Virus record (IMG/VR): IMGVR_UViG_3300046507_000077 | Coordinates: 1 to 41,488 of that record | Source: a virus | DNA: 41,488 bases | Reading direction: 5' to 3' (one strand) | Shown here: positions 1 to 41,488 of the stretch, in pieces | How positions within the stretch are numbered: the first letter of the stretch is position 1 | Layout: the number at the start of each line of letters is the position of its first letter | Position numbers and translations under genes: made by a program | Notes under the pieces: model-generated | Told to the model about the DNA's origin: nothing | What the model saw: the letters and a program-made list of their open reading frames with translations, nothing else | Database searches by the model: none

Positions 1-1739
1 GTGATGTTCCCGAAGACGCTCGTCAGGGTGTCCGTGAAGACGCTCTTGCCGTTGGCACCCTTCCCCCAGAAAACGGCAAAGCACTGTTCCGACGTATTGC
101 CCGTGATCCCGTAGCCCGTGAGTCGTTGCATGTAGCCCACGAGATCCGCGTTGCCCGGGAAAATCTCCGTAAGGAACTGTTCCCAGCGCGGGCACAGCGC
201 GTCAGGGTCGTACTCAATGGGCAGCGACACCGTGAGCATGTCGTTCTTGTCGTGGTCGCGCAGCATGCCGGTCCGAAGGTCAACCACGCCGTTGCGGAAG
301 CTCAGAAGGTGCGGAGCCGCGTCGAACTCGTCCGCGTTGACGTACACGCTGGGGACGCTGCGAAGCTCAGTCATGAGAGCGTCAATGCGCGTCGTCATGG
401 TGAACCCGCGTGCTTCCTGAGCGTTGCCCGCCAACACGAGTGCAGCGCCCATGCGGTGAATCTCTTGACGAACCTTGTGCTCCGATCGCTCCCAGGTGAC
501 GCCGTTCCACACGTGGAAGCCGAGACCGGGCGCGTACTTGATCCGTCCGTCAGACCACGCAACAAGAGCGTGCGCGTTCATTGCGTCGCTCTCGCCGTAC
601 GTGCGGACAAGGTCAGCGAGGATATCGGCAGCGTCGCGCCCCTGATCGTCGGACACCGTGACAGCACCGGTCCGCTTCGTCATCACGGCCTTGCGCTGGG
701 CAGCCTCAGCAACGGCACGGTCCACCACCGGACGAGCCGACTTCACAGCGCCATGCATGAGCCCCGGGAAGTTGTCGCCGGTCGTCTCACGCCACTTCGT
801 CAGGTCCGTCTTCGGTCCCAGGTTGGGAAGCGGAAGCCCGTAAACCTCAATCCCGAACGGCTTGAGACCTTCGGCAAGCGCACGGTTGAAGCGCTGCCCG
901 GCTTCGTCGTTGTCTCCGGCGGCAATGACCTGGGAACCCGCAAGGCCGGCGGCAAGCTCAGCGAGAAGTTCCGGGTTGCCCGCAAGGGACGCGCCACGGA
1001 TGCATACCGCGTCGTACCCGACCGCAACCGCTGTGAGCCCGTCTCCGGGTCCCTCAGACACGATCGTCACGGAGTACCCGCCGGAGCCCCTGAACACGCC
1101 GTACTGACCCCAGCGGAGCCCTTCCGGGTTGCTCAGGGACAGCCACCGTCCGGGACAGTGACCGGTCAGGTCTCGCCCCTGCAAGCCCCGGGTGACCCCA
1201 GCGAAGTCGTTGAGCGGCACCGTGAGCCGGGGGAACTGACGGAAGCCACGGGAACGGTAGTTGCGGGCTCGTCCTTCGCTGTCCGTGTAGTCGAGACCGG
1301 GAACGCGCACAGCGTCACCGTCCACACCGAGCATGAGTTCCGCTGCTGTCTCTACGTCAAGCCCGAAGCGGTCAGCAACGTACAGGCGCGCTTGTGAGTC
1401 AACTTCGCTGTCACCGAAGCGGAAACGCTCGTTCGTCGCGTCAACGTACATAGCGAGTTGTGCGGTCAGTGCGGTACCCACGAGCGCGGGCTTCTCCTTC
1501 GGGACCGTGAGACCGTCGCCGGTCGCGTTGAAGAGGTCATTCCAGTTCAGTCGGGCGGCAAGGCGAACCTTGTTCGTGTCGCAACCCGCGCGGCAGGTGA
1601 GCCGAACCTTGAGATCGTCACCGCGCCAAACCCGAAGGGACGGACGGGAGTCCTTGTGTGCTGGGCACTTCGCGAGATACCCGCCGTCCGCCTCTTCGGT
1701 CACGTCCCCGAACCGTGCAAGCACGTCTTTGAAGTCCAC
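1..1739 (-). CDS. Primase-helicase, N-terminal part (runs off the left edge)
   Basis: Replicative primase fused to an SF3/P4-like helicase, making primers and unwinding phage DNA. The visible 579 residues hold a CHC2-like zinc ribbon (C25, H28, C49, C53), a TOPRIM core (SEGPGD, later GDNDEAG, about residues 220-290) and, at the edge, the helicase Walker A GKGANGKS (559-566). The GTG start at 1739 follows AGAGGG with six bases between. The next codons must lie outside the window. The fragment at 40879-41488 has the following helicase motifs in the same family and orientation, so the two are almost certainly one gene cut by the linearisation point. A copy of the early-promoter-like motif lies 34 bases upstream, over the stop of the HNH gene. 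Confidence 0.9.
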   Translation of the reverse strand, partial: MDFKDVLARFGDVTEEADGGYLAKCPAHKDSRPSLRVWRGDDLKVRLTCRAGCDTNKVRLAARLNWNDLFNATGDGLTVPKEKPALVGTALTAQLAMYVDATNERFRFGDSEVDSQARLYVADRFGLDVETAAELMLGVDGDAVRVPGLDYTDSEGRARNYRSRGFRQFPRLTVPLNDFAGVTRGLQGRDLTGHCPGRWLSLSNPEGLRWGQYGVFRGSGGYSVTIVSEGPGDGLTAVAVGYDAVCIRGASLAGNPELLAELAAGLAGSQVIAAGDNDEAGQRFNRALAEGLKPFGIEVYGLPLPNLGPKTDLTKWRETTGDNFPGLMHGAVKSARPVVDRAVAEAAQRKAVMTKRTGAVTVSDDQGRDAADILADLVRTYGESDAMNAHALVAWSDGRIKYAPGLGFHVWNGVTWERSEHKVRQEIHRMGAALVLAGNAQEARGFTMTTRIDALMTELRSVPSVYVNADEFDAAPHLLSFRNGVVDLRTGMLRDHDKNDMLTVSLPIEYDPDALCPRWEQFLTEIFPGNADLVGYMQRLTGYGITGNTSEQCFAVFWGKGANGKSVFTDTLTSVFGNI

Positions 1740-1772
1740 GGGCCACCCTCTTTCTTCCGGTTGCCCGTGCTT

Positions 1773-1788
1773 GATCGGAGGGGATTCC
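1773..1788 (-). promoter_or_regulatory. Early-promoter-like motif copy a
   Basis: The minus strand reads GGAATCCCCTCCGATC, one base off the GGGAATCCCCTYCGCTC consensus in its tail. It ends on the stop region of the HNH gene and is 34 bases from the primase-helicase GTG. Confidence 0.55.
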
Positions 1789-2204
1789 TACACTGCCGGT
1801 CCGAAGGTCTCCGCCCACTCCGCAAGCGTCTTCGCGCCCTTGCTCAAGTTGCAGCCGGCGCACGCGGGGAGCATGTTGGAAGCCTTGTCGGCACCCCCCT
1901 TGCTCAGCGGGTGGACGTGGTCCATGTGGGTTGCGCGCTTGTCGCAGTAGGCGCAGCGGTAGCCCCAACGGCGCATGATCTCTGTACGGCTGTACTTCTC
2001 GTGTTCAACGCCGTACTCAGCCGCGCGCTTCTTGTGGGTCAGCTCGTGCCGCTTGTCCGGCGGAAGCTTCGCGTAATACTGCTTCCGGTGGTCCGCTGCC
2101 CGCTTCCGGCGACACGTTGAGCACGACGAAGACGGACGCTTAGCCTTCCCGGCAAGGAACTGCTCAGCGGGCTTCGCTCGTCCGCAGTGCCGACACACCT
2201 TCAC
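1788..2204 (-). CDS. HNH endonuclease
   Basis: Protein of 138 residues with an N-terminal zinc knuckle (CRHCGRAKP followed by CSTC) and a C-terminal HNH core: CAYC, then MDHVHPLSKGG and CAGCNLSKG. This is the common free-standing HNH fold, which nicks or cuts double-stranded DNA and may be a homing enzyme or a recombination or packaging aid. The chosen GTG overlaps the TGA of the preceding gene (GTGA), the coupling used at many junctions here. A TTG at 2222 would add six residues. It lies between two small unknown genes and the primase-helicase, so replication or recombination is as likely as mobility. Confidence 0.85.
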   Translation of the reverse strand: MKVCRHCGRAKPAEQFLAGKAKRPSSSCSTCRRKRAADHRKQYYAKLPPDKRHELTHKKRAAEYGVEHEKYSRTEIMRRWGYRCAYCDKRATHMDHVHPLSKGGADKASNMLPACAGCNLSKGAKTLAEWAETFGPAV

Positions 2205-2434
2205 GACTTGACCCACTCCCAATCGTTCCCGCGCCGAATCTGCCGGAGCACCTGAACGGGCTCGTCCACGGGGAAGCCGACGAAGTCAGTGAGCTTCGCG
2301 CGCACGTTGCCACGGACGTACTCCCGAACTTCCGGGCTGTCGTCCCAAAGCTCTTCGGCCACCATTTCCCGCATGGCTGCCCGCTGCCCGTCAGGGGTCT
2401 TCACCTCACAGACGACAAGCACGTTGCCCCACAT
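2201..2434 (-). CDS. Hypothetical protein, 77 aa
   Basis: I do not recognise this protein. It is acidic in the middle (EELWDDSPEVREYV) and ends in a basic tryptophan-rich tail (NDWEWVKS). The ATG at 2434 is two bases after the stop of the upstream gene (TGACATG), and its own stop overlaps the HNH start, so it is the middle gene of a coupled trio. An ATG or GTG further upstream would overlap the neighbour and is less likely. Confidence 0.65.
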   Translation of the reverse strand: MWGNVLVVCEVKTPDGQRAAMREMVAEELWDDSPEVREYVRGNVRAKLTDFVGFPVDEPVQVLRQIRRGNDWEWVKS

Positions 2435-2435
2435 G

Positions 2436-2618
2436 TCAGCCCCACCACACAACGGACGTGCCCCGGGTGATAGCAGTGGTGAGCGCGTCGGCGTAGCGCG
2501 CCCAATCCTTCCGATCGGTTGCGCCGGCCTTGAGGTACACGGTGTCTCCGTGGCTCAGCGCTCGTACATCCCCCAGGGCCGGAGCCGCGTCGGGACCAAT
2601 GAACATGCCGGTTTGCAT
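2436..2618 (-). CDS. Hypothetical protein, 60 aa
   Basis: Small protein with no recognised domain, carrying HGDTVYLKAGATD and a tryptophan-rich end (VVWWG). The ATG at 2618 lies directly behind a repressor-operator-like palindrome whose right arm, AGAGTAGG on the minus strand, would also serve as the ribosome binding site. A repressor on the palindrome would therefore cover both the start of the gene and any promoter there. A start at 2606 (MFIGPD) is the alternative. Confidence 0.6.
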   Translation of the reverse strand: MQTGMFIGPDAAPALGDVRALSHGDTVYLKAGATDRKDWARYADALTTAITRGTSVVWWG

Positions 2619-2622
2619 GTTG

Positions 2623-2640
2623 CCTACTCTCAAGAGTGGG
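2623..2640. promoter_or_regulatory. Operator-like palindrome 1
   Basis: CCTACTCTCAAGAGTGGG: 8-base arms around a 2-base centre with one arm mismatch. It lies between the terminator at 2653-2690 and the gene starting at 2618. Confidence 0.7.
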
Positions 2641-2652
2641 TTGGAACGACAA

Positions 2653-2690
2653 AGGGCCGGACAGCACCCGTGTGAGTACCGTCCGGCCCT
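2653..2690 (-). terminator. Hairpin terminator
   Basis: AGGGCCGGAC pairs perfectly with GTCCGGCCCT over a loop of 18 bases, followed on the minus strand by TTTG. It lies just downstream of the 97-aa gene. Confidence 0.7.
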
Positions 2691-2698
2691 AGTCGCGC

Positions 2699-2992
2699 CT
2701 AGCTGTCTTCGTCCTGTTCGCCCGTGACGTTCGAGCGCAGAAGTCGCGCATGAGTTGCCGCTACGTGTTCAGCCCGTAGTGTCTTGCGCGGTTTCTCCGA
2801 ACGGCTGTCTGTGCCGGTCGGCTGCACCTTGAGCATGGGGAACTTGCGCCCCTTGACGAGTACGAAGTACGTGCGCCGAACAATCGCGTCCGACGCGCGC
2901 ACTCCGTTCCCTTGTCGTGAGGGGTAGTTGACGAGATCACCCGGGTACAGGGGCTCTCCGGCGTAGTCAGTGACCACGCCGCGCTTACCCAT
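2699..2992 (-). CDS. Hypothetical protein, 97 aa
   Basis: A basic protein that opens with [19 protein letters not shown] and continues with a beta-rich stretch (LVNYPSRQGNG, TYFVLVKGRKFPMLKVQP), which suggests an SH3-like barrel. No family is recognised. The ATG sits inside the last codons of the 58-aa gene upstream (ATGGGTAA overlap), so its translation is coupled to that gene and through it to the RDF. A strong hairpin follows the stop, so this is the last gene of the RDF operon. Confidence 0.7.
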   Translation of the reverse strand: MGKRGVVTDYAGEPLYPGDLVNYPSRQGNGVRASDAIVRRTYFVLVKGRKFPMLKVQPTGTDSRSEKPRKTLRAEHVAATHARLLRSNVTGEQDEDS

Positions 2993-3161
2993 ACTCAGGA
3001 TCTCCGGTCTCTTCGAACACGCCGAAGCGAACGCGTCGCTCGTGGATCACGGCTGCCCGCGCTTCCGGCGGGAACGTCCACAGCGGAGCCCGAACGGTCT
3101 CGTCTTCGGCGTTCTTGAGTGCCCGTGTCCAGTCGTACGGAGCCGACGCGTCAAGCTTCAC
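2985..3161 (-). CDS. Small coupled protein of 58 aa in the RDF operon
   Basis: Short ORF of 58 residues ([15 protein letters not shown] at the start, ending ETGDPEYG) that exactly fills the gap between the RDF gene and the 97-aa gene. Its GTG overlaps the RDF stop (GTGA) and its TAA overlaps the next ATG by eight bases. Codons favour G or C at the third position like the neighbours, and the product is acidic with no membrane segment. No function can be assigned, but the packing is strong evidence that it is translated. Confidence 0.7.
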
Positions 3162-3898
3162 CGCTCGTCGGCAATCGCGTCGTTGTACGACTTCTTGACG
3201 CGGATCACGGGCTTGATGTACGAGACCGGCGTACCGCGCTTCGGACCCTTCTTGATCACGAAGTCAACCGGCTCAAGCTCAAGCTCAGCGAGCACCGGGC
3301 CACCCTGACCAACGCGGGCAAGCGCGTCTTCCGACTCGTGCAGCACGGCAAGGAGCGTCCACGCGCCGGTCTGAAACTTGAACTCCCCAAGCTCCGGGTC
3401 GTCGGCAAGCTTGAAGGTGACCGTGATGGACGGACCGGGACCGTCGTCGTCCTTCGCTGCCTGCTTCCGCTCAGCGAACAGGGACGGGCAGCCACACGGA
3501 GACCCAACAAGCTTCTCGTCCTTCGGGTGGCTGACGAAGTTGAAGCCGTCACAGTGGTGCTTGAGCTTGCCGTTGATCCACTGCTTCATGTCCCAGTGGA
3601 TGCCGTCAGCCTCAAGGATGACGGGAATCTTCGTCGCGCTCGTGAACACGTCAATGAAGTTCTCTGACGTGCTCTCTTCGTCCTCAACGGGAGTGCCCCC
3701 GAAGAGCTGAGCGACCGCGTCGGCAACGTGCTTCTCACCGGTGCTGAAACGCCACTCCGAGAGCGCAACGCCAACGGTCTTGCCCTGTTCGTTCACCTCA
3801 GACGTACCGGAGTGCAGCCGGCCAACGGAGTCGTCGGAATAGGTCTTCCGCTCCTTCGGCTTGTTCTCTTCGTCGCCTGCCCAAATGCTCTTGCCCAT
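3158..3898 (-). CDS. Recombination directionality factor, phiC31 gp3-like
   Basis: A 246-residue protein that I recognise as a phiC31 gp3 homologue from its start ([15 protein letters not shown]), the VGRLHSG and EWRFSTGE stretches, and the C-terminal [30 protein letters not shown] and YIKPVIRV blocks. In phiC31 this protein binds the serine integrase and switches it from attP x attB integration to attL x attR excision. Its length is close to that of gp3. It probably partners the integrase at 27941-29716, about 24 kb away, as in phiC31-type phages where the two are unlinked. The ATG at 3898 has GGGAG as its Shine-Dalgarno, which is buried in a short hairpin. Confidence 0.85.
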
Positions 3899-3906
3899 GC
3901 GGTTTC

Positions 3907-3988
3907 TCCCACGTTGTGGGAACGGCGGAAGGGGTCAGGTCGTGTCCACGCACCCGAAGGTGTCTGCCGACCGTCCAGCCTTCCGCCG
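3907..3988 (-). promoter_or_regulatory. Structured leader of the RDF gene
   Basis: TCCCAC-GTT-GTGGGA at 3907-3921 is a 6-bp hairpin whose minus-strand copy pairs the GGGA of the RDF ribosome binding site. Upstream, CGGCGGAAGG (3923-3932) pairs perfectly with CCTTCCGCCG (3979-3988). Confidence 0.5.
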
Positions 3989-4014
3989 CTCCGTTGCTCT
4001 CTGCATGGGCGCTA

Positions 4015-4033
4015 GAGCGTGAGGGATTCTCAC
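4015..4033 (-). promoter_or_regulatory. Early-promoter-like motif copy b
   Basis: The minus strand reads GTGAGAATCCCTCACGCTC, a looser copy, 117 bases upstream of the RDF start. It is followed by a GCTCT...AGAGC hairpin (arms 3996-4000 and 4014-4018). Confidence 0.5.
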
Positions 4034-4052
4034 CGGGCTACGGACGCACGAA

Positions 4053-4091
4053 AGCCCCCCTGCCCGACCACGAAGGCCAGACAAGGGGGCT
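4053..4091 (-). terminator. Hairpin terminator
   Basis: AGCCCCCCTG pairs with CAAGGGGGCT (one mismatch), followed by TTTCG on the minus strand. It lies five bases beyond the RNA ligase stop. Confidence 0.7.
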
Positions 4092-4095
4092 CGTC

Positions 4096-4719
4096 TTACG
4101 CGGTCTCCCACTTCCCCGCGTCGTTGTTGTCAAGGGTCACCTTGAACACCTGCCGCGTCTGTGAGTGCCATACACAGATACCTTCCGGGTTCATGAAGCC
4201 GGGGGCAGCGACGGAACCACTGAGCTTGAGCTTCGCAAGCGCCACCCGAATACGCGTCTCACTGAACTCACCGTGATAGAGCACCGGCGCCGGCTCAAGG
4301 ATCGCGCTGCCGAGACGAACGTTCACGTCCTTGTGTCGGTCCGTGTTGAACAGGGAGAAGCGACGGTCAGTCAGGCCGTACCCGCGCTGAATGCCGGAGC
4401 CCCACCACTCACCGAAGTGCACACCGGTGCCCAGCGCACGAACGAGCCCTTCCGCGTTCTCGTACACCCAACCGGCAAAGCCGAAGTTGTCCTTGCCCTT
4501 GCCGGGTGTGATGACGCGCGACCGGGACTGAGCGGTGAGGACGTACCGGGTCCCGTCAACGGCCACGCTGTACGAGTCGGGCGGGAAGTCCCAATGGGTG
4601 TCATGCGTGACGGTACTGATGTGGATTGCCGCGTTGGTCCCGTCAAGCTTCTCCGTGACGACGACCGTGCGGAACAGGCGCGGAGTCTTCGGCCATGCGG
4701 TGAACTCGTGTGTGGTCAT
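4096..4719 (-). CDS. RNA ligase, T4 Rnl2-like family
   Basis: A 207-residue nucleotidyltransferase. Motif I is EKLDGTN with the adenylated lysine at K24. HFGEWWG fits motif III, PEGICVW motif IV, and VFKVT near the C-terminus motif V. Such enzymes reseal nicked RNA using ATP. In T4 the tRNA ligase repairs host-cleaved tRNA, and this phage carries its own tRNA. The ATG at 4719 is ten bases from a motif copy, with GGTAAGGG as ribosome binding site, so the leader is very short. A repair role is inference; general RNA end-joining is possible. Confidence 0.8.
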   Translation of the reverse strand: MTTHEFTAWPKTPRLFRTVVVTEKLDGTNAAIHISTVTHDTHWDFPPDSYSVAVDGTRYVLTAQSRSRVITPGKGKDNFGFAGWVYENAEGLVRALGTGVHFGEWWGSGIQRGYGLTDRRFSLFNTDRHKDVNVRLGSAILEPAPVLYHGEFSETRIRVALAKLKLSGSVAAPGFMNPEGICVWHSQTRQVFKVTLDNNDAGKWETA

Positions 4720-4728
4720 GCCCTTACC

Positions 4729-4748
4729 GGAGCGAAGGGGATTCCGAC
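4729..4748 (-). promoter_or_regulatory. Early-promoter-like motif copy c
   Basis: The minus strand reads GTCGGAATCCCCTTCGCTCC. It ends only ten bases before the RNA ligase ATG, so if transcription starts at or just after the motif the leader is about 10-15 nt. The same spacing and GCTCCGGTAMGGG context occur at copy j. Confidence 0.65.
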
Positions 4749-4762
4749 CCCGGACGCACGAA

Positions 4763-4800
4763 AGCCCCTCAGCGTCCCGTGAGTGGGTCACTGAGGGGCT
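4763..4800 (-). terminator. Hairpin terminator
   Basis: AGCCCCTCAG pairs perfectly with CTGAGGGGCT, followed by TTTCG on the minus strand, after the small membrane protein gene. Confidence 0.7.
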
Positions 4801-4815
4801 AACGCTGGGGCGGAG

Positions 4816-5037
4816 CTAGTTGGACTTGTTCGACCGCACCGGAGCCGTCAGAAGCCCCGCTATGGCCACGAGAAGCCACGCCTCACCGAAGCCGATTGCC
4901 GGTACCGCCGGCCGCACGCTGTGCCACACACCGAAGAGGAGCATGACCAGCCACGGCACGAACATGATCAGCGCGGCAATGAGCACGAGCGCGCCCACGA
5001 GACCGGCAGCGTCCGCCGCAGTGTTCCGCTTCGCCAT
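4816..5037 (-). CDS. Small membrane protein, two transmembrane segments
   Basis: A 73-residue protein with a basic start (MAKRNTAADAAG) and two hydrophobic stretches: VGALVLIAALIMFVPWLVML at about 13-35, and EAWLLVAIAGLLTA at about 51-65. A short basic tail follows (RSNKSN). Both ends are predicted inside. The ATG at 5037 follows AAGGAACC, and motif copy d is 34 bases upstream, so it is its own early unit. Its role is unknown; small early membrane proteins of temperate phages can act in superinfection exclusion. Confidence 0.65.
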   Translation of the reverse strand: MAKRNTAADAAGLVGALVLIAALIMFVPWLVMLLFGVWHSVRPAVPAIGFGEAWLLVAIAGLLTAPVRSNKSN

Positions 5038-5070
5038 TGTCTTGGTTCCTTCCGTTGGGGTCAGTGCGAC

Positions 5071-5090
5071 TTGAGCGGAGGGGATTCCCT
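5071..5090 (-). promoter_or_regulatory. Early-promoter-like motif copy d
   Basis: The minus strand reads AGGGAATCCCCTCCGCTCAA, a full match to the consensus, 34 bases upstream of the membrane protein ATG. Confidence 0.7.
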
Positions 5091-5151
5091 CAGCCCCCGC
5101 ACGAGCCGCACAGCCCCGGCTTCTGAGGGTTGCAAAGACAGTTCGGACCAC

Positions 5152-5346
5152 TCACGCGCGGGCTTGCTCCTTGTCCCCCAAGAGGGCATTCAGCTTCGTG
5201 TGGACAGCGGCAAGCTTCGGCAAGTCAATGCCCAGCTCACGCGCCGTGTTGACCGCGTCGGCACACTCGTTGATCACGTCAACGACTTCGTCAGACTTCA
5301 TGTGAAGACTGAACTCGTGCATTCGGCTCGTGTGCGTAGCGAGCAT
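5152..5346 (-). CDS. Hypothetical protein, 64 aa
   Basis: A mostly helical protein (DEVVDVINECADAVNTAREL, then KLAAVHTKLNALLGDKEQ) with no recognised domain. The ATG at 5346 is two bases after the nuclease stop and has GGAGGGG upstream, so the two genes form one operon behind motif copy e. The pattern of spaced leucines and alanines suggests a small helical hairpin or dimer, possibly a partner of the nuclease. An ATG at 5322 (MHEFSLHMKS) is a weaker alternative. Confidence 0.65.
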   Translation of the reverse strand: MLATHTSRMHEFSLHMKSDEVVDVINECADAVNTARELGIDLPKLAAVHTKLNALLGDKEQARA

Positions 5347-5349
5347 GGG

Positions 5350-6189
5350 TCAGCCCCTCCGCTGAGTGCCGGTCACGAGCTTGCTCTTGCTGGACGCAAT
5401 GGGCTTGAGGACAACGCGACGGCTCATGTCCCGGTCCCAATCGAACGTGCCACGGAGACGAAGGAACTGAGCGAACACGTCGTCATCAATCACGACCGGC
5501 TTGAAAGCCCACTGAGTGTCAGTGATGTGCAGCACGGCAGCACCGTCGAACTCAGGCATGGGAGTTCGGTTGCCGTCAGCGTCGATCATGAAGTCAGCGT
5601 TGGCGTATGCAGCCATCTGCAAGGCCACGTCCGGGTAAGTCGCCTTGCTGGTCTTCCAGTCACCCATGATCAGATGACGGGTGCCGGACCGGTCCGGAGT
5701 CGGGTTGCCGTTGTCGTCAAGCCACACGTACATGACCACGTCGAAAGAGCCGGCGTACTCGTGCGTGTCGCTCCAAGCAACGTCTTCCGCGCGGACAAGC
5801 TCCGGGTTCACGGCTGCCAGGAACTCAAGGAAGTGCTTCTTGTAGGGCTCAAGGTCCGGGTGGACGCTGTACACGGTCTCGCCGCGAATCAGGCGCTCAA
5901 ACAGGTCGTGAGCGTTGCTGCCAACGTCCGCGCGAACCTTCGTGTACCGCCGGGCAGCGCCCCGGAGATAGTCAACGGCTCCGTCCCGGTCGCGTGCAGC
6001 CATCTGCGCCACGAAGTCAATGGAGTCAACCGCAAGCTCAGCGGTCATGCGCGCGTTCCACGGACCCAAGAAGTTCTGCTTCGGAAGCATCCCGATCACG
6101 CTCGTCACGCCCGGGTACACGTTGTCCGGAGTGGCCGTGTTCAGGTAGAAGCGACTTCCGCCCCTGTAGATAGTGCGGATCTTGCTCAT
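5350..6189 (-). CDS. RecB/Cas4-like PD-(D/E)XK nuclease
   Basis: A 279-residue protein with the ordered signature of the RecB-type exonuclease family: GSNAHDLFE (motif with conserved H, about 90), EYAGSFDVV (catalytic D, about 146), LIMGDWKTSK (D-x-K, about 176) and the ALQMAAYA helix with the Q-x3-Y-like motif. Such phage nucleases process DNA ends in recombination or replication. The gene precedes a 64-aa gene and follows motif copy e and one copy of the duplicated 89-bp element. The ATG at 6189 has GGAAGGGG upstream. Length and motif order are complete. Confidence 0.8.
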   Translation of the reverse strand: MSKIRTIYRGGSRFYLNTATPDNVYPGVTSVIGMLPKQNFLGPWNARMTAELAVDSIDFVAQMAARDRDGAVDYLRGAARRYTKVRADVGSNAHDLFERLIRGETVYSVHPDLEPYKKHFLEFLAAVNPELVRAEDVAWSDTHEYAGSFDVVMYVWLDDNGNPTPDRSGTRHLIMGDWKTSKATYPDVALQMAAYANADFMIDADGNRTPMPEFDGAAVLHITDTQWAFKPVVIDDDVFAQFLRLRGTFDWDRDMSRRVVLKPIASSKSKLVTGTQRRG

Positions 6190-6203
6190 GGTGCCCCTTC
6201 CGG

Positions 6204-6236
6204 GCTCAAGGAATGTTTCTGCACTAGTCCTTGAGC
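6204..6236 (-). promoter_or_regulatory. Leader hairpin of the nuclease operon
   Basis: GCTCAAGGA pairs perfectly with TCCTTGAGC (loop of 15). Its 5' arm on the transcript is the last part of motif copy e. Confidence 0.5.
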
Positions 6237-6250
6237 GAAGGGGCTTCTCA
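6231..6250 (-). promoter_or_regulatory. Early-promoter-like motif copy e
   Basis: The minus strand reads TGAGAAGCCCCTTCGCTCAA, with one core change (AGCCCC for ATCCCC), 42 bases from the nuclease ATG. Confidence 0.55.
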
Positions 6251-6256
6251 GCGGAA

Positions 6257-6345
6257 TGCAGATGTGCACGTTTGCATTGCCGCTGGGTTTAGCTTATGGA
6301 TCTCTATTGCTGTATCTGACTGACCTACAAATCTGCACTACTGCA
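6257..6345 (-). promoter_or_regulatory. Duplicated 89-bp element, copy 1
   Basis: It aligns without gaps to 27708-27796, with about 56 of 89 positions identical. It holds an AT-richer core (GGTTTA, CTTATG, TCTAT) flanked by TGCA-containing repeats that face each other (GTTTGCA on the left; TACAAATCTGCACTA on the right). The minus strand shows TTGTAG, 16 bases, AATAGA, a plausible host-type promoter. It sits between a terminator and motif copy e. Confidence 0.55.
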
Positions 6346-6350
6346 CGACT

Positions 6351-6390
6351 GAGCCCCCGTACCCTTCCGCTGTGGAAGAGCCGGGGGCTC
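6351..6390 (-). terminator. Hairpin terminator
   Basis: GAGCCCCCG pairs with CGGGGGCTC over a second inner stem (CTTCC/GGAAG). There is no clear T-run. It ends the repressor-like/zinc protein operon. Confidence 0.6.
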
Positions 6391-6405
6391 GTGGTCGCGC
6401 TGTGG

Positions 6406-6618
6406 TCAGCTCTCGCGAAGCTTTCGGATGATCTCGCCACTCGTCCATGACGGTCCGCCGGGCAAGCCCAGGGAGTTACGGCAGTAGCCACACGAAGGCT
6501 CACCGTCCCCTACACGGCGCGTAGCCACCGGGGACCCACACCGAGTCTGGAGACCGTCCTTCGGCGCAGCGTGTGACTCGTCGTCGGCTTCGATCGCCAC
6601 GAGCACGTACCCGCTCAC
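6406..6618 (-). CDS. Small zinc-ribbon protein, 70 aa
   Basis: A 70-residue protein whose GTG overlaps the stop of the repressor-like gene (GTGA). It has TRCGSPVATR followed by SCGYCRN, so one lone and two paired cysteines can bind zinc together with another ligand. This module recurs at the N-terminus of the 507-aa protein and in the 53-aa protein at 29930, and similar short ribbons are common in Streptomyces phages. The C-terminal GEIIRKLRES could be a short recognition helix. Function is unknown; co-translation with the repressor candidate suggests a regulatory role. Confidence 0.65.
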   Translation of the reverse strand: MSGYVLVAIEADDESHAAPKDGLQTRCGSPVATRRVGDGEPSCGYCRNSLGLPGGPSWTSGEIIRKLRES

Positions 6619-8138
6619 AGCTTGGCAGCCTCACCCGCAAGGACCGTCACGAGCGATTCAAGCTGAGACTTGAGGTCAGCCTTCTCGTCGTCGCTGAACT
6701 TGCTCGTGTCCTTCGTAACGTCCGTGATCAGCGTCCGCCCCAGCGAGACGAGCGACGTGCTGACTTCCTGACGGTCCGCACCCTCAAGCCGGCGCACAGC
6801 CTTCGTCACGCTCTCCGTCAGCTTCGTAGCGCGGGCAACCTTGTCCGCCGCACGCTGCTTCGGGGTCTTCTCCGGCGTGGCCTTCTCAAGCCACTCAGCG
6901 GGAATCTCCTCCGTGATCGTCTTCGCCTTCTCCTCAAGCTCCGTGACCTTCGCGGTCAGCGTCTCCTTCTCGTCCTTCGCAACGTCGTCGTCGTCCAGCG
7001 CGTCACGAGCCGCGTCCAGCTCCTTGCGTGCGGCATCGAGTTGCTTCACGCGGTAGTTGAAGCGCTGAATCTCCGTGCGCCCGTAGCGCGGAAGCTCAAT
7101 GCCCGCGTGCTCGTACACGGCGTAAATCGCTTCGGTCAGGTTCGTGTACACATCTTCGTCACCCTCTTGCGCTTCACCCTCAGCGATCAGCGCGCGTCCG
7201 TCTTCCACGAGCTTCGCCGCTTCGGGGAAGTACAGGCGCGCGGTCTCAAGCGCTTCGTCCGGGTTCGGGGAAGAGGAGAAGTCCCGGAGCCACCCAACGA
7301 GAATGTCAGCCATCTTGTTCTGAGTGGCCTTCTGCAATGCGTCGTGCGCGTCGTTCGTCTTCGTGTCTTCCGCGCTCACACCCTTGCGCGCTCCGTCGTA
7401 CACGAGACCGGCAGCGTTCTTCGTCTTCTTTTCGATCGCGGTCAGGTCAGGCAGACCGGAACCTGAATGCGTCATCTTGAGACGCATCTCAAGCATGGTG
7501 CGCGCCACGGTCTCACCGACTTCGGAGAGCTTGAGCCCGTACTTGACTCCGTCCTTGAAAGCCTTGATGGACTGATTGACGAGCGCGGGAATGCCCTCAA
7601 TCTCCATAGGGTTCTCAGCCTGCCGAACGATGGCAGTGGAAGAGCGGGCAGGTGCGGGCTCGTCCGCCGGCGCGGGCTTCGTGGTCGCTGCCTTGTGCGC
7701 TTCGTTGACCGACTTGCGGAGCGCGGTACGCCTGCCCTGGGGAAGCTGACGGATCTTCTCTTCCGCCTCACGCTTGAGTTCGTTGGCGTGCGTGGTCGCG
7801 CCTTCGGAGCCGGGGTCAATCTCCTTGATCTGATCCACGGTCGCGTGAACGTCACTGATCAGCGTGTCAACGTCCGTGTTCGCAGCGTCGGCAGGGTTCG
7901 TGTTCTTCGCGGGCATGGTGTCTTCCTTCGGGTCGTCTGACGTGTCGTCAGCGGTCAGGGCAGCGGTAATGACCTTCGCGCACTGCATGCACGAGACATA
8001 GGGGGTGTGAGCGAGACGCGCGCCGGTGACCGGACGCTTGCACAGCGTTACCGTGTCGCTGTCCTGAGCCGTGTGTACGACCTTGCCCTTGCCCAAGTAA
8101 AAGGTGCGGTACCCGGTCGGCGCGCTCATGGCGGTCAC
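6615..8138 (-). CDS. Candidate lysogenic repressor, phiC31 c-like, with zinc ribbon
   Basis: A 507-residue, acidic, mainly helical protein. Residues 1-75 hold a zinc ribbon (TLCKRPVTG and VSCMQCAKV). A proline- and alanine-rich linker, a central block (KYGLKLSEVGETVARTML) that could be helix-turn-helix, and a charged coiled coil (LDAARKELDAARDALDDDD) follow. A second in-frame ATG at 7916 (MPAKNTNP) has a strong GGAAG site, so a shorter form without the ribbon is likely. PhiC31 makes its repressor in nested in-frame forms, and the phiC31 c gene also lies, as I recall, between late and early genes. Palindromes at 8200 and 8496 lie just upstream. Identity is inferred from context, not from a clear domain. 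Start chosen: GTG 8138 behind AAGGGG. Confidence 0.5.
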   Translation of the reverse strand: MTAMSAPTGYRTFYLGKGKVVHTAQDSDTVTLCKRPVTGARLAHTPYVSCMQCAKVITAALTADDTSDDPKEDTMPAKNTNPADAANTDVDTLISDVHATVDQIKEIDPGSEGATTHANELKREAEEKIRQLPQGRRTALRKSVNEAHKAATTKPAPADEPAPARSSTAIVRQAENPMEIEGIPALVNQSIKAFKDGVKYGLKLSEVGETVARTMLEMRLKMTHSGSGLPDLTAIEKKTKNAAGLVYDGARKGVSAEDTKTNDAHDALQKATQNKMADILVGWLRDFSSSPNPDEALETARLYFPEAAKLVEDGRALIAEGEAQEGDEDVYTNLTEAIYAVYEHAGIELPRYGRTEIQRFNYRVKQLDAARKELDAARDALDDDDVAKDEKETLTAKVTELEEKAKTITEEIPAEWLEKATPEKTPKQRAADKVARATKLTESVTKAVRRLEGADRQEVSTSLVSLGRTLITDVTKDTSKFSDDEKADLKSQLESLVTVLAGEAAKL

Positions 8139-8199
8139 GGTGATTCCCCTTCGTCTGTACTGCGGAGCTGAGCCTACCGGCTTCCGGGGCTCTTTCGTG

Positions 8200-8217
8200 C
8201 CTACTCTCAAGAGTAGG
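8200..8217. promoter_or_regulatory. Operator-like palindrome 2
   Basis: CCTACTCTCAAGAGTAGG: 8-base arms perfectly inverted around a CA centre, 62 bases upstream of the candidate repressor start. It is well placed for autoregulation. Confidence 0.75.
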
Positions 8218-8254
8218 GTGATCCTATTACGCAAGCTTTACTGAGAATGCGAGA

Positions 8255-8278
8255 AGCCCCCAGGTCTCCCCGGGGGCT
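8255..8278 (-). terminator. Hairpin terminator
   Basis: AGCCCCC pairs with GGGGGCT over a 10-base loop, directly after the 57-aa gene. Confidence 0.6.
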
Positions 8279-8284
8279 CCGCTG

Positions 8285-8458
8285 TCAGTCGTCCAGCGTC
8301 TCAACGGGCTCGTACGCCCCGAAGGTGAATCGGTCGTCACCGTTCCGAATGACGGTTTCCATGGTGTACATGTTCGACGCAACGCACTTGACCGGCATGA
8401 GCCCCGACTCAGTCACGAGCGTTTCCCCGTACGTAACGTCCTTCGCGCGCTTGATCAT
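8285..8458 (-). CDS. Hypothetical protein, 57 aa
   Basis: A 57-residue ORF between two terminators: MIKRAKDVTYGETLVTESG at the start, VASNMYTMETVIRNGDDR in the middle, and an acidic end (VETLDD). The ATG at 8458 has a perfect GGAGG site at eight bases. A perfect palindrome lies 38 bases upstream with the block TCCTGCTTACAAGG between, an arrangement shared only with the gene at 33443. It looks like a beta-strand-rich protein, with no recognised family. A gene with its own operator next to the repressor could be under tight lysogenic control. Confidence 0.65.
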   Translation of the reverse strand: MIKRAKDVTYGETLVTESGLMPVKCVASNMYTMETVIRNGDDRFTFGAYEPVETLDD

Positions 8459-8480
8459 TGCTGCCCCCTCCGTCGTTCCT

Positions 8481-8513
8481 GCTTACAAGGAAGAGACTAC
8501 TCTTAAGAGTAGG
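8481..8513 (-). promoter_or_regulatory. Operator-like palindrome 3 with conserved downstream block
   Basis: ACTACTCTTAAGAGTAGG (8496-8513) has a perfect 16-base palindromic core, CTACTCTTAAGAGTAG. The neighbouring block GCTTACAAGG at 8481-8490 is shared with the site at 33681-33721. Confidence 0.75.
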
Positions 8514-8539
8514 CACTGACAAGTCATGGGACACGAAAA

Positions 8540-8581
8540 AGCCCCCCACCGACCAACCCGAAGGTCAGTCAGTGAGGGGCT
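8540..8581 (-). terminator. Rho-independent terminator
   Basis: AGCCCCCCAC pairs with GTGAGGGGCT (one mismatch) with an inner GACC/GGTC, followed by TTTTT on the minus strand. It follows the dNMP kinase. Confidence 0.8.
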
Positions 8582-8586
8582 GTCTC

Positions 8587-9153
8587 TCAGCTCCGGGGGA
8601 GAAGCAGGCTGTCAACGATCCTGTTCAGATCGTCCAGCGTGCCCGTGTTGCCGATCGTGAGATCAGGGTTCACGTAGTCAAGCTCTGTTTCGCTGTCGTG
8701 ACCGGCGTTCTCCCCAGCTCCGGCACCCGGACGCGTGACCCTGATCAGCGTGAAGCCACGTTGCCGCAGCGTGAAGGCTTCGTTCTCGTACCGCACGTCC
8801 GTGACGACGACCGGCAAGTTCCACTTCTCGGCAGCGTCCACCTTCCGCATGGCGACGCGGACCCAAAAGTCTTCGTCGTGCAGCCGGACGGTCTGACCGA
8901 TGGACTGCAAGAGCCGTCGAACTTCCGGATACCGCTCCTTCGCGTACTCCCAACCAACGTCATTGATCAGGGCAGCAAGGCGGACCACGACACCCGGGCT
9001 CGTCTCAACGAGTGGGTTCGTCTGTAGCGCCATGGCCTTAAGCGGGTCAGCGAAGGCAACCCGCGTGTACGCACGACCCTGCACGAGCCGCTTAGCCACG
9101 CTGTCCTTGCCGCTCCGCGCCTTGCCGATCAAACCGACGTGCTTGAAACGCAC
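8587..9153 (-). CDS. Deoxynucleoside monophosphate kinase
   Basis: A 188-residue P-loop kinase. The Walker A motif is GKARSGKDS (10-18), RVAFADPLK follows, and VVVTDVRYENEA is the Walker B-like strand with a conserved D. It matches the phage dNMP kinase family, which phosphorylates dNMPs to supply dNTPs for phage DNA synthesis. The GTG at 9153 follows GGAAGGGG, which can pair with CCTTCCGG at the start of the leader (9162-9169 with 9185-9192). The gene lies just after the lysis genes, as in phiC31, but has its own motif copy f, so it may be early although next to the late block. Confidence 0.85.
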   Translation of the reverse strand: MRFKHVGLIGKARSGKDSVAKRLVQGRAYTRVAFADPLKAMALQTNPLVETSPGVVVRLAALINDVGWEYAKERYPEVRRLLQSIGQTVRLHDEDFWVRVAMRKVDAAEKWNLPVVVTDVRYENEAFTLRQRGFTLIRVTRPGAGAGENAGHDSETELDYVNPDLTIGNTGTLDDLNRIVDSLLLPRS

Positions 9154-9161
9154 TCCGTGCC

Positions 9162-9192
9162 CCTTCCGGCAGATGATCTATCCACCGGAAGG
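9162..9192 (-). promoter_or_regulatory. Leader hairpin masking the dNMP kinase RBS
   Basis: CCTTCCGG pairs perfectly with CCGGAAGG (loop of 15). On the transcript the 3' arm carries GGAAGG of the ribosome binding site. Confidence 0.5.
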
Positions 9193-9211
9193 AGAGCGGA
9201 GGGGATTCCCT
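9192..9211 (-). promoter_or_regulatory. Early-promoter-like motif copy f
   Basis: The minus strand reads AAGGGAATCCCCTCCGCTCT, a full consensus match, overlapping the last base of the holin stop. Confidence 0.7.
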
Positions 9212-9393
9212 TACGCGCCCAAGAGGACGTGCAGCGCGCCCATGACAGCGGCACCGGGGAAGTCAGGCTTGACCGCAGTGACCGCAGCGACCACACCCGC
9301 AGAGAAGGCAAGGATCTTCCCCTTGTGCTTCACGACCCACGAGAAGACCGCGCTGACTGCCGACGCTCCGCCGGCCTTGCTGTGCTCACCCAT
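9211..9393 (-). CDS. Holin-like small membrane protein
   Basis: A 60-residue protein: a short hydrophilic start (MGEHSKAGGAS), SAVFSWVVKHKGKIL, then hydrophobic ILAFSAGVVAAVTAV and GAAVMGALHVLLGA, giving one or two membrane segments. A protein of this size immediately after an amidase is most simply the holin that lets the amidase reach the wall. The ATG at 9393 has a perfect AGGAGG site. It lacks the dual-start pattern of lambda S. The assignment rests on context and hydropathy. Confidence 0.65.
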   Translation of the reverse strand: MGEHSKAGGASAVSAVFSWVVKHKGKILAFSAGVVAAVTAVKPDFPGAAVMGALHVLLGA

Positions 9394-9404
9394 GTCTGTA
9401 CCTC

Positions 9405-10322
9405 CTAGACGTTCGGGACCTTGAGCTTGTCCCACGTGGACTTACCGGGAGGCCACTCAGCGGCCGTACCCGTGTGACCGCACTTGCGCTGCCATGCTTC
9501 GTAAGAAGCCACGTCGCCGGAGCCGATCACGTCCGGGTCAGTGCTGGACTTGTACCGGTTGCAACCGACCGCAATGAGACGAGCCCGCATGGCCTTGACG
9601 ATCGGGGACTTCCGGCCCTTCTTGAACCACGCCGCACCGGGGAAGGGCTCGTACGCGGGCTTCGTGGGGGCAGGCTTCGCCGGAGTGGTCGGCTTCGGCT
9701 CGTCAGCGTCAAGACGCTTCTGAACGTCCGCGCGGAACTCGTCCATGTCCCACATGGAACCCTTCGCGCTGCCGATCGGACCCTTGGGGTCAATCTTCCG
9801 GCGCGTGCCTTCCTTGTGGCCAATGACCGACTGAGCCGACCAACCATGGAAGCGGCAAATGGCCGTAGCCCAGCGAACGGCAGCGTCGTACTGAACGGCA
9901 GGGTAGAAGTCGGTCCCGTTGCCCAGGTTCTCAATCTCAATGCCGTACGTGTGCGCGTTGCCGTCCACGGGCTCAGACGCGTCGGGACGCGGGTGCGTGG
10001 CCTTCTCGTCGCGCATGGCGTTGAACGCGTTCTGTGCGAACGTTCCGGCGTGGTTGGCGCGACCGTTGGCCACCATGGTTGCCTTGCCGGTCTTGGCAAG
10101 GTGCGTGTGACACAGCGGACCGGGAAGCGCGGTCATGCCGTTGTAGACCAGGGAGAGCGAGTCACGGCCGGCTGTGTGGTGAATGACGATCCCGTTCATG
10201 GGACCCCATGCGCCATGCCCAGCACGGTTGTGAGTGCGCCAACCCGCGTGTTCAGCGACGTTCACGCCTTCCGCCTTGAGCGCGGCAACGAACTGATCGG
10301 CAGTCATAGGAGTTGTACTCAA
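9405..10322 (-). CDS. Endolysin: N-acetylmuramoyl-L-alanine amidase with C-terminal binding domain
   Basis: A 305-residue protein with an Amidase_2 domain at about 30-200. Its zinc and catalytic residues are visible in VIHHTAG, HAGTF, YGIEIEN and GHKEGTRRKIDPKGP. A proline-rich linker (EPKPTTPAKPAPTKP) leads to a peptidoglycan-binding-like C-terminus (FKKGRKSPIVKAMRARLI). It cleaves the amide between muramic acid and L-alanine at lysis. I chose the TTG at 10322 because GAGGAAAAGG precedes it; ATG 10307 lacks a site. The holin gene follows. Confidence 0.9.
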   Translation of the reverse strand: MSTTPMTADQFVAALKAEGVNVAEHAGWRTHNRAGHGAWGPMNGIVIHHTAGRDSLSLVYNGMTALPGPLCHTHLAKTGKATMVANGRANHAGTFAQNAFNAMRDEKATHPRPDASEPVDGNAHTYGIEIENLGNGTDFYPAVQYDAAVRWATAICRFHGWSAQSVIGHKEGTRRKIDPKGPIGSAKGSMWDMDEFRADVQKRLDADEPKPTTPAKPAPTKPAYEPFPGAAWFKKGRKSPIVKAMRARLIAVGCNRYKSSTDPDVIGSGDVASYEAWQRKCGHTGTAAEWPPGKSTWDKLKVPNV

Positions 10323-10344
10323 GAGCCTTTTCCTCTCATGAAAA

Positions 10345-10375
10345 GAGCCCCCGCCCATTCCCAGGGCAGGGGCTC
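10345..10375 (-). terminator. Hairpin terminator
   Basis: GAGCCCCCGCCC pairs with GGGCAGGGGCTC (one mismatch), followed by TTTT on the minus strand, between tail fibre and endolysin. Confidence 0.75.
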
Positions 10376-10394
10376 ACAAATTGTGCGTACGCGT

Positions 10395-12539
10395 TTAGGC
10401 AAGCGCCACAATCGGAATGTCGTGGTCGGCAAGCGCGGCAGCATTCGTCTGACTCACGGTCGTCGGAAGCGTGGACTGAGCGGCCAAATACCACGCACGC
10501 GCGAACGGCGTTGTGGTCATGAAAAAGTTGGCAGTGGCAACCGGAGCTTCGTTCTGCACGTGATAGAACGAAAAGTCAGCCGTTCCGCCGGTCGTCATGA
10601 GCCACGCAACCCAGTAGCGCCCAGGTGCAAGCGTCGTGCTCGTGATCGTCAGCGGTACCGCCCCAATGTGGTTGCTCACCATGGGGGGAAGTGCGCCGGT
10701 TTCCTGGCCGGCCATAGTCAGCGCGACAGCGGAAGAGGCAACAACCCGCGTCCCGTCTTCCTTGTAAATGCCTGCCATGTAGCGGTTAGTGGAAACGCCA
10801 CCGTAGCCACGCGCGAACAACACGACCTTCGTCACGGTGGTGCTTTCCGTGATGTTGAAGCCCGTGAGATACAGCCGCTGAGGGGTCAGGTACTTTGCCG
10901 CCGGGTTCGCCACTCCGCCCGGATCAAACGACCACGCCTGAAAGCCCAACGCTTGCGGAGTCCACGTGTTCCGCGCCACGTTCGGAATCTGCGCAATGGG
11001 AACGTCCCCCGCAGCGTCCAGCGTCGCAACTCCGTTCGCTGCACCACGAGTTGACACAGCAACGTACGTGCTCGTCAGCGACGGAATCTGAGCGGTCGGA
11101 ATCTTCGTGGACGCGTCCAGTGTGGCAACGCCGCTTGCAGCACCCTTCTCGCTCGTGGGTACAGCGCTCACGTCCGCTGCGCTCAGGACTACGTCACCGG
11201 TCTTCGTGTTGACGGAGCTGACCGCACCGGTACCGCCGGAGCCGACCGACACAACCGTTCCGTCAGCCTGCCGAACCTTGAGCGCGCCACCTTGCGAATA
11301 GACCACGACACCACCGGTCGGGTTCGTGGTCGGCACCGTGACAGCGTCGTCAATGCCTAGAACGCCACCCGCAGCACCACCGAAGTCCGTGCTCGTGGAC
11401 CCAAGCTGTAGGCCACTGACGAAGTACGAAGCACCCTGAGCAACAAGGTTGCCGTTCGAGCCTATGCGCGTCGTGAGGGTCCCTGACGGGTTCTTCCACT
11501 CCGCAAGGTTCGTGTTGCCGTTGCCGGTCATGGTCAGCGCCACGCCGGACGAATAGCCCAGGGTCACGGGGCCGGAAGCCGTTGCACCCTTCGCCACGAC
11601 GGACCCAAGATCAATGACAACGTCCGCAGCGCTAACGCCGTTCACCGACTGGACAACTCCGGGGAGACCCTGAGCGCCCGTGGCACCTGTTGAGCCGGTA
11701 GCGCCCGTGTCACCCTTCGGACCCTTGAGGTTTCCCTTCGGCGTTCCCCAACCCGACGCGTCACGCTGATAAACGTCACCGGTATCGGACCGGAAGAGAA
11801 CGTCACCGGCCTTCGTGGACGTGCTGTCAGTCGTCGTGTTGTTGACGTAAATCGCCGGACCACGCACGTCAGCCGAAGCCACTGACCAAACGCCACCGGC
11901 CTTCGACCACATCTTGTAAGCCGTGTTGTCTACGCCCAGGAACGTCGTTGTGGCGCGCTGGAAGAACACGTCACCATCAATGCCCGTTCCGGCGCTGGGG
12001 GAAGTGGAGCCCGTCCAAATCTTGTTCCCCGGAGCGCCCACCGGACCAATCAGCGACGTGAGCCACTGAGCCTCAGTACCGGTGAAGCCCTTCTGAACGG
12101 CAACGTCGTACGCGCTGGGACCCGGAACGGGAACATAGTTCGGCGTAGTGGGGTCAGCCGGCGCAACGTCGGCAAGGTCGATCTTCCCGCCGGGTGTGCC
12201 CTTCGGGAGAAGGAGAGCGTACGTGCGGGCACCGGTTACACCCGTCAGGTTCTCCTTCACCGTGTACGACCAACCGGAAGGGTTCATGCCCCCGTTGTCC
12301 GTAGCGGGAAGGATGATCCCCAGGTTTCCGGCAGCGTCAACAATGCGCCCGAACTCGTCCAGACGCGCGACCACCGGACCGGCAATGAACAGGTCAGCGT
12401 CAGGGAACGTCAGGAGACCCGGACCCGTGAACGTCACGGTCCCCTGTAGCCCCCGACCGTCCGGACCCCGGTACTGCCCCATGACCTTGACGGTCGCAAT
12501 GCTGGGGGGCAGCGGAACGGTCTCAACGGGCTGTGTCAT
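10395..12539 (-). CDS. Tail fibre protein with collagen-like repeat
   Basis: A 714-residue virion protein. The N-terminus (VKVMGQYRGPDGRGLQGTV) forms an attachment domain. A KGFTGTEAQWLTSLIG segment, a collagen-like G-x-y run (GPKGDTGATGSTGATGAQG, about 270-295) and repeated beta modules with two copies of the ASGVATLDA-type motif follow, then a C-terminal beta-rich receptor-binding domain. Trimeric fibres with collagen repeats are typical of phiC31-like tails. It overlaps the coiled-coil gene by 17 bases and precedes the lysis genes. Host range is probably set at its C-terminus. Confidence 0.8.
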   Translation of the reverse strand: MTQPVETVPLPPSIATVKVMGQYRGPDGRGLQGTVTFTGPGLLTFPDADLFIAGPVVARLDEFGRIVDAAGNLGIILPATDNGGMNPSGWSYTVKENLTGVTGARTYALLLPKGTPGGKIDLADVAPADPTTPNYVPVPGPSAYDVAVQKGFTGTEAQWLTSLIGPVGAPGNKIWTGSTSPSAGTGIDGDVFFQRATTTFLGVDNTAYKMWSKAGGVWSVASADVRGPAIYVNNTTTDSTSTKAGDVLFRSDTGDVYQRDASGWGTPKGNLKGPKGDTGATGSTGATGAQGLPGVVQSVNGVSAADVVIDLGSVVAKGATASGPVTLGYSSGVALTMTGNGNTNLAEWKNPSGTLTTRIGSNGNLVAQGASYFVSGLQLGSTSTDFGGAAGGVLGIDDAVTVPTTNPTGGVVVYSQGGALKVRQADGTVVSVGSGGTGAVSSVNTKTGDVVLSAADVSAVPTSEKGAASGVATLDASTKIPTAQIPSLTSTYVAVSTRGAANGVATLDAAGDVPIAQIPNVARNTWTPQALGFQAWSFDPGGVANPAAKYLTPQRLYLTGFNITESTTVTKVVLFARGYGGVSTNRYMAGIYKEDGTRVVASSAVALTMAGQETGALPPMVSNHIGAVPLTITSTTLAPGRYWVAWLMTTGGTADFSFYHVQNEAPVATANFFMTTTPFARAWYLAAQSTLPTTVSQTNAAALADHDIPIVALA

Positions 12540-12825
12540 CTGTCCCCCTGTTCAAGAGCGTGTCAATGTGCTGCCGAAGCTCACGGTTCTCAGCGCGGAG
12601 TTCAGCCACTTCGTGACGGAGTCCAGCGTTCTCGTCCCGCAGTGCGCGGACTTCGGTCACGAGCTTTGCGACCTCTTCGGTCAGCCGATCGGCTCGTGCT
12701 GTCTGTGCTTCGGCTTCGTCGCGCCACGCGTCCCGGGCTCCGGTCTTCACCTGCCGGTACACGAGCATTAGGAAGAGGGCAGCGCCACCGACGATCTCAG
12801 CGACTCCGCCAACGTCGGTCACCAT
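12523..12825 (-). CDS. Membrane-anchored coiled-coil protein
   Basis: A 100-residue protein with one N-terminal membrane helix (IVGGAALFLMLVY, about 11-23) followed by a long charged coiled coil (heptads through LTEEVAKLVTEVRALRDENA and LRHEVAELRAENRELRQ). The ATG overlaps the previous stop (ATGGTGA) and the end overlaps the fibre gene. An inner-membrane protein inside a tail operon is unusual. It could be a second lysis protein (holin or spanin-like) or a fibre assembly factor. No catalytic motif is present. Confidence 0.7.
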   Translation of the reverse strand: MVTDVGGVAEIVGGAALFLMLVYRQVKTGARDAWRDEAEAQTARADRLTEEVAKLVTEVRALRDENAGLRHEVAELRAENRELRQHIDTLLNRGTDDTAR

Positions 12826-13445
12826 TCGGCCGGCCCTCCGTCAGTCGGGTGCAACTGACCGTCAATGCGCGGGTTGCCGTCCGCTGCCTCTTCGAAGTAA
12901 GTGCCGGTCGGCACTCCAACGAGAAGAGTGGGGGAACCCATGCCGACAGTCAGCGACTCACCGTTGTACGTCACGCGCTTGTTCACGCGGTACTCAATCG
13001 CAAAAGCCTTCCAGTTCTGACCGTCGTCAAAACCGATCGGCTGAGGGTGTCGCCACGCGTACGTGATAGCCCGGGTAAAGCCACCGTCAGGAGTGGTGTC
13101 GTTGGCCTTCGTAATCGTCAGTTCCTTCGTCTTGCCGCCCGTGATCATGTCCCGAATCCACACGGTCACCGACACGTCAAGCGCGGCTGTGCCCCAGGGA
13201 ATATGAAACGGCAGCGAGACGAGAAGCACCGGCTGATTGAGACCGGTGGAGTTGATCGCGCCGAGAGCGTGAGTGAACTCCGCACCCTCAGTGCCCTCAA
13301 GCGAAGGACTTTGGAAAGAGCCGAACGGCAGGCGCTCATTCACGCTGCCCAGCTTCGGCTTACGCTCAAGCGCCGTAATGCGCCGCTTCATTTCGGTCAG
13401 CTCAGTCACGAGCGAAGGTGGCAGTGCGTTAGCTTGAATCGCCAT
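12819..13445 (-). CDS. Minor tail protein
   Basis: A 208-residue protein with a short N-terminal coiled coil (VTELTEMKRRITALERKP) followed by a beta-rich domain (SVTVWIRDMITGG, AFAIEYRVNKRV, GTYFEEAADG). The arrangement of a trimer-forming coil and a beta domain is that of actinophage minor tail or baseplate proteins. The ATG at 13445 overlaps the end of the upstream tail gene by 17 bases. No enzyme motif is seen. Confidence 0.6.
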   Translation of the reverse strand: MAIQANALPPSLVTELTEMKRRITALERKPKLGSVNERLPFGSFQSPSLEGTEGAEFTHALGAINSTGLNQPVLLVSLPFHIPWGTAALDVSVTVWIRDMITGGKTKELTITKANDTTPDGGFTRAITYAWRHPQPIGFDDGQNWKAFAIEYRVNKRVTYNGESLTVGMGSPTLLVGVPTGTYFEEAADGNPRIDGQLHPTDGGPAEW

Positions 13446-14529
13446 TCTGGAATACGTCCTTACTCGCAAGGGAAAGCGCGACGGTCTCAGTTCCGTTCGC
13501 GTCAACGTCAACGCGTCGCTCAGTCAGTACGAAGTCTTCGAGCAAGCGGACGTAACCGGAGTCCACCTGTACCGTGCCGATCGCACCGGGCAGGAAGGGC
13601 AGCGGATCAAACATGCCCGGGTATAGCGTCAGCGTCGGAATCGCAATGACCTGACGACCCACAGCGGCAATCGCGTTGGCCTTCGGGATGAGATCCCCCG
13701 TGGCTTTCAAGTCGCTGTACGTGGCAACGTGGGTCAGCGCCGGCGTGTCAAGGTCGTTCGACTTCCACGCGTAGGGCTTCACGCCTGTACCCATGTCGGC
13801 ACCGAACGCGAACGAGCGCGTTGCTAGCTTGCTTCCGTCGTACGAAACCTGAGTGACGTTGCAATTCTCTTTGTGTACTAGAGCGGAAGGGATTACGTTC
13901 CGTCCCCGCCCGTTCATCATGAAGCGATTGCCAACGGTCCCGTCAGCGCGCCAATAGGTCTCGTACCGGAAGTCAAAGCCCCCGTCTTCGTCGGCAAGCT
14001 CGTTGATCGCTTCCGCCGTGTTCTTGAACTCCGAGAAGCCCCAGCTACGGGAACGAATCCGGCCGGTCGTGTTGAGCCACGACGTGTCAGTTCCAATGCC
14101 GCCTTCGTCGTTGGCAACTTCAATCCAGTCGCGCAACAGAAGGGCTTGATCCTTGTTGCCCTTGTAGCCCAACCACCTACCGGGAAGCCTGCCGCTGTCG
14201 CTCAAGCCCTCACGGAACCCGCCCAGGTAGCAAGTCGAGTAATACGAGTGCCACCCGGACGCGTTCATTGAGAGCGTTCCCGCTTCAAGGTCAGCCGTTG
14301 CCGTCCACAGCATCCCGCCCCAAACAGGCTCGTCGTCTCGCGTGATGACGAGCGCGCTCTTGCCGGGCTCCAATGTGTCGGGGTCGGCAGCGGTGAGCGG
14401 CATACCCACCGTTGCCGTACCCGCTGCGTTCAGCGTCTCGCCGTACTGAATCCCGGTGACCGGAAGTGAGCCGACGACTTCACCCGTCTTCGCAATGGTC
14501 TGCAAGACTTCATAGCGGGCAGCGGGCAT
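13429..14529 (-). CDS. Tail hub/baseplate protein, Gp37-like
   Basis: A 366-residue protein resembling the tail-hub family of siphoviruses of Actinobacteria (Gp37-like). It has an N-terminal beta domain (YEVLQTIAKTGEVVGSLP, VWGGMLWTATADL), a middle alpha/beta part and a closing beta domain with GYVRLLEDFVLTERRVDVDANG. Such proteins form the ring below the distal tail protein. The ATG at 14529 is preceded by an operator-like palindrome (14546-14563), so the tail-tip genes can be controlled separately from those upstream. The internal motif-like sequence at 13881 is coding and was rejected. Confidence 0.65.
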   Translation of the reverse strand: MPAARYEVLQTIAKTGEVVGSLPVTGIQYGETLNAAGTATVGMPLTAADPDTLEPGKSALVITRDDEPVWGGMLWTATADLEAGTLSMNASGWHSYYSTCYLGGFREGLSDSGRLPGRWLGYKGNKDQALLLRDWIEVANDEGGIGTDTSWLNTTGRIRSRSWGFSEFKNTAEAINELADEDGGFDFRYETYWRADGTVGNRFMMNGRGRNVIPSALVHKENCNVTQVSYDGSKLATRSFAFGADMGTGVKPYAWKSNDLDTPALTHVATYSDLKATGDLIPKANAIAAVGRQVIAIPTLTLYPGMFDPLPFLPGAIGTVQVDSGYVRLLEDFVLTERRVDVDANGTETVALSLASKDVFQNGDSS

Positions 14530-14545
14530 GGTTCCCCCTAGCTAG

Positions 14546-14563
14546 CCCACTCTTGAGAGTAGG
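14546..14563. promoter_or_regulatory. Operator-like palindrome 4
   Basis: CCCACTCTTGAGAGTAGG, one arm mismatch, in the 38-base gap between two tail genes. Confidence 0.7.
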
Positions 14564-14567
14564 CAAC

Positions 14568-15554
14568 TCACGTGTTGAAGGTGCTCTTGCTGAGCTGCAA
14601 GTTGATGTAAAGCGCGTTGATCGTGCCGACCGCTCCCAGCTCAAGCCCACCGCTCGTCATGAAGCCGAGTCGTGCGTCCGCGCCCGTGGCAGAGAAGAAC
14701 GTCTGACCGATCGTTCCGTACGTGTTGACCTTCGGCCGGCTGATCACGGCAGGTACGGAACCGATCGACACGAGCTGACCCGGTGCCTTGCTGGGGGAGA
14801 GATCCACGCGCCCGGAGAACTCCCACATGATGGAAGACTCACGCGCGTACAGCGTCCCGGAGACCGTCACGTTCGTACCGTCAGAAGCCTGATAGTTGGA
14901 GAGCGTGACTGCCTGCCACGGTCCGGGGTCAGTCGTGAACCACGTACCGTCAGCCTTCCGCGTCCAGCGCTGATTAGTGCCAATGTCGTACACGGTGGCA
15001 CCGACACCGACGTTCGACGCGGAGGGAAGCTGTCCGGCCCAATCCACAGCGATCGTGCTACGGCCGGCCAACGCTGCCTGATCCCGGTACTGACCCTGAT
15101 ACCGCGTGACGGTCAGTGTGAAAGTGGTCGTGGCCTTCGGTACGTCCACCCAACCCAGCGCAACGGCGTTGTCGGGACGAGCCGGAGCCACGGGAGTTGC
15201 CGCCGGAGTGCCGGTCACGATCTCGATTGCCACACCGTTCGTACCGTCAGCGGCAAGCGTGGTAAGCCGGGCAACGATCAAGTCCCTACGCGGGTTCACG
15301 CTTGAGGCAGTCTGGACAGCCACGGTTCCGCCCGGGGACCATGCCCACGTTGCACCACCGGCGGTCAGCCCCATGAACACGTTCCCAGCGCCCACAGCCA
15401 CCGTGCGGGCAGCCTGATCACTGCTCAGAAGGAAGTCAGACGTAGACGCGAACAAGTGGGTCATGCCCTGACGCGGCACGCTCAGGCTGTTGAAGTTCGC
15501 AAGGTCGTTACCGCCGTACGACACGCCTTCCTGAAACCATGCAAAGCCCGCCAT
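14568..15554 (-). CDS. Tail tip or receptor-binding protein
   Basis: A 328-residue, glycine-, threonine- and alanine-rich protein. The start (GFAWFQEGVSYGGNDLANFN) resembles phage proteins of the tail tip that begin with an appendage-anchoring segment, and VNPRRDLIVARL followed by VALGWVDVPK is seen in many actinophage minor tail proteins. The C-terminal third is beta-rich (MWEFSGRVDLSPSK). A receptor-binding or structural role is inferred from location between the Dit-like and hub genes. The ATG directly follows the previous stop. Confidence 0.6.
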   Translation of the reverse strand: MAGFAWFQEGVSYGGNDLANFNSLSVPRQGMTHLFASTSDFLLSSDQAARTVAVGAGNVFMGLTAGGATWAWSPGGTVAVQTASSVNPRRDLIVARLTTLAADGTNGVAIEIVTGTPAATPVAPARPDNAVALGWVDVPKATTTFTLTVTRYQGQYRDQAALAGRSTIAVDWAGQLPSASNVGVGATVYDIGTNQRWTRKADGTWFTTDPGPWQAVTLSNYQASDGTNVTVSGTLYARESSIMWEFSGRVDLSPSKAPGQLVSIGSVPAVISRPKVNTYGTIGQTFFSATGADARLGFMTSGGLELGAVGTINALYINLQLSKSTFNT

Positions 15555-15555
15555 G

Positions 15556-16422
15556 TCAGACCCACCTATCTACCCACGTAATTACCGCTCGTGCGGAAGT
15601 GAATTCGTCACGGCTCGTCAGCCTCAGCCGGTGAAGCCCGGGACCGTACTCCGGCCACACGGAACCCACCTTTACGAGCCCGGTAATGTCCACACCGGTC
15701 ACCGTCGTCACGGTCATTCCGGCGCTGTCAATGACTAGGTCTCCGTCGTGATCGACGGAGAAGAACTGTCCCGTTGTGTCGTCCCACAGTGTGGGAGAAG
15801 CGCCACCAGTAATGACCACCTGGGGACGAGCGGCAACCGACCCGTACTGAGTCAGCCACGTAATCGGGTCCGGCGGGGGAGCACCCGAACCACTCACGAG
15901 CCACGGCACAGCGTCAGGGAACGTGAGCCCGCTAGCGTCCTGTTCGCGCTTCGAACTCCGAACGACCGACTCACGGGGAGCGTCGCCATACACGTACGGG
16001 CTCGTGGCGTACAGCTCAACGACGACGTTGCACACCATGTTGGCGAAGTTCAGGTCAAGGGGCGCGCTCCGCTTCCGTGGACGAGCCATGACGTAACCGG
16101 TCTGATCGGCAGCCACGCCCGGGAAGCGGAAGCGAAGAGGCTTCTCAACTTCCCCGGGCATGAACGCCGCTTGCAGGCTCACGAGCGCCTGAGTGAACTC
16201 TTCGCGCGTGCTGCCGTAGACCTCAAGGGTCACGGTCACCGTTCGACCGTTCATGTAGTCGTCGCCGGCGTACAGCCCGTTGCGCTGCACAAGAGTCAGG
16301 TCAGATGACCGGATCTCCGGAAGCTCAAGCAAGCCGTCAACCTGAACGATGGATACGGCGGAGTCGGGTTCCCCCATGACTAGCCCGTTGTACTCACACG
16401 TCCAGTCGGTCAACTCCGCCAT
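15556..16422 (-). CDS. Distal tail protein (Dit-like)
   Basis: A 288-residue protein directly after the tape measure, where Dit proteins are found. Signs of the siphovirus tail component family are the N-terminal VQVDGLLELPEIRSSD, the YAGDDYMNGRTVTVTLEVYG strand pair, RPRKRSAPLD and YATSPYVYGD, then a C-terminal beta domain. Dit forms the hub between the tail tube and tip. The ATG at 16422 follows GAGGGGG, and palindrome 5 lies 19 bases upstream. Confidence 0.75.
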   Translation of the reverse strand: MAELTDWTCEYNGLVMGEPDSAVSIVQVDGLLELPEIRSSDLTLVQRNGLYAGDDYMNGRTVTVTLEVYGSTREEFTQALVSLQAAFMPGEVEKPLRFRFPGVAADQTGYVMARPRKRSAPLDLNFANMVCNVVVELYATSPYVYGDAPRESVVRSSKREQDASGLTFPDAVPWLVSGSGAPPPDPITWLTQYGSVAARPQVVITGGASPTLWDDTTGQFFSVDHDGDLVIDSAGMTVTTVTGVDITGLVKVGSVWPEYGPGLHRLRLTSRDEFTSARAVITWVDRWV

Positions 16423-16440
16423 ACCATCCCCCTCTTCATG

Positions 16441-16458
16441 CCTACTCTTGAGAGTGGG
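16441..16458. promoter_or_regulatory. Operator-like palindrome 5
   Basis: CCTACTCTTGAGAGTGGG in the 40-base gap between tape measure and Dit-like gene, followed by CTGAC as at several other sites. Confidence 0.7.
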
Positions 16459-16462
16459 CTGA

Positions 16463-18652
16463 CTACGCCGGAGAAGTACGCAGCGCCCATGCGACTTCAC
16501 GGCCGATTGCGAACGGGTCAGCGTTCGTCTGCACGTTAACCACGACCCCAGCGCCGGAGCCCGAAGCGTGGTTAGGAACGACCGTCGAACCGTTCGGCAG
16601 GTTGACCCACTCCGGGCCACGCTCACCGACGCGAGTGAGACCCCCTGCCGGTCCACCCATGGCGCGGATCTTGGGAATGGGGCTGTCCGGCAGATCAATG
16701 CTGAGCTTGCCCCAACCGAGCTTGTTCGGGATCGCGTAGTTGAGAAGGTCGATCACGCCATTGATCGCACCCTTAGCGGCACGAGCCACAGCGGACGCAA
16801 GCGACGACGCGAAGCCACCGAGCCGGCTGAGCCCGTTCTTGATTCCGTCGATCACGCTGCCACCGATCGACTTGCCCGCATTGACGAGCGCAGAGAGCGA
16901 CGACACGAGCCGTCCCGGAAGCCCCCTCACGAAGCCAACAACGGCGTCAAGTCCAGCCTTCGCCCTATCCCTGACCCACTTAAACGCGTTCGTCGTGGCA
17001 GTGACGATCGTGTCCCAATGCTTGATGATCAAGCCGGGACCGGTGAAGTTCAGGAACAGGTTCTTGATGAAGTTGAAGACGCTCTTGATCTTCTCCCACA
17101 CCCATTCGAAAGCCTCAAGGGTGTACTTCTTGATCGTGTCCCAGTTGGCCCAAATCAGCGCGGCAAGGGCAACGATCCCGGCAATGACCCAAGCAATCGG
17201 ACCCATGGCCACGATCCATGCCGCTGCCATACGTGCCGCTTGAAGCATGGCCTGAACACCCATGAGAACCCACGTGCCGACGATCACAGCCCCGGACACA
17301 ACGGCTCGTGCTGCCGCTGCGATCCATCCCCCGATCGTTGACCATGACGCTGCCACCTGAGTTGCTGCGGACGTGACCGACGCTGCCGCAGTGGTGACCC
17401 ACCCGGTAACGACACCGGCAGCCGTAATCCCTTGCTGAATGAGCCACTTCACGAGCGCGGGCAGAATCAAGGTCGTGATGACACCGGCGATAATCCCGAA
17501 CGTCGTGCTGTGCTGGGATATGAAACCGGCAGTCGTCGTAATGGCCTGACCGACTCCGCTGAGCCTGTTCGCGAACTCCTCAACGACTGGAATTACAGTC
17601 GCGCCCAGGAAGTCAACAATCCCTTGCTGTAGCCCCCGGGTGAACTCCTTGAGCTTGTTCGCCGCGTTGTCGTGCATGGTGTCGCCGGCTGACTTCGCCG
17701 CTCCGTCCACCTTGCCCAGCGCCGCAACGGCCGAAGAGGGATCAAGCGCAAAAAGCGCGTCTTGCATATCCTCAGCCTGAGTACCGAAAAGCTTCACTGC
17801 GAGAGCGGAGCGTTCGGCAGGGTCCTTGACGTTACGGAGCCCGTCAAGCGTCTGGTCAAGCGCGGCCTTCGCTGCCGGTCCACCTTCGGCAATGGCCTTC
17901 GTCATTTCCTTGCCGTTAAGACCAATGGCCTTGTACGAAGCGTTTACGTCGTCGCCACCCGCGCGGACGATAAGACCGAACTCCTTGAGCGAGTCGGCAA
18001 CTAGGTCAGCATCACGAGCGCCGCCCTTGAGCCCCTGAGACAGAAGCCCCATTGCCGTCTTGCCGTCAAGCCCGATTCCCTTGAACTGAACGCCGTACTC
18101 GTTGAACGTGTCCAAGAGGTCTTCCGACTTATTCGCGCCTTCCTGCGCACCCTTCGTCAGAATGTCGAACGCTTCCGTGGCGTTCTTCGCCAACCCGGTC
18201 TTGAGCATCTGTCCGACCGCGTTAGACGTAGGTCCGACTTCGTCACCCAGGACCGTCGCAACGTCCATGGCTTGCTTGGAGATATCCGCCATTTCGTCAG
18301 CGGTAGCCCCGGCGGGAACTAGCCCCTGTTGCCAAAGAGCCTTGAGCGCTTCGTTCGCGTCAGCTACGGACTCCCCGTACCCGTCCGAATACACGGCTCC
18401 GGCAGCCTCACCCAGCTTCTTTGCCTCAGCGGGTGTCGCTCCCAACTGAGCTGCAAGAAGGTCGTTGTTCGCGCCCTGTTCCAACGCGTCCGCAATGCCC
18501 ATGCCGATACCGGCGGCAATCGCACCACCGGCAGCGAGAGCGAGACCGGAAGCAATGTCACCGAAACGGCTGACCTCTTCTCCGGCCTGTTCGAGCGTCT
18601 GAGACAGCTCTTCCGCGTCACCGGCAATCGTAATCTTGATCGGCTCAGCCAC
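16463..18652 (-). CDS. Tape measure protein
   Basis: A 729-residue protein that sets tail length and helps DNA entry. The first 380 residues are a PhageMin_Tail-like helical domain (LWQQGLVPAGATADEMADIS, MLKTGLAKNATEAFD, FGTQAEDMQDALFALDP). The middle is strongly hydrophobic (about 380-500, with several possible membrane helices), and the C-terminus is glycine-rich (AMGGPAGGLTRVGERGPEW). It is short for a tape measure, predicting a tail of roughly 100 nm by the usual 0.15 nm per residue. The GTG at 18652 follows AGGGGG. Confidence 0.9.
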   Translation of the reverse strand: MAEPIKITIAGDAEELSQTLEQAGEEVSRFGDIASGLALAAGGAIAAGIGMGIADALEQGANNDLLAAQLGATPAEAKKLGEAAGAVYSDGYGESVADANEALKALWQQGLVPAGATADEMADISKQAMDVATVLGDEVGPTSNAVGQMLKTGLAKNATEAFDILTKGAQEGANKSEDLLDTFNEYGVQFKGIGLDGKTAMGLLSQGLKGGARDADLVADSLKEFGLIVRAGGDDVNASYKAIGLNGKEMTKAIAEGGPAAKAALDQTLDGLRNVKDPAERSALAVKLFGTQAEDMQDALFALDPSSAVAALGKVDGAAKSAGDTMHDNAANKLKEFTRGLQQGIVDFLGATVIPVVEEFANRLSGVGQAITTTAGFISQHSTTFGIIAGVITTLILPALVKWLIQQGITAAGVVTGWVTTAAASVTSAATQVAASWSTIGGWIAAAARAVVSGAVIVGTWVLMGVQAMLQAARMAAAWIVAMGPIAWVIAGIVALAALIWANWDTIKKYTLEAFEWVWEKIKSVFNFIKNLFLNFTGPGLIIKHWDTIVTATTNAFKWVRDRAKAGLDAVVGFVRGLPGRLVSSLSALVNAGKSIGGSVIDGIKNGLSRLGGFASSLASAVARAAKGAINGVIDLLNYAIPNKLGWGKLSIDLPDSPIPKIRAMGGPAGGLTRVGERGPEWVNLPNGSTVVPNHASGSGAGVVVNVQTNADPFAIGREVAWALRTSPA

Positions 18653-18662
18653 GTCGTACCCC

Positions 18663-18869
18663 CTACGTCATGACGGGAGTACGACGCTCCCCATTGCCGC
18701 CGGCTGACCGGCCACGTCCCCCGCGCTGAGTCCGCTTGTGCTCACGCTCTTGCGCTTCTAGGTCTTCGTTCATTTGGTCAACCAACGCGCGGAAGTCCCT
18801 TAGCTCAAGGGCTTGCACGTCGCGCCACGTCAGCCCCTTGAAGTGGCCAATGAGACGCGCGCACGTCAC
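18663..18869 (-). CDS. Tail assembly chaperone, downstream ORF (gpT-like)
   Basis: A 68-residue helical protein (LTWRDVQALELRDFRALVDQ) with a basic, arginine-glycine-rich tail. It is in the -1 frame relative to the 92-aa gene upstream. Its GTG shares one base with that gene's TAG, and the frame is open across the junction, as in G/GT tail chaperone pairs made by -1 slippage. I see no standard slippery heptamer, so stop-start coupling (TAGTG) is as likely as frameshifting. Confidence 0.7.
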   Translation of the reverse strand: MTCARLIGHFKGLTWRDVQALELRDFRALVDQMNEDLEAQEREHKRTQRGGRGRSAGGNGERRTPVMT

Positions 18870-19147
18870 TACGCGTTGGGAACGGTAGGGTCCGGCTTCG
18901 CCTTGCCCTTGAACTCGATACGAAGGTTCTTCGCGTCCTCAACGGTGAAGTCGGGATTGTCACGACGCTTCACCACGTAGGCCATGGCAAGGATGAGCTT
19001 GCCCTTGCGGGCTCCGGCCTTCGCCATGCCGTCAAGCGGACCGTCAATGATCTCTTCGATCTCGCAAATCTCGCCAATCGTCAGGCTGTCCATGTTCAGG
19101 GACAGAACGTCGTCAGCGGCAGGCGCAACAGGCTTACGAGCGGGCAT
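18869..19147 (-). CDS. Tail assembly chaperone, upstream ORF (gpG-like)
   Basis: A 92-residue protein: DVLSLNMDSLTIGEICEIEE, then GKLILAMAYVVKRRDNPDFT and VEDAKNLRIEF. This is the usual composition and size of the first tail assembly chaperone, which coats the tape measure during tail assembly. It lies between the tail tube and tape measure genes, as expected. The ATG at 19147 has no strong ribosome site, and the upstream gene ends three bases away, so translation is probably coupled. Confidence 0.7.
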   Translation of the reverse strand: MPARKPVAPAADDVLSLNMDSLTIGEICEIEEIIDGPLDGMAKAGARKGKLILAMAYVVKRRDNPDFTVEDAKNLRIEFKGKAKPDPTVPNA

Positions 19148-19149
19148 GG

Positions 19150-19584
19150 CTATTCACTCTCCAAATGGCTACGGACGAGCGCGCGAATTTCACGCTCATA
19201 GGTCTCGCTCACTTCGGTGCTCTTACGCGCCATAGCGCGGAACAGGAAGCGGTTCGGTTTGATGTTCCGCTTCTTAAACCCGAAGTGAATTGCGGCAGCG
19301 TAGGGAACACGGGACGCTGAGCCCGCCTTGATCGCCGCTGATTTGGCGGAAGCAACAACCTTGACCGACTTGTCTAGCTTCCCCGGGCGGTAGCGCTTAC
19401 TCGACTTCGCGTCACGCTTACCGTCCGGGGCAGCCAACACAGCGGCAGGCTTGACGATCTCCGCAGCGGTCTTGTTGACCTCACGGACCTTCTTGTTCAG
19501 CTCACGGTCTTTCAGCTTCCGCACAGTCTTTTGGAACTCACGGAGACCTTCCACCCGGACCGTGTATGCGGAGCGCTGAGCCAC
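19150..19584 (-). CDS. HK97 gp10-like head-tail protein
   Basis: A 144-residue basic protein with the family's signature: an N-terminal LREFQKTVRKLKDRELN helix and a C-terminal PYAAAIHFGFKKRNIKPNRF block. HK97 gp10-type proteins join head and tail. Unusually, the gene lies after the tail tube gene rather than before it, in contrast with HK97 and lambda. The ATG at 19584 follows AGGGGGTAGC. Confidence 0.75.
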   Translation of the reverse strand: MAQRSAYTVRVEGLREFQKTVRKLKDRELNKKVREVNKTAAEIVKPAAVLAAPDGKRDAKSSKRYRPGKLDKSVKVVASAKSAAIKAGSASRVPYAAAIHFGFKKRNIKPNRFLFRAMARKSTEVSETYEREIRALVRSHLESE

Positions 19585-19595
19585 GAGCTACCCCC

Positions 19596-20591
19596 TTACG
19601 GAGCCGGAACGAAATCCGGGTCAGGCTCCGTGTACGTGACCTTGACAGCGGCAACGCCGACAGCCCCGGGGTCAAGAACGCGGAAGGGCAGGTTGTGAGT
19701 CGTCAACTCGTCAACCGCTGCTTCGGGAGACTCGCCCGTGAACTGAATCGCCGGAGCCTCAACGACAAGCGAAGTCCCGGGGAACAGGCCGGCGAACGTG
19801 GCCTTGAACCCGCACAGCTCACCGGCAAGGAAGGCTTCGTACAGCCCCAGGGAATCAGCGGTGAACTCCCCCTCAAGGGTGCCTTCGTACGTCGGCATGG
19901 CGTTACGCACGGGCTTCTTCTTGAGCGCGTTCCCCCGCAGAAAACGCCGGTCCACGTTCAAGCCACGGTCCCCGGTCAGCTCAAGGGAAGTCGCGTCGAA
20001 CGCAACCGCGTTGCCGTCACGGGTCAGCTCAATGCTTGCCCGCGTCCAGTCATACGCGTACGACTCCGCCGGGTAGGCAGGCGCAACGATCTGAGCCGGA
20101 GTGCTCGTGTGCGCCACGTCCTGAAAGTCGAACGTGACAGTCAGGGCAACGGCCTCTTCAACCTCAGCGGTCAGGGACCACTCAGTTGCCACACAACCGA
20201 CGTGCTTGTAAGCGACGTTGACACCGTCCACGGTGGGACGAACCATCTGCGCCGAGAACGAAGGCGAATCCATGCGGGACGAAGTCTCAAGGACGTGAGT
20301 CCGAAGCCCGCTGCCGTTCGCGGTTACGGTGTGCGTGTCGAACGCCGCAGCGAGAAGGGAACCCGCCCCAGCGTCGAGAAGGTCAACTTCAAGCTCACCT
20401 TCCCCGCCCATGTTGACAATGTTCCGGCGGTCAGCTCGTGCAGTCTGCATACCGGCGCGGAAGCCGACCGACTCAACGAAGTCGCGTGCGGTCTTCCAAC
20501 TGTCCGCCTTGCCTTCGTATCCCTCAACGGTGGAAGACAGCGTGCCGTACGCGCTCTCACGACCAATGCCAATGCTTGCGTCAAGCGCCAT
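19596..20591 (-). CDS. Major tail protein (tail tube)
   Basis: A 331-residue protein opening with MALDASIGIGRESAYGTLSS, typical of actinophage tail tube proteins, then KADSWKTARDFVESVGFRAG, VDLLDAGAGSLLAAAF, and a C-terminal beta domain with VKVTYTEPDPDF. It polymerises into the non-contractile tube. Its length suggests an extra decoration domain at the C-terminus (GELCGFKATFAGLFPG). The ATG at 20591 follows AGAAGGGGCGCAAC. Confidence 0.75.
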   Translation of the reverse strand: MALDASIGIGRESAYGTLSSTVEGYEGKADSWKTARDFVESVGFRAGMQTARADRRNIVNMGGEGELEVDLLDAGAGSLLAAAFDTHTVTANGSGLRTHVLETSSRMDSPSFSAQMVRPTVDGVNVAYKHVGCVATEWSLTAEVEEAVALTVTFDFQDVAHTSTPAQIVAPAYPAESYAYDWTRASIELTRDGNAVAFDATSLELTGDRGLNVDRRFLRGNALKKKPVRNAMPTYEGTLEGEFTADSLGLYEAFLAGELCGFKATFAGLFPGTSLVVEAPAIQFTGESPEAAVDELTTHNLPFRVLDPGAVGVAAVKVTYTEPDPDFVPAP

Positions 20592-20603
20592 GTTGCGCCC
20601 CTT

Positions 20604-21035
20604 CTACTGATAGACGCGACCACGAACGCGGACGCGCACCGTAAGAGCGCTGAACGCTCCGTCAGTGGTTTCGGAAGTGTCGATTGACGCTGACTCCGGC
20701 CGTACGTCCACGAGCCCCGTGACGGTCGTTCTGTCCAACGTGGCGCATGCGTCCGTGATGCTGTCCCGCAGCACGTACACGCCGCGCTCAGCGTCGATCG
20801 GGTTGCCCGGTGAGATCACGCACGCACGCACTTCCACATAGCCCGTGACGTTCGTGGGCTTCCTGCCTTCGCGCATACCGGCTGACACAAGTTCGTCGTC
20901 GGTCGTCGCGCCTAGCCACACCTGTTGCCGCCGGGAAGTGTCACCGGTCTCAGCGAAGGTGCATTGAACTCCGGCCGGCACCGAAGCCTTGAGCCGGTCG
21001 AACAGTGCAGCCTTCGTGTCAAACATGAGCGCCAC
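20604..21035 (-). CDS. Tail terminator or minor head-tail protein
   Basis: A 143-residue protein between the connector and tail tube genes: an N-terminal helix (TKAALFDRLKASVPAGVQ), then beta strands (QVWLGATTDDELV, GYVEVRACVISPG, ALTVRVRVRGRVYQ). It fits the tail-terminator fold, which caps the tube and meets the head. The GTG at 21035 has GGGGGC close by. ATG 21026 is possible and would remove three residues. Function rests on position and size. Confidence 0.6.
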   Translation of the reverse strand: MALMFDTKAALFDRLKASVPAGVQCTFAETGDTSRRQQVWLGATTDDELVSAGMREGRKPTNVTGYVEVRACVISPGNPIDAERGVYVLRDSITDACATLDRTTVTGLVDVRPESASIDTSETTDGAFSALTVRVRVRGRVYQ

Positions 21036-21045
21036 GCCTGCCCCC

Positions 21046-21414
21046 TTACATGAAGATGAACGGCAGACGAGCGCGGTACAGATTCAGCTTCGCGTTCACT
21101 TCCGGCAGGGAAGTCGGGCGGAATGAACCACCGGCTTGCGCAAGCTGAATGCTGCCGAATTCGGATTGAAGCTGTAGCGCGCGGTCAGGAATGCGGGACA
21201 CGGTGTCAAGCACGTATTGACGCGCGATCGTCCGGACGCACCACCGAATGGTTTCCGGAGTCGGGTTGTCGATCGTGTCCCACTTCTGCCCGCAGTAGAC
21301 CTCAACGACCTCAACCGAGAAGTCGATTGCTTCGGACAGAAGAGCGTCACTAAACAGCGCGGAGTCTTCCAAACCGTCCAGCGCGCGAAGCTCTTCAACG
21401 GTGGCGTACGCCAT
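21046..21414 (-). CDS. Head-tail connector protein (gp6-like)
   Basis: A 122-residue mainly helical protein (ATVEELRALDGLEDSALFSD, SVEVVEVYCGQKW, IRWCVRTIARQYVLD), a composition and length typical of HK97 gp6 adaptor proteins that bind the portal. It is the first gene after the operator and terminator-like structure that follows the capsid gene, so it begins a separable unit. The ATG at 21414 is preceded by AGGGGGTCTC. Confidence 0.7.
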   Translation of the reverse strand: MAYATVEELRALDGLEDSALFSDALLSEAIDFSVEVVEVYCGQKWDTIDNPTPETIRWCVRTIARQYVLDTVSRIPDRALQLQSEFGSIQLAQAGGSFRPTSLPEVNAKLNLYRARLPFIFM

Positions 21415-21428
21415 GAGACCCCCTCACG

Positions 21429-21472
21429 GGGAAGGGGGCAACCCACTCTTGAGAGCAGGCTGACCCCTTCCC
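21429..21472 (-). terminator. Terminator-like hairpin with operator palindrome 6 in its head
   Basis: GGGAAGGGG (21429-21437) pairs perfectly with CCCCTTCCC (21464-21472). The palindrome CCCACTCTTGAGAGCAGG (21442-21459) lies in the loop on the same dyad axis. It follows the capsid gene. Confidence 0.7.
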
Positions 21473-21483
21473 GCTAAGCCGGA

Positions 21484-22686
21484 TTAGGCACCGGTGGTGA
21501 TCGTCAGGACCTTCGCAGCGCGCTCGTCCACAAGGAGACCGTCCGCACGCTGAATGAAGCGGTACACGACCTGATCGTTCATGAACTTGTAGTCAACCGA
21601 CCGCTCAACGCGGAGAGCCCCGGCAAGGCGAACGCGGTACTTGCCCAGGTCACCGAACAGAATCTTGTTCAGCGGGACACCGTCGTCAGTCGCAACGGGC
21701 TTGCCGTTGAACATGTCCGGAGCGCCGGCCACGAGACCGGAAGCCCACAGGTACTGACCGTTCGCGTCCTTGAGCTTGCGCATGAGCGCGGCAGTCTTGT
21801 CGGCAACGACGTACTTGCCGTCCCGGCGGTAAGAGTTCGTCAGCTCGTAGCTCAGGTCAATGAGCGCGTCGGCAACCTTGCCGTCAGGGGACGTGGTGGT
21901 GAAGGTGGCAGTGGCAGCCGGAGCGGAAGTGAAGATGCCCTTCGGCTGACCCGTACCGGTGCCGGTCAGGAAGTGCCGACCCATGCCGTCACCAATGGCC
22001 GGACCCGCGTCACTGACAAGGAAGCCGACAAGGTCAAGCGCTTCGTCAGCGATGAACTCAGACGAGATCACAGACGCGTAAGCGTACTTGTACGCGCCCA
22101 CCGAAACCTGAATGGTGGACGGGTTCGACTCCGGGATGTTCCCGTTCTCGCCAACGATGGACGCGGACGCGCGACCGGTGACAACAGTGAAGTCGATCGG
22201 CTCACCGCTGGACGTGGTCACGATGCTCGCACCGTTGCGCATGATCGTGCTGCGCTCAACGGCCTGAGCGAGAAGCTGACCGTACAGCGTCCGGGTCAGA
22301 ACGTTCGGGTTGCCGGGACGGTCCACAGCGCGCGTCTCAACGTCCCCCGCCTCAGCGCGGAACTCAAGCACCTTGCCGAAGCCGTCAGCGCCACCCAGGG
22401 AACGAAGCTGAGCGGAAGCGTCCGCAAGCTTGTCCTGAGTCGCCTTCTTGCTGCCGGAGCCCTTGAGTCCCTGCATGAGAGAGGTGACGTTCTCAGTCGC
22501 AGCGAGAGCGTCAACGCCGCGCTTGATCCGACCGTCATAGTCGGCAATGGCGGTCAGAAGGTTGTCTTCCTTCTGTCGCGCCTCAGCGGTCATGTCCTTG
22601 CCGGCGAACTCGTCGGTCAGGGTGCGAAGCTCGTTGGTCGCACGCTCACGAGCCTCAAAGTTGGCGCTCAGGGTCTTCGCGTCCAT
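21484..22686 (-). CDS. Major capsid protein, HK97 fold
   Basis: A 400-residue precursor. Residues 1-115 are a charged helical scaffold-like delta domain (FEARERATNELRTLTDEFAG). The mature part carries typical HK97-fold blocks: VVTGRASASIVGENGNIPES, YKYAYASVISSEFIADEA, FLTGTGTGQPKGIF, and the C-terminal YRFIQRADGLLVDERA. The neighbouring protease presumably removes the delta domain. The ATG shares its A with the protease TAA (TAATG). Confidence 0.9.
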   Translation of the reverse strand: MDAKTLSANFEARERATNELRTLTDEFAGKDMTAEARQKEDNLLTAIADYDGRIKRGVDALAATENVTSLMQGLKGSGSKKATQDKLADASAQLRSLGGADGFGKVLEFRAEAGDVETRAVDRPGNPNVLTRTLYGQLLAQAVERSTIMRNGASIVTTSSGEPIDFTVVTGRASASIVGENGNIPESNPSTIQVSVGAYKYAYASVISSEFIADEALDLVGFLVSDAGPAIGDGMGRHFLTGTGTGQPKGIFTSAPAATATFTTTSPDGKVADALIDLSYELTNSYRRDGKYVVADKTAALMRKLKDANGQYLWASGLVAGAPDMFNGKPVATDDGVPLNKILFGDLGKYRVRLAGALRVERSVDYKFMNDQVVYRFIQRADGLLVDERAAKVLTITTGA

Positions 22687-23342
22687 TAGGCACCCGCCCT
22701 TTCATGAGCGCGGATAAGCGCCCGTTCGTTGTAAAAAGAAACCGGCTCCGATGTGTCGGAAGCCGGGTTGTCGTTTCGCTCTTCGGATTCGGGCGGAGGG
22801 GGAGCGAAGTCCCCTATGCCTAGCGCCTGTTCGACGGAGCGAAGCGCTGCCTGAGTAGTCGGGTAAGCCGGGTTCACCACCGGTCCGACTTCGGCAACGT
22901 CCATGGCCGTGATTTCCCGAATGGGAAGACCGGTCTCAGGGTCGTCGTCGTCTGCCCGACGCTGCCCACCGTCCAGCACGCGGAAGGTGAAGGAGCTACC
23001 GCGAAGGTCACCGCGCTTGAGGAGAGTGGCAACGTCACGGCCGGTCGTGGTGTCGGGAAGGTCAATCTCATAGAACCCGCCCTCACGGTCTTCACCGACC
23101 CGGAGCGTCCCCGCACCCGTCCGCCCAAGAAGGGCGTTGACGTTGTGGTTGAACGTGGCAAGCACGTCGTTCTGCCGCAGCGACGGAGCACCCGCACCCG
23201 GAACGATCCGCTCTCGGAACCCGCCCAGGTCGTGACTCAGCTCGTTGAAGCGGTAGGCGTAACCGCGCATGACGATCTCGCCGTTGTCCGCCTTGCGCTC
23301 TTCCGGTGGGCTGACCGCGAACCTACGTTCAAGGTCAGTCAT
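22686..23342 (-). CDS. Prohead protease, HK97 family
   Basis: A 218-residue serine protease of the U35/HK97 type. VMRGYAYRFNELSHDLGGF leads in, FNHN (catalytic H), DLRGSSFTFRV (catalytic S) and the VAEVGPVVNPAYPTT segment follow. It trims the capsid precursor before maturation. The C-terminus is proline- and acid-rich. The ATG lies within the last codons of the portal gene (ATGACTGA), so portal, protease and capsid are translated as one coupled unit. Confidence 0.9.
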   Translation of the reverse strand: MTDLERRFAVSPPEERKADNGEIVMRGYAYRFNELSHDLGGFRERIVPGAGAPSLRQNDVLATFNHNVNALLGRTGAGTLRVGEDREGGFYEIDLPDTTTGRDVATLLKRGDLRGSSFTFRVLDGGQRRADDDDPETGLPIREITAMDVAEVGPVVNPAYPTTQAALRSVEQALGIGDFAPPPPESEERNDNPASDTSEPVSFYNERALIRAHERAGA

Positions 23343-24693
23343 CCGTACCCCCTTCGTCAGCCGGCTCTTCGGTCGGCTTCTCTTCGTCCGGCTCGTCTTC
23401 GGCCGGTGGCTCAATGGCGGGGGGCTCAACGGGCTCAGGCTTCGGCTCAGGCTCCGCGCCAACTTCGGCAAGGTTCATGGGCACGCGGTAGCTCTCGCCC
23501 AACCCGTCAGGCAGCGGCGGAAGGTCTTCCGAAGCACGGACTTCGTCAATGCTGTAAATGCCGTTTTGCAAGCCGAGTGAGTACAGCTCCATACGTTCCT
23601 TCGGAGCGCCACGCTTGATCTCGTCAAGGTCGAACTTGACGAAGCGGAAGCGGTCGGCAGACTCCGCGTACAGAAGGCGCGTGAACCCTGCCTCAATGCG
23701 CTCAAGCCACGGGCGCAGAGAGAACATGCTGAATGCGATGTTCTGTTCAGCGAGACCGGAGCCCCACGAAGTGGAGTTCGTAGCGTCGCTGATCAGGTGC
23801 GGGGGAACGCCGAAGATGCGTGCAATCTCAGGAACCTGAAACTGTCGCGTCTGCAAGAACTGAGCTTCGTCCGGGCTCATTGCGACCTTGCTGAACTTCG
23901 CACCTTCGGTGAGAAGCGCAACCCGGTGAGCGTTGTCAACGCCCGTGTTGGCTGTGCGCCACGCTTCACGCGCACGCTTCAAGCCGTCTTCGGACATGGT
24001 CCCGGGCACTTCAACAACCGCACCGGGGACAGCGCCGTTCGCAAAGAACTTGCTTCCGTACTTCTGCGCAGCGAGAGCAAGACCGATGGACTCACGCGCG
24101 TACGTGATCGGGCTACAGCCGGCGAACTCACCGGGCAGCATCATCCCTGGGATATGGAGAATGTCCCGGGGCGTGAACCATCCAAGAGCGACTTCGTTAC
24201 CGTCGTCGTCAATGTCGAAAGCCTCAAAGACCTTCCGGCGCTGACCGTCAACCATGACCATGTGCGGCACGATCGACGTTGGGTCAAGCACGTCAAGCCC
24301 AACGATGTTCGGACCCTGCCAACGAACGGCAAGGTACGCGTTCCCGTCAAGCAAGAGGCTGAGCACGGTCTGAGACAGAATGTCAATCCGTCCCATGCCG
24401 CCGGGCTCCGCGTTCGGGTAGTCCAGCCAATCCGGCGACGTGATCGCGCGCTGAGACCCACCACGCTTCGTGTACGTGGCTACGGGCAGCGTGGCAATCG
24501 TCTCCGACAGAAGGCGGACACAGCCGAAGACCGCGCTCACCTGTAGTGCGTCAGAAGCGGTCACACGCTCACCGGAAGCAGCGGTCAGGGTGCCGTAAAG
24601 CGTTGGGTCGTACGGCACCCATTCGCGGGATTCGGTAGCAGTGCCCAGCGCTGGGGACTCCCCCCGGCGGAGTAGGTCAGACCAGAAGCCCAC
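23335..24693 (-). CDS. Portal protein, HK97 family
   Basis: A 452-residue portal with recognisable family segments: SDALQVSAVFGCVRLLSETI, the SQTVLSLLLDGNAYL strand, QVPEIARIFGVPPHLI, WLERIEAGFTRLL. It forms the dodecamer through which DNA enters and to which the terminase docks. The C-terminal 60 residues are proline- and glutamate-rich (EPEPKPEPVEPPAIEPPAED), which is unusual but seen in actinophages. The GTG at 24693 follows AAGGGGG. Palindrome 7 lies 17 bases upstream. Confidence 0.9.
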   Translation of the reverse strand: MGFWSDLLRRGESPALGTATESREWVPYDPTLYGTLTAASGERVTASDALQVSAVFGCVRLLSETIATLPVATYTKRGGSQRAITSPDWLDYPNAEPGGMGRIDILSQTVLSLLLDGNAYLAVRWQGPNIVGLDVLDPTSIVPHMVMVDGQRRKVFEAFDIDDDGNEVALGWFTPRDILHIPGMMLPGEFAGCSPITYARESIGLALAAQKYGSKFFANGAVPGAVVEVPGTMSEDGLKRAREAWRTANTGVDNAHRVALLTEGAKFSKVAMSPDEAQFLQTRQFQVPEIARIFGVPPHLISDATNSTSWGSGLAEQNIAFSMFSLRPWLERIEAGFTRLLYAESADRFRFVKFDLDEIKRGAPKERMELYSLGLQNGIYSIDEVRASEDLPPLPDGLGESYRVPMNLAEVGAEPEPKPEPVEPPAIEPPAEDEPDEEKPTEEPADEGGTDD

Positions 24694-24709
24694 CGGGTCC
24701 CCCTTCTTG

Positions 24710-24727
24710 CCTACTCTTGAGAGTGGG
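24710..24727. promoter_or_regulatory. Operator-like palindrome 7
   Basis: CCTACTCTTGAGAGTGGG, filling the gap between the terminase stop (24728) and the portal start. Confidence 0.7.
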
Positions 24728-26275
24728 CTAGTCGAACATCCCGGCTTCGCCACCGATGATGTGTACGCCTTCGTCGTCTTCGTACGTGGCGAGAATCGCC
24801 GTGTTGACGAAGTCGCCGTTGTCTTCGCGCCACATCACAGCGCCGTGAACGGCAAGGATCATGGCAACGGCAAGGTCGATCTTTCGGCGCGACGAAGCGT
24901 GTTCCTTCGTGATGCGTGCGCCCCGTGCGTCCTCACGGATCACGGCGTTACCGATATGCCGGGCAAGAGCCGGGTTGCCGTCGTGGCTCATCCGACCGTC
25001 ACGAGCCGCGTCGTACACGGCCTGAGTGGCAGGCACCATGCGGGCAAGTGAGTTCGTCGGGAACGCTTCGACCGGGTAACCCTCAGCCTCAAGGTTCTCT
25101 AGCGTCTCTTCCCAGCGGTACGGGTCAGCGACAAGGTTCACGACGCGGTACGTGTCCAGTGCTTCGCGCAGTGACTCACGTACGTCGGGCATGGGGACGC
25201 GCCAATGAGCATCCCCTTGAGGGGCTTCCCAATGGCCTAGGACGAACACGCGAAGGTCTTCGACGCGGCAGGCAACGAGCGCCGTGCTATCGCCCTTCCA
25301 TGAGCCGTCAAAGCCCAGCACAACGGCTTGCCCGGGTAGAAGGTCGTCGTCTTCCGCAAGGCTGTCCCACAGCCCGTGAGGCAGCCACGTGGACGAGCCA
25401 CGGACGAACTGACTCAGTCGGTAGATCCTGAACGACGCTTCGGTACTCCGCTGAGCGGCAGCCTTGAAGTCGTCTTCGTTCAGGATCTCGTAAGACGGGT
25501 TGCACGCCTTCCAGACTTCGGGGTCAAGGTGGTCAACGGTGTCACCGATGCGGGGACCCCACGAGCGGAAGAACAAGGTGGGGTCGTTGGCCTCACCGGA
25601 GTTCACCCGCTCACCGGTCTCGCACAGCGCGGCGAACGGTCCGTCAGGGTCAGGGCCGGCGGTCGATACCACCCAAGTCATGGGTTGGTTACGCGCGGCA
25701 GAACCCAGCGTCAGCGCGTCGAACAGGTCAGCGTTCTTGCTGAACGCGTATTCATCCAACGACACAGCGACCGGGTTCAAACCCTGTTGCCGTCCAGCGT
25801 CCGCGCTCACGACTCGGTACGTGTTGTCCTTGTACCGGATAATGTCGCGCTGCACATCACACACGGCGCTGAGCTTCGGGGACGCGTTGACCATTTGCTT
25901 CGCCGCGTCGAAAACCATGCGCGCCTGATTGCGGTCATTCGCCGCTGCGATCACCTGACGTTGCATGTCCGCGCGGTCGGCAATCAGGTGGTAAAGCATG
26001 ATGGCTGCCGCAATCGTGCTCTTGCCGTTCTTACGGGCAATGCACACGACAGCCATTCTGTGCTTGCGCTTCCACCTGCCAAACGCGTCTTGCTCAAGTT
26101 GGTACGCGTCGATCAGTAGTTCCCGCTGCCACGGAAGGAGCTTGAACTGTTGGCCGGCGAACGAGCCGGTCAGGTAGCAGAACTCTTCAATCCACTTCGC
26201 TACGCGGTAGCCCTCACTGGGGAACGGCGCGTCAGCGGGAATGTGCCGAGAGATGACCGGGTCAATCTTGCTCAC
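24728..26275 (-). CDS. terL: Terminase large subunit
   Basis: A 515-residue packaging motor. The ATPase has Walker A CIARKNGKST (about 78-87), a preceding PWQRELL adenine-binding motif, and Walker B VSLDEY. The C-terminal RNase H-like nuclease has GFDGSWKGDST (first catalytic D), NLVADPY and KIDLAVAMILAVHG. Length and motifs are complete. It belongs to the HK97/phiC31-type terminases that cut at cos. The GTG at 26275 follows GGGGGTGACCG. The small subunit and an HNH gene lie upstream. Confidence 0.93.
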   Translation of the reverse strand: MSKIDPVISRHIPADAPFPSEGYRVAKWIEEFCYLTGSFAGQQFKLLPWQRELLIDAYQLEQDAFGRWKRKHRMAVVCIARKNGKSTIAAAIMLYHLIADRADMQRQVIAAANDRNQARMVFDAAKQMVNASPKLSAVCDVQRDIIRYKDNTYRVVSADAGRQQGLNPVAVSLDEYAFSKNADLFDALTLGSAARNQPMTWVVSTAGPDPDGPFAALCETGERVNSGEANDPTLFFRSWGPRIGDTVDHLDPEVWKACNPSYEILNEDDFKAAAQRSTEASFRIYRLSQFVRGSSTWLPHGLWDSLAEDDDLLPGQAVVLGFDGSWKGDSTALVACRVEDLRVFVLGHWEAPQGDAHWRVPMPDVRESLREALDTYRVVNLVADPYRWEETLENLEAEGYPVEAFPTNSLARMVPATQAVYDAARDGRMSHDGNPALARHIGNAVIREDARGARITKEHASSRRKIDLAVAMILAVHGAVMWREDNGDFVNTAILATYEDDEGVHIIGGEAGMFD

Positions 26276-26370
26276 CGGTCACCCCCTTGTTCAGTTGGCG
26301 ACCCCACCCGGATTCTCACCGGGACTACCGCGCGTCAGCGTCGGCGTGCTCGTTACACCATGGGGAAGTT

Positions 26371-26811
26371 CTAGAAGTCTTCGGGTCCCGCTTGAACCTT
26401 GCGGGCTTCGGCAGCCACGATTCCGAGACGCATACGGGCTTCGGGCGTGAACCCAATGACGGTCTCGATAGCGCGAAGTTCCTTCTCCGTGCTTTCGACG
26501 TACCGCATTGCCGGGTGAACCACCGGCTGACCCGTGCTGCCAATCGTCATGAGACCGTCAGCGTCCACAGCGTCAAGGAGCTGAGAGCGTCGGTCGTACA
26601 GCTCCGCGTACCGAAGGATCAGGTTGCGGTCAGTGTCGGGGGAGTACGCGCCTGAGCCGGCCTGCCAGACTGAGCGCCAAATCTCCTTGCCCGTGTTGCC
26701 CAGGTGACCCGGAGCACGGGGAGCGCGACCTTCGTACACCACCGGTGCCTCAGCCTCAGCGGCGTAGTTGGCATTCCCGGTGCGTAGCTCAGGGCTCTTA
26801 GCGTGGCTCAT
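26371..26811 (-). CDS. terS: Terminase small subunit
   Basis: A 146-residue P27-like small subunit: APGHLGNTGKEIWRSVWQAG at the start, LILRYAELYDRRSQLLDAVD in the middle, RYVESTEKELRAIETVIGFT and PEARMRLGIVAAEARK at the end. It recognises the packaging site and regulates TerL. The ATG at 26811 has GGGGGTG upstream; ATG 26835 lacks spacing for a ribosome site. The gap to HNH (26812-27007) is the best place for cos. Confidence 0.85.
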   Translation of the reverse strand: MSHAKSPELRTGNANYAAEAEAPVVYEGRAPRAPGHLGNTGKEIWRSVWQAGSGAYSPDTDRNLILRYAELYDRRSQLLDAVDADGLMTIGSTGQPVVHPAMRYVESTEKELRAIETVIGFTPEARMRLGIVAAEARKVQAGPEDF

Positions 26812-27007
26812 GGCACCCCCTAACGGAGCGTTCATCCCCCTTAACGGGTGCCTTCGTGGCGGGTACAAAGTGGGGCATTCCCAGTGTCAGCCCAGGTGGG
26901 CACGAGTGCGCTCCGGCCAAAATCGGCCGTGCACCTAGCGTGCGTTTTCCGAGCTGGGGCCAGGATCGCTGAGAGGTATCGGTCTGAACTTTCGGGACGC
27001 TCTCCCC
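26812..27007. other. Intergenic region between HNH and TerS, candidate cos region
   Basis: A stretch of 196 bases without a convincing gene. It holds an inverted repeat CGGCC...GGCCG around AAAAT (about 26917-26932), several GTGC/GCAC repeats, and runs of C (CCCCCTTAACGGG, CTCCCCC). The HNH-cos-TerS-TerL order is common among HK97-type cos phages. No cleavage site can be identified by reading alone. Confidence 0.4.
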
Positions 27008-27355
27008 CTAGAAGGGGCGCTTACCGAAGTCCATTGCCGTCTTCGTCTTGTGGCATGACTTGCACAGCACTTGAACGTTGCTGTCTACGTCCTCACCACC
27101 ACGAGCAAGCGGAGTCACGTGGTCAATGTCCACCTGAGAAGGCAGATACCACGCAAGGCACATGCGGCACTGTCCAGCCACGGCCTTACGCACAGTCTTG
27201 CGGAGACGAGCCGCAGCATTGTTGCCGCGTGCTATGGCCTCACGCCGCTTGACGTGTGACTGAATGCTTCGCCTTGCTGTGTAGTGGGCATGGTGTATCG
27301 AACACCTGCCGTTGTGGGTAGCCCACTCTCGACACTCAAGACAACGTGTACGCAT
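27008..27355 (-). CDS. HNH endonuclease next to terminase
   Basis: A 115-residue HNH nuclease. CLECREWATH opens the protein. The core is CRMCLAWYLPSQVDIDHV, TPLARGGEDVD, NVQVLCKSCHKTKT, with the paired cysteines and the DH of the catalytic motif. HNH proteins adjacent to the terminase are needed for cos cleavage in HK97 and related phages. The ATG at 27355 follows GGGTGGGTAGTCC, with palindrome 8 53 bases upstream. Confidence 0.85.
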   Translation of the reverse strand: MRTRCLECREWATHNGRCSIHHAHYTARRSIQSHVKRREAIARGNNAAARLRKTVRKAVAGQCRMCLAWYLPSQVDIDHVTPLARGGEDVDSNVQVLCKSCHKTKTAMDFGKRPF

Positions 27356-27407
27356 GGACTACCCACCCCCCTCTTGTGCGGGCACCCCCTATGGGATGAC
27401 CCCCCTA

Positions 27408-27425
27408 CCTACTCTTGAGAGTGGG
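27408..27425. promoter_or_regulatory. Operator-like palindrome 8
   Basis: CCTACTCTTGAGAGTGGG followed by CTGAC, between tRNA-Lys and the HNH gene, at the head of the late operon. Confidence 0.75.
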
Positions 27426-27434
27426 CTGACTGTG

Positions 27435-27507
27435 TGGGTCGGGTAGGACTTGAACCTACAACGCGCGGGTTAAGAGCCCGCTGCTCTACCAATTGAGCTA
27501 CCGACCC
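27435..27507 (-). tRNA. tRNA-Lys (anticodon CTT)
   Basis: The gene folds as a full cloverleaf: acceptor GGGTCGG/CCGACCC, D-arm GCTC...GAGC, anticodon arm GCGGG-CTCTTAA-CCCGC (anticodon CUU, reading AAG), T-arm GTAGG-TTCAAGT-CCTAC, discriminator A. CCA is not encoded. PhiC31-type phages often carry one tRNA. It may support translation of the AAG-rich late genes or replace a cleaved host tRNA. Confidence 0.95.
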
Positions 27508-27557
27508 GAAGCCCTGGGCTACAACCCGGAGAGAGACCGGGGAGCACGCAAGGCGAC

Positions 27558-27622
27558 GTGAGCCGGTGGGTTCTGACCGCCGTATCTGTGTGGAAGGGTG
27601 CGCGTTACCTCTTCCGGCTCAC
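27558..27622 (-). other. Long-stem structure of tRNA-like outline
   Basis: GTGAGCCGG (27558-27566) pairs perfectly with CCGGCTCAC (27614-27622), enclosing 47 bases with a near T-arm (GGCGG-TCAGAAC-CCACC). D and anticodon arms are not convincing. It could be a degraded tRNA or a leader structure. Confidence 0.35.
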
Positions 27623-27630
27623 CCTTACTA

Positions 27631-27650
27631 GAGCTAAAGGGATTCCCTAG
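27631..27650 (-). promoter_or_regulatory. Early-promoter-like motif copy g1
   Basis: The minus strand reads CTAGGGAATCCCTTTAGCTC. It is the downstream member of a tandem pair overlapping by three bases. Confidence 0.5.
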
Positions 27651-27667
27651 AGCGGAGGGGATTCCCG
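27648..27667 (-). promoter_or_regulatory. Early-promoter-like motif copy g2
   Basis: The minus strand reads CGGGAATCCCCTCCGCTCTA, a full match, directly upstream of g1. It reads towards tRNA-Lys and the late genes. Confidence 0.65.
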
Positions 27668-27707
27668 CGCGGGGGTTGCTGTGGTCCGCCGGCTGACAGC
27701 GGGTAGG

Positions 27708-27796
27708 TGCAGGTTTGCAGATTTGTACCTGACTCCGGTTTACCTTATGACTTTCTATAGTGTTACCAAGATCAAGTACAAAGCTGCACTAGAGCA
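27708..27796 (-). promoter_or_regulatory. Duplicated 89-bp element, copy 2
   Basis: It is homologous to 6257-6345. Left TGCAGATTTGTAC and right GTACAAAGCTGCA form an inverted pair (12 of 13). The minus strand has TTGTAC, 16 bases, TATAGA between them, a good host-type promoter reading towards the tRNA and late operon. Its location suits the late promoter or an origin-like element. Confidence 0.55.
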
Positions 27797-27804
27797 TTAG
27801 CCCA

Positions 27805-27823
27805 GCTCAGGCAGGGGATTCCT
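27805..27823 (-). promoter_or_regulatory. Early-promoter-like motif copy h (weak)
   Basis: The minus strand reads AAGGAATCCCCTGCCTGAGC. The core is kept but the CGCTC tail is altered. It precedes the 89-bp element. Confidence 0.35.
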
Positions 27824-27861
27824 TCCGGGGCTCGTGTAGGGAGTGTCACGGCACGGTATAC

Positions 27862-27876
27862 TAGTTAGCCTAACTA
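27862..27876. promoter_or_regulatory. 15-bp palindrome in promoter-like context
   Basis: TAGTTAGCCTAACTA has perfect arms around one central base. On the minus strand it lies between TTCAAC and TAGTAT with 17-bp spacing; on the plus strand it is next to TATACT. It is the most AT-rich palindrome in the window and differs from the operator family. Confidence 0.45.
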
Positions 27877-27891
27877 ACGAGTTGAAGACAC

Positions 27892-27929
27892 AAAAAGAAG
27901 GGGACCGACCGCCATGGTCAGCCCCCTTC
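27892..27929 (-). terminator. Rho-independent terminator of int
   Basis: GAAGGGG pairs with CCCCTTC, with GACC/GGTC inside, followed by TTTTTG on the minus strand, 12 bases after the int stop. Confidence 0.9.
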
Positions 27930-27940
27930 CGCTGTGCTTG

Positions 27941-29716
27941 TTACGCCGCGCTGCCTGCCTTCGGCTTCGCCCATTCGATCTTGACGCGCTCTTCAATCGG
28001 AACGGGCTCGTACCCGGTGCCGTAGTTCGGAGCCTTCGCCACGGTGACCTTGTCCACGAAGAGCTTCACGAAGTCCCGGCGGTCAGGGATGGAAGCGCTG
28101 TGCCACCACGAGCCCTTTCCGGTCATGTCCCCGCCGGGTTCCTTCGTCTCCGTCCAGACCTTCGGACTCACGAGCGTCGGAACCTTGCCCTCAAGCTCGT
28201 TCAGGCGCTCGTCACAGCGCTGAATGGCAGCCTCAAGGTCGTCGCGCTTCTTGATGAAGCGGTCACGCCCCATGCTGCCCTTGTACACGCCGGCGTCGAA
28301 GTCGTCCCACAGCTCCGCAAGCGCGGCCTTGTAGTCGGCTCGTTCGACCGTGACCGCGTTCTTGTCGGCTGCCACGTCCGGGGCGCTGTTGGTCGCTGCG
28401 AAGCGCTGTGTGGCTTCCACGAGAAGGGCAATGTCGTCGGGGTCTTCGTAGTCCAGCGCCTTGAGCCGCTTCAAGATCCGTTCGGCAACGTACTTGTCCA
28501 GCCGGTCACGGAGTACGGCAACGGTGCCTTCGTGCGTGCTCGTGACCCCCTTCTTGCGCTGACATGTGTACGTCGTCATGGCAGCGGTCTTACCGGCTTG
28601 CTTGCACATGGTGTGCGCGCCTTCGCAGAAGAGCACCCCCAGCGCGGACAGAACCGAGTCACCGCGCGTTAGGGACGTTCCCTTTGGCGCGCTCATGGCC
28701 TTGTGAAGCTCAAGGCATTTTTGAAGCGCGTGGTACTGGATCGGGTCAATGATCGGCTCGTGCGCGATTACGGGACGGCCCTTCTCATCCCGAACGCTGC
28801 GGTACCCCATGCGCTTTTTCCATGTGCCCTTGCCGTCCTTCTTGGGAACGCGCTCGTACATGGGTTCCGTTTGGTGCCCCATGAGACGCGGATCAGTGAG
28901 GACACGGCGGAGCGTGGTCACCTTCCACGAAGGCGCGGCAATCTCGCGTTTCGCGTGTGATTCGACTCCGCGCGTAGGTACGCCGGTTTCGTTGAGCCAC
29001 GCACATACGCCCGTGATTGAGCCCGGGTGAGGCTTCCCGGGGACGTACGGAACGTCCTTATGCTCAAGAATCCGGTTGACCACATCCTGAATGATCTTGA
29101 CCTCTTCGGGCTCCGGAACGAGAACCCGGATCGTCAGCTTCTCAACGCGCTTGACTTCCGTGCGGAAACCGAACGGCGGAACGCCACCGACGAACCCGCC
29201 GGCTGCCTTGAGGGTGCGCTTAGTGCCGCTTACGGCAAGGCTCTTGTTCTTGCTCTCTTCGTACGCCGAATTCAGGCGCATAAGGAGCGTGACGAGCCCG
29301 ATCAGGTCGTCTGTAACGACCCCTTCGTAAACGCTGATGAATTGCACCCCTAGGCGCTGCAATTCAAGGATCACGGGCAGTGCGTCTTTTGGTTCTTCTC
29401 GCGAAAGCCGGCTGAGGTAGTTCACCACGATCACGTCAATGAGACCTGAGCGCGCATCCTTCAACATGCGCTCAAACGCGGGTCGCTCTTCGCCGGTGAA
29501 CGCCGAAAAGTCGATATCCTCGTAAACCTCAGTCAGCTTCAAGTCTTCGGCCTTGTCGATCAAGGCTGACGTTTCCCGAAGCTGAGTGACCGTGCTGCCT
29601 TCGCTCTTGTCTTTCCGGGCTTCCGACTGCCGCGCGTAGACCACGGCTCGTCGCATGGGCTTCCTTCCGGCAGCAACTTCGGTCGCTGTCGTCAACGTGT
29701 CTGTCCGCATGGACAT
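27941..29716 (-). CDS. int: Large serine integrase
   Basis: A 591-residue recombinase inserting phage DNA at attB and, with the RDF, excising it. The catalytic domain has VVYARQS with nucleophile S31, FSAFTGEERPAFERM and NYLSRLSRE with conserved arginines, and GGVPPFGF at the domain end. The recombinase domain follows (HPGSITGVCAWLNE). The zinc ribbon is LFCEGAHTMCKQ...TYTCQRKK...H, with a coiled coil behind it (about 430-530). Size and layout match phiC31 Int, but the sequence differs strongly, so specificity is new or belongs to another subgroup. The ATG at 29716 follows GGTAGGATC. The attP-like repeat lies 19 bases upstream. Confidence 0.95.
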   Translation of the reverse strand: MSMRTDTLTTATEVAAGRKPMRRAVVYARQSEARKDKSEGSTVTQLRETSALIDKAEDLKLTEVYEDIDFSAFTGEERPAFERMLKDARSGLIDVIVVNYLSRLSREEPKDALPVILELQRLGVQFISVYEGVVTDDLIGLVTLLMRLNSAYEESKNKSLAVSGTKRTLKAAGGFVGGVPPFGFRTEVKRVEKLTIRVLVPEPEEVKIIQDVVNRILEHKDVPYVPGKPHPGSITGVCAWLNETGVPTRGVESHAKREIAAPSWKVTTLRRVLTDPRLMGHQTEPMYERVPKKDGKGTWKKRMGYRSVRDEKGRPVIAHEPIIDPIQYHALQKCLELHKAMSAPKGTSLTRGDSVLSALGVLFCEGAHTMCKQAGKTAAMTTYTCQRKKGVTSTHEGTVAVLRDRLDKYVAERILKRLKALDYEDPDDIALLVEATQRFAATNSAPDVAADKNAVTVERADYKAALAELWDDFDAGVYKGSMGRDRFIKKRDDLEAAIQRCDERLNELEGKVPTLVSPKVWTETKEPGGDMTGKGSWWHSASIPDRRDFVKLFVDKVTVAKAPNYGTGYEPVPIEERVKIEWAKPKAGSAA

Positions 29717-29734
29717 GATCCTACCGGAGCGCCA

Positions 29735-29780
29735 CCTATGTTGCGTAGTCCTTTGCCTGCCTTCGACTACACGACATAGG
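29735..29780. other. attP attachment site (predicted)
   Basis: CCTATGTTGCGTAGTC (29735-29750) and GACTACACGACATAGG (29765-29780) are inverted arms matching at 14 of 16 positions around a 14-base centre. Total length of 46 matches a minimal serine-integrase attP. It is immediately upstream of int. The axis lies between 29757 and 29758, so the crossover dinucleotide is probably CT or an adjacent pair. An undisrupted arrangement means the sequence is not an integrated prophage. Confidence 0.8.
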
Positions 29781-29798
29781 TTGTCTGACCAGCAGAAA

Positions 29799-29841
29799 CC
29801 CCGGTCGGCAGTATGTTTTGCGGACAGACAGCCGACCGGGG
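29799..29841. terminator. 11-bp stem hairpin upstream of attP
   Basis: CCCCGGTCGGC pairs perfectly with GCCGACCGGGG (loop of 21). It may stop transcripts from the upstream operon before attP and int. Confidence 0.55.
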
Positions 29842-29861
29842 CAAGCCCAGGGTATGACGAA

Positions 29862-29903
29862 GCCCCGCCCATGCGCCACGGGGGATGGACGCACGGACGG
29901 GGC
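29862..29903 (-). terminator. Hairpin terminator
   Basis: GCCCCG pairs with CGGGGC with partial inner pairing, after the 53-aa gene. With the 29799 hairpin it forms a double stop before int. Confidence 0.5.
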
Positions 29904-29929
29904 AGGGAAACCGGCCTGAGCCGGTGGCT

Positions 29930-30091
29930 TCATTCGTCAGTGAGGCACTTCGGGCACGATACGGCGCGCTGCCATTCAGTCACTTTGCCGGTCGCTCCGC
30001 ACGCCGGCTTGCCGTCCGTCAGGGCGTGAACGGTCATCACGTCTTCCCCAACGGTGCCGGTCACCCGAACCGATCGCTCTTGCTCAGTCAT
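29930..30091 (-). CDS. Small zinc-ribbon protein, 53 aa
   Basis: A 53-residue protein: DVMTVHALTDGKPACGATG, then VSCPKCLTDE. The histidine, single cysteine and CPKC pair match the ribbon module at the N-terminus of the repressor candidate and in the gene at 6406. The ATG at 30091 is two bases after the previous stop. Last gene of a four-gene coupled cluster (30865-29930). Function unknown. Confidence 0.65.
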   Translation of the reverse strand: MTEQERSVRVTGTVGEDVMTVHALTDGKPACGATGKVTEWQRAVSCPKCLTDE

Positions 30092-30093
30092 GG

Positions 30094-30294
30094 TCACTCG
30101 TCGCTCTTCCTGATCGTCCGAGGGTCGTACGGGTGGCCGTGAACCAAGTGTGTGTTCATGGCGACGACAACGGGGCGCGCACCTGAGACGCTGCCGGACA
30201 TGATCACTTCCTTGACGCAATCTCGCAGGAAGCGGCACACGGGGCAGGTGGCAGGGTCCGCAAGGCCACGGCGCGGAGTACGCAGATTCAGCAT
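30094..30294 (-). CDS. Hypothetical protein, 66 aa
   Basis: A basic protein with TCPVCRFLRDCVKEV near the middle, three cysteines that may bind metal, and a histidine-rich end (HLVHGHPYDPRT). The ATG shares an A with the previous TAA (TAATG). The LRTPRRGL start resembles DNA- or nucleic-acid-binding small proteins, but no family is recognised. It is one of four overlapping genes. Confidence 0.6.
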   Translation of the reverse strand: MLNLRTPRRGLADPATCPVCRFLRDCVKEVIMSGSVSGARPVVVAMNTHLVHGHPYDPRTIRKSDE

Positions 30295-30527
30295 TAGCAC
30301 CGGCGTTCCCCTCGTGACTTGCAGTCGGGTAGCGCGCACGGTGGTGGAGTAGATCCGGGCGGGAAGTGCACGACCCCGGAAGCCACGTGCAGCGCTCCGC
30401 CGTACTGTGTCCACCAGCCTTCGGGAGAGTTCGCGTACGGGCCGGTGGGGTCGTCAAGGAGCGTTATTAGCTCCGGGTCAGGTAAGGCGCTTGTACGGGC
30501 GCTCAGCCGTGTTGCTGGGGCGGTCAT
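30294..30527 (-). CDS. Hypothetical protein, 77 aa
   Basis: A 77-residue protein, proline- and glycine-rich (ELITLLDDPTGPYANSPEGW), ending CALPDCKSRGERRC with three cysteines. Its ATG overlaps the previous stop (ATGA) and its own stop overlaps the next start. GC3 is high as in neighbours. No function can be assigned. Confidence 0.6.
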   Translation of the reverse strand: MTAPATRLSARTSALPDPELITLLDDPTGPYANSPEGWWTQYGGALHVASGVVHFPPGSTPPPCALPDCKSRGERRC

Positions 30528-30865
30528 CCGACCGAAGCCCCGTTAGCCACCATGTCCTTGACGCGCGACAGCTTCGGTTCCGTGTGCGGGTGGTTGTTGA
30601 TTTCCATCAACACATCCCGGTCACCGGTCTCGTCCCACTGTTTCGCGAGAGCGCCGCACACGTCGCAACCCATGGGAACGGTTGCCCGGATCTCCACCCT
30701 GCCTTGCGGGTTCGACACGATCTCTCGTGGTGCGTCCGACAAGTTCGCCACCCTCTTTCGCTCAGTGAACGGGGAAGGGTGGCGCACAGATGGGACGCTA
30801 AAGGTCAGCGCTCCCGATCCGTACAGCGACCTTCCCCGCGTCTTCACGCGGTCCGCTGTGGTCAT
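30524..30865 (-). CDS. Hypothetical protein, 113 aa
   Basis: First gene of the coupled cluster. The N-terminus is basic (DRVKTRGRSLYGSG), the middle has GCDVCGALAKQWDETGDRDV, whose cysteine pair resembles half a zinc site, and HPHTEPKLSRVKDM follows. Recognisable similarity is lacking. The ATG at 30865 has GAGGACAAC upstream. No early motif lies in the 64-base gap before it, so it may be read from the gene at 30930. Confidence 0.6.
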   Translation of the reverse strand: MTTADRVKTRGRSLYGSGALTFSVPSVRHPSPFTERKRVANLSDAPREIVSNPQGRVEIRATVPMGCDVCGALAKQWDETGDRDVLMEINNHPHTEPKLSRVKDMVANGASVG

Positions 30866-30929
30866 GTTGAGTTGTCCTCACTCTGCGGAGTTGATCATCC
30901 GTCAGGAGTGGTGCCTTTTCAGGCTACGC

Positions 30930-31196
30930 CTACGAAACGGTCTCGTCTGCACTTTCGTCACGCGCCGTTGATTCCTCAATCGTGTACGTCGTACGCCCCA
31001 CCGTCACCGACGTTGCGCCTTCCCTGATCCGCTGTGCGGCACGTTCGAAGTCTTCCGACCGTTCCTTGTTGTCGCGCGCCACGCGTTCCCACATGGCTGC
31101 CTTCCCCTCAAGCTTGCCCAGGATCTCACCGACGCTCGTGAAGCTCTTTGTCTTCGGTCCGATGGTGCCGGTCATGAAGTCGTCGTCAACGTCCAT
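30930..31196 (-). CDS. Hypothetical protein, 88 aa
   Basis: An 88-residue protein, probably helical: VGEILGKLEGKAAMWERVAR, DNKERSEDFERAAQRIREGA, then a beta hairpin (SVTVGRTTYTIEE). The start ATG 31196 lacks a strong site; MTG at 31175 is possible. A terminator separates it from the lipoprotein gene upstream, so a promoter should lie in 31197-31214, but I see none. Confidence 0.55.
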   Translation of the reverse strand: MDVDDDFMTGTIGPKTKSFTSVGEILGKLEGKAAMWERVARDNKERSEDFERAAQRIREGATSVTVGRTTYTIEESTARDESADETVS

Positions 31197-31214
31197 GTCT
31201 TGAGGGTACGCAGA

Positions 31215-31257
31215 AGCCCCCGCACCGACCACGACGAAGGCAGTCAGTACGGGGGCT
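31215..31257 (-). terminator. Hairpin terminator
   Basis: AGCCCCCG pairs perfectly with CGGGGGCT, eight bases past the lipoprotein stop; the minus strand continues TCTGCG, without a T-run. Confidence 0.65.
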
Positions 31258-31264
31258 CAGCGGG

Positions 31265-31654
31265 TTACTTGCAGAACGACGACTTGACCGCTTCCACGAT
31301 CTTCGCTCCCTGAGCGTCCGTCAGTTGTCCGGCCGTTCCCCCGCTGTACCGGTAGTTGGCGTTACTCGCCATGGTTGCCGCGTCCTTGCCGGCCTTGACG
31401 TCCTGACAGACGTTCCGGGCTCGTCTGACGGCTCGTTCTTCGTCCGCTGCAAGCTCCGGCTTGATGTTGCCCAGCGCGGTCACGAGCGCCTTCGTTTGTG
31501 CAGCGTCCGGCGACGGTACCGGGTCGGTCACGGGTGCGGCAGAAGCCTTCTCCGGCGCGGAGCTGGGGGCTGTGGCCGTGTCGTCTCCGCTGCCCCCGCA
31601 TCCGGCGAGTGTAAATACGGCAGCGGCGGCAAGAGTGATCATGGTGAAGCGCAT
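31265..31654 (-). CDS. Lipoprotein, DUF732-like
   Basis: A 129-residue exported protein: signal sequence MRFTMITLAAAAVFTLAGC with lipobox LAGC (lipidated cysteine C19), a flexible SGDDTATAPSSAPEK linker, and a small folded domain with two cysteines (RRARNVCQDVKAGKD and VEAVKSSFCK) like actinobacterial DUF732. A prophage-expressed surface lipoprotein could block superinfection or alter the host surface. The ATG at 31654 follows GGGGGGAACC. It has its own terminators on both sides. Confidence 0.75.
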   Translation of the reverse strand: MRFTMITLAAAAVFTLAGCGGSGDDTATAPSSAPEKASAAPVTDPVPSPDAAQTKALVTALGNIKPELAADEERAVRRARNVCQDVKAGKDAATMASNANYRYSGGTAGQLTDAQGAKIVEAVKSSFCK

Positions 31655-31716
31655 GGTTCCCCCCATGTGCGTGTCTCGTACAGGAATCGTGAAGGGTAGC
31701 CCATGGGTACGACAAC

Positions 31717-31757
31717 GCCCCCGTACCAACCGCCGGAGTGGCAGTCAGCACGGGGGC
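31717..31757 (-). terminator. Hairpin terminator
   Basis: GCCCCCGT pairs perfectly with ACGGGGGC, after the membrane protein gene. The minus strand continues TGTCG. Confidence 0.65.
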
Positions 31758-31770
31758 TGTGGCGCGTCGT

Positions 31771-32670
31771 TCAGACGCTCAGGGAAGCGTCAAGCTCCTT
31801 GTACTTGCGTCGCACGGTGGCAGGGTGACGCGTGGCAGCCTTGCCCACCTCTTCGGGGCTCAGCCGGTGTCGCCAACCCTTCTCAATGATCTCGTCGGCT
31901 TCCTTGTTGGACAGTCGCGCGGGCTCAGCGGGCTCGTCCTGGGGCTCAGGCTCCGCGTCGTGCAGCTCGTTCGCGTCCGGCTCCGGAAGCTCTTCCTGAA
32001 CGGGCTCGTCCGGCTCGTTCACGTACCGCTCAAACAGGGCATGCGCCCCGGTACCAATCTCCGGGTCGTTGGTCATGAAGCGGGCAGCGACCGGCTTGAG
32101 ACCGTTGACCGGAGTGTTCGTGTAGTCATACGGCGCGCGGTCAAGAATTTCGCGCTCCCACTCAGCAAGGGGCTCCGGAGTGTGCCGCTCGTACAGCTCC
32201 GTGAACACGTCCGCCTTCGTGGCCTTCCGCTCCGCGTCCGCAAGGGCAGCCATGTAGACCGGGCCAACCTCAGCGAGAAGCATGACGAGTGCCGGCGCGA
32301 TCAGGTGGACGGCAACGCCAACCGCGTCGTGCGCGCTGACGCTCAGCCACACGTTCAGGAACACGGAGCTGAGTCCCGTGAGCCACCGGAAGGTGACCGG
32401 CCACTTGCCCAGCTTCGTCACGCCGTGTCGGGCAAGCGTGCTCTCAGCGCTCAACGCCATGATGAACGCCGCGTCAACGATCAAGCCCAGGACGAAGCCG
32501 GACCACTCCCACTCACTGTGTGCCGACACGAACGGCGTGGTCGTCATCAGTGAGTAGAAGACGAGTCCAGTGATCAGGAACCACCTGCCACCGGTGAGCA
32601 CCCGGCGGGTTCTTCTGATCGTGCGCTGTGCCGACGTGAGCGCGGGCTTCTCCGCCTTGCTCTTCCCCAT
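31771..32670 (-). CDS. DUF2637-like membrane protein with C-terminal helix-turn-helix
   Basis: A 299-residue protein. It has a basic N-terminus, then four membrane segments (WFLITGLVFYSLMTT, GFVLGLIVDAAFIMALSAE, FRWLTGLSSVFLNVWLSV, AVHLIAPALVMLLAEVG), a charged linker with a run of E, P and D, and a terminal KEADEIIEKGWRHRLSPEEV...RHPATVRRKYKEL helix-turn-helix. The membrane part resembles DUF2637 proteins of Streptomyces plasmids, where they accompany transfer or spread functions. Here it follows motif copy i, so it is an early gene. A membrane-bound DNA-binding protein could tether replication or sense the envelope. Confidence 0.7.
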   Translation of the reverse strand: MGKSKAEKPALTSAQRTIRRTRRVLTGGRWFLITGLVFYSLMTTTPFVSAHSEWEWSGFVLGLIVDAAFIMALSAESTLARHGVTKLGKWPVTFRWLTGLSSVFLNVWLSVSAHDAVGVAVHLIAPALVMLLAEVGPVYMAALADAERKATKADVFTELYERHTPEPLAEWEREILDRAPYDYTNTPVNGLKPVAARFMTNDPEIGTGAHALFERYVNEPDEPVQEELPEPDANELHDAEPEPQDEPAEPARLSNKEADEIIEKGWRHRLSPEEVGKAATRHPATVRRKYKELDASLSV

Positions 32671-32681
32671 GTCGCTTGCCC

Positions 32682-32717
32682 CTCAAGTGGTATGACGTTC
32701 TGTCAGCACCTCTTGAG
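32682..32717 (-). promoter_or_regulatory. Leader hairpin after motif copy i
   Basis: CTCAAGTGGT pairs with ACCTCTTGAG (9 of 10 positions) directly after the motif. Confidence 0.45.
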
Positions 32718-33146
32718 CGAAGGGGATTCTCTCTCTTCGTTCTCCGCTAGGTACCGGGCTTCGGCTTCCGCGTCCCACACAACCCAGGGGTCCCCGTCCG
32801 GCGCGTACCGGCCTAGATCAGCGTTCCACTTCCACGGGTAGACAGCGACCGCCTTACCCGTGCACTTGCTGTGCGCCACGAGCCGGAAGCGCGGGGGACC
32901 TTGCCGGACGAGCATTTGAGCGACGATCACGCCGTACGTCGTCAGGACACGGCTTACGTCTTGCTCAGTGATCACATGCTCTTCACCGGCCTTGCTGTGT
33001 TCGGGTGCGGGCTTCCATGTCCAACCGCCTTCCGGAGTCGGGACGTTGAACTCAAGCGTGAGTGTCACCTTCGGAGCTGCACGCCATGGCATACGTTGCG
33101 TCACCACCTGGGATTCGTAGTGATCGGTCGTTTGGCCGATTCCCAT
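32703..33146 (-). CDS. Hypothetical protein, 147 aa
   Basis: A protein with a beta-rich front (KVTLTLEFNVPTPEGGWTW), a helix (VITEQDVSRVLTTYGVIVAQ) and a tryptophan-rich rear (VYPWKWNADLGRYAPDGDPW). No family recognised. The ATG at 33146 has no clear ribosome site; ATG 33092 with AGGTGG upstream would give 129 residues. The last codons contain motif copy i, so the promoter for the next gene is inside this gene. Confidence 0.6.
   Translation of the reverse strand: MGIGQTTDHYESQVVTQRMPWRAAPKVTLTLEFNVPTPEGGWTWKPAPEHSKAGEEHVITEQDVSRVLTTYGVIVAQMLVRQGPPRFRLVAHSKCTGKAVAVYPWKWNADLGRYAPDGDPWVVWDAEAEARYLAENEERESPSLKRC
32713..32732 (-). promoter_or_regulatory. Early-promoter-like motif copy i
   Basis: The minus strand reads AGAGAATCCCCTTCGCTCAA. 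It is inside the 3' end of the 147-aa gene, 43 bases from the next ATG. Confidence 0.65.
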
Positions 33147-33351
33147 GGTGTGGGGGGTAACGGGGCACCTACCCCTTGCATCACACACGTAACACAAGGC
33201 AATCGTGCCACTTCGGAGCGTTGGCCATAGCGTGCGTTTCCGTTCTCGAACATGCGTACGAGGATACTCCGAGCCACTGACATATGCCAGATTTATTACT
33301 CTCCGTCACTGCTTGTGAGCTTGTGAACTGATCAAGCGCAAAATGGGCCAA
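33147..33351. other. AT-richer gap, possible promoter region
   Basis: Upstream of the 147-aa gene lie 205 bases with lower GC, TAATAAAT on the minus strand, and a tandem pair GCTTGTGA GCTTGTGA (33311-33326). No promoter with clear -35 and -10 was found. Confidence 0.35.
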
Positions 33352-33369
33352 CCTACTCTTGAGAGTAGG
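33352..33369. promoter_or_regulatory. Operator-like palindrome 9
   Basis: CCTACTCTTGAGAGTAGG flanked by GGGCCAA and CTGACCC, which extend the dyad. Confidence 0.75.
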
Positions 33370-33398
33370 CTGACCCCATACCCATACTCAGCACGCGC

Positions 33399-33434
33399 GA
33401 AGCCCCCCGACTCCAACGGGAATCAGGGGGCTTC
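33399..33434 (-). terminator. Hairpin terminator
   Basis: GAAGCCCCC pairs perfectly with GGGGGCTTC, just after the 72-aa gene. Confidence 0.7.
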
Positions 33435-33442
33435 ATGTGCGG

Positions 33443-33661
33443 TCAGTTCTGTGTGTACCCGATCCGCTCGAACCGAGAGACTTCGTATGCGGCAGCGTCA
33501 GCGCCGTAACCCGGCTCGAACCCTTCGGCAGCGTAGTCGAACGTCCAGCCGGTCAGTTCGTCCCCGCTGCTCAGGAGAACGCGCACGGTCAGCGTCTCGT
33601 CTTCAAGGCTGACTTCGGCAGTCTGGTTCATTTCGGCGTTCGTGAGCTTCACGGTGTCCAC
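33443..33661 (-). CDS. Hypothetical protein, 72 aa
   Basis: An acidic small beta-rich protein: VKLTNAEMNQTAEVSLEDET, LTVRVLLSSGDELTGWTFDY, then YEVSRFERIGYTQN. The GTG at 33661 follows AAGGGGAACACA. A perfect 18-base palindrome lies 42 bases upstream, with the GCTTACAAGG block between, as at the 57-aa gene beside the repressor. The two genes share control but not obvious sequence. Function unknown. Confidence 0.65.
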   Translation of the reverse strand: MDTVKLTNAEMNQTAEVSLEDETLTVRVLLSSGDELTGWTFDYAAEGFEPGYGADAAAYEVSRFERIGYTQN

Positions 33662-33680
33662 TGTGTTCCCCTTCGGCGTT

Positions 33681-33721
33681 TCCTGCTTACAAGGGAATCA
33701 TAGCCTACTCTTAAGAGTAGG
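33681..33721 (-). promoter_or_regulatory. Operator-like palindrome 10 with conserved downstream block
   Basis: CCTACTCTTAAGAGTAGG (33704-33721) is a perfect 18-base palindrome, the best of the family. TCCTGCTTACAAGG at 33681-33694 is shared with 8477-8490. The minus strand has TATGAT directly after the palindrome, a good -10 sequence. Confidence 0.8.
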
Positions 33722-33729
33722 CACAGCGG

Positions 33730-33927
33730 TTACGGCAAAGTCATGTCGAGTTGCTGAAACAGGGCTTGCGCCGCGTCCTCACTCAGATGAAGCGTGTTCG
33801 TCTGTGAGTACCCGTCTTCGGTGAAGTGCCCCCGCACGGTCACAGTCCGATTGCCCTTGCTGTCCACCGTTGCCTCAGCGGACGCGTCCGTGAAGACGAC
33901 CGACCGGTTGCGCATGCGCTCAGCCAT
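33730..33927 (-). CDS. Hypothetical protein, 65 aa
   Basis: A small beta protein (ASAEATVDSKGNRTVTVRGH) followed by a helix (LHLSEDAAQALFQQLDMTLP). The ATG is inside the end of the lipoprotein gene (ATGGCTGA), so the two are coupled. No family recognised. Confidence 0.6.
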   Translation of the reverse strand: MAERMRNRSVVFTDASAEATVDSKGNRTVTVRGHFTEDGYSQTNTLHLSEDAAQALFQQLDMTLP

Positions 33928-34273
33928 CGTTGCGATCGTGGCAGACAACGTGAGTGCCGGAACCCGGGTTGACCGGCACCGGAACCACCGTTGTACCGCC
34001 GGAACGCTGCGGGCTCTTCGGCGTGGCCGGCTTGTTGAAGTTGGGCTTCGGAGCCGGAGCCGGAGCGGGACGCGGAGCGGGGGCAGGTGCGATGCGCGGA
34101 GCCGGAGCCGGACGCGGGACGCTGAAACCAACCGTCGTGTACGTGGTGCAGTCGGTGTCGTCGTCGTCGTCAGCGGCACAGCCGGTCACCATGAGCGCGC
34201 CCACGAGAACGACCGAAGCGGCACCGGCAAGCTTCGTGCCGGTGCTCATCTTGTTCTTGCTGTACGAGTTCAT
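33920..34273 (-). CDS. Proline-rich lipoprotein
   Basis: A 117-residue protein with a basic start, a hydrophobic helix and lipobox LMVTGC (lipidated cysteine C32), then a five-aspartate run, a proline-alanine repeat (PRPAPAPRIAPAPAPRPAPA) and a short C-terminal domain. The proline-rich stalk suits a surface-exposed protein crossing the wall. As an early or lysogenic gene it may act in exclusion. Coupled to both neighbours (ATGA; ATGGCTGA). Confidence 0.7.
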   Translation of the reverse strand: MNSYSKNKMSTGTKLAGAASVVLVGALMVTGCAADDDDDTDCTTYTTVGFSVPRPAPAPRIAPAPAPRPAPAPAPKPNFNKPATPKSPQRSGGTTVVPVPVNPGSGTHVVCHDRNDG

Positions 34274-34491
34274 TCGTCGCTCTCCTCAACGTTGCGGTAA
34301 CTGACCTTGCGCTTCCATGCGTCGCGCACCTGGGCAGCGATCAGGGACAGTGCGTCAGTCTTCTTGGGTCCGTATCCGTGCGAACCGTTCAGTTGGCCGT
34401 GACGCTCAAGGTCCAGCCATTCGGCAACCATGTCGTCCAGCACGTCAATTGCGGCAGGGTCAAGCTCAAGGAACGGGTTCTTGTCGCTCAC
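34270..34491 (-). CDS. Hypothetical protein, 73 aa
   Basis: A 73-residue helical protein: FLELDPAAIDVLDDMVAEWL, then KKTDALSLIAAQVRDAWKRK. It starts at GTG 34491, only nine bases after motif copy j (minus strand GCTCCGGTACGGGT GTG), so the transcript has almost no leader. First of a three-gene coupled unit with the proline-rich lipoprotein. Confidence 0.65.
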   Translation of the reverse strand: MSDKNPFLELDPAAIDVLDDMVAEWLDLERHGQLNGSHGYGPKKTDALSLIAAQVRDAWKRKVSYRNVEESDE

Positions 34492-34499
34492 ACCCGTAC

Positions 34500-34519
34500 C
34501 GGAGCGGAGGGGATTCCCG
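34500..34519 (-). promoter_or_regulatory. Early-promoter-like motif copy j
   Basis: The minus strand reads CGGGAATCCCCTCCGCTCCG, a full match, between an operator-hairpin and the 73-aa gene. Confidence 0.7.
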
Positions 34520-34529
34520 CCCATGCGAA

Positions 34530-34569
34530 GGGCCGGCCAACCCACTCTTGAGAGTAGGTTGACCGGCCC
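34530..34569. terminator. Near-complete 40-nt hairpin with operator palindrome 11 as its head
   Basis: GGGCCGGCCAAC (34530-34541) pairs with GTTGACCGGCCC (34558-34569), 11 of 12; CCCACTCTTGAGAGTAGG (34541-34558) continues the stem to a TG loop. It follows the 65-aa gene. Confidence 0.75.
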
Positions 34570-34574
34570 GTTGG

Positions 34575-34772
34575 TCAGTCGGTGTCGTTCGTGTCCCGGG
34601 CAAGGAAGCGCGCAAGGGCAAGCACGTCTTCCGGGTACGCGTCGTTGACAAGCGTCGCTTCACGGATCAGGCGCATTGCCACCCGGTACGTGTCCACGCG
34701 CTCAGCAAGGTCTTCCGCTGCCCGCTGTGCCCGTGAGGTGAGTACAGGGGGCTTGAACTCCGGGACCGTCAC
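34575..34772 (-). CDS. Hypothetical protein, 65 aa
   Basis: A helical protein (SRAQRAAEDLAERVDTYRVA, then LVNDAYPEDVLALARFLARD) with no recognised domain. GTG at 34772 overlaps the previous TGA (GTGA). Last gene before the operator hairpin. Confidence 0.6.
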   Translation of the reverse strand: MTVPEFKPPVLTSRAQRAAEDLAERVDTYRVAMRLIREATLVNDAYPEDVLALARFLARDTNDTD

Positions 34773-35080
34773 GGACGGAGACCGCGCGCAATGAGATCCT
34801 GATACGCGCGTTCCTGGGGGCTCATGGTGCGTCGCTCGTACCGCGTGCCGTTGAAGGTGAGCGAAGTCTTCGCAGTGTCCCGCGTGACCTTCTCCTGTTC
34901 AGCGGCAGTCTCGTTCAGCCATGCGGCAAGCTCACGCATTTCGCGCGGAGACAGCTTTGCCCGGTCACCCGGAATGGCGAGAGACGCAATGCCCGGCTCA
35001 CTGTCCTTCGTGAAGGCAACGACGCGCTCACCGGTCTTCGTGCGGAGTACGGCCTTCGTCTCACGGGTCACGCTCAGCAT
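34769..35080 (-). CDS. Hypothetical protein, 103 aa
   Basis: It starts MLSVTRETKAVLRTKTGERV (beta strands), then GDRAKLSPREMRELAAWLNE (helix) and YERRTMSPQERAYQDLIARG. The ATG at 35080 has the strongest site (GAGGAG). ATG 35149 overlaps the previous stop (ATGA) and would give 126 residues; both are plausible. It is the second gene of a three-gene run. Confidence 0.6.
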   Translation of the reverse strand: MLSVTRETKAVLRTKTGERVVAFTKDSEPGIASLAIPGDRAKLSPREMRELAAWLNETAAEQEKVTRDTAKTSLTFNGTRYERRTMSPQERAYQDLIARGLRP

Positions 35081-35145
35081 GGGTGCTGTCTCCTCAATGG
35101 TTCGGGCGGAAGCCCAGTTGTAAAGGTGTGGGGAAGGCGTAACGC

Positions 35146-35550
35146 TCATGCGTCCGCCCAAAGGGAAAGCTGCACGGGCTTGAACGGCTCGTGACTGACG
35201 AGAACGGCAGCGTCCTTGCGGAACACGACCTGACCGAAGTTCCCGACGCGGTACGCGAATTCAGGAACTTCGTACTCCCATACGTGGAAGCCGGCGGAAG
35301 CCAACCGGTCTCCGAAGTCCTCAAACCAGTTGTTCAACTCGTCCGGCGACGCGAACCCACAGACTTCGTCGTCGTGAATCGTCATCAGGTTCGGGTCAGC
35401 TTGCGGGGAAGGGTGCCGCGCGTCGCTGTGTCGCCAACCCATACCGGCCAACTTCTCGCGGTCGGCAAGGGGGACGTTCCGGCACGAGTAAGGGCCGGAA
35501 GGAAAATCCTTGTCCCGTACTGACGCGTGAGCAACCCGCCAAACCTTCAC
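35146..35550 (-). CDS. Hypothetical protein, 134 aa
   Basis: A 134-residue protein that looks like an actinophage conserved protein: KVWRVAHASVRDKDFPSGPY, DREKLAGMGWRHSDA, MTIHDDEVCGFASPDELNNW, FAYRVGNFGQVVFRKD. The pattern of beta strands with HPSPQADP and a DxxxCGF motif suggests a small sensor- or ADP-ribosyl-like fold, but I cannot name it. GTG 35550 follows CAGGAGACGCACC. It starts 35 bases downstream of the tRNA-like element. Confidence 0.65.
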   Translation of the reverse strand: MKVWRVAHASVRDKDFPSGPYSCRNVPLADREKLAGMGWRHSDARHPSPQADPNLMTIHDDEVCGFASPDELNNWFEDFGDRLASAGFHVWEYEVPEFAYRVGNFGQVVFRKDAAVLVSHEPFKPVQLSLWADA

Positions 35551-35584
35551 GGTGCGTCTCCTGATCGTTGGGTGTGGTCTTGCG

Positions 35585-35670
35585 TGCCCCGGGCGGGATT
35601 CGAACCCGCGTCGTCCCGTGCACCCTTGCGGGCTCCGGATTGGGGTGCTCTTCCGTTGAGCTACCGGGGC
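35585..35670 (-). tRNA. tRNA-like gene with an abnormal anticodon arm
   Basis: A stretch of 86 nt with acceptor GCCCCGG/CCGGGGC plus discriminator A, D-arm GCTC-AACGGAA-GAGC, and T-arm GCGGG-TTCGAAT-CCCGC, all perfect. The 37 bases between them do not give a 5-bp stem with a 7-base loop. ATCCGGA would read as an Arg loop (CCG) but its flanks (CCCCA, GCCCG) do not pair; CACCC and GGGTG pair instead around 17 bases. It is a degraded tRNA-Arg or a non-standard structure. Confidence 0.6.
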
Positions 35671-35692
35671 GTAGGGCCGAAGCCCCCTTGCG

Positions 35693-35896
35693 TCAGACAG
35701 CCGACTTGCGGCGGCAAGCGAGAGCGTCAGCGCCACGGAGCGAAGCGAGCATGTAAAGCGACTCCTCACCGTTCTTGTGCACGGTGCTGATCGTGTTGCC
35801 GTCCGCGTTGCGGGTGACGAACTCAATGGCCATGCGCGGTCGGTTGCTGCGGTAGGTCTGAACGGTTCCGCCGGTCGGCAGGTTGTAGATAGCCAC
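35693..35896 (-). CDS. Hypothetical protein, 67 aa
   Basis: A small beta-rich protein (YNLPTGGTVQTYRSNRPRMA, FVTRNADGNTISTVHKNGEE) ending with a basic tail (LACRRKSAV). GTG 35896 has AAGGAGAACCACC. Motif copy k lies 36 bases upstream. Fold may be a small RNA- or DNA-binding beta sheet; no family is recognised. Confidence 0.65.
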   Translation of the reverse strand: MAIYNLPTGGTVQTYRSNRPRMAIEFVTRNADGNTISTVHKNGEESLYMLASLRGADALACRRKSAV

Positions 35897-35932
35897 GGTG
35901 GTTCTCCTTGCTTCGCGTTCTGTTGCTCTCAA

Positions 35933-35952
35933 TGGAGCGAAGGGGATTCCCC
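35933..35952 (-). promoter_or_regulatory. Early-promoter-like motif copy k
   Basis: The minus strand reads GGGGAATCCCCTTCGCTCCA, overlapping the stop of the endonuclease VII gene. Confidence 0.7.
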
Positions 35953-36239
35953 TACCGATCAACCCGGCGGTAATCCGCGTCACGGGTGAGGTAGTCGGCA
36001 GCGCGTAGAAGGCGCTCAGGGTCGTCTTTGAAGTGGCCTAGGGCGAGATTGCACGAGTGGCACAGAACGCCCCGTACGCGCCCCGTGGCGTGGTCGTGGT
36101 CAATGCTGTGAGCCTTGCCGTTGGCCGGCGGAAGGGTGCCGCATATGGCGCACGGACGGGCCCGCAACTCCAATGCCACGGAGTCCACGAGCCCGTACCG
36201 TCCCGCACGGTTCCAAACCGCGTAGCGGGGACGCTTCAC
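35952..36239 (-). CDS. Endonuclease VII-like HNH nuclease
   Basis: A 95-residue protein with the T4 gp49-like core: CAICGTLPP, then HSIDHDHATGRVRGVLCHSC, NLALGHFKDDPERLLRAADY. Endonuclease VII resolves branched DNA. Actinophage versions are usually longer and begin with a zinc ribbon (C-x2-C, C-x2-C). That ribbon is here at the C-terminus of the upstream sigma-like protein. GTG 36239 overlaps that gene's stop (GTGA). Confidence 0.85.
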   Translation of the reverse strand: MKRPRYAVWNRAGRYGLVDSVALELRARPCAICGTLPPANGKAHSIDHDHATGRVRGVLCHSCNLALGHFKDDPERLLRAADYLTRDADYRRVDR

Positions 36240-37249
36240 GCAGCGGCAGCCTTCTTGCGCGCGTTGTACGCACGCTTCTGCTCAGCGCGCTTCTCCGGGT
36301 TGTCCTTGCGGAAGCGCTTCGTGGCTCCGCGCTTGCACGACTTGCACTGAGACGCACGCGCGCCGGTGACCTTGTTCCGAATGTAGAACTCGTCAACGGG
36401 CTTCTCGAACCCGCACGACTTGCAGCACTGCGTTTCACCCTTGGGGGCTTCCGGGCTACCGCCCAGGTACAGCGTCTTGAAGTTCTTCCGGGCTTCGTCC
36501 CTCACGCTCTCAACGGCCGTGTATGCGACTCCGGCCACTTCGGCAAGTCCCCGGTGGTCGTCGGCACCGAGACACGGGAAGTCGCCAATGCCGTACTCAG
36601 CGGAAAGAACGGCTTCCTGTTCGGCAGGCAGAAGGTCAAGGGTCTCGTGGACGCGTCGCTTGTTCTCGCGCTGCCGCTGGGAAAGTTCGTCGTTCGCCTC
36701 AGCGCGGGCAATCTCGTACGTGTCGTTCAGTCGGTCGGCAAGCGTGGCGCTAGGACCCTCAACGTCCCCGCCCATGGGCGCGTCAAGGTACTCAGCACCC
36801 TGCCACGAGATACGAGCGGCGTACGCGGTCTCAGCGGTCATGCGCTTGCTGCCCATGACTTCGTGCAGGGTGCACAGCCGCTCAGCTTCGTACGGGTCAC
36901 CGGCTGCCATGCTCAGCGCCTTCTCAAACTCAGCGGCAATCGAACGGCTGACACCCTGCCGCGTCACGGTCTTGCGCTCGTCGCTGAGCTTCCCGGAAAC
37001 GGTCCGGTCCATGAAGGTGAAGAACTCAGCGACAGACGAGCCGGTGAAACGACTCAGCCCTTCCCACACGGCCACCCGACCCACCTGGGCAAGATCGTCC
37101 ATCAAGTCAGCGTCGGTGCGTCCGCCGGTCGTTGCGTACCGCCGGGCAAGCTGAGACACGCGCTCTTCGGTCGCTTCAATCACGGCGCTGACAGCGGCAA
37201 GGTCGTTGTTCTGAGCGGCGGCAATCTGCTGTGCGGTCAGGTCGATCAC
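36236..37249 (-). CDS. Sigma-70-like protein with C-terminal zinc ribbon
   Basis: A 337-residue protein. DDLAQVGRVAVWEGLSRFTG and AEFFTFMDRTVSGKLSDERK (51-93) resemble sigma region 2. LPAEQEAVLSAEYGIG, LAEVAGVAYTAVESVRDEAR and KNFKTLYLGG (207-264) resemble region 4 with its helix-turn-helix. A ribbon (C276, C279, C302, C305) and a basic tail close it. Regions 1 and 3 are not obvious. A phage sigma would redirect host polymerase. GTG 37249 follows AAGGAG, and a consensus motif copy lies 35 bases upstream, allowing self-activation. It may instead be an antiterminator-like regulator. Confidence 0.75.
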   Translation of the reverse strand: MIDLTAQQIAAAQNNDLAAVSAVIEATEERVSQLARRYATTGGRTDADLMDDLAQVGRVAVWEGLSRFTGSSVAEFFTFMDRTVSGKLSDERKTVTRQGVSRSIAAEFEKALSMAAGDPYEAERLCTLHEVMGSKRMTAETAYAARISWQGAEYLDAPMGGDVEGPSATLADRLNDTYEIARAEANDELSQRQRENKRRVHETLDLLPAEQEAVLSAEYGIGDFPCLGADDHRGLAEVAGVAYTAVESVRDEARKNFKTLYLGGSPEAPKGETQCCKSCGFEKPVDEFYIRNKVTGARASQCKSCKRGATKRFRKDNPEKRAEQKRAYNARKKAAAA

Positions 37250-37273
37250 TGGGGAATCTCCTTCGAGTGGCTT

Positions 37274-37303
37274 CGCTCCGGAATGGAGCGGAGGGGATTC
37301 CCA
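37274..37303 (-). promoter_or_regulatory. Early-promoter-like motif copy l with leader hairpin
   Basis: The minus strand reads TGGGAATCCCCTCCGCTCCA (37284-37303), a full match, upstream of the sigma-like gene. CGCTCC (37274-37279) pairs with GGAGCG (37285-37290). Confidence 0.7.
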
Positions 37304-37463
37304 CCGAAGGAGTCAGGACGTTTGCCCAGGTCACAGCCTGTTTTGGGCATGGCTTCGCCACGGAATGGCGAAAATGGGTGTCACGGCCTGAGCCCCGTCA
37401 GTGGGCGATTCGTGCGACGGGGCGTGATCAAGGCCGTACGTCGTGGTGCTCTTCGAACGTATG

Positions 37464-37503
37464 TCAGTGCCTACTCAGAAGCAACGTTCTGAGTAGGCAC
37501 TGA
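37464..37503. terminator. Perfect 17-bp hairpin containing operator half-arms
   Basis: TCAGTGCCTACTCAGAA pairs perfectly with TTCTGAGTAGGCACTGA over the loop GCAACG. It includes CCTACTC/GAGTAGG, the outer arms of the operator family, separated by a longer centre. There is no T-run on either side. Confidence 0.75.
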
Positions 37504-37650
37504 ACTTCAATATGACCACGAGCGGAGACGAGCCGGAAGCGCAAATCGAAGGTGCAACCCGGGGCTCATCCTTCGGGATGACGGTTGTACTCCCCCGATA
37601 ACAAGGGGGTCACCTTTGAATCGTAGAAACGACGCTTCGGGGCTCGTCAG

Positions 37651-37668
37651 CCCACTCTTGAGAGTAGG
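37651..37668. promoter_or_regulatory. Operator-like palindrome 12
   Basis: CCCACTCTTGAGAGTAGG in the noncoding region downstream of the polymerase. Confidence 0.7.
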
Positions 37669-37681
37669 CAGTGAATCGTGA

Positions 37682-37710
37682 TCCGGCCGTGACCGAATCG
37701 AACGGCCGGA
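37682..37710 (-). terminator. Hairpin terminator after DNA polymerase
   Basis: TCCGGCCGT pairs perfectly with ACGGCCGGA, loop of 11, 27 bases past the stop. The T-run is poor. Confidence 0.65.
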
Positions 37711-37736
37711 CAGAAGCGGAAGGTGGCACAGCTCAC

Positions 37737-39689
37737 TTATGCAGCCTTCGCGTACGCCGCTTGCGGGTTCACCGCGTACCACTCGTCCTGAGCGATCAGG
37801 AGTTCAGGCAGGTACTTGCCCGCCGTGTCCTTCATGTACAGGCTGCCCCACGAGCGACCGCCAATCTCCGCTTCGGAGCTAATCGGAACGCCGAACAAAT
37901 CGAACGACATGCAGCGCTCGAACTCACGGGCAAAGTCCTGGGCTTCACGCGCGGGCACCGACGCAAGCACTTCGTCATGGATCGGCAACTTCATGTAGTC
38001 GAGAAGCCCGGCCTCTTCCATGTTCAGCATGGCTTGCCCCAGCACGTCACGCGCTGCCGACTGTGATTGGTAGTTCACAACGGCGTACATGCGGTCACGG
38101 TCCAGCGGCAGCCGGCGACCGGTGACGGACACGGTGACGAGCCCGGTTGCACGAGCTTCCCGCTGCCACTTCTTGGACGCGCGGACGATCTCCGGATACG
38201 CCCGGTCGTACGCAGCAATGGCAGCACGCACCTGAGCGATAGGCGCACCGGTCTGACGCGCGATCGTCTCAGCCCCTCCGCCGTAGACCTTGCCGAAGCC
38301 GATTCCCTTACAGAGCTTGCGGTGAGCCTTCGTGAAGTTCGGACCGAACACGAGTCGCGCCGTGAAGTCGTGCAAGTCCTCACCGGCGTTGATCGCTTGC
38401 TTCATGCGCTTCACGTTGGCGAGAGCGGCAAGAACGCGCATTTCAACGGCAGCGAAGTCGGTGCTGATCATCACGTGACCGGGGTCAGCGAGAAGAGCGC
38501 GCCGGATCATGTAGTCAGACGATGGCAGCGTTTGAAGCGCGGGCTTCGTGATGCTCATACGCCCCGTGCGCGCGGCAAGGGTCTGTATGTTCGGGTGGAC
38601 GCGACCGTTCGCGTCAAGGTTGTTCAGGAAGGTGTCCGCGTACGCGGTGACCCACTTACCCGCACGCTTCGCGCGAAGGACAGCGTCAGCAAGCGGGTTC
38701 GCCTTACGACCCCCTACGCGCTCCCAATCGCGGTCAAGGTCAGCGAGGAACTGAAGAACGGCCTTGTCCGTCTTGAGCGCGCCACCGTCCGTGTACTCAG
38801 GCGAACTGTTGCCCGGAAGAATCATGTCTTCGCCCATGGCAAGGAGTGCTTCCGCAACCTGGGCACCGGAGTTGACCGACTGAACGCCGTACCGGGCGGC
38901 AATGGCGCTGTGCTTCGCCTCTTCTTCGTGCAGCTTTACGCTCAGCGTGGACGCGTACTCACTGTCCAGCACGATTCCCGCGCGCATCATCACTGAGCAC
39001 ATGCGGGCAATTTGGTGCTCGTAGTCCACGAGTGCCTGACGCACGCCGAGACGAGCAAGCTCAGCGGTCAGGATCGGGTCAAGACGCGCTGTGTAGATCA
39101 CGTCAAGGCCGGCGTACAGGTTGTAAGTCGGGTGGTCCAACGGGATGTTGGCCCAACCCGTGGCCTTCGTGAAGCCGAGACCGTTAAAGACTTCGGTCAG
39201 GTCTCCGGCAGTGTCCGGGGCGTTCGGGTCAATGTAGTGACCGGCGTTCGGCTTGAGCCCGGTCCCGATACCTCCCTTGTGGGGCTCACGCGGGTCAATG
39301 AGCGTCGCCTTGATCTTCGTGTCAACCGTCTTCGGTGCCAGGATCTCAAGGGCATACGGCGCGTGCTCGTCCAGCACGAGCCAATCAAACGGCGCGTTGT
39401 GGATCAGGAAGCGTGAAGCCATGCGCAGCACGTACAGCGCTGCCTCAATGAAGCGTCCCCCGCGCTCCCAATGGATTACCCATGCCGTGTGCTCGTCCCC
39501 GAACTGAATGGTCCGGAGTCGGTAGTTCGGGCTGTAGATATCCAGCCCGGTCGTCTCGGTGTCCAGCGCGATCGGTCCACGGAGAGCGGCAGTGCGCGCC
39601 CACTGCATGAACTCACGAAGGTCGTTGTCAGTCTCCGGAATGTTGATCCGGACCACTTCGCCGGCCACGTCATGGAAGTACGTTTTCAA
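37737..39689 (-). CDS. DNA polymerase I (family A) with 3'-5' exonuclease
   Basis: A 650-residue replicative polymerase. The proofreading domain has ALDTETTGLD (exo I, D and E), LIHNAPFDWL (exo II), and LDVIYTARLDP (exo III region). The polymerase has motif A MISTDFAAVEMRVLAAL, motif B RKLCKGIGFGKVYGGG with K and Y, and motif C LPIHDEVLAS. There is no 5'-3' exonuclease domain, as usual in phages. The TTG at 39689 follows AGGGGACACACC. Palindrome 13 lies 31 bases upstream. Confidence 0.93.
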   Translation of the reverse strand: MKTYFHDVAGEVVRINIPETDNDLREFMQWARTAALRGPIALDTETTGLDIYSPNYRLRTIQFGDEHTAWVIHWERGGRFIEAALYVLRMASRFLIHNAPFDWLVLDEHAPYALEILAPKTVDTKIKATLIDPREPHKGGIGTGLKPNAGHYIDPNAPDTAGDLTEVFNGLGFTKATGWANIPLDHPTYNLYAGLDVIYTARLDPILTAELARLGVRQALVDYEHQIARMCSVMMRAGIVLDSEYASTLSVKLHEEEAKHSAIAARYGVQSVNSGAQVAEALLAMGEDMILPGNSSPEYTDGGALKTDKAVLQFLADLDRDWERVGGRKANPLADAVLRAKRAGKWVTAYADTFLNNLDANGRVHPNIQTLAARTGRMSITKPALQTLPSSDYMIRRALLADPGHVMISTDFAAVEMRVLAALANVKRMKQAINAGEDLHDFTARLVFGPNFTKAHRKLCKGIGFGKVYGGGAETIARQTGAPIAQVRAAIAAYDRAYPEIVRASKKWQREARATGLVTVSVTGRRLPLDRDRMYAVVNYQSQSAARDVLGQAMLNMEEAGLLDYMKLPIHDEVLASVPAREAQDFAREFERCMSFDLFGVPISSEAEIGGRSWGSLYMKDTAGKYLPELLIAQDEWYAVNPQAAYAKAA

Positions 39690-39709
39690 GGTGTGTCCCC
39701 TAACGCCAA

Positions 39710-39747
39710 AAGGGGCCAACCCACTCTTGAGAGTAGGCTGACCCCTT
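39710..39747. terminator. Hairpin with operator palindrome 13 as its head
   Basis: AAGGGG (39710-39715) pairs with CCCCTT (39742-39747) and CCCACTCTTGAGAGTAGG (39720-39737) continues the stem; 15 of 18 pairs form around a TG loop. It lies between methyltransferase and polymerase. Confidence 0.75.
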
Positions 39748-39762
39748 GTCGGTTGCGTGCTC

Positions 39763-40419
39763 TTACAGCTCCGCGCGGTGAGCGTCCAACTTCGCCTTCA
39801 AGTCACGGAAGGCGTAGAAGGCTTGATGCGGAACGACACCGTTGCCGATTCGCTCAAGCTTCTCGCGGTGACTGAGCCCCGGGACGTTGGTCACCCAACC
39901 GGGCTCAAGCCCCATGAGCCATTCCGCAAACTCCGGGCTGAGCTTCACGCCACCACGTGGACCACGAATGACCGGGACCGGTGCCGCTGTCTGCCGGATC
40001 ACTTCCCACCGGTACACGGCAGGCGCGAACTCTCCCCACCACTCAGCGGGGGAGTGTGGTCCGTCGTCGGGCAACTCGTCTTCCGGCGTGACGTTCAGCA
40101 AGAAGACAACTTCGTCTTCAAGGGTCGGACCGTGTCCACCGGCCTTGCGCTTGTCCGGGTGCTGAGCGCTGCCGTTGCTGCCCAGGTTGGCAGTCGGTGT
40201 CTTGAAGAGAACGTCAGCGCGGTCACGCGGGAAGAGACGAGCCACGGCGGTAACAAGGTCGTCACCACCTGCCCCCGGTCGATCGCGCTTCGCGAAGTCG
40301 GGACCCCGGTTAGCGTCAGCTACGGTCGGAGTCGGCAAGAGTGGCAACGCAGAACCATCGTTCCCGCATGTGCGGGGCTCCAATGTCGGAAGCTCGTATA
40401 GAAGTCCACGCAGCGTCAT
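39763..40419 (-). CDS. C5 DNA methyltransferase, C-terminal part in another frame
   Basis: A 218-residue ORF from ATG 40419 carrying LPTPTVADANRGPDF, a variable part (target recognition), then SPEFAEWLMGLEPGW and LERIGNGVVPHQAFYAF, the family's motif X. It overlaps the N-terminal part by about 104 bases in a different frame. It is either a second subunit like M.AquI beta or the rest of one gene broken by an indel near 40340-40370. A -1 shift at VATL would join VATL to LPTPTVADAN. Confidence 0.75.
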   Translation of the reverse strand: MTLRGLLYELPTLEPRTCGNDGSALPLLPTPTVADANRGPDFAKRDRPGAGGDDLVTAVARLFPRDRADVLFKTPTANLGSNGSAQHPDKRKAGGHGPTLEDEVVFLLNVTPEDELPDDGPHSPAEWWGEFAPAVYRWEVIRQTAAPVPVIRGPRGGVKLSPEFAEWLMGLEPGWVTNVPGLSHREKLERIGNGVVPHQAFYAFRDLKAKLDAHRAEL

Positions 40420-40816
40420 ACCCGATTTCGTGAAGCGATGTGAGCACGCTGCCTTGTCCCCTATTTCGGAGTGCTCCGACGTTCTCCAGGAAGACGTGTC
40501 GCGGTCGAATGATCCGTATGCCGTCAGCGATGTTGAACCAAATTCCACTGCGCTCACCCTTGATCCCCTCACGCTTACCGGCGTTGCTGATGTCCTGACA
40601 CGGGAAGCCCGCTGTGATCGTGTCCACTTCGCCCTTGAGCGCTTCCCAAGGGGCGTACCGCACGTCACCGATGTTGGGCGCGTCCGGGAATCGGTACGCC
40701 ATGACTTCGCACGCTGCCTTGTGGACTTCGGCAACGACCGTGACCTTGTCGCCGGTTAGCGCTTCCACAGCGATTCCGAGACCGCCGTATCCCGCGCAGA
40801 GTTCTAGGATTGGCAC
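40316..40816 (-). CDS. C5 DNA methyltransferase, N-terminal part
   Basis: A 166-residue ORF with motifs I (LELCAGYGGLG), IV (AGFPCQDIS, catalytic C), VI (FLENV) and VIII (RERWF), ending LADSDRS at a stop. It lacks the target recognition domain and motif X, found in the overlapping ORF. The enzyme would methylate cytosine to protect phage DNA from restriction. GTG 40816 follows GGAGGGG, which can pair with the promoter motif. Confidence 0.85.
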   Translation of the reverse strand: MPILELCAGYGGLGIAVEALTGDKVTVVAEVHKAACEVMAYRFPDAPNIGDVRYAPWEALKGEVDTITAGFPCQDISNAGKREGIKGERSGIWFNIADGIRIIRPRHVFLENVGALRNRGQGSVLTSLHEIGYDAAWTSIRASDIGAPHMRERWFCVATLADSDRS

Positions 40817-40822
40817 CTTGTG

Positions 40823-40878
40823 CCCCTCCGCTCTCAGTTGGTTGCTTGTACCTGACTGAGAGCGGAGGGGATTCCCAC
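40823..40878 (-). promoter_or_regulatory. Early-promoter-like motif copy m with 16-bp inverted repeat
   Basis: The minus strand reads GTGGGAATCCCCTCCGCTCTCA (40857-40878). CCCCTCCGCTCTCAGT (40823-40838) is the exact inverted copy of 40855-40870, 16 bases apart. The downstream arm contains the methyltransferase ribosome site. Confidence 0.7.
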
Positions 40879-41488
40879 TTAGCCCTGACCGAAGATTCCG
40901 GGTCCCGTGGACGCTTCGGGCTCGTCGGCAAGGCGGAGACCTACGAGCGCGTTCCCCTTCGCCACCCGCTTACGGGACACGCCGCGCTCTTCCATGGCAG
41001 CGAAGAACGCGCGACGCGTCCAACGCTCCTTCTGCGGAAGGTTCTCCGCTTCGCACCAATCCAAGTAGTGGTTGAACGCGTCCCCTCCGAGCATCACGTT
41101 CGACGCGTCACCCTTGACGAGCACGGCGGGAACCGAAGCGTCTTCGGAATAGAAGCCGGCGAGAGCATCGGACGTGGCGCGGTAGTCCCGCGTGGCAGTC
41201 GTGATCGACTCCGGGTCGCCCAACCCGTTCGCGTACCACTCGACAGCACCACGCACAGCCCATGCCACGATTCCGGCAGCCTCAGCAAGAAGCTTCTTGT
41301 CAAGGTCGTAATCCCGCTCGTGCGGAGCGAAGTACCGCGTGAACGGCACGAGCTTGACGCGTCGCCAAAGCCCTTCGTCCTGACCCTTGAAGCGGGGCTT
41401 GTGGTTCGTCGCAAGCATGATCAGGAACGTCGGGGCGAACGTGAAGAACTCCTGACGCAAGAAGCGCGCGGTGACCTTGTCCTTGCCC
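40879..41488 (-). CDS. Primase-helicase, C-terminal part (runs off the right edge)
   Basis: The last 202 residues of the SF3/P4-like helicase: KDKVTARF, FAPTFLIMLATNHKPRF (sensor 1 with conserved N), then GLWRRVKLVPFTRYF and a winged-helix-like C-terminus (YLDWCEAENLPQKERWTRRA). Walker A is at the other end of the window. The expected Walker B and intervening about 50 residues are missing between the edges. Confidence 0.88.
   Translation of the reverse strand, partial: GKDKVTARFLRQEFFTFAPTFLIMLATNHKPRFKGQDEGLWRRVKLVPFTRYFAPHERDYDLDKKLLAEAAGIVAWAVRGAVEWYANGLGDPESITTATRDYRATSDALAGFYSEDASVPAVLVKGDASNVMLGGDAFNHYLDWCEAENLPQKERWTRRAFFAAMEERGVSRKRVAKGNALVGLRLADEPEASTGPGIFGQG

Follow-up and report, generated by a model that had tools for sequence, protein, structure and literature searches.

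Operator palindromes at the heads of terminator-like RNA hairpins in phiC31-like Streptomyces phages

The stretch of DNA analyzed here (hereafter, the window) is the whole IMG/VR virus record IMGVR_UViG_3300046507_000077, 41,488 bases in length. The phage belongs with the phiC31-like Streptomyces phages and is transcribed from the minus strand. It shares 75–86% DNA identity with phiC31, phiBT1, TG1 and other Streptomyces phages, and its mapped genes lie on the minus strand. As in the phiC31 c-repressor system, the genome encodes a c-type repressor (PF25746 match). A further protein shows a weak match to sigma-70 region 2, slightly below the family cut-off. The palindrome CTACTCTTGAGAGTAG occurs at 13 places in the window with no more than three mismatches, compared with 0.12 matches expected per shuffle. 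It belongs to the same family as the phiC31 palindrome CTACTCACGTGAGTAG, which is found at 16 sites in phiC31; the conserved inverted repeats of that phage are the operators of repressor c. Numerous near-identical, mostly intergenic palindromes (13 in the window, 166 in twelve genomes) are characteristic of such c-repressor operators, and we refer to these sites as operators. The relevant features of the window are as follows, with operators outside the four hairpins given without a strand.

2624–2639, no strand: operator without extended stem, closely following a separate hairpin that has no operator (2653–2690)
6618–8234, minus strand: repressor gene of the phiC31 c family (PF25746, Phage_Repressor_c, E = 4.2e-122)
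8201–8216, no strand: operator without extended stem, upstream of the repressor gene
8497–8512, no strand: operator without extended stem, behind an operator-free hairpin (8535–8586)
14547–14562, no strand: operator without extended stem, gp45/gp46
16442–16457, no strand: operator without extended stem, tape measure/gp44
21429–21472, minus strand: T1 hairpin with the operator at its head, between the major capsid ORF (21484–22686) and the ORF of a gp37 homologue (21046–21414)
24711–24726, no strand: operator whose extended stem is imperfect (score 19, many mismatches), terminase/portal
27409–27424, no strand: operator without extended stem, int/HNH
33344–33377, minus strand: T4 hairpin headed by the operator; ATTTTG follows it, and the gp22-region genes lie downstream
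33705–33720, no strand: operator without extended stem, a few nucleotides upstream of TATGAT, which is of promoter type by eye
34530–34569, minus strand: T3 hairpin headed by the operator, in the gap separating the homologues of RL42 and gp17
37652–37667, no strand: operator without extended stem, pol/sigma
39710–39747, minus strand: T2 hairpin headed by the operator, in the gap separating the DNA methylase gene from DNA polymerase

A sequence-only reading of this DNA had proposed that at T1–T4 the flanks of the palindrome pair on the same axis and so lengthen its stem. All four coordinates were correct, with the palindrome present at each, and the flank-extension score reaches at least 20 at exactly these four of the 13 operators (T1, 33.5; T2, 28; T3, 34.5; T4, 21). 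When right flanks were swapped among the 13 window operators, four or more extended sites arose in 41 of 20,000 shuffles. The pairing had been read on the plus strand, where it contains A.C mismatches; on the transcribed minus strand these positions form G.U pairs, and hardly any flank pair is missing from the stems (14/15 formed at T1, 12/12 at T2, 13/13 at T3 and 9/9 at T4). RNA folds of the transcribed strand have energies of −35.2 (T1), −34.1 (T2), −38.3 (T3) and −29.0 kcal/mol (T4), corresponding to z-scores of −5.5, −6.1, −6.9 and −6.0, and none of 200 shuffles was as good. What stands on the transcribed strand is a stable GC-rich hairpin shortly behind a stop codon, as in an intrinsic terminator. 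Outside the mapped genes of the window there are 19 strong transcribed-strand hairpins, four with an operator inside and 15 operator-free; a hairpin thus does not require the operator. A generic terminator scan of 21488–41487, a range outside which T1 lies, listed none of T2, T3 and T4, and was set aside because it demands at least five T in eight positions.

We compared operators over twelve genomes, namely the window, phiC31, RemusLoopin, Sebastisaurus, Heather, Euratis, Vash, Lilbooboo, Samora, Shawty, phiBT1 and TG1, and counted 166 sites, from which two matches inside genes (RemusLoopin 2105 and Shawty 4074) are excluded. Four positions were defined: T1, behind the major capsid gene; T2, from primase/methylase to DNA polymerase; T3, before thyX/gp17; and T4, before gp22. 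Extended stems (score of at least 20) were found at 44 of 44 T-position sites versus 9 of 122 other operators, with Euratis left uncounted at the T positions. For this comparison, T1–T3 were assigned by neighboring genes and the T4 list was hand-picked after the scores were known; orthologous sites are non-independent samples. Over the whole set, 53 of 166 operators are extended, against a null mean of 7.5 and a maximum of 16 in 2000 shuffles of right flanks among all sites. The remaining 122 of the 166 lie outside the four hairpin positions, and the idea that all operators are hairpins was ruled out, with 113 of these 122 scoring below 20. Among the nine extended sites outside the T positions are those preceding the repressor gene of RemusLoopin, Sebastisaurus, Heather and phiBT1; in the window, the operator upstream of this gene has no such stem. 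T1, T2 and T3 are occupied in 12/12 genomes and T4 in 11/12, Heather being without a T4 operator. Shawty carries two T4 sites. Euratis has a 17-bp variant operator, one base longer, and a hairpin scan identified operator-headed hairpins at all four of its positions (5390, 25676, 31696 and 32929). Operator loss in TG1 and Euratis, which gave no matches to the initial query, was rejected as a query artifact, since both phages carry variants.

The spacing of these hairpins relative to stop and start codons was measured in ten annotated relatives. The T1 hairpin starts 9–16 nt past the stop codon, with 13–30 nt more to the next start codon. At T3, the hairpin starts 5–11 nt behind the stop codon in 8/10 relatives, with the next start codon 14–38 nt on, and at T2 the next start codon lies 12–61 nt behind the hairpin. 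At T4, the next start is at least 217 nt on in 7/9 relatives. By eye, the gaps behind T1 and T2 of the window hold little beyond a ribosome-binding site. Because the next gene starts within about 60 nt at T1–T3, leaving little room for a promoter, full termination is unlikely at these positions, which would instead be leaky attenuators; transcription of the downstream genes should come by readthrough, and T1–T3 would for this reason, too, be only leaky. T4 can be a true transcript end. Tails are T-rich at T3 and T4 (56/110 positions versus 150/610); those at T1 are not (15/55 positions, p = 0.63). Many T2 and T4 sites have a GCCCC...GGGGCTT stem and tail like those of operator-free hairpins in the same genomes.

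The same spacing could be explained by a hairpin that does not terminate, that is, a stabilizer at an mRNA 3′ end or between cistrons, or a processing site, that sets the persistence of the capsid message (and others) while the operator acts on DNA only. Such an element would be at home at T1–T3, which lie within tandem gene runs with a start codon 12–61 nt away, and would agree with the T1 tails, which are not T-rich. It does not account for the T enrichment at T3 and T4 or for the stem and tail that operator-free hairpins share with many T2 and T4 sites, and it sits poorly with a 1995 phiC31 paper whose title records termination without poly-U. We judge this explanation to be unlikely.

To follow the capsid-proximal hairpin through the wider family, we collected 57 further loci by their capsid protein and used 47 that have a complete capsid gene and are not copies of phages already in the set. 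Five of the others were apparent copies (L049, L054, L055, L056 and L065), four broke off inside the capsid gene (L079, L081, L083 and L084), and L085 was a 24% partial match. A hairpin with a score of at least 28 lies within 130 nt behind the capsid match in 47/47 loci (at least 34 in 45), compared with 7.1% of random windows (n = 1200) and 28% of other gene ends (n = 574). The head of the hairpin recurs elsewhere in the same locus with no more than two mismatches in 39/47 loci, and the heads come in about ten versions, for example, CTACTCAATTGAGTAG, CGACTCACGTGAGTCG, TACCTCACGTGAGGTA and CGGATTACGTAATCCG. Among the whole contigs G001–G012, an operator-headed extended stem was scored at T1 in 11/12, at T2 in 8/12, at T3 in 4/12 and at T4 in 3/12; T1 of G001 came from the capsid-locus scan, the operator scan having missed it because its palindrome has an odd length. 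The operator of G004 is a longer palindrome, and its T1 stem (24.5) therefore barely stands out from its other sites (10–22.5).

Heads were scored against the non-T operators of each lineage. Of 61 T heads, 58 best fit their own lineage, an agreement that is not built in by the query in the twelve-genome set and is partly by construction in G002–G012, since the search of G001–G012 used as its query the T1 head or, for some contigs, the consensus of that head. In G002 and G003, whose consensus is the same, the remaining three heads come out nearly level (margin −0.1). The T heads follow each phage's own operator version and are predicted to be bound by its repressor. Alternatively, an ordinary terminator may economize by sharing its bases with an operator that, at the four sites, is unoccupied or whose occupancy is irrelevant. 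Terminator-like hairpins without operators are indeed common, and a palindromic operator is a ready-made stem; however, selection for a hairpin as such does not require that the head track its own operator across about ten versions, and an operator-like T1 head was present in every genome and locus examined. We consider sharing for economy to be distinctly improbable.

We then turned to whether the stems are read as RNA or as DNA. Stem sequences vary between phages yet covary, and flank sequences vary between the sites of a single genome, with complementarity alone kept. In a centered alignment of T1 with 32 distinct sequences, from which six loci were excluded (L064, L067, L069, L070, L071 and L092), 92% of cells are paired versus 70% (maximum 74%) when the 3′ letters were shuffled, and 95 double changes were observed versus 27 (maximum 42). 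Covariation at T1–T4 within the twelve-genome set is alike. Because a DNA-binding palindrome is also expected to covary, we tested the strand. On the transcribed strand, the ratio of G.U to A.C mismatches over the first ten flank positions is 49:5 at T sites versus 148:83 elsewhere (Fisher, 6e-5), and in the operator arms it is 21:2 versus 13:15 (Fisher, 9e-4), these p-values being guides only, since related sites are not independent. The extension score favors G.U over A.C; the 49:5 count instead uses ten fixed positions. With one genome per lineage, the ratios are 26:2 in the flanks and 8:0 in the operator arms, and T1 in G002–G012 gave 17:2. When both strands were compared as RNA, the transcribed strand was the more stable at 41/44 T sites versus 77/122 others. 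The strand-specific G.U bias and the stability of the transcribed strand indicate selection for a hairpin in the RNA, in the orientation in which the region is transcribed. Symmetric flanks could be read by both halves of a repressor dimer, and the G004 operator is itself long, but it is very improbable that the flanks are a longer DNA contact surface for which RNA folding is irrelevant, given that they differ within one genome with only complementarity kept, that the stems keep to a few positions between genes, and that G.U mismatches on the transcribed strand outnumber A.C by 49:5, counts on which we rejected a reading of the symmetry as DNA contact only.

The sequence-only reading had further proposed that one element might both end transcription and bind repressor. 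An operator-like palindrome and a terminator-like RNA hairpin do occupy one sequence, which is conserved, covarying and specific to the transcribed strand; the ending of transcription holds less well, as full termination is unlikely at three of the four positions. On balance, we favor, with some reserve, the interpretation that these sites are two-state elements of phiC31-like phages, serving as an operator in DNA and as an intrinsic-terminator hairpin in RNA. The top of the palindrome, as DNA, would be an operator for repressor c of the phage. Repressor predicted to bind there in a lysogen or an immune cell would block polymerase moving along the operon. When the repressor is absent, the full palindrome would fold as a GC-rich RNA hairpin, located 5–18 nt behind the stop codon at most sites, and this hairpin would be an intrinsic terminator, leaky at T1–T3. 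T4 would be a stronger terminator, with its T-richer tail and at least 200 nt before the next gene in most phages. Leaky termination at T1 would favor capsid mRNA over tail-gene mRNA. Judging from the geometry, polymerase would stall at the bound repressor before most of the hairpin is made, so the roadblock and the hairpin would alternate, not add.

A broader proposal, which we put forward tentatively, is that a single palindrome is a two-state stop, acting through bound repressor as a roadblock in lysogens and, during lytic growth, as an RNA attenuator, and that a change in immunity must rewrite the terminators; the heads would change in step with the operator throughout the family because the stem contains the operator. 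A two-state stop of this kind would offer a natural and compact element, as well as a case in which immunity specificity and RNA structure are obliged to evolve together.

phiC31 is a standard tool phage, with operators dispersed through its genome. Its scattered repressor sites, including those in the late operon, are hard to explain by promoter control alone, and a combined operator and terminator provides a directly testable answer to how a site would act with and without repressor. The operators described here are like those of phiC31 c in their palindrome family, their mostly intergenic placement and the accompanying c-family repressor. To this picture we add that at four positions the operators are the heads of longer RNA hairpins, a point on which earlier phiC31 papers may overlap. 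Going by its title, a 1995 paper by Ingham, Hunter and Smith reportedly concerns phiC31 Rho-independent terminators without poly-U tails. As far as the title tells, those terminators resemble ours in their early-region location and weak T tails, T2–T4 being early-region hairpins, and the paper may already describe one or more of them. Among the papers that could be read, our literature search found none that joins phiC31 operators with terminators, which does not show that none exists. In T7, the leaky intrinsic terminator T-phi lies directly behind gene 10, the major capsid gene; T1 is similar in its position behind the capsid gene and in its likely leakiness, whereas T-phi is operator-free.

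Lac repressor at O3, bound inside a transcribed region, blocks elongation (PMC3711431); the abstract of that paper describes no terminator hairpin, in contrast to the T sites. The sequence-only reading had likened these sites to stoperators, with the difference of being palindromic. According to passages of two papers, cluster A mycobacteriophages (L5, TipsytheTRex) have many repressor sites across intergenic spaces, with sites and repressors diverging together; these stoperators are asymmetric 13-mers that share one orientation and are bound by a monomer (PMC9283540, PMC6550527). The dispersed intergenic placement was found here as well, and the T sites are palindromic as proposed. They do not have the asymmetric 13-bp form and are not stoperators; their RNA copy is a hairpin, a structure that those passages of PMC6550527 and PMC9283540 do not mention. 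Because stoperators are asymmetric 13-mers, the likeness is functional at most, and the T sites may work like stoperators.

Upstream of the repressor gene, four relatives carry a fifth operator-headed stem, that is, an RNA hairpin formed where the flanks extend the palindrome of a putative repressor-binding operator. The window has its operator at this place (8202) without such a stem. Since four phages have the stem and the window does not, gain or loss of stems takes place at an operator that is itself conserved.

Operator-headed stems upstream of the repressor gene
RemusLoopin (L002), 18145
Sebastisaurus (L003), 18176
Heather (L004), 17795
phiBT1 (L010), 18647

Next to this nested arrangement there exists a side-by-side one, in which an operator directly adjoins a separate operator-free hairpin.

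Operators beside operator-free hairpins
Window, operator 2624, hairpin 2653-2690
Window, operator 8497, hairpin 8535-8586
phiC31 (L001), operator 17011, hairpin 17025-17064

TATGAT-like hexamers were observed a few nucleotides downstream of one operator class (33705-33720 in the window, and in relatives), which by eye looks promoter-linked.

Outside the operators, a 20-nt repeat on the transcribed strand, GGGAATCCCCTCCGCTCAAG, occurs in 13 copies in the window. Genes start directly downstream of many of them, and the repeat is perhaps a start-associated sequence.

Positions of the 20-nt repeat in the window
1770-1789, 4727-4746, 5070-5089, 6230-6249, 9191-9210, 13878-13897
27628-27666, 32712-32731, 34499-34518, 35932-35951, 37283-37302, 40857-40876

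A tRNA match at 35585-35670 scored 50.9 bits in Rfam; ARAGORN called no tRNA at these positions. One part of the primase gene lies at 3-1739 and the other at 40885-41487, at opposite ends of the window; the record thus appears to be the phage genome cut at a circularly permuted position.

Finally, operator half-sites also occur pulled apart, inside a perfect 17-bp inverted repeat between the DNA polymerase and sigma-like genes.

Window 37464-37503, inverted repeat TCAGTGCCTACTCAGAA ... TTCTGAGTAGGCACTGA

RemusLoopin, Sebastisaurus and Heather carry a similar repeat.

Follow-up and report, generated by a model that had tools for sequence, protein, structure and literature searches.

A predicted attP site beside the large serine integrase gene of a phiC31-like Streptomyces phage, and a likely bacterial target in a DUF2252 gene

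The attP of a serine integrase is described as a short imperfect inverted repeat, 45-50 bp in length, that lies next to the integrase gene, int (PMC5311408). According to the accounts given in PMC4111918, PMC5311408, and PMC11530663, integrase dimers on attP and attB form a synapse, introduce 2-base staggered cuts, rotate, and religate the strands. Sites are joined only where their central dinucleotides match (PMC4111918), and titles cited in that work indicate that the central dinucleotide sets the orientation. In phiC31, the gp3 protein binds to the C-terminal region of the integrase (PMC5814800). The site of another Streptomyces phage, phiJoe, was explained via a small integrated element, that of SCO2603, whose integrase is 68% identical, and its attB was rebuilt from attL and attR (PMC5311408), much as is done below. 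Unlike the present case, the phiJoe system has a radical SAM gene as target, a different integrase, and a GG core, and its reaction was proved by experiment (PMC5311408). Samy likewise encodes a phiC31-related Streptomyces serine integrase with a widely conserved attB, but integrates into a radical SAM gene that lies in the terminal compartment (PMC12924846). The phages Sebastisaurus, RemusLoopin, and Heather are listed by the ICTV in Sebastisaurusvirus, family Colingsworthviridae, alongside the genera of phiC31, TG1, and Vash (PMC12451628).

The window, i.e., the whole stretch of DNA analysed here, comprises the 41,488 bases of a virus record in IMG/VR. Nucleotide similarity places it as a phiC31-like Streptomyces phage close to Sebastisaurusvirus, as the first 25 kb of its 41.5 kb are covered to 84-92% at 85.4-86.6% identity by Sebastisaurus, RemusLoopin, and Heather. 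The usual genome-wide nucleotide similarity cut-off for genus assignment is about 70%. The features discussed below are listed in Table 1.

Table 1. Features of the predicted integration system in the window.
Feature	Position	Strand	Basis or remark
Large serine integrase, 591 aa	27941..29716	-	Start at ATG 29716 or, following the annotation of relatives, 29710
Probable recombination directionality factor, phiC31 gp3 homologue	3158..3898	-	tblastn and Pfam
Predicted attP, 48-bp imperfect inverted repeat	29734..29781	.	Sequence; conserved in 3/3 near relatives; centre corresponds to the crossover in the integrated relatives L005 and L006
Int-proximal arm CCTATGTTGCGTAGTC	29735..29750	+	Sequence
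Int-distal arm GACTACACGACATAGG	29765..29780	+	Sequence
Central dinucleotide CT, predicted crossover (int strand: AG)	29757..29758	+	Exact centre of the 48-bp site
GC-rich inverted repeat, terminator-like, with TTT after it when read on the minus strand	29799..29841	-	14/16 arms; between the upstream genes and attP

The int product shows the layout of large serine integrases, with an N-terminal resolvase catalytic domain (Pfam Resolvase PF00239 at residues 24-171) followed by a recombinase domain (Recombinase PF07508 at 232-335), both above cut-off, and it matches the integrase family phrog_95. A search for a zinc-ribbon Pfam domain gave no match at E<=0.001; residues C364, C371, and C385 are invariant in 4/4 integrases. 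The protein is 88.5% identical to the integrase of Heather, 88.0% to that of Sebastisaurus, and 85.1% to that of RemusLoopin, and it shares 36.3, 34.9, and 27.8% identity with the integrases of phiC31, TG1, and phiBT1, respectively. The reading frame can be extended to give a 643-aa ORF, which begins at 29872 and crosses the putative attP. This reading was dropped because the integrases of Heather, RemusLoopin, and Sebastisaurus are all annotated from MRTDTL, past the site. In a tblastn search of the window, phiC31 gp3 aligned over 242 positions with 73% identity (E 2e-114), and the profile PF18897 (Gp3-like, recombination directionality factor-like) matched above cut-off at 3167-3901. The product encoded there is thus a probable gp3-type recombination directionality factor. 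Downstream of int lies a tRNA-Lys (CTT) gene (27434-27507), which is likewise annotated in Heather and RemusLoopin, whereas phiC31 and TG1 carry tRNA-Thr at this place.

An earlier note on this DNA, made without database searches, had described an inverted repeat at 29735-29780 and read it as a serine-integrase attP just upstream of int. The letters agree exactly with those quoted: two 16-base arms, 14/16 complementary, enclose a 14-base centre, so that a copy of the left arm with two mismatches is found on the opposite strand at 29765-29780. When the window was dinucleotide-shuffled, 1/100 shuffles reached two arm matches (<=3 mismatches). One extra outer A/T pair extends the repeat to a 48-bp site, which ends 17 bases ahead of the ATG at 29716 and 23 bases ahead of that at 29710. 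The position upstream of a large serine integrase gene is therefore correct too, and both size (48 bp) and distance from the int start (17-23 bases) agree with the description of attP sites cited above.

Each of the three relatives has the repeat in the corresponding position, upstream of an integrase gene whose product is 85-88.5% identical. Across these phages and the window, neither the central AG (int strand) nor the outer bases of the two arms change, but variation occurs between arm and centre, most of all in RemusLoopin. The stretches examined of the three database records contain no annotated att feature. The attP region of RemusLoopin (L003) differs also inside the arms and beside the core despite an integrase of 85% identity; thus, the site preference of this phage may have drifted.

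Further evidence comes from bacterial genomes. A scan of GTDB species genomes, restricted to two peptide patterns, retrieved one relative in Streptomyces pacificus (L005) and one in Streptomyces sp. CC228A (L006), each at 72% integrase identity. Both integrase genes lie in elements of approximately 6 kb (about 5960-11960 of L005 and 5960-12180 of L006) that encode, besides the phage-type integrase, a conserved ORF that matched no Pfam family, a resolvase/invertase, and a regulator of the XRE type. The L005 copy of the Pfam-less ORF had no PHROG match, and no gp3 homologue was found in either locus at E<=1. The outer 15 bases of the phage int-proximal arm, read on the int strand, are CTACGCAACATAGGT, and the identical sequence stands directly before int in L005, with one base changed in L006. 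Past the core the element sequence turns into a bacterial gene; the far arm, CCTTATGTGCTGTAGTCGAA, follows about 6.0 kb (L005) or 6.2 kb (L006) away and is succeeded by the remainder of the split host gene. This far arm departs from that of the phage, with CCTTATGT in place of ACCTATGT, although CCTTCGACTAC, beside the core in the far half, is common to the distal arm of the window and the far arm of L006. When the host flanks are rejoined at the core, an in-frame gene is restored (MQVVSDNLLGWT in L005, MQVVSDSLLGWT in L006), which is interrupted in the context V-S-D-x-L | L-G-W-T. An intact copy in another Streptomyces genome (L042) encodes a 472-aa protein that matches the full DUF2252 profile (E 7e-141).

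In L005 and L006, attL and attR each carry one half of the attP site, and only the bases CTG are common to attL, attR, and attB around the crossover. Since the CT of this triplet is the exact centre of the 48-bp attP of the elements, the crossover falls at the centre of symmetry. A central dinucleotide shared by attP and attB is thus observed at this centre in the 72% identical relatives, and homology with them puts the predicted crossover of the window at 29757-29758. The centre is CT/AG in 4/4 phages and 2/2 elements, and the motif CTAC-N3-ACATA stands at equal distance from it in 12/12 half-sites, which are related and hence not independent. Beside the far arms of both elements, blastn detected a stretch similar to that adjoining the phage attP at 29799-29841. 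For this reason the att region and int of the elements were probably inherited as a unit from a phage of this type, and the elements themselves are possibly phage remnants or phage satellites. The layout, the conservation, and foremost the L005 and L006 junctions, which coincide with the midpoint of the equivalent 48-bp site, all support the assignment proposed in the earlier note, and the repeat is very probably the attP at which the large serine integrase of this phage is predicted to recombine. The same note had suggested examining Streptomyces prophage junctions; those of L005 and L006 lie at the site and none was seen elsewhere, in relatives that at 72% integrase identity are not close ones.

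Phages phiC31 (Lomovskayavirus) and TG1 (Tigunavirus) share the general arrangement. To check the symmetry approach, it was applied to these two phages as well: the best 48-bp palindromes in the 400 bp upstream of int are centred 60 bp (phiC31) and 37 bp (TG1) before the annotated gene, and both have TT at the centre; we take these palindromes to be the known attP locations of the two phages and TT to be their known crossover. The window resembles phiC31 in its gene order, the att site of about 48 bp beside int, and the gp3-type factor, and it resembles TG1 in layout. In both comparisons, however, the arms are different (unrelated in phiC31), as are the central dinucleotides, and the integrases have little more than a third of their residues in common. 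The suggestion that the site may offer a new specificity holds in part: the low integrase identities to phiC31, TG1, and phiBT1 and the arms unlike those of phiC31 and TG1 speak for it, but the same site is already present in three deposited phages.

Several other sequence features of the window deserve mention. A GC-rich stretch of about 43 bases at 29858-29900, upstream of attP, is 81-98% identical to Streptomyces phages of other groups; of 23 records matched in the search, 20 matched solely there. It is best read as a terminator-like element that is noncoding and conserved. A palindromic motif around CTACTCTTGAGAGTAGG has six copies (27397, 33341, 33693, 34530, 37640, and 39709), which in style presumably resemble the conserved inverted repeats to which the phiC31 repressor binds. 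A motif of 28 nt that includes GAGCGGAGGGGATTCCC is found four times (27642, 34494, 37278, and 40852), once just before the palindrome at 34530; as a guess, these motifs are possibly early promoters.

The putative attB is common among streptomycetes. A strict pattern of the rebuilt site matched 209/392 sampled Streptomyces genomes, the columns for the reversed control pattern contained zeros, and the genomes without a strict match may differ merely at a wobble base. No description of the DUF2252 site as an attB was found in the literature searched, supplementary tables excepted, so that catalogues of integrases could already list it. The genomes scanned contained neither a lysogen of the phage itself nor one of a relative with more than 72% integrase identity. 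Integrase matches at E<=1e-50 were present in 32/392 Streptomyces genomes, but only the L005 genome exceeded 47% identity; the distant integrases (loci L011-L039) range from 32 to 47%. The integrase had no match in another genus draw (0/70 at E<=1e-120), in plasmids at E<=1e-50, or in scans of viral contigs. Patterns of the DUF2252-site junctions, applied in both directions, were matched by 1/394 and 1/348 genomes, in each case the L005 genome only; as the genome draws overlap, such counts are not additive. The same junction patterns found nothing in the IMG/VR viral contigs, nor did the exact int-side arm in viral contigs. A looser arm pattern, CTACGCRACATAGGT, occurred in 37 stretches of viral contigs, but 0/37 had a matching second arm (best 7/16), and these hits were judged to be chance.

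Could the repeat be something other than an attP? Its 48-bp symmetry of 17/24 pairs is not unique, because the best site per simulated window scored 15-18 (30 windows) and some simulated windows equalled it. Strong inverted repeats, defined by 16-base arms with >=14 paired bases and a spacer of 6-30, form 7 clusters in the window, six of them besides the attP repeat, vs. 0.35 on average in windows simulated with a Markov-1 model (20 simulations). Against a mere accident stand the rate of approximately 0.0017 strong repeats expected per 200 bp (20 simulated windows) and the conservation in 3/3 relatives. The repeat is beyond chance, with the weight carried by its position beside int and its conservation in the three relatives, and we attach next to no credence to a fortuitous origin. 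A regulatory function without recombination, be it as an operator or, within the int leader, as a stem-loop or terminator, is suggested by the presence of a strong inverted repeat just ahead of a gene, in a window that contains several stem-loops and repeated palindromes. However, no T-run follows the repeat, the arms are not GC-rich, the centre spans 14-16 bases, and the junctions of the relatives lie at the repeat centre. An exclusively regulatory function is therefore highly improbable, but the repeat may have an additional role in int expression besides being attP.

More weight must be given to the possibility that the repeat is indeed attP, but that the phage targets an attB other than the DUF2252 gene, in which case the shared arms would reflect common descent and the target would have moved. 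The int strand reads AG at the centre in the phages vs. CT in the elements, while the arms and flanking bases keep their places. This reversal of the core, together with the differences between phages and elements in the far arm and in the inner bases adjoining the core, allows for a different attB, and the junction of the phage itself was not recovered by the junction-pattern searches of viral contigs and genomes. On the other hand, the identity to L005 over 15 bases of the int-side arm and the motif found in 12/12 half-sites imply the same DNA-binding specificity. Furthermore, the central dinucleotide fits the DUF2252 core in one orientation, for which an unrelated core would have a 2-in-16 chance. 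A displaced target thus appears rather unlikely, and we consider it likely that this phage uses the DUF2252 attB, as the elements do. If so, the phage should enter that site in the direction opposite to the elements, because the phage core stands the other way round with respect to int. The more specific proposal, that phage and resident elements share both this attB and the recognition of the arms, and that natural sequence change has turned the attP core and thereby the insertion, seems to us evenly poised between right and wrong.

For integration at the DUF2252 site, an integrase dimer would be expected to occupy the two arms of attP and to associate with a second dimer bound to the bacterial attB. 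Both sites would be cut at the central CT and rejoined, and the circular phage would enter the chromosome with one attP arm at each end. The gp3-type factor would drive excision.

Identification of the attP solves no long-standing question and is useful rather than surprising. As judged from these comparisons, the phage probably has a distinct integrase/att specificity, tied to a recently named genus and belonging to a known class of tools. Integrase, 48-bp attP, likely directionality factor, and likely attB make up a candidate kit that could extend the orthogonal integration tools available for Streptomyces. If the turned core does reverse the insertion, phage and elements would mirror in nature the engineered polarity switch, where the central dinucleotide alone decides orientation. 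The pair offers a natural test of whether two core bases by themselves set the polarity of insertion.

Follow-up and report, generated by a model that had tools for sequence, protein, structure and literature searches.

PhiC31 serves as a model phage, and its early promoters have been reported to need a phage factor. SPO1 encodes such a factor in gp28, an early-encoded sigma factor that turns on the next class of phage genes from promoters of ordinary spacing, and gp55 of T4 is a sigma factor without a full region 4 domain. T4 gp55 acts late in infection, recruiting the RNA polymerase of the host to promoters of the phage (PMC3014915). A hairpin hides the Shine-Dalgarno sequence in long transcripts of the T4 genes e, soc and I-TevI, and transcripts from a promoter that lies within or beside the 5' arm are unable to fold; for gene e and I-TevI, the early read-through RNA is untranslated and the RNA from the late promoter is translated (PMC3014915, PMC2988022). 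Our literature searches returned no paper on the question addressed here, although key phiC31 papers were outside their scope.

We analysed a 41,488-base virus record, referred to below as the window, from a phiC31-type Streptomyces phage near Heather; the minus strand carries the genes. Our main reading, to which we assign a probability of roughly 0.8, is that a phage sigma-70-family factor reads a strand-specific early motif, sustains an autocatalytic regulon and is made from a hairpin-gated leader. The gp12-family sigma factor would bind host core RNA polymerase, the sigma-bound polymerase would go to the motif before early and replication genes and before the sigma gene itself, and activation of its own promoter would render the early regulon autocatalytic. 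Such a factor resembles SPO1 gp28, at the level of the sigma family, in being an early phage sigma factor and would differ from it in promoter spacing. T4 gp55 serves late genes together with gp33, whereas the window factor would serve early and replication genes and its own gene; likewise, the hairpin-gated genes of T4 are late genes, whereas the gated gene in the window encodes the sigma factor that probably activates the promoter. For phiC31, the analysis names a likely early factor, its target sequence and the domain that would read each half of it.

Identity and domains of the sigma protein

The sigma gene (36236..37249, minus strand) is an open reading frame of 337 aa with a GTG start; the initial annotation had extended it to 37303, an end that includes the upstream motif copy. 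Its phiC31 orthologue is gp12, already annotated in RefSeq NC_001978 as ‘RNA polymerase sigma factor’, and the window protein matches PHROG 15865, of the same designation, at 2e-49. The Heather orthologue is 92% identical, and the gp12-family gene stands after the DNA polymerase gene in synteny with phiC31, phiBT1, TG1 and Heather. Window protein and phiC31 gp12 are alike in gene, in this place and in the order of regions 2 and 4, and differ in that the Heather/window lineage adds a Cys-rich C-terminal tail and the motif read differs in sequence. The sigma identity of gp12 was already annotated; the present analysis adds its pairing with a motif, the correspondence between sigma domains and motif parts, and a conserved hairpin at its own promoter.

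A search against Sigma70_r2 and Sigma70_r4, which the initial annotation had suggested as a check, gave a mixed outcome. For the window protein alone, the Pfam Sigma70_r2 match was borderline (E 3.5e-5; 23.9 bits, just below the cut-off of 24), and Pfam region 4 gave no match. Across the family, Sigma70_r2 was matched by 28 of 32 members and Sigma70_r4 by one of 32 (7.7e-7), and a gp12 family profile searched against the PDB matched sigma factors over both regions, with region 4 aligned to that of RpoD/RpoS/SigA. Nearly all PDB matches of this profile were sigma factors, and the exceptions were at chance level (E above 0.2). The AlphaFold (AF2) model has a pLDDT of 82.5, with values above 90 over the greater part of regions 2 and 4, and resembles PDB sigma factors along residues 1-265; sigma factors were its best Foldseek/VIA matches. 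The closest structure was the SigB-promoter complex 8x6g (Z 13.1, residues 2-263), and model residues 3-101 superpose at 2.4 A on 4lup, in which sigma-E region 2 is bound to -10 single-stranded DNA. A sigma-70-family fold is thus well supported by the family profile and the predicted model, both of which also bear out the earlier statement that regions 2 and 4 of a sigma factor are recognisable.

The region 2.2 signature DDLAQVGRVAVWEGLSRF (residues 51-68) is conserved in the family, and binding of core RNA polymerase by the window protein is no more than an inference. Residues that co-vary with the motif and the 4lup superposition are the evidence for the region 2.3-2.4 equivalent (residues 73-104; 36938..37033, minus strand). 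Co-varying residues and the family profile likewise support the region 4 equivalent (residues 196-262; 36464..36664, minus strand), which contains the predicted recognition helix (residues 243-261; 36467-36523, minus strand).

The Cys-rich, zinc-finger-like tail (residues 269-332; 36254..36445, minus strand) belongs to the Heather-type lineage only and is missing from the phiC31, phiBT1, Rowa and Shaeky versions. It matches the N-terminal parts of the phage endonuclease VII families phrog_1035, 2340, 2255 and 2633. An endonuclease VII (HNH) gene (35952..36239, minus strand; Endonuclease_7 PF02945, 2.6e-21) overlaps the sigma stop codon by 4 nt (GTGA). Over 35952-36445 (minus strand), the sigma C-terminus corresponds to the Cys-rich front of endonuclease VII, and the overlapping HNH gene is without that part. 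One relative (L015) has a tailed sigma protein together with a complete endonuclease VII, and another (L024) has an untailed sigma protein followed by a complete endonuclease VII. In Arthrobacter phage Yang (L101), a possible distant sigma-like protein annotated as ‘RNA polymerase’ (13816-14631) lies downstream of the polymerase gene and adjoins an endonuclease VII gene.

The motif and the inferred transcription start

The motif GGGAATCCCCTYCGCTC occurs in the window in 13 copies at up to three mismatches, all of them on the minus (coding) strand, against a mean of 0.22 and a maximum of two in 100 dinucleotide shuffles. The copy before the sigma gene, GGGAATCCCCTCCGCTC (37286..37302, minus strand), lies 37 nt upstream of the gene and is proposed as a promoter element; it is exact, which confirms the perfect copy noted in the initial annotation. 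Exact minus-strand copies also stand upstream of the dNMP kinase orthologue (9194..9210), of an early ORF in the position of Heather gene 26 (5073..5089), of the ORF after the HNH gene, in the position of phiC31 gp13 (35935..35951), and of the methylase orthologue (40860..40876), where the motif is followed by GAGAGCGGAGGGG, complementary to it. Copies with two mismatches precede primase (1773..1789, about 50 nt upstream of its start) and the exonuclease (gp1) orthologue (6233..6249), and two abutting copies with 0 and 2 mismatches (27631..27666) lie upstream of tRNA-Lys (27434-27507). The early region has a further copy with one mismatch (32715..32731). At two sites, the start codon falls 27 nt after the motif start and the mRNA may be leaderless: an exact copy before a GTG start (34502..34518) and a copy at 4730..4746, where Heather has an RNA ligase gene. 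The last copy is weak (three mismatches; 13881..13897) and lies in the tail-gene region. Among relatives, phiC31, phiBT1, TG1 and Vash share a motif copy within the tail operon, ahead of a minor tail gene and followed by T[AG]TAGGTAGG (L002 12977, L005 12334, L006 12303 and L009 12320); an early promoter would be unexpected at such a site.

In order to follow the motif across relatives, 68 viral loci with gp12 relatives were fetched and 62 of them were tabulated. The automatic motif search misplaced registers in some loci; those of divergent clades were set by hand and checked by sense and antisense counts. A clade-specific single-strand motif was found 44-64 nt upstream of the sigma start in every tabulated relative, as well as before other early genes, and further matches over the 62 loci numbered 409 on the sense strand versus 57 on the antisense strand. 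The window motif is absent from phiC31, where the single-strand motif is another one, GGGTTGCCGACTYCCTT. Among seven annotated phages, the genes preceded by a motif are those for dNMP kinase, gp1 exonuclease, gp2, RDF, primase, methylase, polymerase, sigma, gp13, gp25 and tRNA, but not each gene in each phage. No clear motif of this register was seen at three sigma-bearing loci (L029, L051 and L065). In Dubu and phiSASD1, the motif repeated before primase was not found before the sigma-like gene, and self-activation is therefore not universal. The self-amplifying early regulon that had been suggested for the window is thus supported by the motif copy before the sigma gene in the 62 tabulated loci but does not extend to the sigma-like genes of these two phages. 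Dubu and phiSASD1 (L099 and L100) have larger sigma-like proteins in the same place and the primase motifs CCGGGAGAGGTTCTC and GACGTCCTCCCCGG.

Averaged over 380 sites, a Y-R-A-R-R block is found 27-32 nt after the motif start; a few genes have their start codon exactly 27 nt after it, and in several short-leader genes the Shine-Dalgarno sequence begins at position 31-32. These positions suggest that transcription starts about 28 nt after the motif start, which would place the motif at about -27 to -11 and, by inference, the start of sigma gene transcription near 37274-37275. A less good fit to the inferred start is given by the conserved site before the minor tail gene of phiC31 relatives, where the Shine-Dalgarno sequence runs from position 25. 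The motif is a single 17-nt block, and its two halves, separated by about 11 bp, would lie at approximately -27/-21 and -17/-11, the start site being inferred only. Such spacing would be tighter than the 17 bp between the -35 and -10 elements of an ordinary sigma-70 promoter and is not accounted for. A canonical bipartite sigma-70 promoter was visible neither at the motif nor in the gap between the polymerase and sigma genes. Two alternative placements were rejected. A start about 38 nt after the motif start, with the 5' half and a GA-rich block as a canonical -35/-10 pair, would leave the Shine-Dalgarno sites of polymerase and methylase ahead of the RNA start. A host-type promoter overlapping the phiBT1 sigma motif (TTGACA-N16-TAGGTC) is absent from the window, and its TAGGTC is also explained by a hairpin stem.

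Co-variation of motif and sigma protein

If gp12 reads the motif, then motif and protein should change together. In order to avoid linkage, we turned to the primase copy of the motif, some 5 kb distant from the sigma gene, and chose the site by its match to any family motif. Divergence of this primase-upstream motif was associated with that of sigma (partial r 0.62, p 0.0005) and not with that of primase (partial r -0.09) or polymerase (0.11, p 0.09). When RDF and exonuclease were added as controls (40 phages), the partial r for sigma was 0.59 (p 0.001), and those for primase, polymerase, RDF and exonuclease all lay within 0.04 of zero. RDF is an about equally divergent control (0.50 versus 0.55 for sigma). 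These are Mantel tests on p-distances, by which shared ancestry is not fully removed, and the sample amounts in effect to about 21 independent sequences.

When the motif was divided, its 5' half was associated with region 4 (0.35, p 0.001) rather than region 2 (-0.14) and its middle with region 2 (0.57, p 0.001) rather than region 4 (0.11), while its 3' part was weakly associated with both (region 2, 0.20; region 4, 0.16). Of the 13 mapped residues that show the strongest association with the 5' half, eight fall in region 4 (P 0.004), and the region 4 residues include Y243, A245, E247 and R254 of the recognition helix; for the middle and 3' part, five of 13 fall in region 2.3-2.4 (P 0.011). 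The comparison supports a correspondence of the 5' half with region 4 and of the middle and 3' parts mainly with region 2, domains by which these parts would mainly be read.

Because motif and sigma co-vary beyond four neighbouring proteins, ‘reader of the motif’ is the best-supported description of the protein. It most likely steers host RNA polymerase to the motif, its own promoter included, but no binding or transcription data are available. The initial proposal that it directs polymerase to the motif therefore gains support from the sigma fold and the co-variation, on comparative evidence alone. The relatives comprise dozens of natural sigma/promoter pairs, which could be put to use in Streptomyces as orthogonal switches for gene expression.

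The sigma leader hairpin and rival readings

The sigma leader is predicted to form a hairpin (37258..37312, minus strand; z -3.95, -29.5 kcal/mol) with the motif in its 5' side and the Shine-Dalgarno sequence GAAGGAG (37258-37264, minus strand) in its 3' arm. In nearly all clades, the stretch of RNA that begins just ahead of the motif and runs up to the start codon is predicted to form a long hairpin, with the Shine-Dalgarno sequence as 3' arm. Because a MAFFT alignment of the leaders leaves the stems out of register, the pairing of each phage's own arms was compared with that of permuted arms. Own arms paired more strongly in both the outer stem (-16.2 versus -11.0 kcal/mol) and the inner stem (-10.4 versus -7.8), with 0/5000 permutations in each case; arm sequences vary between phages yet pair within each phage, as expected of compensating changes. 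The predicted accessibility of the Shine-Dalgarno sequence is 0.15 in read-through RNA versus 0.45 if the RNA starts 3 nt after the motif. As judged by prediction and by own-versus-permuted pairing, the sigma leader has the arrangement of T4 gene e, with the Shine-Dalgarno sequence paired in read-through RNA. An Rfam search of the window found only two tRNAs, and the hairpin is therefore not a described family. The second of these tRNAs (35585-35670, minus strand; Rfam tRNA, 50.9 bits) was not called by ARAGORN and has an anticodon arm that seems degenerate or longer than usual.

Read-through RNA, for example from the polymerase gene, would fold and hide the sigma Shine-Dalgarno sequence, whereas RNA begun at the motif, inside the hairpin, would lack the 5' arm and leave sigma translatable. 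The self-activation loop of sigma is probably gated by this hairpin, and the source of the first sigma protein is not explained. With such a leader, sigma may act as a threshold switch that controls both the transcription and the translatability of its own mRNA. A more specific scheme would join a compact promoter, whose boxes one helical turn apart are read by region 4 (-27/-21) and region 2 (-17/-11), to a doubly gated autocatalytic sigma gene that is translatable only from its own in-hairpin promoter; we offer this as a tentative model that may well prove wrong. A T4-like hairpin at every motif gene was considered and rejected. Shine-Dalgarno accessibility is lower overall in genes with the motif (0.26 versus 0.42 in others, p 2e-7), but compensation is weak or absent in primase leaders, where the outer stem was not significant (277/5000), and our claim of gating is for this reason limited to the sigma gene. 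Pairing between motif and Shine-Dalgarno sequence outside the sigma leader was likewise weak (32/5000).

The motif could instead be an RNA element, namely the 5' arm of Shine-Dalgarno-hiding hairpins, that exerts translational control only, while the sigma-like protein acts elsewhere. Its strand specificity and nearness to starts, a 3' half that is often complementary to the Shine-Dalgarno sequence, the reduced accessibility at motif genes and the strong compensatory hairpin at the sigma gene would all be accommodated. Such an element would not be expected to track the sigma protein domain by domain from about 5 kb away, however, nor does it sit well with the weak pairing outside the sigma leader or with the motifs of several clades, which show little Shine-Dalgarno complementarity; we regard it as improbable. 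The same domain-wise tracking bears on a reading in which another phage protein, an activator, recognises the motif and the sigma-like protein follows it as part of one co-evolving system. A dimeric activator would suit a compact 17-nt motif with halves one helical turn apart, and the co-variation analysis covered sigma and four other proteins rather than all phage proteins. Polymerase, primase, RDF and exonuclease nonetheless left no residual association, and the pairing of the 5' half with region 4 and of the middle with region 2, together with the location of the top-ranking residues in the recognition helix and in region 2.3-2.4, points to sigma itself, so that we allow the activator only a slight chance. 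Recognition of the motif by the sigma protein remains the preferred reading.

Instead of gating translation, the hairpin could halt transcripts that run in from the polymerase gene, as a transcription terminator that lacks a U-tail. A stable GC-rich stem does end the intergenic region between polymerase and sigma, and terminators without poly-U tails were reportedly the subject, going by its title, of a 1995 paper on the phiC31 early region. Yet the 3' arm is the Shine-Dalgarno sequence itself, lying only a few nucleotides from the start codon, an arrangement shared with T4 gene e and I-TevI, and no U-tract terminator was found in this intergenic region. A terminator in place of a gate appears rather unlikely without being dismissible, and the hairpin may serve both functions at once.

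The gap between the polymerase and sigma genes is about 490 nt in the window (37250-37736) and about 470 nt in phiC31. It contains an operator-like palindrome and, near 37467-37504, a long inverted repeat, and could hold a first promoter for the sigma gene. Near-palindromes of the form CYACTCTYRAGAGTRGG occur at 13 positions in the window (2624, 8201, 8497, 14547, 16442, 21443, 24711, 27409, 33353, 33705, 34542, 37652 and 39721) and probably represent the operators at which the repressor of this phage binds; in phiC31, CCTACTCACGTGAGTAGG takes the place of this type of near-palindrome.
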